Positions 1 through 64,000 of a DNA stretch of 64,000 nt are shown here, piece by piece. The notes below the pieces were generated by a model. It ran no database searches. It saw only the letters and a program-made list of their open reading frames with translations, and had not been told where the DNA came from. Both the position numbers and the translations under genes were made by a program. Each line of letters begins with the position of its first letter. Positions within the stretch are counted from its first letter, which is position 1. The DNA is from Amylostereum areolatum (taxonomy: Eukaryota > Basidiomycota > Agaricomycetes > Russulales > Stereaceae): positions 1-64,000 of the forward strand of contig SAXG01000038.1 of NCBI GenBank assembly GCA_012932865.1. Reading direction: 5' to 3'.

Positions 1-1102
1 CTCACGACTTGGATATGCAAAGTGGCGAAGGGAGATCGCCGTCGCGGCCACCCGACCGTGGCGACGAACAGATCGTCGCCGCGACGTGACCTCGAGCAGC
101 GTTCGCGGCGACATTGAAGGTGCGACCGCTTCAGCCGGGGCGATAAGCCACTCGGAGGGGCAGACCACGCGCACTGGAACGAGGAGAATTGGGTGGAGAT
201 CGGCGCCACCCACTCCCGTCGCAGGGAGCGGTAGGAGGCGACGGGCGAGAGGAGGAGCGCGGGGCTGGTAATAGATGGGAGGATAGGAGGATGGTGGTTA
301 ATAAAGCGTGAGAGAGACGGCGCCATCCCAGTGGCGTGGTAGTTGGCTGCGACACGGCCTCGACGACAGGCGGCATCGGAGATCTTGAAGAGGGGCGTAT
401 GAGGCGCCTGTGCGGCGGCGGGTTGAGGAGCGCGCAGCGAGGCCGAAGCAAGGGTGTGAATGTGTATGCCGATCGCACGTGTTGCTCGGAATAACGACCT
501 TACCGATCGCCGCCTACCGAGTCGACGGTTCCATGTTCCCATCAGCAATCGTCTGCTCGTCCATAGTCGACCCTCGAATTGTTCCGACAGAGATTGATAA
601 GTCGTGACGTAGTCGCTACTCATCGCTATACCTCGCCCCCTCCTCCGCGGTCTTCTTCGACCCGACCCCAGGACGAGCACCCCTCGAGTTGGGCGACCTT
701 GGCCGACAGCCGCGACCGGCCGTCCATGCAGTACGCATGATACCGGTGGCAAAAAGAAGGAATTTTGAGCCTGGTGTCGGCCCTGAGCCCGATGACAAGA
801 AGGCGAAGCAAGAGGCGCCGTCGGGCGGGGTGGGCTGAGATGGTCGCCGGTGGATGATGCGCAGCCGGTCGCGAACCCATGCGGCGGCCGGAAGCTGCGA
901 CGGATGGGCGTAGATAGCGGAGACGGCGCGCAGGAGAAACATGGGCTGAGCCTGGTTGGAGAGGAGAAGCGGGCCGGCGGAGGGGATAGGCAGAGCCGTG
1001 ACGCTGCTGCGCCGACGACTGGACAACGAGCCAGGCGCTTCAGTCTGTGCCGTCGTGGGCGCCAGATGCTCGTGGATAGAGGGATTATCGTCAGGTCGTG
1101 CC

Positions 1103-1125
1103 TCGTCGTCGTCGTCGTCGTCGTT
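1103..1125. repeat. TCG trinucleotide microsatellite
   Basis: A run of about seven TCG units followed by a degenerate unit. It lies in non-coding or unassigned sequence. Confidence 0.8.
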
Positions 1126-4100
1126 GTCCGGAGCGAGAAGCAGGCGAGCCGCCCTTCGCTAACGCTAAGTACTAATAGACTACGACCCTCGCATTATCTC
1201 ACCGCCATTCTTCTATTAGTCCGCACATTACGGCTTACCTCCAAAATACGCTCAGAAACTTACAAAGAAAAGCGACCTAGGCCGACATCGTTCGCATTGT
1301 CCACCTGCTCCAGAAGAAGGGTCTACAGATTATTCGACCAAAGCCGACAGGAATGCAAGCGCGCGAGCACGACGCGCAGCGCGTCGCATGCCAGTCTCAT
1401 GCCCACCGACGTGGCAGGTTGCCCAGTCGGTCGAGCGACGACAATTCTGAGAAGAGCGATGGATGTGCCCTCACCATCCGCCTCTCCCTCAGGGCGACCG
1501 CACCCCCCAAGGACGCGACCCTACGCGACGGTGTGACGAAGATCCAAGACCTAGACCTTTCGAAGGTACCGAAGCTGCGAGCGTGGGCTAGAGGGGCACT
1601 ATGGTCCATCTTACTCACGACTCACGAGGCCGGCCCGTAGGGACCGTTCCCGAAACCCGCCCACTCGAACGGCTCTCCTGCACCGCTGCCGAGCCAATAG
1701 CATCACTGCATACAAACTGAAGAACGGATCGTGGAATTGAGTGTTGCTGAGAAACTTCAGAGCTTCAAAAAGTCAAGCTTCGCCTTGAATACTGTCGCCG
1801 CCCCGGGGCTGGCCGCGAACCGAGATCTCACGCGTTTACCGTCGAACAGCTTGACTACGGCCGCTCCCTGCTGCGCTCATTCTTGCCTATTAGTATGAGA
1901 TCACGTCACACGGCCTGCGATTGACGCCTACTTGTCACATCATACTTACACCATCCACTTCTCTTTAACTCAGCGATTCTGAGTATCAGTTCGAAGCATC
2001 CCGTGAGGCTTCTGCTTCTTATTGCTGCCAATGGAGCTATGCACTGCAGTGATAGTCACACTAAACTCGTCGAAATTGACCGCGCGGCGAGGGAACGTTG
2101 ATTGCCACTACGTCATAGAGCGGTCAGTTTGACCGGATGGGCCTATACCCCTCTTCTGAGGAGAGTCCGAGTGTGTGAAGGCCAGATGAAAACGGCCCGC
2201 CCGCCGGTTAGGAATATATTGCCAGATGAGCAGCGAAGAATTAAGGTCGAAAATTCCGCTCGCGCTTAGGCGCGCTAATTGGTCCGCCGCGCCGCGCCGA
2301 ATACATACTTACCGTACCACTTTGCGACAACACCGCCCCGATTGTACGTCCGAGTCGTACCTACTTGGTGGTCGACTCCAGCGTCGCCGCCCGACCGTGG
2401 TCCCGATCGTACATCGCAACACTCCGCGTCTCGGATACGTACGGACAAATACAGAAACATGGGTACGTCGTGCTCCGCAACATCGCAACCGTCGACTTTC
2501 TCTTATCCTCTCACACTTTCGCATCCGAACCTCACTGAAACCTCCACGCCGACGTTTCTCACTGAGCACTTGAAAATGACGCTCGTCATCTCCGAGGATC
2601 AGCAACCCCACTGTGTCCCTCCTTCCAGCCATCGATGCACACACCGTCCAAGATCGCAGATGAAACGAGATCGATGTCAACTACGTCTGCTGGTCGCGTG
2701 AACGCCTCTGAGAGGTACTCACGATGTATCTCCATTGTTTCCTAACAAGGAACACCAACTTTTTCGCGACTGTAGCGCCATTGAAAGTCGCCTCGCGCAG
2801 CCCCCCCTGCTTTCCATTCCCGAAGCGATACGCCCGTACAAACAGCCAGGCTAGCGCCTCGAGCAGAGCGTGTGGTTACTCTGCAATTCGAATACGATGT
2901 ACCACCTCTCGTAGTCCAACGTTCCTGAGGATACGCCGTGGCTTGACTTATCTCCCCCCTCGAGTCGCGATGTCTACCACGCCGCCTACCTCCTTCCCGC
3001 CTCTACCATACGCGTGAGCTAGCCCCTCTCCAAGTCTCCACACCCCATACTTCTTCCCCTGATCCATCTTCCTTTTATACACTGCCCATGCGCGGCCTCT
3101 ATTCCAACTACAGTCTCAATAGCCTCCCACCTGCCGATTCTCGCCCTCCCAACAATTCACAGAGCGACCTACGACGTCCGGGCGGACGGTGACAAAGTTG
3201 CCTATAAAGAATGACGCGCGGCCACGAAGGGCATAGACTCTAAAGACCGGCGCACGCAGAATCAAAGCAGCCGGGGAGCAAAGATAGAAACTTTCTCGAG
3301 ACCTTCACGGAATATTCACCCTCCGATGTCTATGACCCACGAAAATCACTTCAAGCATTTATCACCCTCGCCAATCTTATCTACCTCATCCTTTGCCCAC
3401 ACACCCCAAGTTACCCCGCCCGATGCCCGCTTATCAGAGATTCTCAACCAGCCCGAGCATCATACAGCGCCGATCCGTCACATATCGTGCGGCCCCCATC
3501 GGCCCGCAAGGGGAGACGACGCATCATCCGAAAGTAAACTTTCTCGAGTAAACGAACAGCAAGCGTGCTTCCCAACTCCAAAATGCATCATCTGGACGTC
3601 GAAGTCGAAGAAGGGGCGTTCGGCGATCGAGACGGACTACACCGACGACGTCGGGACGTGATCGAGAGGCATTTTGCGGAGGGGTCGAGTGAAATAGTGA
3701 GCTCACCGGCAGGCATGCGAGCTTAGAAGAAGAAGTGACTACATTTTTGAAGGGACACGAAGGAAGCCAGACGAAGGAAAGCCGGCGCGTCGAGCGTCAG
3801 CGGCGGGCATTCAGCAACGCTGTTGTGCATGCTCCACGGCGGACCGGCGGCTTATTGGGCGCCTAGCCAGGCAACTTCAACTGCAAGACACCGTCACACC
3901 GCCCGCCCTCGCCTGCTACCCTCGCGGGCTCAACTTTATGGCGTACACTGCCCGCGCGTACGCTACTATCACAATCATCCTCTCCCTAGTCTCCCCGAGC
4001 GTGGACAATAATACTTACGTTTAAACCTTCTCAAGCTCCCAGGGATCCTCGAGTCTAACTCCAACTCACTCACATCAGCGGACGCGTCTTCAAAACACCG

Positions 4101-6783
4101 CCGTCGCGACGCCACTCGAACGGTTGCGTCATTAACCCCCTCTCCGCTATCATCTAGCGAGTGTTGATTGCTGGTGAAGATGTAGCCCGGCGACGATGCT
4201 TACAAACTTGGCGGGGCCCGCGTTCCGAGAGCTCCCTCCAAAAGCCCCGCGGCGTTATAGACCACTGTGTAGAGCCGGTCTCCCCAGCACTACATCCGAA
4301 ACGACGCCACCCCTCCACCTCTCGATCCGTGGGGCGCCCGTGCGAATGCTGCGGGCAGCCCGAAAAACGCTCGTCGTGTAGTCACCTGCACCGTCCAAGC
4401 GCACCAACACGTCCATCGTCTGACTGCCGGCCCTCCCTACCCGCTCACGCCCTTACATAGCCTTCCCATCCACTCGACTTCTTTTTTTTTTGATCGCTGA
4501 ACCCGTTTCTTACATTTCTTCTATGTTTCCTTACTTTAGAGTTCGCGACGGAGCTCCGGAGACGGTGATGATTGAGTCAATGCATGTACTGACGAGTCAC
4601 GACGGCCTGACGCCCTTCGCTGTGACGACTCTGTCTGTTCAGAAAAAACTGGAGTGCATAACTGTGCGTAAAAAGCCAGTTTTCTCCGCTCTCCGTGTCC
4701 GCGCATTACTGGATTGTCATCCCTTTCTCTCCTTTTATCATCTGTAATATTTATCCTTCGCCAAAACGCCCTCACATTACCCTCGTCTGTAGCTCTTTCC
4801 GCCCACTACTCCCATCCTTCGCTTTACTCGGTGCCTCGGCCCCCCCCCATGTCCAGCTGCTTAGTGTCATCTTCTGCTGAATACGGAAACACCCTCCCGG
4901 AACATAGCGCCTATATACAGACTGGCCACCTACTGGCCTCAAAGACCTGCGACAAAGAATGACGGCGACGACGGGGGAGACTGACCCTCGGTTTGGCGAT
5001 GTCTGGACATCTAGTACGAGCACCGGCGATCTCACATCCACGCAGGGACGACACCCACGTTGCGTACGGGCCACGATCGTGGGCCTGATCCAGGAATTGT
5101 CTGTCTGCGGATGAGGACTGGACAGATCGCGACGTCCTCCTTTGGTCTGATATCCTCTACTTTGATGGCATATGCTAACCTCATGAGAAAGACTTCTGCG
5201 GACTTTCTGGAAGGACCAATGGGCGCTTAGCGAGCTTCAACTGACAAGACATTTTGCCCCCCCGTAGTACCAACTCTGCAAGAGGTCAAGAACGAAAGGG
5301 AGATGGAATTAGCTCTTTTTCAAAACTTATTCCGATCCACTTGTTCTCTTGCGTCGTATGTTTGTCATACCATCCAAAGTTTAATGATAACTGATCAATT
5401 ACGTTCTCCGCGTCCTCCGAATAGTACGCTACACGAATGGCTAAGTCTAGCACTACCCAGCATCCAGGGCACGGACTCGACCCCTCCCTACCAACGCGTC
5501 CTGCATCTGCCACATCATCATTGCATCTCCCTCCGCCACCCATGATCGAGCATTCGTTAGCTGTGAAGTAATCCGGCGTATATGTGCGCCCTTGATAAGC
5601 AGAGGACAGAGCGGCCGTTTGCGCGTGCTATTTGGTTGGTGGCGTTTGCGGAAACATACGCGAGAGGAGCCAAGAACGACGCTCGACGAGTGAGAGAGAA
5701 CGCGCCCCGGCCCTCGCGGCGAGGTGGAGACGCTAGACATGCGCTGCGTACTACAGTACCCATCAGCGCTGGACGTTGCCCCAAAAAGGAGCGGAGGGGA
5801 GGGACATACGATAGATTCGTCGCGTGGATTCGCCGCGCCGTTGGGATAGTCGCGAAGGGAATTTGGGTAGAGAAGAAGTCACCGACGGGTGTTGGGCGGG
5901 TTTGAGCGCGAGCGTGAGTCACGGCAGACGGCGGAAAGGAAGCTTTCAAAGGAGAGAGATCGTGTGCACCGGTACGTCGAAGGTACGAAGCAAGCAACGT
6001 GATGAGCCTGCGACGAGTAAGCGTTCATAGGAGATGGCGAGAGGAGAAAAGAGAAGAGAGAGAAAATGCTCACATGCAAGGCGAAATCTGACCATACATC
6101 AAACACCACCGCAACCGCGCTGTATACTAACACTTCGCTGGTGGTAGCTGACAAGGCTGAGGGGAGCGAGCGGGAAAAGTGGGGCCATGAGCGGGACGTT
6201 GGCGTAAGGAATAAGGCCGTGGGGAGGTTGAAAGAGACCTGGCAGGGGTGAGACAAGGCGGCGAACATATATATGGGGACGTACAATACTAGTAGTACAC
6301 CCTCGCTGTGATCATGATTCTGCGAGCTTGAGCCTTTGGAAAGGAGTGGGCGAAAGACGGATGGAAAGAATGGTCAAGGCTGCAGACTACTCAGCGACCA
6401 TAGAGTACGATATAAGAGAGATGACCGCACCGAAATCTTCCCATCGCCCGGGATGTCATACTTGTCATGGTAGTTTGCGAGGTTGACTGCCCAGGTGCCC
6501 AGGACGACATGAATGAATAAATCCGCTGGTGGATTTCGAGAGATGGATGTTGCAAGGGTACGTATGTACTTATGTAAATAAATAACCGCTTACCACCGGG
6601 GATTTGTCCAATAAACACTTACAGTGCTAGTGAGCGAGGGAACTTGCAGCTTTCTTGGACATCGCTCGGGGGTAAGGTAAGTACTAGGAGGCAAGGAGGC
6701 AAGGAGCAAGCAAGGACGAGTTGGAGTCGAGGACGCCGAAGAGCAGCCGACTCGGCGAGCTCGGCGATGGCCGAAGCCCGCCC

Positions 6784-6811
6784 AGCGTCGGAGAGCGTCG
6801 GAGAGCGTCGG
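6784..6811. repeat. 10-bp tandem repeat, about 2.8 copies
   Basis: The unit AGCGTCGGAG occurs twice in full and once in part, followed by a short GGC run. No gene is assigned around it. Confidence 0.7.
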
Positions 6812-8346
6812 CGGCGGCGCCAATCGCCGCCAAACATCCAACATAACTCATCGTCGCCGTCTCCCGCCCCCGACTCCCCGCCGCTGCCTCCTGTCATACC
6901 GACGAACCACGATCGTCTCGCACCAATTTACCGTCCGTATCACTCTCACGCATCTGCTCTCTTTCCGGCCCCAAAGCTCTCCGTCGACGTCAAGTTTTTC
7001 CAGCCGCTAACTCATGATGCATGAACGCTCGCCAGCCTCGCCTCTTTGGCCGCGATGGATACCGCGAGGATAGTCTCGTTGATCACCTTCTTCAATCCTA
7101 GTCTTCAAGTTCGCCAGACCAGGGCCGATTGCTTCCCCCCCACGCCGCGACCGTCTTGTCATCTCGAGGTACGAACGCGTCGCCGGCATCGTTTCTGTCG
7201 TTTTTTGACGAAGATACACAGATTACAACAAGTAAATGCATACAGGCTGCATATGCCTTGCGCAGCCCATAGGCTCTCTCCCTCACTCACGCCAACACAA
7301 ACGACCCGCTCGCGCACGTCCAGCCGACCCCTCAAAGCACACGGCCCCGACTCCGCCTTTTCCCTTCCCTCCTCTGCCAGTCAAACTTCCGAGGGCCATT
7401 GATTGGGGTGAATTTATCCATGTGTCCTTAACGTCGAAATCCACCGCGCCCTTTCCTCGCCACAGCCTTTCCTTCCAAGGAATCTCCCCCTCGCCTCCTG
7501 AACTCGCAGTCGTTGGATCTCCGCTCTTCATTTTTCCCGCATCTCCTTTTCCACTCACATCTGGCCTTTCGAGCATTGCCTCCATTCCCGTCCTTCATCA
7601 TTCTGGCCGACCCCCCAACCCGAGCATGTGCCCGCCTTCTCGCGGTCTCTCCGCCATCGAACATCCCCATCCGACCATGGCACCGTCGGGATTGGCGGCG
7701 ACCGTGGCGCTCATCACCTTCCCCCCTCCACGTTCATCCCTTCTTCGCCCGTTCCTTCTCTCTCCCCGCCTCCCCCCCGGGTCCCACCTTGCCGTGATCG
7801 CCCACCTCCACTTCAGCTCAATACGAACATGCCGTTCCTCTGCCCGAATTCCTCTAGCGAACTCTCACGCACGGTACCGTGGACAAACCTCGCAAATCTG
7901 AACACAACGCGCCGCCTTTTGTTCGCCCAAGCCAAATTCAGAAGACTGCATGACTTCCCTTCGATAGCGACGTTCAATATTCAACGTTCGCATTCTCTCC
8001 GGGATCCTGCGCTCCTCCTCCCTGTGCCTCGAAGGTGTACAGACCCGCGACCGTGACGAAATGCCAGGCGTAGAAGACGCCCTCGAAGGTGGAAGAAACT
8101 GGACGAGAGCGGCTGACGACGATAAGCCCGTCACACTGTTCCGACGCTACAATAAGCCTCCAAAATCCCGTGTTCCCTCACCCCACGCCTTCTTCTCCCC
8201 GCCATCTTCCCCATGGTCAATTCGCCTCGTGGTTCGCGGCCCTCCGAAACCAGTCCCAGCGAGCTCATCACCCTTCGCACACTCCCGCCCTTCTTCAACG
8301 ACCTCGGATGTGGTTTTAAAAAAAAACACCGAACACCCTCAGGGCC

Positions 8347-9698
8347 TTGTACGCCGTGATCAAGGTCAGCCGTCGTCGCCCCACAGAGGTCCCCGACTTG
8401 GAAGACCTCACGGATGAAGACGAGGCCGACGATATAGACGACGACCACAACGGCGAGGTCGAGATGGCCTGGTTCATGGTGCGGACGTTCGCAGTGGACC
8501 GTGGACATCTACGTGGAGAACGGAAGAACGACACCTCTGAACGAGAACGCATACATCCATCTTTCTGGCTCGCTATGCATCCTCACCACTCCCGACAGCG
8601 CCCCCCGCCTTCCTTCATCTACAAGTGGCCTCCGACCATAACGAGCGCGAGCTCTACCACCCTTTCTTCCATGCTCACATATCTCACTACCATGTCCCCG
8701 TTGCTCCCTTCCTGTCTCATCCTGAGCTTGCGCTCTCCTCCTTCTCCCCGGACCCGTCAGCCCATCCAAATCTCTCCGTTCTCCCGCTCGTCGAGCACGA
8801 TCGTTGGACGTGTCGCTCTCTCGTTTTGGGTCCTCCAGCACATCCTCACGTCGGACAAGACGCTCAAGACGTTTAGCGTACGGCGCGGCGCGAATCCGGA
8901 CGCGCTCGAGGGCTAATCTTCGTAAATGTATCCCGAGCGTCAGGTGTGTATCTCGCCAGCCTTCGCTCAACCGCCGGCTAACGCTTGTGCTCTCGACGTG
9001 CAGGTCGCAAGCTTCCAAGAACGCAACTTGTTTGCCACCCAGACCCCAGACCCCAACCCCCTGTGCCGAGGCGAAGGTCATGGTCATCGACATCGAGGTG
9101 CAGGCCTCCTCCGCTGGATCCTATACACGCGCACAGCCTGGCGCCTTCCGTGCCCCTCTCCCGGCCGGCGCGCACAACTCGCTCCTGAGCCACTTCATCA
9201 AGTGCGGCTTAACCTTCCCTAGTGTCGCAACTCCCTTGGGCGAACGCTCCTGCCCTTTCTCCTCGCTATAAACCGTCGACGCCCTGCGCTTCGACGGCGG
9301 CATCCTTGGACAGATTTTGTCGTCATTTTACCACGGCAACAGGTGAGTATCCTCCAAACGTGTTTTCTTACGTAGCCCAATGCTCATTCTCATGCTCAGG
9401 TTATCCGATAGCCAAGGTCCGAGTGCCTATGCTGCTCACGCTGGGTATCACGCATGTCCGCGGCCGCGAGTGCGAGATTATGCTCCCTGCCGGACGTGAG
9501 GCCGACGATCCTCACGCCTTCGAAGACGGATACGGCCAGGCAGAACGGCATGTCGTCCTCGACGACGTTGCATCGTGGGACAGGGCTCATGGTGGATCAG
9601 GGAGTGCGAGGGAAGGATCAACATGCCCCACACCAAGGACGTCTTCAAGGGTGAGGTTGTCACCTGGTGCTGGACGCGCGCGTACCCGGAGGTCTAGA
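8347..9698 (+). pseudogene. Coding-like fragments, unknown gene or relic
   Basis: Several stretches on the plus strand read like protein but sit in different frames. One is an acidic segment around 8380-8470 (key residues PDLEDLTDEDEADD). It is followed near 8500-8600 by a segment containing DIYVENGRTTPLNENAYIH, and later near 9590-9698 by a tryptophan-rich tail ending in a TAG at about 9696. Splice-like GTGCGG...CAG signals lie between the first two. I could not join them into one convincing model and do not recognise the family. It may be a real multi-exon gene or a decayed one. Confidence is low. Confidence 0.25.
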
Positions 9699-10063
9699 TT
9701 CGCATGCGCCTGTCTGTAGATTGGAGACCAAGTTCGCGCTCACGAGGAGACGTAGCGAAAAGGAGGGAAGGCCGAGTGCGGGACTTCTGTTGGTTCGCGC
9801 TGGTCGTACTTTTGTGCAGGAGGTCCGTGCGTTCAACGAGAAGGGTTGTCATACCATACCGGATGTGGGGTTCGATGCCTTTCTGACCCTGGGTTCTTTC
9901 ATGTTCTGTCTTATCCACCTCCCTCTTTTTTCTACGCCAGGTTTCCTCTTTTTTCGTACCTTATCGCCATCCTCAGCTTTTCCAAGGATGTTCATAGTTA
10001 TCATCGGAAGTCTGTCTCCAGCGGTGTCTGTCCCGGAGACAGGTTCTCAAAAGGGACGGCGCA

Positions 10064-13000
10064 ATGATGACAGACGCGGGCACTGCCGCCAGCTCAGCCA
10101 CGCCTCGTGCCCGCTTGCGTGTCGCTTTCACTCTTGCCAAAGACCACGACGACGACACATATCACTCCATGAACACAACTACCGAACCCACCAGTGAAGC
10201 TAGCGATGGTTCACCGACCGTCATATCGTGAGTCTTACCGTCGATTTTGAGATGTATGAAGTCTTGCTCACATGAAAGCGGGGGCTGATCAGCGCGATGG
10301 CGACGACCGAGGGCATTCCATTGACCGTGACAGGTGAGCTCCCTTGCGCCGACTCCTTTTCGTTTCCAGGACTCAATGTCGTCCGTGTGTAGTGGTCGGA
10401 GGGCGTGGCTTTCCTCGCGTTGGAAGCCTTAGACGGAAAAGAAAATTCTTCATTGTGGTAACCGTGGACGATACCAAGAAGGTCACCAAGTCATCGGGGC
10501 GGGGGAGAGACCCTAAGTGGAATGAGACGCTTGATGGCTTGTGAGTTGCATCCCATAGTTTCTAGATCTCCATCCTAAATTCGACTCAGCCGCGTCTATG
10601 CGTCATCCACGTTCAAAGTCGAGGTTTACGCTAAAGGGACGTGCAAAGACAAGCTAGTCGGGCAGTTTGACGTCGCATCTGTCCATGCGTTGTCATATGC
10701 TGAAGGTACGCCGACCGTCATGCTCGTTCATTTTGACTATAGGTTTGATTCGAGGCTCCCTAGAGCACATCACCCACACATTCGGAATGGCTTCTCTCAG
10801 TCTAATCATCAAGAGGCAGTCGGATACTGCCGATCCCCAACCCCAAACGATATCTCCAGGAAGCGCTCCCAACATCCAGGAGGAAAGCGAGGCTAAGGCA
10901 TCTACCGTCCCTCCTCCTGTCACGGAAACCGCACAAGGCGTCCTAAGTGCTGGACAGTCGGGAACGGGGGGCGAGTTGCGAGAAGCCATCATAGCTGTGG
11001 ACGCGATGCAGTCCACGCCCCGGTTGATTGAAACGGCTGGTTCGGTCATCGAGAGTGCGAAGGCGGTGTCCGGAGGTTTAGCCGCGTTTTCTGACGTCTG
11101 GAATCCGGTTTTGGATAACATCGACGCATGGGTCAAACTCGCGGACGGAATTGCGGAGGTACGGTCTCGCAACTTCGAATGGGAGCGACGTCTCTTGACA
11201 GGATTGCTCGCAGGTTCATCCATACGCGAAGATGGCGTGGAGTATCCTGTCGTTCATTCCCAAGGTTCGTTCCATTTTCTTCTCGTTCGATTCACTCGAT
11301 TATTGACGTCACCATGCATACGGTCAGACGCTTTGCGATCAGATCAACCGCGACGAGAAAATCAGAGTCCTGCTGGAAGTCATCAGCGACATCTATTCCT
11401 TCGTCAAAGACGCGGAACCTCTCAACAACTGGAAGGACACGATCGACAAATCTCAGCAGAAAATCCTTGCGGTGATCGCCAAGCAGACGGTGGATTGCGC
11501 GCACTTTATTCGCGACTATGCGCAGGATGCAAGTTTCGGTAAGACGATCCATTGCAAATGTCCGTCGTATTTCTTACGTAGTTTGGCGGTGGCATTCATC
11601 AGTGAAACGGGCCGCGAGGAACGCGATCGCGAGCAAGACGGACGCGCAAATAGAAAAGTACCAGGCCAAATTCCGCGAGCTCAAAACGGCCTTTCAGGAG
11701 CGCGCGGTTCTCGAGACCGAAATCGTCGTCCTCCGTGTTCTGGATAGTGTTGAAGATATAGCCAAGGGCATCCAGGATTCTGGTGAGCCTTGCGTCTTCC
11801 CCCCATGGTACCAGACTCGGCTCATCCTACAATATCTAGAAATCAACTCAAACTTGAGGGACATTCCGTACGCCGGCGCTGGATTCGAGCTGGAGAAAGG
11901 TTGCTTGCCGGGGACTCGTAAAGCGGTTCTGACGAAGATCGAACACTGGATCAACGACTTGGACGACCCTCGCCGCGTCTGCGTTGTTTTTGGGCCTGCA
12001 GGTACAGGCAAATCGTCGATTGCGCACGAGATTGCAGACCGGTTCAGGAAATTAGGACGCCTGGGCTCGTCATTCTGCTTCGATCGTACCAACCAAATGT
12101 CCCGTCGTCCCGAGCATCTGTTCTCGAGCATGGCACGAGATCTGGCCGACCGCGAACCGTGTTTCAAGCGAGCGTTAGGCCACCTCATCTACAACGACAC
12201 GGACCTACGCCACACGAAGGATCCTATCCGGCAGTTTGACGATCTCATCTTGCGGCCAGCAAAAAGCTTGAGTATGATTGGGCCGACTGTCATTGTCATT
12301 GATGCCTTGGATGAGAGTGCTGACGCAAATGCGCGGCGGAAGATGCTGGTGCTATTGGCCACTAGGATGTCTAAGCTTCCATCATCCTTTCGTATTCTGA
12401 TCACTTCCCGACCTGAGCCTGATATAAGCCAGGCCTTTGAGGGCAAACCTGCCCATTTTCTTCGGATGGACAATGATGACTTGACAAATGAAACAACCTT
12501 GGACATCTTGGCTTACATATATGCCCAGCGCACTACCTTCACAGACGAGCTCCAGCAGTATCTCAGCAATGAAAATTGTGGCCTACTTGCACGAAAAGCG
12601 GAGCGGTTGTTCCAGTGGGCTGCTGTTGCCTGTAGCTATCTCAATGATTCTTCTAAAGGGGGGCTCTCTATACCAGTTCGCTTTGACCGTCTTCTCCACC
12701 AATCTGTGAAAACTGGACCTGATGGAGTGTTATATACACTATATTTGGAGGTTCTGCGGCAGCATTTTGATATGGAAGACCCTGATGTTGAACAAGCCTT
12801 CAAGTCTGTGATGGGGTCAGTGCTTGCAGTGTTTGAGCCACTCTCTACCTCATCTTTGGCAAGATTATATGTTCCTGCTGATGACAGTGACCCACTTAAA
12901 GCTATCACCTCAGTCACAGAATGCATGGGATCCTTGCTTAGTGGTGTTTATGACTCTTCCATTCCCATACGCCCACTTCACACCTCTTTTCATGACTTCC

Positions 13001-15873
13001 TTGTCAAGAAGGACCATAGCTCTGAATTCTACATTAATCTTGGGGACTATCATGAGAAATTGGCATCTGCATGCCTCCAAATCATGCAGACCCACCTTAA
13101 ATTCAACATCTGTCAACTGGAGACCTCATACTCCTTCAACAAGGATGTTCAGGGCCTAGAACAAAAAATACATGACTTCATACCATCCTCAGTATCTTAT
13201 GCATGCCACTTTTGGGCCACCCACTTGAAAGCTACAGAATTCAATGAGGCGATCTATAAGCAACTTCATTGCTTTCTCTTCAAGAAGCTTCTCTTCTGGC
13301 TCGAGGCCTTGAGTCTTCTAGGAGACATTGAGATGGTGGCTGTTATATTGAGCAATGTCATGCAATGGACCAAGGTGTGTTTGTTATCTCTATAGGTGCA
13401 ATCCTTCTTTTATTTAAATAATTTGCTAAATGACACATGTTTATCCAAGGGACAACACATAGCAGAAGATGGAGAAAGGATGGCCTATGATGCAATCAAT
13501 TTTGTGCGCAGATTTGGAGGCCCTATTGCCCAGTCTGCTCCCCATCTGTACCTATCTGCCTTGCCATTCTCTCCTGAAGGCTCCCTTATCTCTAAGCACT
13601 ATGAATCATACTTTCCACACATACCACATGTCTCCACTGGAAGACAAAAAGACTGGCCTCAGCTCCAGATGGCTCTTCAGCACACTACTATAGTTCACTC
13701 CGTCGCATTCTCCCCAAATGGCCATTACATTGCCTCAGGATCTTATGACAACACCATCCATCTGTGGAATGCAGAGACAGGAGAGGCCATTGGTGCACCC
13801 CTTCAAGGCCACACTAGTGAAGTTTATTCTGTGGCATTTTCACCCAATGGCCACTGCATTGTCTCAGGATCTGAGGACAAGACTGTCCGTCTGTGGAATG
13901 CGGAGACAGGAGAGGCCATTGGTGAACCCCTTCAAGGCCACACTGCAGGAGTTATGTCTGTGGCATTTTCCCCAAATGGCCACCACATTGTCTCAGGATC
14001 TTGGGACAGCACTGTCCATCTGTGGAATGCAGAGACAGGAGAGGCCATTGGTGCACCCCTTCAAGGTCACACTGATCCAGTTTATTCGGTGGCATTTTCA
14101 CCAGATAGCAACTACATTGTTTCCGGATCCTACGATAAAACTGTCCGTCTGTGGAATGCAGAGACAGGAGAGGCCATTGGTGTACCCTTTCAAGGCCACA
14201 CTGATGCAGTTTATTCGGTGGCATTTTCACCAGATAGCAACTACATTGTTTCCGGATCCTACGACAAAACTGTTCATCTGTGGAATGCAGAGACAGGAGA
14301 GGCCATTGGTGTACCCTTTCAAGGCCACACTGATCCAGTTTATTCTGTGGCATTTTCACCAGATAACAACTACATTGTTTCCGGATCCTATGACAAAACT
14401 GTCCGTCTGTGGAATGCAGAGACAGGAGAGGCCATTGGTGCACCCCTTCAAGGCCACACTGATCGAGTTACATCTGTGGCATTTTCACCAAATGGACACC
14501 GCATTGTCTCAGGATCTTGGGACAATACTGTCCATCTATGGAATGCAGAGACAGGAGAGGCCATTGATGCACCCCTTCAAGGCCACAGTGATTTAGTTAA
14601 TTCTGTGGCATTTTCACCAGATGGCCACCACATTGTCTCAGGATCTGGTGACAAGACTATCCGTCTGTGGAATGCAGAGACTGGAGAGGCAATTGGTGCA
14701 CCCCTTCAAGGCCACACTGATGCAGTGTGGTCTGTGGCATTTTCACTAGATGGCCACCGCATTATCTCAGGATCTTGGGACAAGACTGTCCGTCTGTGGA
14801 ATGCAGAGACTGGAGAGGCTATTGGTGCACCACTTCAAGGCCACACTGATAAAGTACGGTCTGTGGCATTCTCAACAGATGGCCACCACATTGTCTCAGG
14901 ATCTAGTGACAAGACTGTCCGTCTGTGGAATGCAGAGACTAGAGAGGCCATTGGTGCACCACTTCAAGGCCACACTGATAAAGTACGGTCTGTGGCATTC
15001 TCAACAGATGGCCACCACATTGTCTCAGGATCTAGTGACAAGACTGTCCGTCTGTGGAATGCAGAGACAGGAGAGGCCATTGGTGCACCACTTCAAGGCC
15101 ACACTGATGCAGTGCGGTCTGTGGCATTCTCAACAGATGGCCACCACATTGTCTCAGGATCTAGTGACAAGACTGTCCGTCTGTGGAATGCAAAGACTGG
15201 AGAGGCAATTGGTGCACCCCTTCAAGGCCACACTCATGCAGTTTGTTCTGTGGCATTTTCACCCAATGGCCACCACATTGTCTCAGGATCTAAGGACTGG
15301 ACTGTCCGTCTGTGGAATGCAGAGACTGGAGAGGCCATTGGTGCACCCTTTCAAGGCCACACTGATTTAGTTAATTCTGTGGCATTCTCAACAGATGGCC
15401 ACCACATTGTCTCAGGATCTGATGAAAGGACTGTCTGTTTGTGGAATGCAGATGATGAGCAAAGAGGTAAAGTGGATCTATACTTGTAAGCAGTTTGGGG
15501 GATAGATGAATGCTTATCATTTTATTTAGAATCTGTCATCCTCTCATGCAATCCAAACCATGCTCTCACCAATCCTGAAGCCTTGCTCAGGTCATCCTCA
15601 AGTGAATCTCTGCTCAGTTCATTTTGGAGTAAGTTTAAAGATGATAGTTGGCATGAAGTTGAGCTGTTGGATGATGGATGGCTTGTTGGTCCCCAATCAC
15701 AGTTGCTACTGTGGGTCCCTGGTGACAATAGGAAACAGCTACCTTGGCATCCTCAGGAGGAGCTTGTGATTGGTGCAGGTGTGCCCATACAGCTTGACTT
15801 GAGTGACTTTGCACATGGACCGGACTGGCACAAGTGCTACGTTGACTCTGGTGAGGGAGAAACTTTGATGTAA
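10064..15873 (+). CDS. NLR-like STAND protein: C2 - NACHT - 14 WD40 repeats
   Basis: Eleven exons close in phase and give about 1740 residues: 10064-10227, 10293-10333, 10393-10540, 10590-10705, 10743-11158, 11214-11264, 11328-11538, 11603-11782, 11840-13374, 13450-15466 and 15530-15873. An N-terminal C2-like domain spans about residues 60-160 (pattern VTV..TKK..K....PKWNE). A helical region follows. The NACHT NTPase has Walker A GPAGTGKSS at about residue 494 and Walker B VIVIDALDE at about 592-600. Fourteen WD40 repeats of 43 residues follow (about 1033-1625), then a conserved-looking tail (DDGWLVGP...LLLWVP). Proteins of this build act in fungal non-self recognition: ligand binding by the WD40 propeller triggers NACHT oligomerisation. 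That role is inferred from family knowledge. The least certain splice is the one before 13450 (AAG acceptor). Base composition turns AT-rich from about Walker B onward. Confidence 0.88.
13684..15459 (+). repeat. Array of 14 WD40-coding repeats, 129-bp unit
   Basis: Fourteen tandem 129-bp units each encode one WD40 blade with a fixed core (SVAFSPDGHHIVSGS.DKTV then RLWNAETGEAIGAPLQGHT). Long stretches are identical at DNA level between units, including synonymous positions, which points to recent expansion or ongoing gene conversion. Variation is concentrated at a few residues: the pair before each V-x-SVAF (DP, DA, DR, DL, DK, HA, SE, AG) and the residue after GS (Y, E, W, G, S, K, D). These are surface positions of a propeller in related fungal proteins. 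Confidence 0.95.
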
Positions 15874-16418
15874 TAGTCGGTATGGTGTTGCACACATTCC
15901 CCCAAGCAGTTATACAAGTCATTGTACTGAATACTACCTCCACTTTCGTGATCACTGCCGCCTCTTACGACTTACCTCCCATCTCCCGTCTCGATTTGAT
16001 ACCGCCCCGCTGCCATGATTATATGTAGGACCACTGAAACAATGTCAATGTATGATACAGTTTATAGAATAACCCCAGGGTACCTACGCTACATGCTGAT
16101 TTCGGCGGACTGGGTGCGACACGACCATGTAGCGTGATTTGGTGGGAGTGTTTGTTATTCTTGACCTGCGACTGTGCATTTTCGCATGTGAGTGAAACGG
16201 CAGCATGGATCAACGGCTGGGTGTGCTATTCAGAGAACAGATGCCGAACATCGAACATCAATTCTGCGAGCAGTCGTCGCTGGCGGTCCCACTGCACAAT
16301 CGTACACCATCGAACAACCTGCAAAGAATATCAGTGAGTATCAAGCGGCACTCATACTGAATTTCCAGCGCACAACACACATACACATTTTATCAATGGA
16401 GTGGTGCCGACACCCGGC
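15874..16418. other. Convergent intergenic region
   Basis: This lies between the 3' end of the NLR-like gene and the 3' end of the YggS-type gene on the other strand. I see no gene here; it should hold both 3' untranslated regions. Confidence 0.6.
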
Positions 16419-18005
<1,587 letters not shown>

Positions 18006-19524
18006 ATGGCCGACACCCACCCCGACTCGAAGACGCACCTGGAATGGTCCAATGTCGGACTCGGCCTCTGTTTCGTCCTGTTCGACGCCGCCCTCTCCTC
18101 CTCCCTTGGCCTCGGCGTCGGCCGCTCCCTCCTCACCGCCGCAGCCCGCTGCATCATCCAACTCACCCTCGTCGCCTCCATCCTCGAGCGCGTCTTCAAA
18201 ACAGACCATTTCGCCGCCGTCGCAGGCATCGCAGGTGCGCTTTGCCCCGCCTATGTTAATATTCTCTCGTGTGCTGATGGCGGTGGGTCGGGCGGGACAG
18301 TGCTGCTCAACTTGATGGGCACGTTCGAGACGGGTGAGTCGTTTGCCAACTTACTTGCTGCCGTTCGCACCCCCGCTGACATCGTACATCCTCCCTTGCC
18401 CTTCACAGTCGTGAACAAAAGCCCGCGGCGCTACCGACACATGGTGAGCATCCCCCCATACCCGTCACGATGACGCTCTCGGATCCACGAGCGCGAACGC
18501 GGGGTGCAGGGCAAGGCGCTCATGCCGTCACCTGCCACCAAGGGCACCACCGCGTCCATGGTCGTCGTTTGCACCCCTCGCCCACGCACCCCTTCCCGAT
18601 TCACTCCCGACGATCACTGACTTTACCATTTTCTCTTGCAGTTCCCGGCGGTGTTGCTGGGCATGATGTGCTCGACCATCCCGACCTCCATCCTCGGCGT
18701 GCGCTTCGCGATGGGCATCCGTCCGTTCTGGAAACCGGAACAATACAGTGCGTTGCTCATTGACCGCCCGCTCGCCGCGCCCGCGCTCACTGACGCCCTC
18801 TCTTCTTTTCATCTCCGTCTCCTTCTCCCGCCCTCGCAAACGCCCTCCCATCCCTCGTCTATACGCTCTGTCTTATCCCCACGTCCTCCGCGGTTGGAAC
18901 AGTCCCGATCGTCGGCATGCTTTGCGGAAGCACTATCTCGAACATCGCCGTCTCCGTCGCCTACGTGCTCAAAGAGCTCGACGAGAACCGGGACAAGATC
19001 GAGACCTACCTCGCGTTTGGCGCGACGCGCTTCGAGGCGTGCAAACCCGTTGCCAAAGGGGCGCTCCGTCTCGCGCTCACGCCGACCATCAACCAGATGA
19101 GGTGCGCCTCGCGGCCCTTTTCTCGCTCATCCGTCCGAAAGCACGCCACTGACGCTCCTCGTCCAGCGTGTTGGGCATTATCGCGATCCCAGGCATGATG
19201 ACGGGCGCCATCCTCGGCGGGTCCTCCGTCCAACAAGCCGCCCGTCTCCAAATGGTCATCATGTTCATGATCGCGGCCTCCTCCGCGCTCGCGTCCATCA
19301 TCACCACCGTCCTCGCGCTCCTCATCTGCGTCGACGAGCAGCACCGCATACGCTCGGAGCGCATCGACAGTCGGCAGCACGCGGTGTGGCGCGCGCGGGA
19401 CTGGGCGTTTGGGCGGGCGGTGGACGGGGTGAAGCTCGCGTTCTGTGCGGTTTTCTGGCCGGAGAGGAAGGGGAAGAAGGGGGGCGAGAGGCGGAGGGGC
19501 GAGAGGGAGCCGCTGTTGGGGTGA
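18006..19524 (+). CDS. UPF0014/FetB-type multi-pass membrane protein
   Basis: Six exons (18006-18234, 18301-18333, 18409-18443, 18642-18747, 18903-19101, 19167-19524) give 319 residues in closed phase. The product matches the UPF0014 family (bacterial YbbM/FetB, plant STAR2/ALS3), permease-like proteins that partner an ABC ATPase in metal or organic-solute export. The N-terminus is hydrophobic (GLCFVLFDAALSSSLGLGVG). The family hallmark follows: FGATRFEA near residue 195, then LTPTINQMSVLGIIAIPGMMTGAILGG, and a final pair of hydrophobic helices before a basic tail ending EPLLG. Substrate and ATPase partner cannot be told from the window. Confidence 0.9.
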
Positions 19525-20612
19525 GTGTGTGGGAGGGAAAAGGGGGGGACGTGGCATTCTACTCTACAGCAGCTCTATTCTACTGGATACACTACGTTTC
19601 TTGACGTAATTCTCTTTCTTCGCGCGCGGGGCTTCTGTGTCTGGCGCTGTACATACGTACACGCGTTGTGTAGGTTAGATGTTCGAGCTTGAAAAGACGC
19701 GGCGAACCGCCGCGACATCGCATACATACCACTACATATATCTCTATCTCTGCTGGGTGAACGAACTTGGGAAGAACGGACGAACGATGACGTCTGAGGC
19801 CACGAAGGGAAGGTGGGCTGCCTGAACGGGTACGCACGTCATCGACGAGGATGGGTAACTTTAAAAGCTAATATAAGTGCTACGCTACGTCATCGTCTCC
19901 CTTCGTACTTACGCATCCGCCACCTCAATCTCCGAATCTGAATGTTCTCGAAACCCTACGCCGCCAGTCCGATCGCCCGGTTCCTCTCTCGCTGCCAGGA
20001 GATCGCCATCGGGTTCGTGCCGGTGCCGTTGACCGAATGCCATCGCGCGTTGACGTCGAGCCTTTAGCTGGCGTACTATGATGTGGTGACGAGGGGGAGG
20101 TGTGGGTGGTACATATACGCTCTTGTAGCGGTCGGATCCATGTTTTCCTCATCCGACTGGGTAGATCCCGTCTGGCTCTGCGGCTTTTCTCCACATTGAT
20201 GCCGCGATCGGAGCTTCCCGTCGTCGTTATCCTCGCCGCCATCGCGATCCTTCCGCATTGTATTGATCTTCGACGACTCAGCTGGGCCCGTTCGCGTCCA
20301 AAGTTCGGGGACTTTCGAAGGTAGAGGTTCTCGAGCCGGCGCACAGTTCGTGTTGACGTTGGAGGTCGAAGGGACCACGTATGATGCTAAGGACGGAGAT
20401 GCTGTCGTTGGCACCACTGGCCCCATGGTCGAGCTCTCCACACTCCATACTCTAGAAGGAATAGGCGGATAGTGTGCTCGAGAGGTGGCGAGTGCAGGCG
20501 ACGCAGGGGAGAAGTGGGGTGTGATATTGGTGGAAAGGCATAGGGAGAACGAGAGGATCCGAAATGGCGGGTTTATCGTGGCGGAAGGAGGATTTGGATG
20601 AGAAAAAGGCGA
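19525..20612. other. Intergenic, no supported gene
   Basis: Only short overlapping frames occur. A low-complexity polar frame on the minus strand (about 20076-20441) could be a terminal exon of the fragment described next, but I could not splice it in. Confidence 0.4.
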
Positions 20613-20667
20613 CTAGGACGCCAATGTCAGGAGTATGAGCGGGTCCAACGGAATAAGCGCAGGAAAG

Positions 20668-21250
20668 GTGGGGTCTTCGATAAGTAGACGCGTGGATGCG
20701 ATAGTGGCGCTACGACACGGGACACACGTCGAGGAAGTCCTAGAGGTCTCCGCTGAAGCTCCCGATCGTGCCGCCCGTGCTCTGGGCCGGGTCCCGTACC
20801 TTCTGTCGTACCACGTTAGCCATATATTCCGCTGAAGGGAAGGGGAAACGCACGGGAGTGCCGCGGGGGGTTGTACTCCGATGGGGTAAGAGGGTGTGAA
20901 TGCAGACGACGCTTGAGTGCTTAAGTGCTCGTACTGGTCACTTGGAATGACTTCCAGAAAAAGGAGCCGAGAGGGGAAGGATGACGAGTAGAGTACACGG
21001 CAACCAGCATGCTTTCCCACCTGCAAGAGTGTGCGTCGGCGACAGAGAACGACAGAGGCGATGAGTACGATGAGTGCGTACCCAGGGGGGACAGGGTATT
21101 CGCGTGGCGCATTGACGCCTTTTGACTTCATACGTCAGTGGTCTTGAACATCCCAGAGGGGGCGCACGACGTGGCGGAAACAATCCTCGCGATGGCGATC
21201 ATACCCAAAGACTCTGCGAGCATATATTCATGTAAAGTTCAATTCCTGGT
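20668..21250 (-). pseudogene. Coding-like minus-strand fragments, unknown
   Basis: Three protein-like segments read on the minus strand. The first is near 21235-21140 (contains LGMIAIARIVSATSCAPSG). The second is around 21085-20937 (GWESMLVAVYSTRHPSPLG) and follows a plausible GTACGC...CAG intron. The third is near 20830-20740 (EYMANVVRQKVRDPAQS), with a CAG acceptor before it. The first and second do not join in frame with any intron I can see. I do not recognise the family. It could be a real gene with other exons or a relic. Confidence 0.28.
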
Positions 21251-22013
21251 GAGAAAAAGTCGACCGAGATGTTCGGGTAGAACTAGATGACGAGGAAGAA
21301 GAGCATATGTGGGATAGAGAAGTGAGATGGCCCCATCTTTGGTGGTTCACCAGCAGAAACGACTTTTTGAGGCGGGGCTGGGGACGACGATGGGTGACTG
21401 TAAGTACAGTGTAATTTGCTTTGACGACGACGGGCGCTTCCGACTTCGGCCGTCGCCGAACGGCGAAGCCACGTGCGTCACGGTCTCGGCGTTGTCAAAC
21501 TCCTCGCCGGGCGGCCGTCGTGCGCTCTGAGATCTGAGTACTTACGAGTACTCTGAGTCCTGACGAGCTCGCCGAAGCCCGTCGGACTGAGGTACACGAG
21601 ACCCACCAGGTTCGTTTCACTTCAAGTTCGTGACCTAAAAGAGATGCGTGCAAGAGTTCGTCAACGAGGCCGCTCAGATGTGTTTCTCCCCCTCTCTGTC
21701 TGATCATGTACCGATACTTTCCCCGTCGACATACAACGACTTTTCACTGACAAAGTTGCCTCCAGGGAAATCTACGCCATGCTATGCGGAGGCGAAGATG
21801 GATTCAGTGGCCGTAAAGACGATCACGACAATTGGTGTACTCGGAACAGCGTTTGCAGTAAGCACGACATCCGAACCTTGTTATTCCTGGATATTCTTCA
21901 GAGAACGACACCGCCTGAATTCAACGAAATTCGGCAGGTCATGGCAGTGCATGCACGGTCTATGTATGGGCCTAACGGAAAGCTGAGCGGTCTCTGTTCC
22001 GCCTGCGATATCA
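21251..22013. other. Intergenic, no supported gene
   Basis: A plus-strand frame near 21770-22018 reads like protein in places (CGGEDGFSGRKDDHDNW), but I found no start, partner exons or family. Confidence 0.35.
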
Positions 22014-22020
22014 TATAAAT
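22014..22020 (+). promoter_or_regulatory. TATA box
   Basis: TATAAAT lies 59 bp before the ATG of the unknown gene at 22079, a normal distance for a fungal core promoter. Confidence 0.6.
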
Positions 22021-22078
22021 ACTGCATACCCCGCAGACGACTCGACCTGTCCTCGTCTCCTTACCTCCCAAGTAAGAC

Positions 22079-22858
22079 ATGGCCCCAATCGCGGTCGACG
22101 GATATATCGCCTATACTTTATGCCCACGCGGGTACCGACTACTACCTACGCTGTCTCTTGAAGACAGAACCCAGCCGGCTGAGCATCGTCTCTGAACATG
22201 GCCGTTTCCTCTCCTATAACCCCCCTTCCGTGCCCACGACCCCGACGTCGATGGACGCGTACGACCGTCCGCGCTACCTTCTCGACTTGGCCGCGAATGT
22301 CCGCTTGGGTACCATCGTACCTCAGCAGATTTGGGTGCCTACCGCACCAGGAGATTTTCAGAGACACGTTGCGGGCGCTCAACTCCAGATGCCTATCTTC
22401 TTCGTGCAGAGCACGGGCGCAGTAGGGATACCTTTGGCTTGGGCAGCAGGGGGCGTCACCCAGGGCCTTTATAATGCAACCGCGCAGGCTCCCATGGGTA
22501 GTAAAACTACAGCCCATTTCTGCCTCAATGTACGTTGTCGTTGCCCCCCCCTTGCTTCGCGAATGACCCCTTTCCATCATAGTGGCCAGGATATGGAGAA
22601 TTCACTCGCCAGGTCGAAATCCAGTCACATCATGCGCCGATCTCGATGGACCGACTCGCCCGACGTATCGGTAGCGTCGTTGACATGTTTATCGAGGAGA
22701 AGGCCAACGTACAACCTACTGACCCAAACTGGAAGGTCAGCAAATATCGAGGCCAGGGCATCACACGCGATGATATCGCAATCATTGGGATTCTTCATGT
22801 CACCGCTGGGAGATGGATGCCGATCTTGCAGGTCAATCGACATATTGCGACGGTGTAA
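22079..22858 (+). CDS. Unknown conserved-looking protein
   Basis: Exons 22079-22131, 22175-22529 and 22583-22858 splice in phase to about 227 residues. If the GTGTAAGG at 22853 is a donor, a further exon from the acceptor at about 22933 extends the C-terminus to a stop near 22999. The ATG follows a TATA box. The product is soluble, with a middle containing VPQQIWVPTAPGDFQRHVAG and GIPLAWAAGG, and a later LARRIGSVVDMFIEEKAN helix. There is no signal peptide or membrane helix. I do not recognise a domain. Confidence 0.7.
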
Positions 22859-23110
22859 GGATATTCCTTCCTGCTTTCTCGCAGCAATAACTACAGACTA
22901 CAGTCCATAATCTGATCCTTCGATCTTTGCAGGTGAACGGCTACTCTGTCCGCGAGTCTAGGTTGAGTGCGTTTCCGTCAACACCGTGGATGCGGTAACA
23001 TGATACTTAGTTGTACGAGAGTTGCTTCATGAAAAAATACAAGGAGTCTAGGGCCTCGTCGATTCATCGTCCACCGCCTCGCATGAGTTGAGTCGAATTG
23101 CAAGACGACC
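22859..23110. other. Convergent intergenic region
   Basis: Space between the unknown gene (+) and the HSP20-like gene (-). It may contain a last small exon of the former (22934-22999). Confidence 0.4.
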
Positions 23111-24271
23111 TTACACCCCGGACATGCCCCCTTCCCAAGTGCGCCGCGGCACACATATATCGAGGTCGCCCGCATCGTCGAAGCGCGCACGCACGGCACG
23201 CATATCGACGCCGTGCGCGGGAAGTACGACGTGCCATTCAAAGTGGCCTGTGTAAGGGAGGCGTGAGTCGGCGAGGAGTCGTATACAGAGAGACGCACGA
23301 AACGGAGAAGAGGAACCACACTCACAATCCCTTTCTAGATGCCACGCATCGGCCACCACGTCCAGCCTGTTTCCGCGCTTGGCGCTGACGGTGACCATCT
23401 CGGGTGCGAACCGGAAACGCGCGTCGCCGTTTGGGTGAGGAAGCGGGATGTGTACGCGGAGAGCGGAACGCGTGGTGGAGAAAAGGAGCGGAGCATGCGG
23501 TGGAGGCGGGGCAGCACGACGAGCGTGGGCGAGAGGGGATTCCGGGGGTGGTGGGGATTCCGGAGGTGTAGGGGAAGGTGCAGGTTGGTGTACAGAGGAT
23601 GCGTTGATGGCGCAGGGAGACGATGGAGGGGTGGAGAAGAAGGGTGAACTCATGTAGTGGGTGGAGGTGGGCGTGGGCGGGAACGAGGTGATCGGCGCGG
23701 TGGACCCCGACGTCAAAGGAGGCATGACCAGGTCGAGCGGAGCGAGTTTTTCGAGATCGGTCTTCAGTCGGGGCAGTGCAACGCGGGTGCCAGAGGTCGC
23801 GGACATGGGCTCATCTTTGGGTTTAGCGACATCGTCGACGAGGGGTTGGGATAGGGAGGAAGGTGGAAAGCATGCTGAGCTTGAATGAACCCGCCGATCG
23901 TTCATGTGCACTTGGAGAAGGGCGGGAGACGGGAGGCGTGAGGAGGCGTTCAAGGCCTGGCGTAGAGGTGACATGCATGCACTACGATCGAGAGCTATAT
24001 GTGAAGCACCTGCATAAGCAGACGATAGAAACACATTATTGGCGAAAACGTACCGGGAGTAGAAGCTCCGCTCGTGCGCGAAAGCAGAGAGTACCGATGC
24101 AGCTTCGTCTCTTTGGTTTTTCCTAGGGGAGTTGCAGAAGGTCCTTTGTCCGTTGGAGCGCGAGTCGAAAGAGACCCGCTGCTGAGACGGTGTCGAACCT
24201 GGTTGGGGTTCGTGAAGGAGCGTGGGCGGGCAGCCAGGCGCGCGGTGGAAGAGAAGGACATGGTGTGTCAA
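23111..24271 (-). CDS. HSP20-like (alpha-crystallin-fold) protein with long N-terminus
   Basis: The main exon 24271-23326 joins 23247-23111 through a GTGAGT...CAG intron in phase, giving up to 360 residues. The last ~110 residues read as an HSP20/CS-type beta-sandwich: FRFAPEMVTVSAKRGNRL, then DAWHLERDCHFEW across the splice, then VDMRAVRARFDDAGDLDICVPRR. A proline/serine-rich region precedes it. The first ~100 residues are uncertain: a second ATG at 24261 opens another frame, and a GTACGT donor near 24055 with a CAG acceptor near 23970 suggests a missed intron. Related agaricomycete proteins are presumed small-heat-shock-like chaperones. The function of the long N-terminus is unknown. Confidence 0.68.
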   Translation of the reverse strand: MTHHVLLFHRAPGCPPTLLHEPQPGSTPSQQRVSFDSRSNGQRTFCNSPRKNQRDEAASVLSAFAHERSFYSRYVFANNVFLSSAYAGASHIALDRSACMSPLRQALNASSRLPSPALLQVHMNDRRVHSSSACFPPSSLSQPLVDDVAKPKDEPMSATSGTRVALPRLKTDLEKLAPLDLVMPPLTSGSTAPITSFPPTPTSTHYMSSPFFSTPPSSPCAINASSVHQPAPSPTPPESPPPPESPLAHARRAAPPPPHAPLLFSTTRSALRVHIPLPHPNGDARFRFAPEMVTVSAKRGNRLDVVADAWHLERDCECGSSSPFRASLCIRLLADSRLPYTGHFEWHVVLPAHGVDMRAVRARFDDAGDLDICVPRRTWEGGMSGV

Positions 24272-25389
24272 ATGAAGGGCGTGGTGGTTCGAAAGGGGGC
24301 GCGCAGCGCTGTGGAGAGATGATGAGGGGTGCTGTATTCCGACGCCCGAGTTTTATAGGCATTGCGGAGGAGATTTTGAAACGGGCGGTGGTCTGGATTA
24401 AAACGATGGCGGGAGATGCGGACTGAGACGATGCTATGGGTCCCAGGAACCGTGAGGTGGACTTGAACCCATCGGAAGTCGGTCTATATCGATGTTTTTT
24501 CGAGTTCTGTAAGCCCGCCAGCATTAGTGAAGGGATGCGGTGGACGTCGTTGCGGATGTGAGGGGAGAAAGAGAAAGTATGTGTGGGTGGGTGTAACAAC
24601 CCGGGCCGGTGTTCGCCGAATATTCCCACAGTTCTTCGCGCCGTCGAACTTCGCGATCGACTCAACTCCTCTCTAGGCCTCTCTGGCTCTGCTCTGCTCA
24701 TGCTGAGCTTCTGTCACCACGTAACGACTGGCGTAGCCTTACTATGGGCACCGTACAGAGGTGGTCTGTCCTTGCTTCTCCCTCATTGACACTAATATCA
24801 TATTGGTACCTTCCTTCCCAGCACGCGTACAAATTATACAATCGGGGCGCCATTTCGCACACATGATGTAGGAGTGATAGAGCCGGCAAACCGCAATGAC
24901 AATCCAGATATCGTATCGCAGGTGCGAAGAGATTGGCGCAATGGTCGACTTATGGAGAAAATCCGTCTGATGATCAAATGTGCTCATGAAAACCTGACGA
25001 TGTTCCGAAGCGCCCCATTGGGCTACTCATGTTTGACGGTGAGTGTCGTCTGGTTGTGTCCTATTCCATTATATTGAGCGGCGTTACCCTGTAGTTGATG
25101 CATGCACCGCCTTCCGAGTCATCTGTGTTGAGTTTGTGCTTATCGCCTCGCGTGCGCCGTGCGCGCGTTACCCAGGACCTCCCAGGGCGCTGGGCTTCAC
25201 CCGTACCCGGCGCCTTTACTTGTACGTTGAGCACGTAAGTTTCCAGGGCATTATTCTTACGATACATCAATCGTGCAGAGCTTTCATTGATCGGTGGCGT
25301 GAGCATAGCTCAGATCGTCCGTGCCTGGGGGTTGCAACTCATAAACAAAAGTAAGGGCATTCAGCGGGTCACTTCAGCCAGCGCTCGGG
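24272..25389. other. Intergenic, no supported gene
   Basis: No frame with splice support or a known family. It should hold the promoters of the HSP20-like gene and of the first membrane-protein gene. Confidence 0.45.
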
Positions 25390-25396
25390 TATAAAG
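25390..25396 (+). promoter_or_regulatory. TATA box of membrane gene A
   Basis: TATAAAG lies 66 bp before the ATG at 25456. Paralogue B has the same TATAAAG followed by GCCCT-like sequence at a similar distance. Confidence 0.65.
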
Positions 25397-25455
25397 CCCT
25401 ATGCTAAATTCTAATCGTGTTCTCCCGATTTCCCTAGAGACCCGCACGCAGCGCC

Positions 25456-27017
25456 ATGTCTGGAGGACTCACCGATGCCCAAGTCCAATTCGCCAGGGAC
25501 CAGCTATCCAGCGTGACGAGGTTTCGAGTCCTACCCGAGATTGTCGAGACGGTGCTCTTTGGTGAGTATACTATCCTCTTTTCTTGGAGACGATGCTGAC
25601 GTGTTGACGTAGCGATATTCACGGTTCTGATATGTGTCTCTTCCTACGTTCTCATGTGAGTCCCTAGTACCCGGTCCCGAAGTCCATTGCCTACTTCTTC
25701 CAGCTGACAAGCGGTTCGTTCTCGCAGATCAAAGGGTCGTCGCAATTGGCCGAGCCGCGTCATGCTCGCGCTTACGCTCTTCATGTATGCGGTATCTGCG
25801 TTGGCGTGGGCCGTCGACATCAAGATCATGTGGAATGAACTAAACGTTTACATTCCTGAATTACTCTCTCCAACGCGCGTGGACGGCGAAGACGCCGACG
25901 CGACGTCGAACCCACTGGACGGCGTCGGTGTCTTGTTGTTTACCTCCGATGTCTTCTCGCAGATCAATGTACGTCATGTAACTGCCTTGCCCGCACCCTA
26001 CTGAAATAGCGTCCAGATTGTGCTGAGTGATGCGGTCGTTCTCTGGAGAGCGTGCGTGGTGTGGAATCGCCATAAGGCTATCGTGGGTGCAACTATCCTG
26101 ATTCTCTTATCCTTGCTTGGTACGTCAGCAATATAACATTGCTCTGATCCTCCTCAGTTTGATTCTTTTATTTCAACCCAGGCGTCTGCATACTCGATAT
26201 CCTGTCATTCTCAGGATACTACCTAACCCACGTGCCGACACCCGTCCTCTCGTTATCAAGCGACTTGGACCAAATCGGCCTCGCTCTCTTTTCGCTTTCG
26301 GCCTTCGCAAACATATTCGCTACTGGAACGGTGGCGTGCAAAGCATGGTGCGCCGAGGTACATACGCGCTCGTGACGATTTCTTATCAATTGTGATGCAA
26401 CAGGATCCATCGACGAGATATCCGTCGATACCTCAAGAAGCGTACCACAAGCAGCGCCGTGGAAAGTGTCCTCACGCTATTGGTCGAATCTGGCACCGTT
26501 TACAGCATTTTCGTTGTACGCTCCATTCTCACGTTATCGTTCCCTCGACACGCCTCACCAAACCCCTACGGCATTCGCAGATACTACTACTGCTGACAGA
26601 CATACCGTCTCTGGGTCCTGTCTACTCCGGCCCCTTCACGTACTACTGGGGGAACGTCATGAACCAGATATCTGTACGTGATAAACTCGTCACCGCTCCC
26701 TTGACTCTTCTCACTCAGGCCACGGTTGTGCAACCAACTGGCAGGGCATGTACCCGACACTGATCATCGTGCTCGTTGCACTGCAACGGTCGCATTTAGA
26801 GCACCAATTCTCATTTGAGGCCAAAGAACCGGACAACACGCTGCCCTTCTCCGTCCGCGCTCCGCAAAGTCTCACGTCTATAGCGTTCAACTCGGCTTCG
26901 AGAGCACATACATCGCTGCTTCTCGATGTCTCACAGGATTTGTCTGACCCAGATGCCTCGTCTAATCCGAGCCGCGATATGTATCCCCCGCATGAAAAGA
27001 GGGCGGCGGATGTATAG
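25456..27017 (+). CDS. Multi-pass membrane protein, paralogue A
   Basis: Eight exons (25456-25561, 25613-25655, 25728-25968, 26017-26119, 26182-26347, 26404-26515, 26581-26673, 26745-27017) give 378 residues. The order is: soluble N-terminus MSGGLTDAQV, then about seven hydrophobic segments (TVLICVSSYVLI; VMLALTLFMYAVSALAWAV; IVLSDAVVLWRACVVW; ATILILLSLLGVCIL; LALFSLSAFANIFATG; VLTLLVESGTVYSIFV; GMYPTLIIVLVALQ), then a ~60-residue acidic tail. The WNELN..IPELLSPT segment after the second helix is conserved in all three copies. It resembles the large agaricomycete families of seven-helix proteins with no assigned function. A sensor or receptor role is a guess. Confidence 0.85.
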
Positions 27018-28036
27018 AAACTTAATAACACGGTAACGGTTCCCACTTCCCAGTAGACGGTCTCTAAGTATAATGTAGACTTCAATTGTAGCCAACTTAC
27101 CGATTATTCATGCCAGATGATCTACTTAATATCATGGCTTCCTGTTGTGACTGTAGGTGGTTGTCGGCTGGTTGGAACGACGGAATCCCGGACCGGCAAC
27201 CGGCGTCAACGTTTCGCGAGGTCGACCGTTGCGAAGGCACGTTTTGTTATGTATCTCATCTGCTCTGGCTACTCCTTTCATACAACTGGCTGTGGCTGAA
27301 ACGGGATTCAATGGAGTATCTTTCTTATCTCCAGCCCCTTCGATACCCACCCCCACACACGGCTCACGCTCAGCTCGACACCAACTTGCTGGCACCGCCG
27401 AGGCTATCAGTGTCAGGTCATTTTTGAATCTTCCCTCATCACCATCTGCGGGCATGGTTGGTGGCCTGGTACCAGCGGCATGGTCAGTGGCATCTCGAAA
27501 TGGTCAGTGGCATCGTACCACATATCTTTGATCCGTTCTTCTCTTCGGGTTTCCGTCCAGCAGGACCACAGGGGCGCTTGCCAATTCAACAGTCAGGCTA
27601 GCTGATTCGGAGATGCGTATTATGAACTAGCGGCGATTGTGATCACCTTCGAAACTGGCACCAGATGCCACTGACGGATGTTTCGTTTCATAGAAACTTT
27701 ACGCCGCGTTGGCGCCGTGCTCTGAATATAACGCGACGCGGACGGCGCGGAACGCCTCCCTCGCGCCCTGCCGACAGCGGTACTCTCCCCCAGTAAGATC
27801 CCACAATTTACCCCGACGGGATAACTCCAACCTCGTTAGGGGGTGCTATCTAACTCCAACAGCTAGCCATGAACCTTTGGGGATTCTAACCCAACATTCG
27901 TAGTGGCAGAATCAACAGCAGGCTATCCGGGTCCGAGCACAATCGGTCATGAGCGGTGGTACAGGGTCCATAGTACTGAATTGCGAAGCGCTCTTTGTAC
28001 AGTATGTCTAAACACAGGATCCGGTCAACGCTCCCA
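27018..28036. other. Intergenic between membrane genes A and B
   Basis: No exon set that I can support. Frames near 27110-27530 overlap in several phases without splice logic. A short direct repeat (ATGGTCAGTGGCATC) occurs twice near 27480-27510. Confidence 0.5.
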
Positions 28037-28043
28037 TATAAAG
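28037..28043 (+). promoter_or_regulatory. TATA box of membrane gene B
   Basis: TATAAAG lies 53 bp before the ATG at 28090, in the same setting as in paralogue A. Confidence 0.65.
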
Positions 28044-28089
28044 GCCCTTAACTGATCCACTTGGCTCTCTCAAGAACCTCGCACCCATC

Positions 28090-29613
28090 ATGTCAGGAGG
28101 ACTCACCGATGATCAAGTTCAACTCGTGCACGATACGCTGTCTAGCGTGACGAATGATCGTATTTTCCCCGAAATCGTCGAAACCGCGCTTTTCGGTGAG
28201 TGCTCTCTCCTATCCTTCGAGACCTAACCGACATGATATCAAACCCAGCAACGTTTACGGTTTTGATCTGCGTCTCGACCGGAATTCACCTGTAAGCGTT
28301 GCTTTTCTCTTTCCCAGTGCCCTCGACTCGCCACGACTAACCGAAGGTCGCCCCTCCAGCACAAAAGGCCTTCGCAATTGGATGAGCAGGGCCATGTTTA
28401 TGCTCACTCTCTTCATGTATGCTTCCTCCGCGTGCGCTTGGGCCTGTGACTTGAAGATTATGTGGAACGAACTCAACATCTTCCTCCCTGGGCTACTCTC
28501 CCCGACAACCCAAGTCGGTGAAGACATCGACGGTGCTTTGATTGCGCTGGACGGCAGGTGGATATTCAGCTACTGCGTCCTTTCTCAGATCAACGTACGT
28601 AACGCGATGGTTTTGCCACAAGTTCTTACCTCTGACATAGCACGAAGATCCTGCTCAGCGACGCAATCGTTCTCTGGAGGGCCTGCCTTGTCTGGAATTG
28701 GCACAGAGGCGTTATCTGTGTCACAGTGCTATTCCTAGTGTCGTTACTTGGTACGCTTTTATCATCTAAAACCGCTCGTCATCGTCGTTAACTCGACGCT
28801 TCGATGCAGGTCTTAACATATTCTATATACTAACAGAGGTCACCACGTACTTTCCTACTATCGCGCCCGGATCCAGACTCCCTGCAGCAAGCGACTTCGC
28901 GGACGTGGATGTTGCTCTTTTCTCATTGTCAGCCTGCACAAACGTCTGGGCGACTAGCATGGTGGCCTATAGGGCATGGTGCGTCCCCCTCTTCGAATCG
29001 CAAAGCGACAGACACCGTCATCTGACAACATGAATCGGATCCCTGCAGGATCCATCGTCGAGAAATCAGTCGTTATTTTCAGAAACAAGCGCCCAAAAGT
29101 GTCGTAGAGAATGTTATGGTATTACTGGTGGAGTCCGGCATCATATACAGCATCATCATGGTATGGCCTACTCTCTTGTGCGACCCAATTAGACCTTATC
29201 GACCGTGTTCCATAGGTAATATACGTTCTCTCCGGATCCCCCTTCAAACCACTGCTCGGGACCGCGTCTGTTTATTATTGGAGTGTCGTTGTAACTCAAG
29301 TCGCCGTAAGCGAATCGTCTCGGCCCATATCCTCCAAGCTCCAATTACTGATACCGGTCTTCTCCCGTAGGGCATGTATCCCACACTAATCATCATTCTT
29401 GTCGCGCTTCAAAAGTCGCACTGCGAACATCAGTTCTCGTTCATGGACAAAGGGCCGAATGCCACCCTCCCTTTTTTCGTACGCGTTCAGCCAAGGGCGC
29501 GCACGTCATCCCTCCAGCTTGCATCGTCTCAGGATATCCCAACAGCGCATCGCTCGAGGGGAACCAGTGCTGATGAGCTTACCCCGCAGGAAAAGACGCA
29601 TTTCGATACCTGA
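28090..29613 (+). CDS. Multi-pass membrane protein, paralogue B
   Basis: Eight exons (28090-28195, 28249-28291, 28360-28594, 28648-28750, 28810-28978, 29049-29160, 29216-29305, 29371-29613) give 366 residues. Exons 1, 2, 4 and 6 have exactly the lengths of paralogue A (106, 43, 103, 112), so the copies arose by duplication of a whole gene. Shared blocks are MSGGLTDDQV, LTLFMYASSA, MWNELNIFLPGLLSPTT, ILLSDAIVLWRACLVWN and GMYPTLIIILVALQKSHCEH. Exon 4 uses an unusual AAG acceptor, also found in copy C. About seven membrane segments are predicted by eye. Function unknown. Confidence 0.85.
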
Positions 29614-29938
29614 AAAGATTGTTCCCCTGTCGCGGCTTAGTATGCCTCCCAGATCTATTCCTTTCCCTTCCTCTGTCTGCGTCATGCTCGATTGATGATA
29701 TATTATGTGTGCACAATATAACTTCCTTAGGCGATTCTTGCTTATTGAGAATTGAAATTGAATGTGTGTACGACACAGCCGGCGCATATACATACGTGCG
29801 CGCAACTACCCGCTAGCATCAACACCTAACAAGGAGTAATTTTGCGTCGTTATTGGCCAATGTGACTGCAGACCGAATGGTAAGGAAATAACAATGGCCA
29901 TAAAGAAGGAACTATACGATACAAACAGGCTACTCGTT
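29614..29938. other. Convergent intergenic region
   Basis: 325 bp between the tail-to-tail paralogues B and C. No gene seen. Confidence 0.6.
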
Positions 29939-31465
29939 TCATGCGGAGAAAGGCCCCTTTTCCTGGGGGGCAAACACATCGGGACTCGTATCCGACTCGG
30001 ATACTACATCAGAGTCGAGCACATCGTCCGAAGCCTCGAGCTGAAAATCAGCATGAAGCTCTTGAGCGGAGGTTCCTTCCGGTAGTCGGCTCTGAGGAAC
30101 GCGGACGGAGAAAGGGAGCGTGGCGTCTGGTCCCTTGCCTACGTACGAGAACTGATGTTCTAAATGCGACTTTTGCATCGCGACGAGGACAATGATCAGC
30201 GTCGGGTACATGCCCTGTGGGAGGATCGCACGGCATTGAGTGGGTAAAATCTAGAGTGCCGGACTTGGCCCACTCACACAAATCTGTGCGGTAATAACGT
30301 CCCAGTAATAAAGGAAGGGACCGGAATAGAGGGGATGTATGGATGGACAGCTCATGAGGAGCAACATTATCTGCGCGAATACGTCAGAGGTGCAGAGGGA
30401 CGGCGGAAAGACAGGCAAGCGCGTACCGTGATCACGCTGTACACGATGCCGGACTCCACCAACAACATCAAAATGTTTTCCACGGCGCCTTTTGCTGTGC
30501 GATTCTGAAGGTATCGGCGAATATTTCGCCGATGGATCCTATTATTGCATCGTCAGGAATGCGCCGCGCGCACGACTCGGACGAGTGCGTACCAGGCTTT
30601 ATATGCCACCATGCCAGTTGCCCATACGTTCGCGAAGGTCGACAACGAGAACAAGACGATAGAGAATGTGTTCAAGTCGTTTGACAAGGGCGCGAGTGAC
30701 TTCGTGGTGGACGGGAGGTATACCACGGCGTTTGGTAGGATGTAGAGTAGACTAACGCCTGAACACGCGTTTAGCGATCAACATCAGTAAGAGCTGCTTT
30801 GAGTACTACGTACCAACCAAACATGCGAGGATCAGTGCAGTCGCACCGACAACGCCCTTGTGGCAATCCCAGACAACGCAGACCCTCCACAGAACGACTG
30901 CGTCGCTGAGCAGCAGCTTGAGACGGTTGATGATTTAGAAAGCAAGCACCGATTCAAGTAGCATGATGACGTACGTTGATCTGGTAAGAGACTTGGGAGG
31001 CAAAGAACCAAACACCGTCCAGCGCGAGCAGAGTGCTCTTGATGTGTCTGCCGGGTTGAGTCGTGGGTGATAGTAGTCCAGGGAGAAAAATGTTGAGCTC
31101 GTTCCACATGGCTCTGGTGCCTATGGACCATTCCAAAGCCGATGCAGAGTACATGAAGAGGGTGAGTACAAGCATGGACCGATTACTCCCACGACGAAGC
31201 CCCTTTGAGCTGCGTGCGTGAGTCGAAGGAGGTACAAACGAAAACAAAAGAAGAAACATACATAAGAACCCCGGTCGAAACACATATCAAGACTGTGAAC
31301 ATCGCTGGGGTTGACATAAGTGTCATCAATGTCCTGAGAAAGAGGGATGTCGCACTCACTAAACAGCGCCGTTTGAACTATCTGAGGGAAAATGCGAAAC
31401 TTTGCGATGTCGGATAAGTTTACGCGCACCTGTTGAACTTCGTCGTTCGTGAGACCCTCAGACAT
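29939..31465 (-). CDS. Multi-pass membrane protein, paralogue C (inverted)
   Basis: Eight minus-strand exons (31465-31360, 31304-31262, 31209-30975, 30916-30814, 30758-30593, 30538-30427, 30370-30278, 30214-29939) give 377 residues. Exon lengths match A and B almost perfectly (106, 43, 235, 103, 166, 112, 93). The start MSEGLTNDEV, the MWNELNIFLPGLLSPTTQPG loop and the GMYPTLIIVLVAMQKSHLEH start of the tail are shared. It shares the 235-nt exon 3 and the AAG acceptor with B, and exons 5 and 7 with A. The copy is inverted relative to A and B. No frame damage is visible. Confidence 0.85.
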
Positions 31466-32777
31466 GCTGGTAATTCGAATGGGACAAGAGAGCCCTCGGG
31501 AAGGACGACGGGAAGGTCATACCTGAGCGCCTGTCCCAACTACCATAGCGGTTACATTGCTGATAGGATATGACAGCCGTATAAAGCACAGCCCTTACCG
31601 CCATCGTTGACAGTTGACAGATAGCGAAAGCGACTAGAGCCAGAACTGTGATATGTTTGAGCTGTAAGGATTATCAGTAGCCACAAATGAGGATGACCAG
31701 GGATGCCAATACATACGTACTTGTGCCTCTCAGCCATCGGAATCAACGCAGCGCGTGTATATGGATAAAGCTCGCAGTCAGCGGGAGACTATTGAGCCTC
31801 ATTGTTTCCATCGCTGACTTGTCGCTGCGGTCATGTCATGGTATGTCGGGGCGTCGATCTGTACTGTACTGTCCCGGTTTGAGGGTTTTCAGCGGTAAGG
31901 GAAGAGAGAAATCAGGAAGGAAGAACAATATCTTTAATTCGGAACCTTTGTCTATCGCCACACAGGGAGGCAGGCTCAGGCAGTCAAGGACGTGTTGCCA
32001 GCGGGTTTGCACGAAGCGTCGACGGGTCCGAGTCATGATCGCAATGCAAATGACACAAGAATGAACTTCAAGTCAAAAGAGCCCTGCTTTGATCAGCAGA
32101 GGGCGAGTGTATTTCTGTTAAAACCTGATGATGATGGCCGTGTGAACTTAGGCGAGCAGGTAGAAGCCGGAGAGGGCATACTGAGCAATGGGTGTGGACG
32201 TCGGGTGCAACATTCTCGAGCAACTCATTTCCGGACCGACTCGGTCGTGATATTTGTTCCCACGCTTGTTCCTGCAGACCGTCATCCCCGGTGAGAAACG
32301 CAAAAATTGAGGGCGATAGAGAGCGGTCGAACGGCGCGTTCGAGAGTTTGCCTGGGATTGAGAGCGAGCAACTCGCTCGTATCCCATCATTTTTTGATGC
32401 TCGCTAATTTACCGTGTTCCTAATCCATTCTACTGTGAAATGCATCCCATTTTCTCGATTGCGAGCGATTCCCTCGCGCTGGACTGAAGCAAGCTGAGTC
32501 GACCGACTCGACGAGCGGCAAAGACATCGTGGGAACAGCACGATTCCGCACACCTTCGCCGCGTCGCAATCAAGTCTACCGCCGTCTACCTACCTACCTG
32601 CTCCGCCCTCCCTCTGAGCCCACTGTCCTCACCCGTCTTGGTGATCTCAATACATCCCACACAACAGATCCGGTTTGTGCTCAGATTACTGTGTCTGGGC
32701 AGGTTGATTGAATGATACAGGACAGATCTCGGAACCTCTAGCCGCGTCGACAATCTCTCCGCTCCGCACACGAAAAC
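31466..32777. other. Intergenic, no supported gene
   Basis: About 1.3 kb upstream of both paralogue C (-) and the Tnp2-like gene (+). I searched for CACTA-type termini near 32.5-32.7 kb and found none. No exon set is supported. Confidence 0.45.
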
Positions 32778-33527
32778 ATGCCCAACAACCACACAAACCA
32801 CAAAGCCAGCTCCTTTTACTGCGGTTGCCTTACCTGCCTAAGCAAAGGAGAGCCGTGGCGCTCCAAAACAACCTGGTATGCACACAAGATCAACCGTGAT
32901 CAGCAAATCACAGATGGCCATATCCCGCTGCCTACCGGCGAACGAGCAGTCACACCTGCGGCAATTCCACGGCGTCGTCGAGGGAACAACGGTGGTCCAA
33001 CTGCCTCGAATACCGGAGCCGCTGAGCCTCAACGAGGAGGCGGAAATCGTGTAGACCAGCCACCGGGTGTTGCTGCAGGGGGCGATCACGGTGGCGGTGG
33101 AGGTCAGGGTGGGGCTTGGGATGGCGGTGGAGGTCAAGACGGTGGTGGAGATCAGGGTAGGGCTCAGGACAGTGGTGGGGGTCAAGGCGGCGGTCGAGGT
33201 CAGGATGACGGCAGTGATCAGGACGGCGGTCGGGACCACGACGGCGGTTGGGAGCAGGGCGGCGATGGGCCCCAGGGCGGCGACGGGCCCCAGGGAGCGC
33301 GACGCGAAGAGATAATACCATACGAAGCGCCTGAAGATCGACAAAACGGGTGGGAGGATGACGATGGGGATGATGCAGGGGGCGGCAACATGGTGAGCAC
33401 GGTATCGATCATTCTACCTTTCTGTCATCGTAATCGCCCACGTATATAGGGTCGTAATGCACACGAAGCACCACTGCATGGTCAAGGTGCCAGACAATCG
33501 CCTCCACCTCTGCCTGGCCACTACAAC

Positions 33528-33558
<31 letters not shown>

Positions 33559-36297
33559 CGCCGGTGGTAGCGTTACCGCAGAGCTCACCTATTCCCATTC
33601 TCGACCACTCCCTCAAGTTTATCCACTCTCTCCAGTCTGATCCTCGCCTTGCTGATGATGGCCTGGATGAAGAGACTCTCTACCGCCTCCAAAACCCTGA
33701 GCGCACTCCTGCGGTGTTATCCTCTGAGGAGAGATTCTCAATAGATCTATTTCTGGCTGACACGAATGGTTCAGAAGATATCTACCACCAGACTCGTCGA
33801 GCGGTGCACCGCCATTTCCCCGAGACCGAGGTCTTATCATATCATCAAGTGAAGAAAAAACTTGTCAACCTTACTGGCATCACCCCGATTCTCACTGACA
33901 TGTGTCCTAATACTTGCTGCGCGTACACTGGGCCTTTTCGCGATCTGGCTGCATGTCCCAAATGTTACACGAGTCGATATGATCCTGCGCATCTTGCAAA
34001 TGGAAGGCATGTACCCCAACAGCAGTTTAATACGTTTCCTGTGGGCCCGCAGCTGCAGGCTCGATTTCACTCTCCAGAAGGTGCTGCTGACATGCACCAT
34101 CGTGAGCAGCAGATGAATGTAATCTTGGAGGAACTAAATCACACTGGGAAACTTTCTAGTATTGATGATATCTATCATGGAGTGGATTTTTGGGATGCAT
34201 ATCAGCGCGGCGAAATAAAACCAGATGATATTGCTCTGATATACTCAATGGATGGTGCACAACTGTATGAATATAAAGCATCACACTGCTGGATATACAT
34301 ATGGATTATTGTGGACTTAGTGCCTGACAAACGATACAAGAAGAAGTATATCCTTCCTGGTGCCATTGTCCCAGGTCCAAATAAACCCAAGATACCTGAT
34401 TCATTTCTATACCCCGGTCTCCATCATGTTGCTGCTTTGCAGAATGAGGGATTCAAAATCTTTGATGCAACAAATGGCCGAGTGTTTGAATCCCGTCCAT
34501 ATGTTTTTCTTGTAGAAGCAGATGCAGTTGGTGCTCCTGAACTTCATGGATATGTTGGCCATCATGGAAAACAGGGCTGTCGCGATAGGTGTGGCACTAT
34601 TGGTCGTCGAAAACCTGGAGGGTCTCACTATTATGCTGTCTCATACAAACCAGATCACTACAATGAACCTGGGTGTGACCATGATGATATAGAACTGTCA
34701 CAATTGACTGATCCCCAGAGTGAAGAGGACTACATCAAGGATGTTCGCTTCTTAATTGATGCAACCACAGAAAGAGAATACACCCAGCGGCGGCTTGAGA
34801 CAGGGCTTTCGAAGCCTAGCATATTCCTTGGTCTTCCTCGTGCACACCGTCAGGATATTCCAGGCCTCTTCTGTGGTGATATAATGCATGCATGTGGGCT
34901 CAACATGACTGATCTTATTTGGAAACTCCTTCGTGGTTCATTCAGATGTGACAAAGATCTGGGTGATGACAAAAGTACTTGGGACTGGGCCTGCTTTTTT
35001 GATGATGAGCTGTGGAAGGAGCATGGAGCATTTATAGCATACTGGCGAATGTTTCTACCTGGATGTTTTGATAGACCACCTCGAAATCCTGCAGAGAAAG
35101 GTTCTAGTGGATACAAGTGCTGGGAGTTCTTGCACTGGATATATGGATTTGGGCCAGCAGCCCTGTATGGAAAATTGCCTGAAAAGTATTGGCATGCATT
35201 TTGTAAACTGGTTGCAGGCACACGTATCATCTTTCAGAAGCAGAGTACAGAAGAGCAACTCGAGAATGCCCATGCATTTCTTACCGACTTCAAATATGAC
35301 TTGGAGAACTTGTTTGCACAGAACAAAATATCCCGCATGCACTTTATGCCACAATGCACACATGCTATCACCCATTTCCCATCAGCATATAGGCGTATTG
35401 GCCCTCTTATTTGCTCTTCACAATTTCCAATTGAGCGAACAATTGGAGATCTTGGTGCGGAGATACGCCAGCCTTCAAACCCATTTGCAAACTTGGCTCA
35501 GATTGCTCTACAAAGGGCACAGATAAATGGACTAAAGGCTATATATCCTGAGATTGATCATGATCTGCGCCCTGCTCCCCGTCCCAATCTTATTCGCTCG
35601 GTTTCCCAAGGATTTGCACTTCTCCATCCTCGTGACAAACAGCCTGTTGACATTCGTGAAATTGAAGCCACTGCTATCCAATCATGGCTGCAAAAAACTG
35701 GTAGAATAGCTGCTGTCAATGAATGGGTATCAAGTGGCCAAGCAATACAGCGGTGGGCGCGATGTCGTCTTCCAAATAGACAGGAGTGCCGATCATCTTG
35801 GAAGGAACTTCTCATGAAAACACGAACACGAACATCACGCAATGTCAAGGTGAGCAATTTATGCAGAATAGTGCATTATGACCTAGAAGCTAACACTCAG
35901 AATTTATTACCAGTTCCGTGTTGGTGTATCTGAGATTGGCTATGCTGAAGTTCTGTTTTACTTCCAGCAAGATGTACAGGATGTGCAACACTCCCTGGCT
36001 CTGGTTTCTGTTTATGCCCCACCAGACCCATTCCTTTTTGATTCCTCTTTCAAAACTGTCTGGGCAGCTCGCTCTCAGGGAGATGCTGAATTGGCAGTTA
36101 TTGATGTTAGAAGTATTGTGTCATGTGTTGGCATGATACCACACAAGTTCAGCACACCCTATACACATGGAGATGATGGTATGTCAGGTAGGGAGGAGCT
36201 GTTCTTTGCTGTGGACAAGCTAGGGGCAGAGATAGCATTATATGGTGATGTAGAAAGTGATGATGAAGATGAGTATGAAGAAGCAGAAGGTGGATGA
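32778..36297 (+). CDS. Tnp2/CACTA-like (EnSpm superfamily) transposase
   Basis: Three exons (32778-33392, 33450-35849, 35914-36297) give 1132 residues with no stop or frameshift. The N-terminus has a small cysteine/histidine finger (YCGCLTC...W....WYAHK). A ~100-residue Gly/Asp/Gln low-complexity stretch and a nine-glutamine run follow. The central region fits Tnp2-type transposases: a CPNTCCAY..PF..L..CPKC zinc motif, IYSMDGAQLYEYKASHCW as the first catalytic strand, IVPGPNKPK..DSFLYP, and HGYVGHHGKQGCRDRC. It cuts and pastes CACTA-like elements in the nucleus. Codons are A/T-richer than in neighbouring genes. I found no convincing terminal inverted repeats, so it may be an element with undetected ends, a relic, or a retained host copy. 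Confidence 0.82.
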
Positions 36298-38354
36298 AAT
36301 ATATCTTACTACTGTACCACAGAAAACCGAATGTGTGGGATTGGTCTGCCTATAGGAGTAGGAATATATGTCTGACTTTGGCTGTGCTCACGAAGGATCA
36401 CGTGAGATGTATGCGTCAGCCAAGTCGTCGTCGGTTCATACTACACGGATCGTTCTCTACTTATTGCCACCTAGGCAAATCCCTCCTTAATTTCTCGTCT
36501 CTTTCGCTCTCTACGTCTCGTCCGCATGAACACGTCGCTGCTTTCGTCACCTTTTGATACCAACTCTCCGTCTCCGTTTCATTCTTGTATGTGAGAATGC
36601 GTATGACAACCCAATCCGCTGACTGACTTCGTGTACTTTTAGATACTCTACACAATCACCGCCGTAATCTCTCTGAAGCCTCGTCTCAAGCTTCGTTCAA
36701 CTTCTCGTCCATACCCACCACTCCATACTCGAGCAAACCTTATCAGCCATCTCCCGGCTTGGAGACAGACCCACTGGTATCCGTATCTCGTCAGGTATGT
36801 TTCTTGCCGAGATCCCTCACGCATGTATTTGCTCATGCCAGAGACATCCAGTCGGGAACTGTCCATGAAATTATTCAACTTGCAGATCACACGGCCCTCT
36901 GCCACTCTGGAAACCAGGCATACCTCGAGGCGCTCCGCCACGTCAACTCACTACAACAGGAGAAAGTCGACTTGGAGATGCAGCTACGCTGTACCAAGTA
37001 CGTCACAATCATGCTATACGAGGTCGTACTCTAACCGCTATCTCGCTCAGGGAGTCCCAGGACAACATATTGAAGCAGATCCCGCAACTCCTTGGGATGA
37101 GCTCCAACACCGCTTCGCCGTTGACGCTTCCCGGAAACAGTGGCTCCTCGGACGCAATCACAACTCCAATTGGTGTCGCACCTTGGGCCAACACCCGTAT
37201 CACGCTCGGCCTCGGCATTTCTTTTCCCGTCGCGCCTACATATCCCCACCGTCCGAACATCCGATTCTGGACAACGAAGGAGTATAACAAATGGGTCAGT
37301 AAAACGAAAGCAGCAAAGCAGGGTCCGCACGGGAGCAATGTCAACATCGGCCAGATATTCATGGAGGACGAGAATGGGCCCGTCTCTGGTGCTATTGCCG
37401 ACGAAGCACGTACCAGTGTCGCGTCGCTCTTGCACTCTCTCGCGTGGAGCGGACAAGCTGCACCCAAATATGGTCAGCTCAGCTACGAAGCACGAACCTA
37501 CATCCATGCAACGCTAGCGCGACGCTTTCCGGTCCTGCTGATCTGCGAGGGGGGCACATGGAAGATCGACAAACTCGTACAGCAAGTATACTCTCAATTC
37601 AACAAGAACTACGGCAGGAAGGCGGACCAAACAGATACCAAAATGGAGGAGACATGGGATGCCGCAGTACCCACGGAAGAGGTCGGCGACAAGCGTCGCT
37701 GCTCCATAGGATCATCGAATGTCGCGTCGCAGGCCAAGAAGAAGAAAATGAACGCACCCACTGCCGCCATACCGACACCGTCTTCCAACTCTATCACCTC
37801 CACGCTCCTCACCCCCTCGACATCTGACGTAGAATCAGCCAGTATGCTCGTCGATGCTCCCGCTCCCGCCGCGACATCACCTACAAATGCATGGCCGTCG
37901 CACTCGCCGGGCGATCCTGCCGGTTGCTTTGGCTCATTGCCCCTCTCGACGCTGGCAGTGTCCCCAATTGCACCTGGGCCTGTAGCCTCCCGGGCCGACG
38001 CTTTGTTGTCGTCGACGAACATTGCAACCATGACGTCAACGTCATCAGACGCTCTGAGTTCCGCTAGTGGTGTTGTACCACCTGCCGCTATGTCCCGCCC
38101 CACTGTGTTTCAATCTGTCGTGTTCCCCCCGGCCGTAATCCACCCTCCTCCGCCCATGCCTGCCGTGTCGCCCATAAAACCACCGTTTGCAGATTTCCCG
38201 TCCCAAGCAGGTTCTGTGGCTATTCCCCCAATCTCCGAGGCACCCACTATCCCTTCCCTTCCTTCGCTAACAACCTCCCTTTCGCAGCTCAACGAAACAC
38301 CTCCGCAGCTCAACAAAACACCTCCGCTGCTCAACGAGACGCCCCCGCCGCTTG

Positions 38355-38435
38355 TCGATACGCCTCCGCCGCTTGTCGATACACCTCCGCCACTTGTCGA
38401 TACGCCTCCGCCGCTTGTCGCAACGCCGCCGCCCG
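38355..38435 (+). repeat. Pro-rich tandem repeat in host gene
   Basis: An 18-bp coding unit for PPPLVD followed by T is repeated about four times (TPPPLVDTPPPLVDTPPPLV), preceded by related LNETPP units. Length variation between strains is likely. Confidence 0.8.
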
Positions 38436-38796
38436 TTCCTACACATGCATTGGAAGCTGTCAATCCGGCCGCAGAGGTGCAGACACACACGGAGCCGGTG
38501 CCCGCCCAGGCTGACATCGCCAGCGATATGGCCATCGAGCGAGAGGCCACGGACCAGATGCGATCAGAGTCGGCACTGTTCGATGGCGTGGACTCGGACA
38601 CCGAAATGGACAACGACGACTTGGCGAACCCTGTCGTGCACCCGCAAGTTTCGGTCACGATAGCAGAACCGAGCGTGCCAAATTCCCTTCAGCCTTTCGT
38701 TCCCCGGCCGCCCCCATTGTGAGTTTATTTGTTCTCGCCGTGAACATGGCGATCTGATGGCCCCACTCTCCAGCTCCGTCACACGGCGCTCCACGC

Positions 38797-38804
38797 GCCT
38801 TGCG
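38797..38804 (+). other. Target site duplication, left copy (GCCTTGCG)
   Basis: Eight bases directly before the left element end. The identical octamer follows the right end at 58917-58924. Neither the base before nor the base after extends the match, so the duplication is exactly 8 bp. My recollection is that Zisupton-type KDZ elements also make 8-bp duplications. Confidence 0.9.
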
Positions 38805-38890
38805 ACCCCAGACAGTCAAGTAATAAGCAGTTAACACATAATCCACGCACCAGTTAACCTGTTCTCAACACAAACCCCACGGTGGGCCCA
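38805..38890 (+). repeat. Left terminal inverted repeat
   Basis: It pairs with 58829-58916 in inverted orientation. Shared blocks are AGACAGTCAA near the tip, ACACATAA followed by CCAC, GTTA, and a final 26 bp (38865-38890) identical to the right end. A single-base indel lies near position 38825. The outermost four or five bases differ between the ends. Confidence 0.9.
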
Positions 38891-39205
38891 AGGGGGGTCC
38901 GAGGGCCCAAGGGGACCTATCCTCCGGGGCATGCCAAGGTCATAGGTGAGGGGGTGAGAGGTGGGGTAGGGGTACCCCCGGATCCCACAGGGAATCCGGG
39001 AGGATATATTTCTAACATCCGAGGATCCCCATCCGGGCCACATCCGAGGGGGTCCAAAGGGCCTTTGGGGGGGGGGGGGTCATCCAGGCCACATCCGGGC
39101 CACATCCGGGCCACATCCGGGCCACATCCGGGGGCGGCAGGGGGTCCTGAGGGGGAGGGGGCACCATCCGGGACACATCCGGGACACATCCGGGAGGCAG
39201 TGGGC
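38891..39205. repeat. Left subterminal array of CATCCGGG-type repeats
   Basis: Two arrays follow the left terminal repeat. One has about five units of the 11-mer GGCCACATCCG (about 39087-39133). The other has units of GGGACACATCC (about 39167-39193). A run of 13 G lies near 39067-39079. All units contain the ATCCGG core seen throughout the element. Such arrays are candidate transposase or accessory-protein binding sites. Confidence 0.8.
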
Positions 39206-40495
39206 TCATCCAGGGGGTCATCCTTATGGGGGAGAGGAGGAAGGGGTCCACAGTTGACTTAAACAATCCAAGATCACACATCACCCTGGTTTCTATTTCG
39301 GCACACAATGTATTTCTATGGATACTAGCTACGTGATGCCACGGGTCCGAAAGGAATGGAGATAAGATTATTAAGTCGGAGATGGGATCGTGAGGGGGAC
39401 GTTAAGAGGGATAACAGTGGAAGGGCTTCATCCAGTCCTTCTAGGATCTGGTGCGTGAAGGGGGTGGTACTTGGCATGTTTGGTATGTGACGGAGTGGCA
39501 TCTGTCGCAGACCCGGACCTAGTGGCATCCGACCCGGACCTACGGACCCAGACCTACACCCAGAACCCTGACCCCAACTTGCCGAGGGGCCCTCGCCACT
39601 GTTGGTCTCCGGACTCGGACCCAGACCTGGTCTTTGGACGAGGGGGGGAGGTGATGAAGGTGTCGAGAGGTGTCGAGAGGTGGACTGGGAATGGCAGTGG
39701 CAGGGGATGAAAGTATTGATACACGGAGTGGGAACCACTGTGAGGGGGGGGATGAAAGTGTGGAGACACGGGCTAGGGGGAGGGGGATCTTTGGCTCTAC
39801 TGTCGGACCTTAACTCGGATGCATGAGGCTTGGCCATGATGACATATCACCAAGTGCTACCTGTCGCGGACTCCGCAGTGGTGGCCAAAAGTGGTGGTCA
39901 CGCCGCTTCGGTTGTGGGTTTCCACGAGCCTCATTTTAAGGTGAATGGTCGCATTGGGATGTAACCCTCCGATACCGGACCCTAGTCAATCCTCAGACAC
40001 GGTGACATGGGAAGGACTAGGCCGGGGCGCACCTTGAATATTCTCCACAACCTCTGTCATATCCTCCTCCAGATGGTGTCTCCTCTCCGTCTACCTCGAT
40101 GTGTGGGGGGAGGGTGCGGCTGGTGCCAGGTCGGCCCTTCTGACGTAGCAAACATGCTGAAGAGGTGTTGTGCAGGTATCAAGGGGAAGTTGTGATGAGG
40201 TCGGGGAACGTGGGAGCATTTCCGAAAAGCCTAGCCTGAGAGGAAAGGGCACGGTGGGTGCACAACCGTAGCTACCAGTGATGGGATATTGTGCCAGGTG
40301 GCAAGACGGGCAGTCGCCCGAACCCGAAAAATGGCTCGTGACCGTGCAAATCCCGACCGGTCCAGCTGTCGATCACGTGCCCATCTCAGGATGAAATGTC
40401 ATAAGTCCACAGCTCTGCACAACTGTCTACATAGAACCACAGACCCAATGAACATCAAGCTGTTACATTCCAAAATGGGTCAAGTAGTTCCATTA
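39206..40495. other. Gene-poor left subterminal region of the element
   Basis: No exon set is supported. The stretch 39480-39600 is a run of near-repeats of GACCCGGACCTA-type units. Confidence 0.5.
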
Positions 40496-40516
40496 CCAGT
40501 CCATGTCCATGCTACA

Positions 40517-40570
40517 AGCCATCCGAGCCATCCGAGCCATCCGCACCATCCGAGCCATCCAAGCCATCTC
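40517..40570. repeat. 9-bp tandem repeat (AGCCATCCG)
   Basis: Five to six units of AGCCATCCG with point changes, in non-coding DNA just downstream of accessory gene 1. Confidence 0.8.
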
Positions 40571-40705
40571 CAATAGATTCACGAAAACAAGAAGGCTCTC
40601 CCAGCCATATGATTCATGCAAGAAATGTACTTAAGTGTAATGAAGGTTAGGATTACCATGACCATGGGTAAGAAACATACAACATACCAATTAGTGATCA
40701 TGGAG

Positions 40706-42141
40706 CTACTTGCACCGGTCTCCACCAGCCACATCCTCTCCACCGTAAGGGCCCTCGGATGCGTTCAGGAACGCTTCCAGCCACGCGCTTAGCTCGGAGA
40801 CTTTCTTGGCATCCCTCTTGAGGTCCGCACACTGCACCTCCAACCCTTTGACGACGTCAAGGAGCTCCCCATTCTCCTTGTGGATCTCGGAGATCTCGGA
40901 TGTGATGACAGAGTGGGTGTCCTCGAGTACCCCCTCAAAATCGACCCGGGCAGAGTCAATTTGACTTTTCATCGCCACACAGAACTCGTCCAAGGCCTCG
41001 ATCACAATGTGTTCCAACCCGGAGCCCAAACCAAGGTCCCTGGGTCCGACATGCTTCTTCCCTTTTCCACGCCCATACTGTCAGGACACTGTATGATAAA
41101 TGAAACCAAGGAAAACCCACTTTTACGGATGCCGTGGACACCCTTTCCCTTCCCCTTTGGATTCAGCAGCACCACACCCTCGCCGCAGGACGAGCTAGTG
41201 GCGGAGGGCACAGCACCCTTCGGACCTCCCCTGCTCGGACCTTCCTTTCCCACGCCAGACTGGCCTTCGCCCGCCGGACCCACCGAGACCTCCCATCCAT
41301 CACCCTCACTGACCTCTACCCCACCATGCCCACTCTTCTCCATCCTCCCACCAGCAATGGCTCCTTCCCCCTCCCGCGTGGTGTTGTCCGTAGCCACAAT
41401 ATCCTCGTTGTCGCTTTCATTGTCAAGAACCACGCAGAAGTCCAGTGGGGGGAAGCCGCCCTCGTCCAAGGAAAGTGGGTCCAAGGAAAGTGGGAAACCA
41501 GACTCTTGCTGACAGTCCCGCTCTGGGGACCCGAACGATGGAAGGTTGAAGTTGGGGAGGTCTTCTTCTTCAGACTCTTCATCTGCACTGCCTCCGAGAC
41601 TGGACCCTCCACCCGTAGCTCCTGCCTCCGCCTCCGACTTTGGGCTCACAAGGGCGGACGTGTGGTCGGAAGGAAGAAGGGAGGATTCCACAGTGTTCCC
41701 CTCAGGTACCAGTAAATCTAAGTCATTGTTAAAAAGACGTAGAGATGAACAACATCCCCAACATGCACCTGGGTTCTCCCACCACCGGCTCACGGACCGT
41801 TCCAGGGCATCCGGGATCACAATATCACCCACCAGAATTGCCTCATTCATAGCGTCCTCGTCTGGCATGCCCAGAACTTCGTGGAACCAGTTCATATGTC
41901 CTCGGAACGGACGGTTGCTGAGGCCGACTTCCCGGGCATATGTTTTCCGTGCTACCGCCTGGTACAAAGGTCAAATGATGACGGACATATGACCGGCCGG
42001 ATGGTCACGCACGAATTCCGCCCGAAACATGTCCCACCACTCAGTCGTCGGCCGCCGGTCAACCGCAAGTTTATCCTGCAGGAACAGGACTGCGTGACGC
42101 AGGTGGAGCTCCGTGTCAATCGCATCCATTGACGTATTCAT
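40706..42141 (-). CDS. Accessory family gene 1 (coiled coil, no Zn cluster)
   Basis: Exon 1 (42141-42013) encodes 43 residues ending RRPTTEWWDMFRAEF directly before a GTGCGT donor. Exon 2 (41958-41769) contains AREVGLSNRPFRGHM and SRWWEN. The exon from 41717 is acidic and Ser-rich (DEESEEEDLPNFNLPSF) and runs to near 41120. The last exon ends at 40706 and encodes a coiled coil (EALDEFCVAMKSQIDSARVD). The splice into the last exon does not close in phase with any donor I trust, so this copy may be damaged or the intron unusual. Compared with gene 2 it lacks the cysteine-cluster exon. Likely a nuclear or transposition accessory protein; this is inference. Confidence 0.66.
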
Positions 42142-42611
42142 AGATGGCCAGATATGTGGTGTGGAAAAGATTCCGGGGAGGGTGGTGGTGGTAGAGAGAG
42201 AAAAGTCCAGATTGATGAAAAATGACGTCGGATGACGTGGTGACACCACGGCAAATGCCAGATGTCACATGACCTCCGAGCGCCATGTACAGTCTTAATC
42301 TTTAAGTCTTCTGGCATTATATCAAGGATTCATCCAATTACACTTCAGTTGGGCATGAAAACACAATAGCAAAGTCAAATTACATCCTGTGGCAGGTGAT
42401 ATTATGTACATGCAAAAGCAGGCCGGACCCACAGAGAGGTCCGGACCTCCGAAACGGCCAAACGCATAAGTATTGAGAGAGAAAAGGAGCATACGTCAAT
42501 GGCAGGTATGATACACTGTTACGACTGGTCAGTCGGAGGCAGAGGAGAATACAGTTTGACAAATGTACCAAGAAGGGCAAACTAGGCCATTGAGCTGGGG
42601 CCGGCGGCGGG
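42142..42611. other. Spacer between accessory genes 1 and 2
   Basis: Promoter of gene 1 and 3' region of gene 2. TCCGGA is present at 42440-42445. No gene seen. Confidence 0.5.
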
Positions 42612-44499
42612 CTAGTCCTCACTCCCGGACCCACGGTGCGCCTTGGACGTCCAAAGGAAGGCCTCAAGGCGCGCGCTCACCTCGGACACCTTCTGGGCAT
42701 CCTTCTTGAGGTCGGTGCACCTCAGCTCCAAGGACTTCACGACGTCGAGGAGCTCCACATTTTGCTTGTGGATATCGGAGATATGCGCCATGACGACCGT
42801 GTTTGCGTCCTGAAGATCGCCCTGGAACTTGATCCTGGAGGACTCCATCTGCGCCTTGATCACGATGCAGAATTCGTCGAGAGCCTCGACAATGACACCG
42901 TGTAGGTGACTCTGCTTCCCGAGCGCGGCAGGTCCGACCCGTTTCTTCCCTTTGTCTGCAGGTGAACCATTAACCTGACCGGATGTCTAAGTACGAAGGA
43001 AACATACCTTCACTCCCAATCCCAAGGCCTGCCTTGCCCTTACCCTTCGGATCCTTCGCTCCCACGCCGACGGATGCACCATCACCAGCGGAGGAGCTAG
43101 CCTTGGAGGCTACAGCCCCGCTCGGACCCGCCTTCAGACCTGCCCTTGCCGCATCCTTGACGACCTTGCCATCCGGAATGTACTTGGGCAGCCGGCGAGC
43201 CTGACCTTCCTTCAGGAGGCTGAGGTACTCCGCGTTCGGGGTCATCGTACCCTTTTGGTGGTGGCTGCAGGTCGACTTCTTGTCGTAGCACCGGAGGCAG
43301 GTGTCGCCCTTGGGTTTCGCCCAGCACGGCGCGTGGGCTTTCCCGCATTGCGCGCAGTCAACCTGGTGGAGATCAACGTGAGAGATTTTTAACAAGAAGA
43401 TGGACTTCACGCACCATGTTCGGCCAGTACTCGCCATCGGACGAGTACACGATCTCAAAGTCATTTTCGTCCGGGGGCGGACCCTCCGGACCCTCTGATC
43501 CATCTTCCCCCCTCCCTCTCTCGTCTTGTCCTCCCCCCTCGCCATCGTCGCCCTGCCCTCGGTCACCATCGACCGCCACGTCCCCTCCCTCCGCCACACC
43601 GACACCGCCCATCCCATCTTCACCATCCATACCTCCCCCACTACCTTGCCCGACCTCGCCCTCATTCCGACCATCGACTGTGTTGTCGTCCTCGTCTTTG
43701 TCATCCATGACCATGCTGAACTCAGGGGGTTCGAACTCAGGGGATCCGAACTCAGGGGGTTCAAACCCGGGGGGTCCGACGTCCGAGGGTCCGCTCGCTG
43801 GGACGTCCACATCCATCACATCTCCGGATGGCGTGCGCTCAGATCCTTCGTCAGGGAAGTCGAAGGAGGGGAGGTCGAAGGCGGGCAGAGACTCTTCATC
43901 AGAGTCTTCGTCCATGGCGCCACCGGACTCCCCACCTGGGCCGACCACCTGCACGTCCGGATTACCGTCCACTATCGCCTCCGGGTATTGGTCGTCCTTG
44001 TCAGGAAGCGTAAACGTGGGGGGCCGCGGGTTTGAATTGGGAATGAGAAATTCTAAGGGAGAGAAGTTAGAAGGAATGACTGGCACGAAGCGATGACAGG
44101 CGCACGTTCTTCCTCCCACCATCGCTCCTCCTGTGGTAGCGTGCCCGGCGCAGGGTTCACGTCACGCGTCCATACCAGCGTGTTCTTGACCATGGCCATT
44201 TCGTCGTCCGGGAGGGCCATGACTCGCTCCCAGAAGGTCATGTACCCTCGGTCCGGATGTTGACCGAGCTCAGCCTCCGCGGCGTAGGCCCGCTGCGCCA
44301 TTATCTACAAGCACACTATAGTTAGTTTAGTTTTCGCGCAAAAGCAGCCGCGACGCACCAGTTCGTAACCAAAACCAGTCCACCACTCCCCCGTCGGAAG
44401 ACGGCCAGACGTAATTTTGCCTTTGAGGTGCAGCCACGCGGTCCGGAGGCGATGTTCCCTTTCACGAGCATCAGGATAGATGTGTTCGCTGTCGCTCAT
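42612..44499 (-). CDS. Accessory family gene 2 (Zn2Cys6-like cluster, coiled coil)
   Basis: Five exons close in phase: 44499-44359, 44304-44106, 44052-43415, 43362-43008 and 42955-42612, giving 558 residues. The N-terminal family motif RLPTGEWWTGFGYEL is followed by a GTGCGT donor. Exon 2 has the shared AEAELGQHPDRGYM and RWWEEE. Exon 3 is strongly acidic. Exon 4 carries a cysteine cluster C-x2-C-x6-C-x8-C-x2-C-x6-C-S-H (DCAQCGKAHAPCW...TCLRCYDKKSTCSHH), with the spacing of fungal Zn(II)2Cys6 domains but without their usual Lys/Arg between Cys2 and Cys3. Exon 5 is a coiled coil (EALDEFCIVIKAQMESSRIK) shared with gene 1. DNA binding is likely but unproven. Confidence 0.82.
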
Positions 44500-44731
44500 G
44501 GTGGAGGGGAGTTGTGTGCGGAGGGTTAGCGAAGGGACCGTTGAGATGGTGGTGGAAGGAAAGGAAAAAGCAACGAGACCGGCGAAGTGACATTGTGACA
44601 AGACATATCCGGTCGGCAAATGCCGCAGATCACGTGGCCAACGGACTCGATGCGTAATCGCGGACAAGTCTGATCTCTCTTTTGCCATCCACCATCTCCT
44701 TGTAAACAACCTCCTTATCACCACTTTCACA

Positions 44732-46404
44732 ATGTCTATGACTTCGGCACCGCCCTCTCACGGAATGGACGTCAACACGTACATATTCTCTGAGGAAGTC
44801 CTCAAGCTCGAAGCCCGGCTGCTGTGCGCCATGGACACGCTGCAAACGAGACCTGGGAGGGCAAATGTAATGTGGTGGAATCTATTTAAGCGGACATTAG
44901 TGCGTAATCCCCACCTCTTCCCTAGATTTTACTCACTGAGATTTTCCTGTAGAAACGCCTTATCAACGTCTACGTCCCGGAGGCCCGGCACCTTGGCATC
45001 ACGGCATATCCCAGGAGCATCACGGAGTTCATCTGGGTTCAAACATGGTCGAACGGCGGGATGATCGCGCTCGGGACGGCCCACCTGCTGACACCCTGAC
45101 AGGACGCGACTGGCGTTCGGAGGCCGAGAGAACAGGCCATAAGGGTGAGTCCGACGCCTTGCCTCCCACATCCGAGATAACATCCGGACCCCAACAGGAT
45201 TCTGGCTGAAGAACATCGTATACGATGAACCTGCATCAGAGCACTCCCACGACTCGGATCATCCAACGTGGTGGACGAATACGGTGGGTGGCGTACCTTA
45301 TATATGACGCTTTTTTGTGCTGAGCATCGTTTAGAACAAGTGCATCCGCTGCATAAGCAGAAATCTTGGATGCTGGAACACGGGCAATATTCGGTCCTGC
45401 GTCCTCTGCACGCAGGCGAACATCGAGTGCTCGCACAAGACCAAGGGAACACTAAGGACGACCAAGGTGCAGTGGAATCAGTTTCGAAAAGAGGGCGATG
45501 CCGGTCGTCAGCAGCGCATCCGGCCGCCGCGCGTTCCTGCCTCGGTGCCGACAACCCCGCCTCGGACCCCCCCTCTACCCACGCGTACTGTCCTCTCCCC
45601 CGTTCGTCCACGTCCAGAACGCCAGGCCGCCAAGCTTGCGGCACGGAAACTAGAGAGGTAGGGAGACATCATCGCCAGCGACGACAATGGAGATAGTGAT
45701 GAAGACGGTTATGAGGCTGGACATGATTCGGATGAGGAGGATCATCGTGTGTTTCTCTTTTATCATCCGGGTTAACTTGATCTGACTCTGATACTTTAGC
45801 GGAGGTGAAAGCTGGGCTAGACCAGCTTCTTACCCTCCTTGGCACCAGGACCGGACCCGCGCTCAAGGAGGCTATATCCGTCAATGATGAGGCGCTCCGT
45901 ACTACCCTCCGTGTCCACCTCGACGATGCAAAGAAGCAGCTCGCTTACGAGCTCATCCTCCATCAGGCTCTCCAGGCCGTTGTCTCCGATCTCCAGGCGG
46001 AGGTCGTCACCGCTGGAGAGGCCCTTAGAGCTGCCAAGAAAAAGCAGGATTCAGCGACCGAGCTTCTCATCCGCCGGATGGGGACCCTGACCTTGGCCGG
46101 ATCCGCCGAGCCCGGACCCACCGAGCCTGGACCCACCGAGGAGGAATCCGAGAGTCGCAGCCATCGTGGCAGTGACACTGCATCGGACACGTCGGACCTT
46201 CCGCCAATCGTGGCTTCGCAGGATAAGGTGATGTGGGAGACCCGTGCTGATGATGACGACTTGCGTTCAGAGGATTTGGGTGACGACGAGGACGAGGAAG
46301 ACGAGGAGGAAGAAAGGGGAGAAGAAGAAGAAGATGATGATGTTGAGTTTGTTCCGGATTCGCAGGAAGGGGTGACGTTCACCGACGACGATTACAATGA
46401 GTAG
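44732..46404 (+). pseudogene. Accessory family gene 3 (Zn2Cys6-like cluster), probably decayed
   Basis: Exon 1 (44732-44899) encodes 56 residues ending RANVMWWNLFKRTL before a GTGCGT donor. Exon 2 (44953-45144) begins with the family pattern (VPEARHLGITAYPRS). Its length leaves the frame out of step with the next exon, and a TGA follows in the first frame: the equivalent exons in genes 1, 2 and 4 are all 1 mod 3, this one is 0 mod 3. Exon 4 (from 45335) carries the same cysteine spacing as gene 2 (KCIRCISRNLGCW...SCVLCTQANIECSH). An in-frame TAG at 45659-45661 separates it from an acidic continuation. The last exon (45800-46404) is a coiled coil with an acidic tail. Confidence 0.72.
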
Positions 46405-46603
46405 GTCGACCTGTGCAACTTTTTGATCGTGCGTGTATGTTACATCTTGTACCTCCGGACCCTCCTTGCCTTGTGTCGTCAAAAATGTATCTTGTGCCAG
46501 TCATCCGGCCCGATCATCCGGCGAAAAGGTGAGTGCCGGACACGTGGTATGATACACGTTGTGTGATGAGCTGGCACTCCTTTCGTCTTGCCATCACGTC
46601 TAA

Positions 46604-49472
46604 ATGTTCGAGGACGAGCAATCCGACAACCAATTCCCATCGTGGGACGATCCCGACGCTGATGGCATGCTCCTTGATCAGGATGTACCGGACGATCAGC
46701 CGCGTGAACTTCCCCCCCTCCTCCCCGGCGAGCAAGACTGGATCACCGATCACCTCGAGGAGTTTAAGAAACTCACGTACACGGACAAAGGGCGTTGGGT
46801 CACGAAGATGCGAGTTATATTTTTTGCAGACGTTCACCAAGGCAAGTTGTACCCTCCCGATCACCCTCCGACAAAGAAGAAAGATGCAGCCTTCCATGAG
46901 TGAACTGAAGTAAGGCGCTCGGATGCTTGTATATGGATACCCTCCTCACTCCAGTGTCTATAGGTGTTCCGCTGGCATATGTTTGAACAAGGTCGTGTCC
47001 GACGACCTCGGGACTGGGTTATGCACGATAAAGGCTTCAACTTCCACGTTGCCTTCCGGATGATGTTCGAGAAGGAGATTCTCCAGCGCCGCGATGAGCT
47101 CGTGAACGCGATGACGCCAGAGGAGCGAGCGAGGAGCAAGAACCCAGAGCTGCAATGCTTTCAACCAGCACTTTCCGAAATACTCAGGGGGCTGACGGAG
47201 AAAAATCGGGCGGATATTGAGAAGTACCGGGTCGAACTCAATACGGGAGGGCTTCCGGAGCCATTGAAGAGAATGTACGTCCGACCCGGATCCCCTCCGA
47301 AGGCTGACAGTTGACCTCCACTACAGCAACGCACAAACCCTACTTCCTAGAATCTTGTTTGAGACTCAGAGGAAGGTGTGGAGACTCTGTGGGGTCCCGC
47401 TTGTCACATTTGGGGCCATTCCTGGCAAGCTTCCCGGCTCCTTCAAAGTGGAAGTGTATGACTACACTTTCCCTTCCATAATCGATGCTGACTCCACAAC
47501 AGGTTCGAATACGGCATCGCATGCAACTATCTCGACAAGCCATTCACCGAGATGTTTCCGAACTGGGGATGGGAGCCTCTCGACGATAATCTCCCGGAAT
47601 GGGCACGTGCCTGCAAAAGTATGTCTTCCGGACCCTAAACTACATGCCCTCCGACTGACCTGTGGCAGCCTTCCGTCCGGACCCAAATAAGCCACATAAG
47701 GTGACAAAGTCTGGAAACGTTAAGAAGCCGTGGCCGAAGATCATTCACAAGGATGGCGTTCCTCAGCCTCCGGATGTTCCGTGGACGGCCACTCAGCCGC
47801 CGGTTGGGGATAAGCGTCTCTGGTGCCGTGCCTATCTCACTGCTGAACTCCGCATGTCCTCTTTCTTTCTGTGATCAACATCAAGCTAACCTTGCACCAG
47901 GCATCGACTTGGATCGTGGAAATGCACACGTATTCTGGGGCGCCATCCTAGACGAGGCGATTGGAACATTTTTCAACATGTCTCAGCTTCCACCCCACTG
48001 GAATAGGCTGTCCGATCCCGGCAAGTGGAGTCACGAGCAATGTGGAGACTTTCGCGAGGCAGTGGAGCGTAATCTCGCCGTGTCCGGACGTGGCTTCCAC
48101 TTTCACCATGTCAAGACCTCAGCAGGAATACAACCCGCGGTCCCGGCCGCTGACCGTACCTGGTCTCCAGAGCAAGCCGAGAAGGAGGCGGAAGACCGGG
48201 CTGATGAGGCGGACGAGGATGAAGCAGAAGCCGAGAATCCAACCCCAGCTCGTCGAAAGAGGAAGACGAAGCGAACAAATGCACCCTCTCGTTCAAGGAA
48301 GAAATCTACAGCGACCGTCGAACCACCGAGTCAAGCTCCGACACCGAGACAATCCAAAAAAACGGCCCCAAAAAGAGGTGCAAAAGGGAAACGTGCTAGC
48401 AAGGCCGTAGTAGAATCGTCTGACGAAGCGGAAAGTAGTGCGGAGCAGGGTCTTGCAACCGGGTCGTCGGACCCTCAGTATCGAAGTGCGAGACAGGAGA
48501 TGATTGCTGCGGGGGAGGATTCGGAAGATGAACGTGACAATGGTGTTCCTGTTGCGCGGTGGCCCCACCCAGCATGGCCCGGAACTGCCCCCGACACGGT
48601 TGCGCAAGAACCGCAGGCACAGTTCACCTACCTCCGGACGCTGTCAGACAAGGATCCTTATGTCCGTCTAGTAGATCTGGTCTCTCGTATTCCGGTACAT
48701 CATCTCAATACCCGTCCCAAGACAATGTGAGCTAACCTCTCCTCCTCACACGTAGGCAGCACAGGCAGATCTCAGACTCCCCAAAAACGCACCAAAATGT
48801 GGGCTGTGGGATTGGCCCAAGCGATGGATTGGGTCCGAGCAGCACGAATTTGAGCCAGCGATGATCGAGCTCCGGAACTGCGTCGCGGACTTTAACAACG
48901 AACCCCCAACATTTCTGTGGCAAGGGGAAGACGGATCATGGGCTGGAAGGGATCGCGCGTCTGCAGCCTTATTGCTCCTTGGGCTATACGATCACGACAC
49001 AGTGTTCTGGGAAGCAATGAAGAGCAACTCGGCCCTGTGGAAGGAGTCTACGCTGGCCCCGGATGGTGTGTCCTCAAGAGGAACAATTATGACCTCTTGC
49101 ATTGGCAAGCTTCCCGAGTACGCGCAGAGTGGCAGGGAAGGAAGCTGGTGGTGGTTGGAGGCAGTGAAGGCCATGACCCTGGCCGCACAGAAAGAAATCG
49201 CGAACACAGAGGCTGCAGGCATTCCAGCCAATACATCCACGTCCGGCATCCGAAGGAATCCCACTCGCAAGGCACAGCCTCCTCGCGGCTCTATCCATAT
49301 TCCCCGGTCCGATGAAGAATTTGCAGGCGTACAGTTAGACGGTACACCATCTCGTAGGATTCCCGTTCATGTTTGTGTGTCTTGTGGGCTGACCACCACA
49401 ATATATAGGTCCGAGGCCAAAGCCGTGTCCGACGGCCACTGGCCCCAATACCACGCCCGGCAGGCGAACTGA
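46604..49472 (+). CDS. Large unknown cargo protein of the KDZ element
   Basis: Several exons read in one direction: 46604 to about 46899; about 46964-47272; about 47352 to a GTATGA donor near 47458; from about 47504; about 47670 to 47810; about 47900-48729; about 48760-49340; and a last short one. Some junctions are not settled, notably the first. The order is: acidic start (MFEDEQSDNQFPSWDDPD), a globular region with MFPNWGWEPLDD, and a long charged middle with bipartite basic stretches (ARRKRKTKRTN, SRSRKKS) that look like nuclear localisation signals. A tryptophan-rich C-terminal region follows (LWDWPKRWIGSEQHEF, then FLWQGEDGSWAGRDRAS). I recognise no domain. It is not a TET/JBP dioxygenase: no HxD or matching late histidine motif is seen. 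Confidence 0.65.
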
Positions 49473-49473
49473 C

Positions 49474-50038
49474 ATGGATGCACTAGCGGAGATGGACACT
49501 GACCTTTTCCCTCCTCCAACATTCGACACAGATATACTGTCCGATGAAGATGAGGGAGAATCTACCTCTCCAGATGTGTTTGGCTCCTCCGTTGTCCCAG
49601 AACCGTTCGAGGCCCCCGTCTTCATGGCGATCTCCGACTTGGAGGATGACGAAACCCCTTCGGACGATGACATATCCCACCATGTTCATTTTGTATGGAA
49701 TCCATGTTCCTCGTCGATGGATGTTCGCTCATGTATATTATTCTCAGACACCACCGGCGGCAGATGGGGAGAATCCCGAGAAGCGTCCACAGCGTCGCCG
49801 AAAGCCTCCATCAAGAGCAGATTCCCTATATCCCCCTCCTGAGTTGACAAAGCCCGCAAATTACAAGAAGAAACGCAAGTCGACGAAGGGAGCAGCTCAG
49901 TCGGAGGTAGGCCTCGGCGAGGCCGGACCCTCTTTGAGAGTTGCATTACAGGGGACTGACGTTCCTGACGATGGACGAAAGCGATTGAGTAGTGTGGTAA
50001 ACACACCGAGGAAGGGGACAGGAAAGAGGAGAACATGA
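49474..50038 (+). CDS. Small acidic-to-basic cargo protein
   Basis: Exons 49474-49692 and 49748-50038 close in phase to 169 residues. The first half is acidic (MDALAEMDTDLFPPPTFDTD, later DLEDDETPSDDD). The second half is basic (EKRPQRRRKPPSRA, later KKKRKSTKG, ending KGTGKRRT). It starts one or two bases after the stop of the large gene in one reading, so it could instead be that gene's last exons. Such bipolar proteins often bind histones or DNA; here that is only inference. Size and build resemble the gene at 53793. Confidence 0.62.
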
Positions 50039-50049
50039 GGATTGCATTG

Positions 50050-50485
50050 TGGGTGGGGTGTGCGTCGATACGGAGGAGTGTCGGATAGGCAGAAGGTATC
50101 AGACAGAGCATTGTGCCATACTGTGAAATCCACCACATATTCAGTACCGTAACCGTCCCAGCCACTATACAGACGATTCCTGAATGAAGAATTGATGTAT
50201 GTGAGAGGAATGCAAAGGTTGACAGATAGAGAGCGTACCACATCCGAGGTATCCGGAGGCTGGATCTGGGCCCACTGTGTCTCAATAACTTCACCATCCG
50301 TGGCGGGAAATCTAACCAGGATCAGTGTCGCCAAGGGCTGTGTAGAACTGGTATTGTCACCTGGGGAGCCTGTGTGGATCCTGGGTGCTCATGTAATGTA
50401 CAGCATACATCGTGGAGGTCGGTGGAGTGTGTCGAGGAGGAGAAAGAGCAGGGTGGGAGACTGGGTGTGACTTGGGTATGCTCAT
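50050..50485 (-). CDS. Small cargo locus, copy 1
   Basis: A minus-strand ATG at 50485 (MSIPKSHPV...) lies about 49 bp downstream of TATAAAAG at 50541-50534. The reading then continues in another frame through about 50390-50240 (contains LVRFPATDGEVIETQWAQIQ), ending at a GTACGC donor, with a last exon near 50195-50060. I cannot find an intron of acceptable length between the first and second segments, so the model is incomplete or the locus is decayed. It is clearly related to the locus starting at 51499. Confidence 0.4.
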
Positions 50486-50533
50486 GGTTCTTCTGAAGTA
50501 TGATCGATGAGGATCAGAAGGAGTCCTTGGGTC

Positions 50534-50541
50534 CTTTTATA
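50534..50541 (-). promoter_or_regulatory. TATA box for small locus copy 1
   Basis: TATAAAAG on the minus strand, 49 bp upstream of the ATG at 50485. Confidence 0.55.
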
Positions 50542-50704
50542 CTCACTCGGGAGTTCCCACAATGATGTCTCACATGACCGGAGGACTTAGATAATCAGAG
50601 ATGAATTAATTGATGGCGCCCATCCGGCGGACCCTCCGGGTGCGCGGTGTCAAATGTTTCTCAAGGGGGTGGGCTCAGGTGAGGAAAGCAATGTGATAGC
50701 GACT

Positions 50705-51013
50705 AACGAGTACATTCAAGATAAAGTAAATAAACGGACCTCCGGCGGACCTTCCAGTGATGGTGCGCCATGCGCCGGGCTAAAAGGAGATGTGGATGGC
50801 GAGGATGGATGTACCAATGGAAGGGAGGACCGAACAGACGGAAGGATCGGGGTTCGGTCCTCCCTTCCACTTTCTTCCGTCTGTTCGGTCCTCCCTTCCA
50901 CTGGTACATCCATCCTCGCCATCCACATCTCCTTTTAGCCTGGCACATGGCGCACCATCGCTGGAAGGTCCGCCGGAGGTCCGTTTATTTACTTTATCTT
51001 GAATGTACTCGTT
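50705..51013. repeat. Large hairpin: 140-bp inverted repeat, 29-bp loop
   Basis: 50705-50844 and 50874-51013 are inverted copies, matching at about 136 of 140 positions, with a 29-nt spacer that itself repeats the inner TTCGGTCCTCCCTTCCAC. The four differences are all transitions. Because of the symmetry both strands carry the same short open frame, which I do not count as a gene. Two TCCGGCGGACC-type motifs lie in the arms. A transcript through it would fold into a long double-stranded RNA. Confidence 0.95.
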
Positions 51014-51025
51014 ACATAGTGAGAT

Positions 51026-51499
51026 GTGACCTAAAATTCCTACCCTTCCCTCATGTTCCCCGGCCCCTACCTGAACTATCTCAGCCAAATGTTCAACGAG
51101 ACCGTCAAAGTGCACACGGTCCCGAGCGGCAACTCGGACGCGGACAGTACTTCCGACACGCGCTCCCACCAAGCGCAGGCGGGTCTCCAGCTCGTCCGCG
51201 ACCGACCCCCCTTCGTCCGCGGTGTCCTATTCCTCCTTTGGGCACCGTCGCATCCGTCCAGCAATAACAGCAACAGCAACAACTCGTCTATCGGCGGGGT
51301 TGGTGCCAGATACCAGATCGATCTGTACTGTACACTCCACCCCATCCCACCTCCTATGATGGCGATCTTCATACCTATGTGACCACCAGGGGTTCCGGAT
51401 GTTTTGATGGTGCACAGCATACATCGCATAGGTGGGAGGAATGGATTGAGTCGGTGAAGGGGAAGGACAGGGCACTGGGTTTGACTTGGGGATGCTCAT
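51026..51499 (-). CDS. Small cargo locus, copy 2
   Basis: A minus-strand ATG at 51499 begins MSIPKSNPVPCPSPSPTQSI, nearly the same as copy 1 (MSIPKSHPVSHPALSPPRHT), and both continue with MYAVH. A later frame near 51230-51030 reads like an exon (ADELETRLRLVGARVGSTVR). The intron between is unclear, as in copy 1. The 3' end runs into the hairpin at 51013. Function unknown. Confidence 0.4.
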
Positions 51500-51684
51500 G
51501 TCTTCTGTGCTATTGATGAAGATGAGATGTGATCTTTGCTCATTTTTATCCTTCTTCAGATGTTGCCGGATTCACACATCACATGACAAAAGCGATGCGA
51601 TAGCAGACATGGTGCGACTAGGTACATTCAAGATATTTTTCAAAAGTCCGGACCCTCCGGCGGACCCTCCGGCGACGCGCTACC

Positions 51685-53527
51685 TCACTTCTCGCCCTGC
51701 TGAAACTTCCGCATGAGGGCCATGAACGGCGCGAGCTTCTCATCAAGCTTGCGATCGATGAGGGCGCTGATGGAATCAGCAGTGGTGGTGTCCAACCCAC
51801 CATCCACCTGCATCGGCTCCACCGCCTCCGGTGCGGCCTTCGCCTTCCCCTTCCCTGCACCAAGCGCCGCCGCCAACCCTCCCTCCTCCTCTGCCGACAT
51901 GGGGACCAGCTCCGGTGCGAGCAGGACGTGTCCTCCGCTGGACGCGGCCTTGCGGTACCACACCTCGGACGACTCGGGGTGGGGGGTCCAGACGGTGTCG
52001 TTCAGGTTCTTCAGCTGCGCGAGGGGTTCCTGCACGAGGGTGACAATCTCCGCCGCGATCCGGGCAGAGATGCGATCCTCGAGGACGCGCATTGCGGCCT
52101 CAAGTCCGAGGCCATCTAGATGATGAATGTCAGTATCCTGCGACATAAGACAAGACACACATTGGACTTACCGTAGATGTTGCCACCGTCGGAGGCACCC
52201 TCCGACGACTCTCCCTCCTGGCGTCGACGCTTGTGGGGGGGGGCCTCTTCTGCTGGGGGGGCCAAATCCGCTCCGGCTTCTTCAACCGACTTCCTCTTCA
52301 ACATCGGCGAGTCAGTGGCGATCGCCATCGCAGGGTTGAGGGGGGCCGAGGGCGACGGCGTCGGGGGTCCAGCGGGAGGGGAGGGGGATCCACGTTGGAT
52401 CACGTCTGCGTTGTCCAGTGCCTTTGCAGCCAACGTTGACGGCTGCACGGAAGCGGGAGCCGCGGGGGGGGCAGGCTGAGCGGTGGCAGGAGGTGTGGGA
52501 GGCGGAGACTGAGCAGGGGCGGGAGCTGCGGGGGGGGCAGGCTGAGCGGGGGCGGGAGCCGTGGGGGGGGCAGGCTGAGCGGGGGCGGGAGCCGTGGGGG
52601 GGGCAGGCTGAGCGGGGGCGGGAGCTGCGGGGGCGGGAGCCGCAGGGGGGGAAGGCTGAGCGGGGGCGGGAGTCGCCGTGGGGGGGGCGCGCTCGGAGGC
52701 GGGAGCCGGAGGGGGGGCGTGCTCGGAGGTGGGAGCCGGAGGGGGGGCATGCATGGGCGGTGGAGGCGGAGGCGGGGTCTTCTGTGCCACGGAGGCCTTG
52801 GCCTTGGCCTTCGGCTTTGGCTTGGCCGTGGTTTCCTTCTTAGAAGTCGACGCAGTGGGAGGGGGGGCCTTCTTTGTCTCGGATGGAGACACAGGGGGGG
52901 GGTGGGCGCCTTTTTCTCGGACGCGGACGCGGACGGCACAGCCTTCTTGGGGGGGGGTTTAGTTGCCGAGGTTGTAGATGTGGGAGGGGGGAAAATCTTC
53001 TGGGCAGAAGAGGAGGTCGGAGGTGGTGCATCCGGGGCCGGGGTCGGAGCGTTCTTTTTCTTCTTGGCGGTCCAAAAATCTAAAGTGATGTCAGTATATG
53101 GACCTGGTGAGTCAAGGGGCACATACCTTCCTCCAGCCACCACCGAGGGCCAATGTCCCCCACCCACTTCCGTGCGTAAAGGTCCGTGTCGACCGCGTTG
53201 ACCTCCTGGAGCCACAGGTGACGGTCTTTGCCTTTCATCGCCTTGTAGATGGCGCCGACAAAGTCCGGGTACTTGTTGATGCCGAGGGCGGCACCCTTCT
53301 TGTGCATGTCCATGGCGAGGGGTTTCTGCCAAAATGTTAGTAAAGGAGGGAGATGGAAAGGTCAGTCAACGCACCAGAACCTCGTGAAACCTGGTCCAAA
53401 ATACCACCCCGGGAACCACCTTGCGCCTGTGCAGCTCGCACACGACCTCGTGCAGGATCCGCTCCAAGCGCATCACATCATCGCTGTAGGTGGCGACGTC
53501 GGTGTTGATGTCTACCGTGGACGACAT
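51685..53527 (-). CDS. Accessory family gene 4 (Pro/Ala-rich, no Zn cluster)
   Basis: Exon 1 (53527-53375) encodes 51 residues ending PGVVFWTRFHEVL before a GTGCGT donor. Exon 2 (53325-53127) is 199 nt, the same length as in gene 2, and contains GAALGINKYPDF and RWWLEE. The long exon from 53079 opens DFWTAKKKKN. It then passes through a very Pro/Ala/Gln-rich repeat region with repeated PAPAQPAPP units and ends at 52172. The last exon is 52115-51685. Within the long exon the frame breaks at a C9 run (plus-strand G run 52894-52902): one extra base would join the two open halves. This may be a frameshift or an assembly error. No cysteine cluster is present. Confidence 0.68.
52894..52902 (-). other. 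Homopolymer frame break in accessory gene 4
   Basis: Nine C on the coding strand. The upstream frame (ending ASEKKAPTPP) and the downstream frame (VSPSETKKAPPP) are off by one base here. Ten C would make them continuous. Confidence 0.7.
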
Positions 53528-53792
53528 TTGAGGAGGATGGCAGAGGGACGAAGCGGGAGAGTGTGAGGTCGGTGAGGTGAGGTAAGAGACAAGAGAAGAA
53601 AAGAGAAGCGAAGTTGACTTTCCCGCGCCGATGACAAATATGCTTCCACGATCATGTGGTCGACGCGTCACCTTTGTTCGCAAGTCGTTCCTTCCTCCTT
53701 AACATTTACCACCATCACGCAGGTAAGGATTACTTTGGAGGATGTAATCTTTTGGGATGACTAACTTTGAATGAGGTTTGCTATTGCAAAAC

Positions 53793-54416
53793 ATGGACAG
53801 GACATCCGGACATACCGAAGACCGCAATGTCGTGCGCACGTCATTCAGCATGATAGCCCAGTATGGGTCGGAGAGTAGTCAAGCGGGAGGCCAATCCGAA
53901 CGGCAATGTAAGGCTTTTTTTAATGAGATAAACTTTTGATCTGCTGACACGGGTGATCCAGCTGAAGAGACCCCGGACATTTTGCTCCTGAGTGAGGCCA
54001 GACCCTCCGGCGGGTTGGCATCCGGACCTCCGAGTCCTCTCACGGACCCTGTGGGGTCCGACAGTGAGGACGATGAGCCTGTGCCAATGACTCTTCCTGG
54101 GCTCCAAGACGGAGCTCCCGACGTCATGGTTCACCCATGGCAGGTGGAACCGCTTGTGCTGCGTGAGATGCGTGAGATGCGTGAGCTGAGAGCATCGCGG
54201 ACAGAGCCACTTCCCTATTTTATGGGTGGCCCAGGGTCCCAGGGTCCGGCCGTGCTGCGTCAGCGGAATAACAAGCGGTTGCGAACCAGTCCTGATGGAA
54301 AGGGGAAGAAGCGTGCGCGATCCGGTGAGTACCTCGGTCAGTGTTGGGCTGCTGATGACTGATTATATCATCTTGTAGATATTTCATCCGGGCAAGGTGA
54401 GGAAACAACGGAGTAG
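53793..54416 (+). CDS. Second small acidic-to-basic cargo protein
   Basis: Exons 53793-53907, 53962-54324 and 54379-54416 close in phase to 171 residues. It starts MDRTSGHTEDRNVV. The middle is acidic (VGSDSEDDEPVPMT) and the end is basic (RQRNNKRLRTSPDGKGKKRA), followed by a short acidic tip. It converges on the transposase gene with 34 bp between their stop codons, so the two 3' ends may overlap in transcripts. It is similar in size and charge layout to the protein at 49474, but I see no clear residue-by-residue similarity. Confidence 0.7.
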
Positions 54417-54450
54417 TAACTTTTTGTGGGAGGGTACAATGTAAATAATA

Positions 54451-57400
54451 TTACACTGTCACATTGTACTTCCAGAATACCGCCTGAGCTTCCTGCCTTA
54501 ACGTCGTCCAGGTTTCTATCTGACGGGAGTCATAGCAAGCTGCTCCAATATCCCCACGTCCTAGGTCCGTGTTCCGGATGTTGGACCATTCAGATACCTT
54601 TCTGTTGTGGAACCGGAGCGTGTTCCCCATCTGAGCGCGGACACGTCCGATCTGTTCTTTCGTCCGGTCTAGGTTTGCCTTCGCGCGAAGAAGATTGACC
54701 CGAAGGACTGTACAAGAGTGAGCAGGTATCAGAAGGGGTTAGGATGACAACTTCTCACACTCATCCTTCCACGTCGGATTCGAAGAGTCTGCCTCCGACG
54801 GGCGATCCATTGTCCAAAACCACGCGAGTTGAGCGCGGACGGTGTGTGGGTTGGACGGGTCAATAATAGTGGTGCTTGCTTTGAGGTCTTGTTTGGTGAG
54901 GGGTTTGAAACGGTCAAGGACAGTCGGATCTGCGTGAAGTCGGCCCAGTGCTTTCCGAGAGTCCATGTAGACTTGTACATGCTGCCGAAGGGTACCGAGG
55001 GTCCCCGTGACGGCCGAATATGCACGGGTTACCTGGCGTTGAGTGGAAGCTGGCCGGACCCCCGTCCGGTACTGAAATGAGAGAATTCCGACACTGTTAC
55101 GGATCTCCCCAAGGGCATCATTGGCGACACCAATCCACAGCTGAGTCTCCTCCTCCATGACAGGGCGGTTGGTTTCGCTGCCTCGCCATGTTTCAGACAT
55201 GGAGGATGGAAGCATGATTGGTAGGCACTCTGCTGGAATTTGAGTTGACGTTTTCTTTGCAGGGGAATCTGCAACGGGAAGAAGTTCGATCTCGCCAACC
55301 TCGTCCAACTGGGGAATAAAGTCTGAAGCGGCTCGGACCCCGGACCATCCGAGCTGCTTCCGTATAGCACCGTTGAAGGACATGATTTGTTGCTTCAATT
55401 TTGACTGGCGTCCGGCAATTGTCAATGAGTCCTGACTCGGCCGCCTCTTTTCTGCCTGTAGAGATAGTCTATAGAGAATGTTACAGTGGGATGAGAAGGC
55501 AGGTGGGGAAACTCACTGTGCCCCCCGGAGGCGGATTCCACTTGCCAGCCATTTCACGCGGACCCCTCCCCCAAGAGCCTTTTCCTTCTCTATTAATCGC
55601 ATCTGTAGCTCCTTCTTCCCCGGAGCTAGGACTTGGTGAGTATGGAGATGATATGGATGGGATGTTGTCGTACCAAGCTCAAGGCGGACATCGAAAATGG
55701 TCATTTTCTCACGATCTGTCTCTCGACAGTTGAGTGCCTCGTCCATCTCGGACAGCCACCCTTCCACCTGTTCTTCTGTCGCTTGGGCTTTGAGCTCCTT
55801 ATAATACTTGTCTCGGTCTGGGAGGTCGGTCTGGGCTTCGCGGAGGCGGCGGTCCAACATTGCGGCTGGATGGAAATTAAGTAGATTCCGGATGTGAGGG
55901 TTGTGGACGCACGCATTCCGATGGCCTTCCTCCAGTTTGTGTTAAATATATGCCAGTTGAGATGCTCTTCACGAGCTGCGGGTGTCATGGCCTGAGCATT
56001 TCGGGAGGCGGCGTTGAGGATCGACCAAAGTGTTTCCACGATCTCGCCATCGATGTATCCTATTCCAGGGATATAAACCGGTGCAAACTTGGCGAAGCAG
56101 TCATCCACATGTCCGTGGATGTGAAAGACACCGACGCCCTGTTTTATCTTGAGGCCCGGAGGGAGTTCGAGATACATGCTGCCATCGACTCGGCGCCGGA
56201 GGTGGATTCCGTACTTACACATAATGTTGTACGATACCATAACTTCTTCAATACCTCCGAGACTGTGCTGGAGTGCGCTGCACAATGCATAATCAACATT
56301 CGCCTGCCTAGAGCGGGGTACATAGTCAGTGATACGCATGCAGGGAGGATATGGATGGTGACGGACTTTTCTCCCTTCTGCAAGTTGACGGTTCCAACAG
56401 GGAGCCAGCATCCGTGGTCTGCACATGCCACAGAGACTATACCGGACACATCCCTTCCTTTGTGTTCTGAGTCGGCCTGCAACACTGCACGGTGGTTGAC
56501 ACACTTCACTCTGGTGGTCTGAAAATTAATAAGTTCAACATTTACATTACGAAGGACAAGATATCCGGACCTTGGTCTCCACCGCATTCGCAAGATGGGT
56601 TTGGTAATGCGCTTCCGGGACAAAATACCCAGTTCCATGACCCAATCGGACTTCCTTTTTCTGCGGGGTTGCGGACGCGAGATGTTGTGCGCTGTAGTTT
56701 CCATCTAGGACGACGGTGGCAATGTACTTGAACCTAGAGCAAGGATATGTCAGTACTTGCAAAGGGACATGGGAAGCTGGTGCACTTGTCTGGATCGTCC
56801 TTCCAATTCACCTCCAGATTGACACCAGGTTGAGGACAGGTTATGCATCCAAGTGTTAGTTGTCCTGGGGCCAGTGTAGGGGAGTCGGATGCGTGAAATC
56901 ATTTCAGCAACGTCAAATAGCGATATTGTCGATTTGTTCGGCGGAGTTCCTGGTAGCGAGTCTGGATTTTGTCAGTGCCATTGTTAGGAGTCCGTACGGT
57001 GTCCGAAGTGGATAGGGACGTACCGGTGTTTTCCCAGGGGACCTTCGGTACGATTTCACTTTCACCTGTTGAAAATATGAGCTGAGTGTTGTGTGGGATA
57101 TGATATTTTGGTCGCAAGCATCATCCAATGCAGAAAATGTAAACGCAGACTTGGGAGTCTTGACGCTTGCCGGATACAATCCCAGTTTGAGTAGCTGTAG
57201 GTCATCGGCAGCAGCTTCTTCGCATTTGCAGAAATGGACCCCTATGCAATGAGCACCTGTTGAATGGACGACCACCATGATCCTGTTGTTGAATGGATCT
57301 ACGAAGACGGGTTGATCGGATGCGGGAGATGGGAGGGGTGGGATGGGTGTAGTCGGGGTGGATGGGACAGAGGTGGATGGGACAGGGGTGGAAGGTCTTG

Positions 57401-58421
57401 ATGGTGTTGGTGTAGTGAGTACTGGTGGAGGATGGGGTTGGGGGGTGGAAACGGACTCCGGTGGTGGCGTCGGGTCAGGTGTGGGCATCGTGGGAGCGAC
57501 AAAATGATTGGACGTAGGGGGCGCTGACTGGGGTGGTGGTGTGGGCTCCGGGGTATAAACCAGAGGTGGGAGATGATCGTGAGCATCGGGAGGAGGGGTC
57601 GGATGTATCGGAGGAGGGGTTGGATGGATGGATGGATGAGTTGATTGTTTGCTTCCAATGGGAGCCGCGTGTCCGAGAGTGATACTAGATGTTGATGGGC
57701 ATGGCTGTCCTCCGTGTCCGAGATGAATGATCACACCCACGTCATGTAACCAGGCATCAGTGAAGTGCCCTCCAGTCCACCGTTGGACACGATGGAAAGG
57801 ATGACGGAGGTGGCCCTTGCGGAGGCACTCTGCGCAAACATTCGGAGAGCCGAAGCACTGCTTGCACCGCCAATTCCCATCCTCAACCCCACAATCAATG
57901 CACTTGACAGACGTCGGACCCTCCCGGCCATGCATAACGGAAGTGTACTGGGGGATCCTTGCCTTCCACTCCTTCATGAAGGTATTTTGAGACTGGACAT
58001 CGGATGGTATGAGGTGATTTGGTGAGATCCAAAAGGTCGACAGACTCACCTTGCCAGCCATCCGTTTGGTTGGAAGTTGAAGGACGGGAGGGGGCACGAA
58101 TGGTAGGTGGTCATCGTGGTCATCGTCGTGTGTGAAGTCGTCCTGAGGGGGATCGCCGTCGTCCAGCCATTGATCCTGGGCCTGTTCTAGTCTCTGCTTG
58201 GCTAGTGGGCTGAGTACTCTGTTCTTGACCGGGTCTCCCATTGCTCGTGCTTGAAATTTGATTTTGCCATACCAATTCCGTTTAGCCTTGTTCTGGGTGA
58301 CTCTTGACTCCGAATACACAGTTTTCCTGCCCATGGGGTATGAAGGGGCACAGATAGCAGTGGGTAGAGATGGGGATTTATGAGGAAGGGGGATTGACAC
58401 GTATGGTCGATGGGAAGACAC
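54451..58421 (-). pseudogene. CxC2-KDZ transposase, carrying a nonsense codon
   Basis: Exons on the minus strand: 58421-58050, 57992-57024, 56961-56786, 56733-56571, 56518-56367, 56307-55913, 55865-55674, 55631-55517, about 55450-54759, and 54707-54451, about 1150 codons. An N-terminal CxC2 cluster (CIDCGVEDGNWRCKQC..., then CAEC, H and H) is followed by a Pro-rich linker and HFCKCEE. The KDZ core then follows: CITCPQPGVNL, VVLDGNYSAQHL, HGTGYFV, CVNHRAV, GVGVFHIHGHVDDCF and GIGYIDGEIVETLW. It should cut and join the element ends as an RNase H-fold DDE nuclease. Two faults: TGA at 56901-56899 (codon about 468), where relatives have Trp, and SYNIMC where relatives have Y-D-x-x-C (AAC at 56228-56226). 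The family consensus is from memory. Confidence 0.88.
56899..56901 (-). other. In-frame TGA in the KDZ transposase
   Basis: The frame is open on both sides (LTLLK before, FHASDSP after) and no GT...AG pair of reasonable size removes it in phase. Confidence 0.7.
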
Positions 58422-58636
58422 ACATGCTGAGATTATCGGATCGAAGGGAGACCACGTGGAATCAGTACCTTTCTAATATAATTCATCTAACTTAGTGCCT
58501 CGGATGGATCGGACGGATGAACTAGAGACAATGTGGGATATTATCAGACATGGTATGTGGAATGTGTGCAAAAGGGTGGGTAATCAGGTAGTAGACAGAG
58601 TGGAGGTAGATATCGAAGCCTCCGACATTTGCTAGA
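58422..58636. other. Transposase promoter region inside the element
   Basis: Between the transposase start and the right subterminal array. No gene seen. Confidence 0.45.
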
Positions 58637-58828
58637 GGGTCCAAAGAGGTCCGAGAGTCCGAGGGTCCGAGGGTCCGAGGGTCCGAGGGTCCGAACTGTC
58701 ACTGAGGGTCCGGGACATTTCTGCAGTGTCCGAGGAGCCCTGGACAGTGGAGGAGGGGGCAAGGGGAAGTATCTGAGGTGGTATCATAGGTGGACCCCAC
58801 ATGGGCCCATGTGTACCTTGGGGTACCG
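58637..58828. repeat. Right subterminal array (GGGTCCGAG) and palindromes
   Basis: A 9-bp unit GGGTCCGAG is repeated about four times at 58662-58693, with related GGTCCGAGAG units before it. Nearer the end lie a perfect 14-bp palindrome ACATGGGCCCATGT and a GGTACC-flanked segment. The left end has CATCCGGGCC arrays instead, so the two subterminal regions differ. Confidence 0.8.
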
Positions 58829-58916
58829 TGGGCCCACCGTGGGGTTTGTGTTGATAACGGACTAACAGACGTGTGGGTTATGTGTTGACAACAGCACTAA
58901 TTGACTGTCTTATGTG
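58829..58916 (-). repeat. Right terminal inverted repeat
   Basis: Inverted partner of 38805-38890. The 26 innermost bases are identical, and the outer part matches in blocks (ACACATAA, CCAC, AGACAGTCAA). Confidence 0.9.
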
Positions 58917-58924
58917 GCCTTGCG
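58917..58924 (+). other. Target site duplication, right copy (GCCTTGCG)
   Basis: Identical to 38797-38804. The next codon of the host gene (CCA) begins at 58925. Confidence 0.9.
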
Positions 58925-59515
58925 CCACCTCCCTCCGACAATGCCCTGGCTGGGCCGTCGACAATCAATCATGGTATGTTGACTGCTTGCTCGGCGGCAG
59001 CGCGGTTAATTTACTTGTGACTATTGCAATTGTAGCGTCAGGTTCAAGCCAGCCCACTGACTCCGTCGCTCCCACCAGCACCACAGGAAAGGTCAAGGCT
59101 CGCAAAGTCAAAGCACCCGCCGCTGCCGCTATCAAGTTATCCTCCAAGTACAAGGGTGGAGTCATCAGCCCACAGTGAGTCCACTGCTAAATTCCCTGGC
59201 CTTGACGGTACCGACTTTATTGTTTCAGGTCCCTGGTCATGCAACGTATGCTGGACGCGGACCCTGATGTCCTTTACAATGCTTACACGGTCGCATTTAC
59301 CGCTCTCACCCTCAAAGACCTAGCGGTATGTGTCCTTTGCTCGCCGCTTGCGCATATAACTAACGTGCGCATGCGGCGGCATTCCAACAGGCTCTCAAGT
59401 TAGAATGCAAAAATTTGGTGTGTTGGTCTTTGTTGGACTTGGCCGCGCTCTCTCGTAACTTCTAACCTGCGGTTTCAAACAGCGTAGCGCGGAGAAGGCC
59501 CGGAAGGCGACGTAG
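58925..59515 (+). pseudogene. Host gene, 3' part, separated by the KDZ element
   Basis: The remainder of the interrupted exon (58925-58973) and exons 59036-59174, 59229-59325, 59391-59417 and 59483-59515 continue the host frame in phase to a TAG. The encoded C-terminus has a basic Ala/Lys stretch (GKVKARKVKAPAAAAIK), then SLVMQRMLDADPDVLYNAYT and a final short charged helix. Together with the 5' part the unbroken gene would encode about 800 residues. In this allele these exons lack their start and are probably not translated. Confidence 0.8.
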
Positions 59516-59999
59516 GCGAATGTGCAAGATAGCGGGAGGGTGCAGGACAGCAGAAAAAGGGAGTCGGGACCGGCATATTTTACGATCGTTTTAATGGTAC
59601 CGTTGCTCGTATGAATCGCTGGCAATATACCGGGCTAGTTTCATGCCCTCCTTCTTTTCGAACGGGGTGAATCGAGACCAATCTCACCGTGGACAAACAG
59701 CTCAATCGGATTCAATCGAGGTCAATCGCGCCGCAGACAGTGACTTCAATCGTAGTGAATATATTATAAACAGCAGGTTGTATCTATGTCAATCGTAGGG
59801 AATAGACCACGCGCAGGATATACATGCCCGAAAACAAAGATTGAAGTGAACTTGACGGCTTCTTTCGTAGCCGACAAACGCCAGAAGCCGCGGGGAAACT
59901 CGTTTGTCCGATTTTAAAGTTTCACGGGGAGCGTCCTCGATTCGACGCGATCATCTGCAGAAGAACTCTGTGAATCCCTCTCAATTTTCGCGTTTCTCA
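59516..59999. other. Intergenic, no supported gene
   Basis: Contains near-repeats of a TCAATCG(A/T)GGT-type phrase between about 59690 and 59770. No exon set seen. Confidence 0.5.
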
Positions 60000-60240
60000 C
60001 CGGGCGTCATCACTTTGTCGACTTCGCGCTGGACGACATCCACGCCTATCCACGCATCCACCCTTCGAAGAATCGAAAGTGCTCGCGCTCATGTACAGTG
60101 TCCTCCCCAACAAACCCCCTAATGTGCGTGCTCTTTTCTTTCAAGAAGCATATACTAACTGTATCCTAAGTACGACGCATATAGCCTTGCCCTCACCGCA
60201 CTCTCAACGCCCGACCTCTACATGCATCATGAAAATCACT
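60000..60240 (+). pseudogene. Possible relic of the host gene's last exons
   Basis: Two short frames, about 60054-60120 (ESKVLALMYSVLPNKPPN, followed by a GTGCGT donor) and about 60170-60240 (YDAYSLALTALSTPDL), resemble in order and pattern the host-gene stretch LVMQRMLDADPDVLYNAYTVAFTALTLKDL at 59229-59325. No start codon or upstream part is visible. Weak similarity judged by eye. Confidence 0.3.
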
Positions 60241-61342
60241 GACTTCGGACTGGTTTCAGAGCTACGAGTGGGATATAATGTGCGTCTACTTACTCTTACA
60301 CCCACCTCGGAGTCGCCTTATCTTCAGACTTCTTCTCCAGTGAAACCTCTCCGAATTATCTGGCCCACCCCAAACGCCTCGACTCTCTCCCTCTTGGTCC
60401 CTGTCGATCGTTTGGTACGCTATCTTCTCGTCCCCGCCCCTGTCTGTCTATCTTATCCGCGAGATAGAGTGGTCCTCGGTCGTATCCAATGCTCCGCCGT
60501 CTAAAGTCGTCGCCGTCACTGTAAGCCTCTCTTTCCTCCCGACTCCGTCGGTTTCTCACTGATCTTTAGATGCCTTGCCCGTGTAAATAGGGTCAGATGG
60601 CGCGGAAGCATTTCGTCGCCCAACATTGCTGCAACACATCTGTATGTACCCGTTCAAGCGCCCGACGCTCTTCGATGAACACTACACGGGCGAACGATGA
60701 GGTCATTCGTCCCTCTTTCTACATGTTTATCCACAGCGCTGACGAAGAGAAGAACAATCTATGTCTTTAGCCTCACCGCCTAGGCCGGTGTCTTGCACTT
60801 CCTCGAAGCGCATGCGGAGTCCTAAGCGTCGCCCTTCCATCATCCTCGTCCCTACCGGAACACATCCCACGATAATCCCGAGGCCTCTCTCTCCTGCCGT
60901 CCCCGTTTTCGGCTCTTTCACCCACTTGAGGCTAGAGGCCCCGCCTGTTCGCTCTCAGAAGACAGAGACAGACAGCGATGGAGGGATGTAGAAGCGTTCG
61001 TAGGATGAGATGAGGGAGAGCGCAAGGATATCATAGTGGTTGCATGGATGCATACGTTTCCGCAACCTGCTGTGTGGAACTGGAACACGAACAGAGAAAC
61101 TTTGTTTCAATCCCCAGCATACTTAAGGTGGCTATACGGATACCCAAAGCTTATAATGATGGCGGGGAGATTGTAGGCGAGTTGGCTCGAAGCTGGAGAG
61201 AGGCCTGACAAGAACATTGAGCAAAGGATGGGGGATGCACTGCAAATGACAAGTGCGTATGCTCGAAAATCTGCGATTCGCGATATTTATTCTCACGCTT
61301 GTTCCGAAGTGAACATCCCGACGTCGTCGTCCAGTTGTACTT
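60241..61342. other. Intergenic, no firmly supported gene
   Basis: A plus-strand frame at 60761-60991 (RRPSIILVPTGTHPTIIPRP) might be a terminal exon, but no partner exons were found. Confidence 0.4.
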
Positions 61343-63449
61343 GTGACCCACCTCCAACCCACGATAGCCACCTCGACATGTCCAATGCCCCAACCACATC
61401 CCCTTCCAGCTGATCTGAGGACCTACGATGAAGTCTGCCAGAGCATCTGCATGCTCACGTGTATCCTCAACGACGTTCAAAGCGGATCGCCTCAATATCG
61501 ACGGGCGGGCCACGGCGGATCGGACGAGGCTGGCGCCACTGGCCCTGGCACTTCCAAACTGAAGGTCATGCAACACATCACTACTCTCCTCACTACTGGA
61601 ACACCTGGGGCCCCGAAAACCCCCGATACCGCTAAGAAGGATTCAGACCATTACACCACCAAGGTTATAGCCGTCACAGGACGGGTCAGGTCTCAAGACA
61701 ACTCCATGGAGATTCTTGTCACCCGGAGCCCTCATCTTCAGCGCTCACCGCGGGAAGTCATGGAGGTTAGGAGGCTGGAATCGGAAACGGATGGCCAAAA
61801 TATATTGCAAGCTTGGGATGAAAGAAGGTGTGTGTTCGCGGTGCTGCGTTCATAAACGAATATCGATCTGCGAGGTCAGCCTCGAGGATCACTTCGCCGA
61901 CGTCTTCACCATACTTGACTGGCTCCGCGTCAACGGAGCGCAAGGCGATCCACTTACCCTCTTCGTACTCTACATCATAAACCACGCGCACTTTGAGATC
62001 TCCTGTCGGATGGCCAAAGGCGACTACCTGTGGAAGACTCACCCCATCCACGCTCTGCGTAGCAGCCTCCCGTCCATATCGCTTCTAGACGCTATGTTTC
62101 CATACAAGCTCAAGGGTATCGCTCGTTTTACGAGGGACTTGATCATCGGCCGCGGTCTTCTCCCGTCCACGACCAACCGCCGGGTCTTCATCATCGACAA
62201 AAACAACCTCGTTTCATGGCTACTTCTCCTTTGCGACGTGTATCAAGAGTTGGACAACATCCTTCTCGAACCACCGACGGCCTCGAGCGAAACAAGAACA
62301 TCCAAGGTTAGCGTGGCCCCAGCAGACATCATCACCGTCATGAAGAATCTCCACATTCTCCATGGCCTTCTGAAGGCGGGGCTTATGGATCTCGTCCTCG
62401 AAGATAACGCATTCCTGGAATCTCTCAGATTCTCCTACGATAGCGCGGTTGACGCTCACCACAAGAATAACACCATCAAGATTCGTGAGTACGACTTCGA
62501 CCTCGCTATCCTGGTGAATCATGCTAACTACTCGGAACGAAACCCGTCCGCTCCGTCGCGTCTGCCCCGTAGACCTTGCTGATAATATTGTTCGTAGTTG
62601 CAACTGAAAGTTTGCGCATGCCCGGGGAGAAGCACCACACATATGTCCTCCGTTACCTCAAGACGATCGCCGCCTGGATTGAGGCCTTTTCGTGTGCTAC
62701 CTCTTCGCGGAATCTCTCCGTCATCCTCCGTCCGTATGAGCTCTTGGTCCCCTTGCACCCCTTCGTCATTCGAAGCGACGATCAGATCCTGCAGTTTGAA
62801 CAGAGACTTCTTGACCGACTTCAGGATCGTGTTACAGCCAAGGGACTTGGACCTATCACGACCAATGATCAATTCAAGTTACAAACATTCAACATCCGTT
62901 CCGCCACTGTTCATGCAGAGGCCACACTGATGGGCGTAGCATGCGCTTCTTGGAATACTGAGGTCACTCAAAATTCGCCTCCAGCCGTGCCGATCGAGGA
63001 CGATAATATGAAGCGTTCCCTTCGCGACATGTTTGCAGTGAGTTCGCTTCGATGGGTTTAGGCGTTTACTCGATCTCAAGTACCATCTTTAGGTTCAAGA
63101 AGTATCGATCGGCGCTAGCAAATTATGTTGCTGGTGCTGCTGGAAGCTGCGTACCCTACTTGGAGAGCTCAACGACACCGACGTTACGGCCTGTCCTCAA
63201 TTTGCTCTCAGTGGCACCCACGCCACTATTTTCCCTTGGTACCCCCCGCCCTGTGGCATACCTAGGAGCGTCCTGGTGGAGATGGAGAACGAACTTATCC
63301 TGGAGGTTGAAAAACTGGTCAGACGGCGCGCTTACGAGTCTGAACCTCATCAGAGCTCGCCGAGTAGCGCTGACCCTCAAGAAGGCGAAGGGGGTTTGAC
63401 AGTAGCTAGCGTTGACAGCATTGAGAAAGCCATCCGCGAACGCATATAG
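61343..63449 (+). CDS. OTT_1508-like deaminase family protein
   Basis: Exons 61343-61765, 61875-62484, 62598-63037 and 63093-63449 close in phase to about 609 residues. The start is uncertain and may lie further upstream. The C-terminal third carries the two zinc-site motifs of a cytidine-deaminase-like fold: VHAEATLMG (H-x-E) near residue 455 and, after the last intron, SIGASKLCCWCCWKL (Cys-x-x-Cys) followed by SGTHATIFPWYPPP. This pattern is shared by a family common in agaricomycetes and related to bacterial OTT_1508-type deaminases. The N-terminal two thirds are helical with no known domain. The substrate is unknown; nucleic acid or nucleotide is inferred from the fold. The first intron (109 bp) is long for this genome. 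Confidence 0.75.
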
Positions 63450-64000
63450 TGAAGCAGATCTGGGCTCGATGTCGTTGCCACGCACATGTCCTTCGTACAA
63501 TCTCCATACGCTTGCATACTGGACGCATGTCAACGCGAGAAAGTACAGGATAACTTGATAGAAAGGGTTGTGAGAAAGAAAGAATACACGCTACGGCTAC
63601 ACAAAGTTAAGCGGCAGGTGCACATCCGGGATACCCAAGGTTCCCGACAATGACCAACGACGCATTGACCCATCAGCTCAAAAGTCCGCTCGTTGTCCTC
63701 TGGTGACCACTGGCAAGCGCTGGTACTCTTATCTGCCTTCGAATGGTGTATATGTATCGTATCATTGCATCTCCGTTATTTCCAAGATCCTACTATGTAC
63801 AGGCTTCGCAGAGAGACAATACAGATAGAGCGAAGAAGCAGAATTGAAGAAAACATTTCACTCACAACGGTTTCATGCGTCCGCGCGCTCCTTTCCTCCC
63901 GGGCTGAGCGCCTCAGAAAACGACCCAGAGCCATCTGGGATAGATGCAACCTGGAGATCCTCAACTCGGAATGACATATGCGTCCCCGGCGCGATCCCTG
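63450..64000. other. Intergenic, no supported gene
   Basis: Only short unsupported frames at the window edge. Confidence 0.5.

Follow-up and report, generated by a model that had tools for sequence, protein, structure and literature searches.

A KDZ-type transposon of about 20 kb, with its cargo genes, very probably inserted in a predicted host-gene exon of Amylostereum areolatum

Results

The interrupted locus

The window, the whole stretch of 64,000 nucleotides analysed here (positions 1 to 64,000 of contig SAXG01000038.1, assembly GCA_012932865.1), contains a predicted host gene whose coding sequence is split by an interval of 20,113 bp. This interval carries a transposase gene and a group of cargo genes, and is bordered by terminal inverted repeats and a short target duplication (Table 1).

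Table 1. Coordinates of the element, its genes and the flanking host gene within the window
Feature	Position	Strand	Remarks
KDZ-type transposon, both ends	38804..58916	.	borders from sister copy C13, inverted repeats and nine left ends beginning G-ACCCC
Target duplication GCCTTGC, left copy, 7 bp	38797..38803	+	
Target duplication GCCTTGC, right copy, 7 bp	58917..58923	+	
Left terminal inverted repeat	38804..38893	+	against the right end: 83% over 64 nt ungapped (38830-38893 / 58826-58889); 79% over 84-85 bases (38810-38893 / 58826-58910)
Right terminal inverted repeat	58826..58916	-	
Transposase gene	54451..58334	-	seven exons, modelled on copy C13; CxC2 and KDZ domains
Cargo gene A1	40706..42264 (approximate borders)	-	tandem relative of A2; no cysteine motif seen
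Cargo gene A2	42612..44499	-	six-cysteine motif of B; tandem relative of A1
Cargo gene B	44732..46404	+	motif C-x2-C-x6-C-x8-C-x2-C-x6-C; acidic tail
Cargo gene C	46604..50038	+	no match to a Pfam family; model from copy C53 has 918 aa
Cargo gene E	51685..53361 (approximate borders)	-	N-terminal module related to gene B
Open frame F, weakly supported	53940..54359	+	140 aa; dN/dS 0.27 against C53
Host gene, 5' part	36526..38803	+	exons 36526-36586, 36643-36794, 36852-36997, 37051-38718, 38774-38803
Host gene, 3' part, cut off	58917..59515	+	split exon to 58973; exons 59036-59174, 59229-59325, 59391-59417, 59483-59515

The host gene and its relatives

Upstream of the junction the host gene has 2,058 coding bases (686 codons); downstream, a further 114 codons, spread across four later introns, lead to a stop. 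Removal of the interval and one copy of the repeat restores an open host frame of 800 aa in all, which crosses the empty-site junction with the later introns in phase, as the earlier note on this DNA had proposed. As it stands, the interrupted frame ends after 695 aa, which confirms the predicted shortening from about 800 to about 695 residues. On this gene model the element would remove the last 114 residues of the predicted host protein, and we infer expression of the gene and production of a truncated protein of 695 aa. Homologues ending at the insertion site had been named as evidence against this reading; those from Ganoderma (P0001) and Trametes (P0004) both continue past the site (0/2000 shuffles each). 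The C-terminal match to P0004 is internal to an annotated protein, which continues beyond it with a gag domain according to precomputed annotation; an initial comparison of the host C-terminus with the last 160 residues of P0004 was without success.

Within the genome the host gene has 14 exon matches, four of them the gene itself, and so belongs to a small family whose closest other members are found in C146 and C163. When the C-terminal part was used by itself as query against the genome, with E values up to 10 allowed, the window was the only hit. A tnp2-like open frame adjoins the host gene.

It is possible, but improbable, that the target was itself part of another mobile element, and that no host gene has been disrupted. 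Sister copies have landed in such places (C13 in a gag-like frame, C150 inside another KDZ element), and both the small family and the tnp2-like neighbour would fit this explanation. Against it, the two flanks are single-copy at the DNA level, the target has a gene model with introns, its large exon is without a Pfam match, and it has homologues in two other genera. Disruption of a predicted host gene is thus the reading that we prefer.

The element ends and the target duplication

The octamer GCCTTGCG is present at 38797-38804 and again at 58917-58924, as had been reported under the description of a perfect 8-bp duplication. It occurs seven times in the window (both strands) against 2.0 expected, so it is not rare; its weight comes from its placement, which coincides precisely with the inverted-repeat ends, and as sole proof of insertion it was rejected. 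The duplication itself is 7 bp long. A G precedes ACCCCAGACAGTC in all nine left ends that hold this motif. At the right border, the eighth base is G in two of the five insertions whose facing ends share a contig (the window and C139; not in C13, C34 or C53), and in 4/8 if the count also takes in three pairs linked by their duplication alone. The eighth base is therefore the element's own first base, which fixes the borders given in Table 1 and termini that begin GA and end TG. The inverted repeats of about 88 bp described earlier just inside these borders are real and imperfect. A further candidate end pair, on C1, was dropped because its end matches are not oriented towards one another.

Sister copies and empty sites

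A search of the genome for other copies with the same terminal sequences, as recommended in the earlier note, was productive. Copy C13 aligns with the element from end to end at 98% (38804-58918) and has identical termini, while C34, C139 and C53 keep both termini; one genome thus holds at least five copies of a single KDZ family with both ends.

Empty sites are present in the genome for two sister insertions, C150 and C13. The joined flanks of C150 match three uninterrupted places over 300/300 bases at 98%. The two C150 ends are on the same contig, separated by 87 kb, with the right end found again on C96, where only 1.2 kb at the right end matches the element; they were paired by their shared duplication and by this match of the joined flanks. 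The 39-mer across the C13 junction has 276 matches with at most two mismatches, against none for a reversed control. An empty allele of the window insertion itself, which had also been suggested as a check, was not found in the assembly, where each flank matches itself alone; heterozygous contigs were removed from this assembly, according to a passage in the paper that likely describes it (PMC7227769).

Family ends with identical 7-bp duplications are found on different contigs (C138/C146 and C66/C130), so that assembly joins inside repeats can occur. This, together with an octamer that alone is not rare, is what a chance or composite arrangement of two half elements would have in its favour. 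We nonetheless consider such an arrangement highly unlikely, given that C13 has the same 20-kb structure throughout, that the duplication sits exactly at both ends, and that the two flanks form one gene.

Transposase

The transposase model contains a KDZ domain (PF18758; 2.3e-26, 93.3 bits, cut-off 26.6) and a CxC2 domain (1.2e-20, 74.1 bits, cut-off 27). In the window copy its frame has one in-frame stop, at codon 454, and is open in C13 and C53; gene C is interrupted in frame by a stop at codon 100, a position at which four other copies remain open. As these stops are lacking in the nearest sisters, the window copy is likely to be non-autonomous, and its sequence suggests that it could now move only with transposase supplied by a sister. 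The large size and cargo genes might also bring to mind a giant element of the Starship type, mobilised by a tyrosine recombinase. We regard this as very improbable: the transposase found is of the KDZ type, the inverted repeats and 7-bp duplication fit a cut-and-paste transposon, and a scan of 20 of the longer open frames (19 from the element and one from the host gene) gave no Pfam match to a tyrosine recombinase family.

Cargo genes

Modelling the full element at once merged adjacent genes into one another, and single-region models were used instead. Comparison with the subfamily of C53 and C139 supports a predicted content of the transposase, five cargo genes (A1, A2, B, C and E) and a few weak open frames, so the nine or more cargo loci counted previously were too many. 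The conservation filter demanded dN/dS below 0.4 without stops, and the values that passed are thus a selection: 0.30, 0.21, 0.22 and 0.32 in the last exons of A1, A2, B and E, respectively, and 0.12-0.31 in the passing exons of gene C. Among the matches listed, values were 0.43-0.63 elsewhere in A1, 0.41-0.45 in two earlier stretches of A2 (one with stops in the compared copy) and 0.40-0.43 in the preceding exon of B. The evidence for A1 includes repeat D2. Some wrong-strand frames, for example inside the transposase, also passed the filter.

In the scanned cargo frames and models, no Pfam family exceeded its cut-off. A shuffle test was passed (0/2000 each) by A1-A2 and B-E in their N-terminal parts and by A2-B in the cysteine region, and the remaining N-terminal comparisons did not pass it (shuffles of 2000: A2-B 837, A2-E 40, A1-B 37, A1-E 221). 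That the four small cargo genes form one family is thus partly supported at the level of predicted protein sequence. The six-cysteine motif of A2 and B, a pattern match only, resembles fungal Zn2Cys6 clusters, and these two predicted proteins are likely to bind DNA. For the structure of gene C, an AlphaFold model of P0002 with P0003 was not usable (mean pLDDT 37).

Gene C and TET/JBP at KDZ loci

Of 31 gene C loci, 24 have a KDZ match no more than 20 kb away, against 2.1 expected, and at 21 the two are convergent, in both cases among the matches listed and as a count of related copies rather than of independent events. The 31 loci are exon rows grouped by eye, and at least 106 KDZ places were used, with exon rows of one gene mostly merged. 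The other seven loci have no KDZ place within 20 kb among the matches listed; one of these is C34, whose inserts account for the distance. The genome has 27 matches to the TET/JBP family (PF12851) at E values up to 0.001, introns disregarded. None lies within 20 kb of gene C, nor is any found in the window element, C13, C34, C139 or C53.

Discussion

We are able to assign this interval, with a probability of about 0.94, to a KDZ-type DNA transposon, likely inserted into a predicted host-gene exon by cut-and-paste. The 20.1-kb element of the earlier note thereby keeps its identity and both of its ends: sister copies have the same ends, and host homologues continue across the site. The observations comprise the two ends with their 7-bp duplication, the transposase domains, the same-end sisters, empty sites for two of the sister insertions, and a host gene with homologues elsewhere whose frame is restored across the site. 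As to mechanism, the KDZ transposase would make a predicted staggered 7-bp cut at the target, and cut-and-paste insertion into the exon would then leave these seven bases duplicated.

Gene C is likely to be a standing part of this KDZ lineage, and is perhaps a partner of the transposase. More speculatively, and with the odds against it, KDZ elements in this fungus may follow two mutually exclusive accessory programmes: one based on a TET/JBP dioxygenase, and a second, so far without a name, that would meet the same need (evading silencing by methylation, or assisting the transposase) with gene C and six-cysteine, zinc-cluster-like proteins, and of which the window element would be the type specimen. 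With TET and gene-C KDZ loci in one genome, protection from methylation by TET becomes testable through CpG decay, and the family bears more generally on the role of extra genes in KDZ elements. Among openly licensed papers, none of the titles and abstracts listed dealt with KDZ cargo in Amylostereum. Amylostereum areolatum is the partner of a pine-killing woodwasp, and the insertion offers a marker for isolates of this likely fungal partner.

The element is large, as had been claimed, at 20,113 bp; how unusual this is must be qualified, as Cryptococcus neoformans KDZ1, KDZ2 and KDZ3 are given as about 9-11 kb in the account of PMC12810828. According to the same account, those elements resemble ours in that their KDZ transposase has a CxC cluster, that they end in inverted repeats (of 139-241 bp there) and that insertion into a host gene occurs. 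They differ in having CxC1 rather than CxC2 and duplications of 8 bp (KDZ1) or 4-8 bp rather than 7 bp, and in that their movement was observed, whereas ours is inferred. In Pleurotus ostreatus every intact KDZ gene is described as preceded by a CxC2 cluster, and CxC2 and KDZ likewise share one gene model here; an insert that breaks MSH4 in that fungus is not assigned to KDZ in the text concerned (PMC7641404).

Two superfamily traits, the KDZ domain and the CxC cysteine cluster, are present. Zisupton elements, as summarised in PMC12730594, have the superfamily and terminal inverted repeats in common with ours, but 8-bp duplications in place of 7 bp; here the eighth base is unshared in 3/5 same-contig insertions. 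Like the TET+ Kyakuja elements of Agaricomycotina, as outlined in PMC12730594, the element combines a KDZ transposase, a mushroom-class host and 7-bp duplications. The Laccaria TET+ Kyakuja families are described there (Kojima 2025) as having CA..TG termini, no inverted repeats and a TET/JBP gene, whereas the family in A. areolatum has inverted repeats, GA..TG termini and no TET/JBP match, and carries gene C and the six-cysteine genes instead.

Results

The window locus is a genuine, well-bounded KDZ insertion within a host exon. The earlier note had described a perfect 8-bp duplication, and the octamer GCCTTGCG is indeed present at both borders, but its length as a duplication requires correction. 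G precedes ACCCCAGACAGTC in all nine left ends having this motif (the window and contigs C150, C138, C13, C34, C4, C66, C53 and C139 of the G000 assembly), whereas G follows the right-hand repeat in only two of five same-contig pairs (window, C139), or 4/8 once three pairs matched by their duplication are counted (C138/C146, C66/C130 and C150/C150, the last with 87 kb between its ends). The eighth base is thus the element's own G, leaving a 7-bp duplication and an element of 20,113 bp. In two of these pairs, ends L003/L016 (C138, C146) and L007/L018 (C66, C130), the shared duplication lies on separate contigs; either ectopic recombination within the family or a misjoined assembly would account for this.

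Coordinates of the insertion, sister copies and neighbouring features, with 7-bp repeats of same-contig pairs
Feature	Contig or copy	Position	7-bp repeat
KDZ element	window	38804-58916	GCCTTGC
Octamer, left	window	38797-38804	
Octamer, right	window	58917-58924	
Sister copy	G000:C13	898582-918604	GCGCGTT
Sister copy	C34		GCTCATG
Sister copy	C139		ACGACAG
Sister copy	C53		TGTCACG
Transposase core	window	54800-56800	
Palindrome	window	50704-51014	
21-bp tandem repeat	window	38300-38425	
tnp2-like open frame	window	33450-36297	
Left end L006	G000:C4	20803	
Gene C homologue	C4	20805-21026	

The two ends match each other imperfectly as inverted repeats (83% over 64 nt; 79% over 84-85 bases). Genome searches with the left and right ends gave 25 and 35 matches, both lists including matches to either end. 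This route to further full copies, proposed in the earlier note, yielded the C13 copy, which aligns to window 38804-58918 at 98.1% and is the decisive one. The C34 copy (45.5 kb between ends) contains the same element plus two further inserts, each between 5-base repeats of element sequence (alignment coordinates) and bearing direct repeats at its termini (495 bp, 100%, in one; 422 bp, 99%, in the other); on these features both look like LTR retrotransposons. Copies C139 (18.6 kb) and C53 (18.1 kb) belong together in a subfamily, with 66-93% identity in aligned pieces of at least 150 bases, other parts being unalignable. Inside the element lies a palindrome (141 bp, 97%, 29-bp loop), of which 131 bases are absent from C34 and 31 from C13.

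The host gene model comprises 686 codons ahead of the junction and 114 beyond, with intron 2 one choice among several open variants; its 800 residues, against 695 in the interrupted form, bear out the truncation previously estimated. Two separate searches each returned a sole homologue, P0001 from Ganoderma leucocontextum (E 3.3e-14) and P0004 from Trametes sanguinea (E 1.3e-21, query residues 72-330). Orthologues stopping at the site would have spoken against the predicted frame; instead, the part past the insertion aligns up to the end of P0001 (score 71, 0/2000 shuffles) and, with some residues before the junction, to P0004 residues 371-580 (score 107, 0/2000 shuffles), the host protein and P0004 sharing RRSTRL immediately before the insertion. 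A first comparison of the host C-terminal part with the last 160 residues of P0004 gave no alignment support; the annotated P0004 extends beyond the matched part, with a gag domain in its precomputed annotation. The genome also contains two closer relatives (44% and 48%); the C-terminal part by itself, used as query, matched only the window. Near the insertion, the host exon carries a tandem repeat encoding a proline-rich heptad, and directly upstream of the gene is a tnp2-like open frame (Transposase_21, E 1e-5, below cut-off), which we take to be a likely Plavaka/CACTA-type element.

The empty site sought for the window insertion was not found in the assembly, where both flanks match only themselves. 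Empty sites do exist for two sister insertions. The C150 flanks, joined minus one TGTGTGG, match three uninterrupted places (300/300 bases at 98%), while occupied places match them split as 1-151 and 144-300; the three empty places overlap KDZ matches, so the C150 target is another KDZ element. The joined C13 flanks hit a gag-like frame (of 381 candidates, 40 were scored, all spanning 1-300, with targets one base longer than the query and hence one indel somewhere within the 300), and the 39-base junction has 276 matches at up to 2 mismatches against 0 for the reversed control. Right ends L012/L013 (C150, C96) share flank over 1,400 bp (99.7%) and L014/L015 (C96, C142) over 1,281 bp (97%); these insertions were likely copied along with their surroundings, that of C150/C96 within another KDZ element. 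L006 directly adjoins a gene C homologue (47%), making insertion into another gene-C-type element likely.

The transposase gene has 7 exons on the minus strand, with KDZ and CxC2 domains. Read with the C13 exon borders, its frame stays open for 1,160 aa in C13 and 1,164 aa in C53. The window copy is interrupted by a single stop, at codon 454, which C13, C34 and C53 lack; C34 carries stops elsewhere, and in C139 the frame is lost sooner. The transposase core is 94-99% identical to C53/C139, against 72-88% in adjoining 500-base windows, and among the exons listed dS is 0.01-0.08 in the core versus 0.64-0.67 in the first exon. The family is thus mosaic, a contrast that points to exchange between subfamilies, likely by recombination or gene conversion.

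Across 19,706 columns of window, C13 and C34, taking the base shared by the other two as ancestral, the window has the fewest private changes (79, 144 and 250, respectively). C>T or G>A changes number 65, 124 and 173, with 47, 101 and 139 of them at CpG sites, although only 24% of the element's cytosines precede G (1,271 of 5,334). This bias would fit either methylcytosine decay or a RIP-like process.

Comparing window cargo with C53 and C139, exons of A1, A2, B, C and E passing a filter of dN/dS below 0.4 give 0.12-0.32; further A1, A2 and B exons, among those listed, give 0.40-0.63. Short conserved frames also lie near 50.4, 51.4 and 54.0 kb, outside the named genes. A1-A2 and B-E are related through their N-terminal parts, and A2 and B share an identically spaced six-cysteine motif (score 95, 0/2000 shuffles); shuffle comparison gave no clear relation for the remaining A1/A2/B/E pairs. 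In the window, gene C is interrupted by a stop at codon 100, a position at which the C13, C34, C53 and C139 copies read through. A protein search with its C53 model retrieved two proteins of Amylostereum chailletii, P0002 (71%, covering 97% of the query) and P0003 (57%, covering 26%); by eye, the latter joins gene B to a portion of gene C in a single annotated protein.

Discussion

The main lead is gene C as companion gene of a TET-less KDZ lineage. Gene C travels with KDZ: among the matches listed (106 KDZ places), 24 of 31 loci grouped from exon matches lie within 20 kb of a KDZ place, with 2.1 expected at random (binomial 2e-22, a figure overstating independence because the copies are kin, although gene C identities to the C53 query go as low as 31%). 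Of these 24, 21 are in convergent orientation and 16 are separated from KDZ by 7-10.2 kb. TET/JBP has no match within the window element; of its 27 matches in G000, 21 fall within 10 kb of a listed KDZ match, and no TET/JBP match comes within 20 kb of a gene C locus. Gene C and TET may be alternative KDZ accessories.

G000 (57.13 Mb, 182 contigs) compares with a published Amylostereum areolatum assembly of 57.57 Mb in 248 scaffolds in its table, 53.48 Mb also appearing in the text, and 54.5% G+C (PMC7227769, available part); the window has 0.52-0.57 by part. With 155 KDZ exon matches in G000, the 1.36% of the genome assigned there to DNA transposons (PMC7227769) may undercount KDZ.

Zisupton duplications, in the available part of PMC12730594, are 8 bp, against 7 bp here. 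Kyakuja of Laccaria, as described in the same part, has CA..TG ends without inverted repeats, unlike the window element, which has them, but likewise makes 7-bp duplications (PMC12730594).
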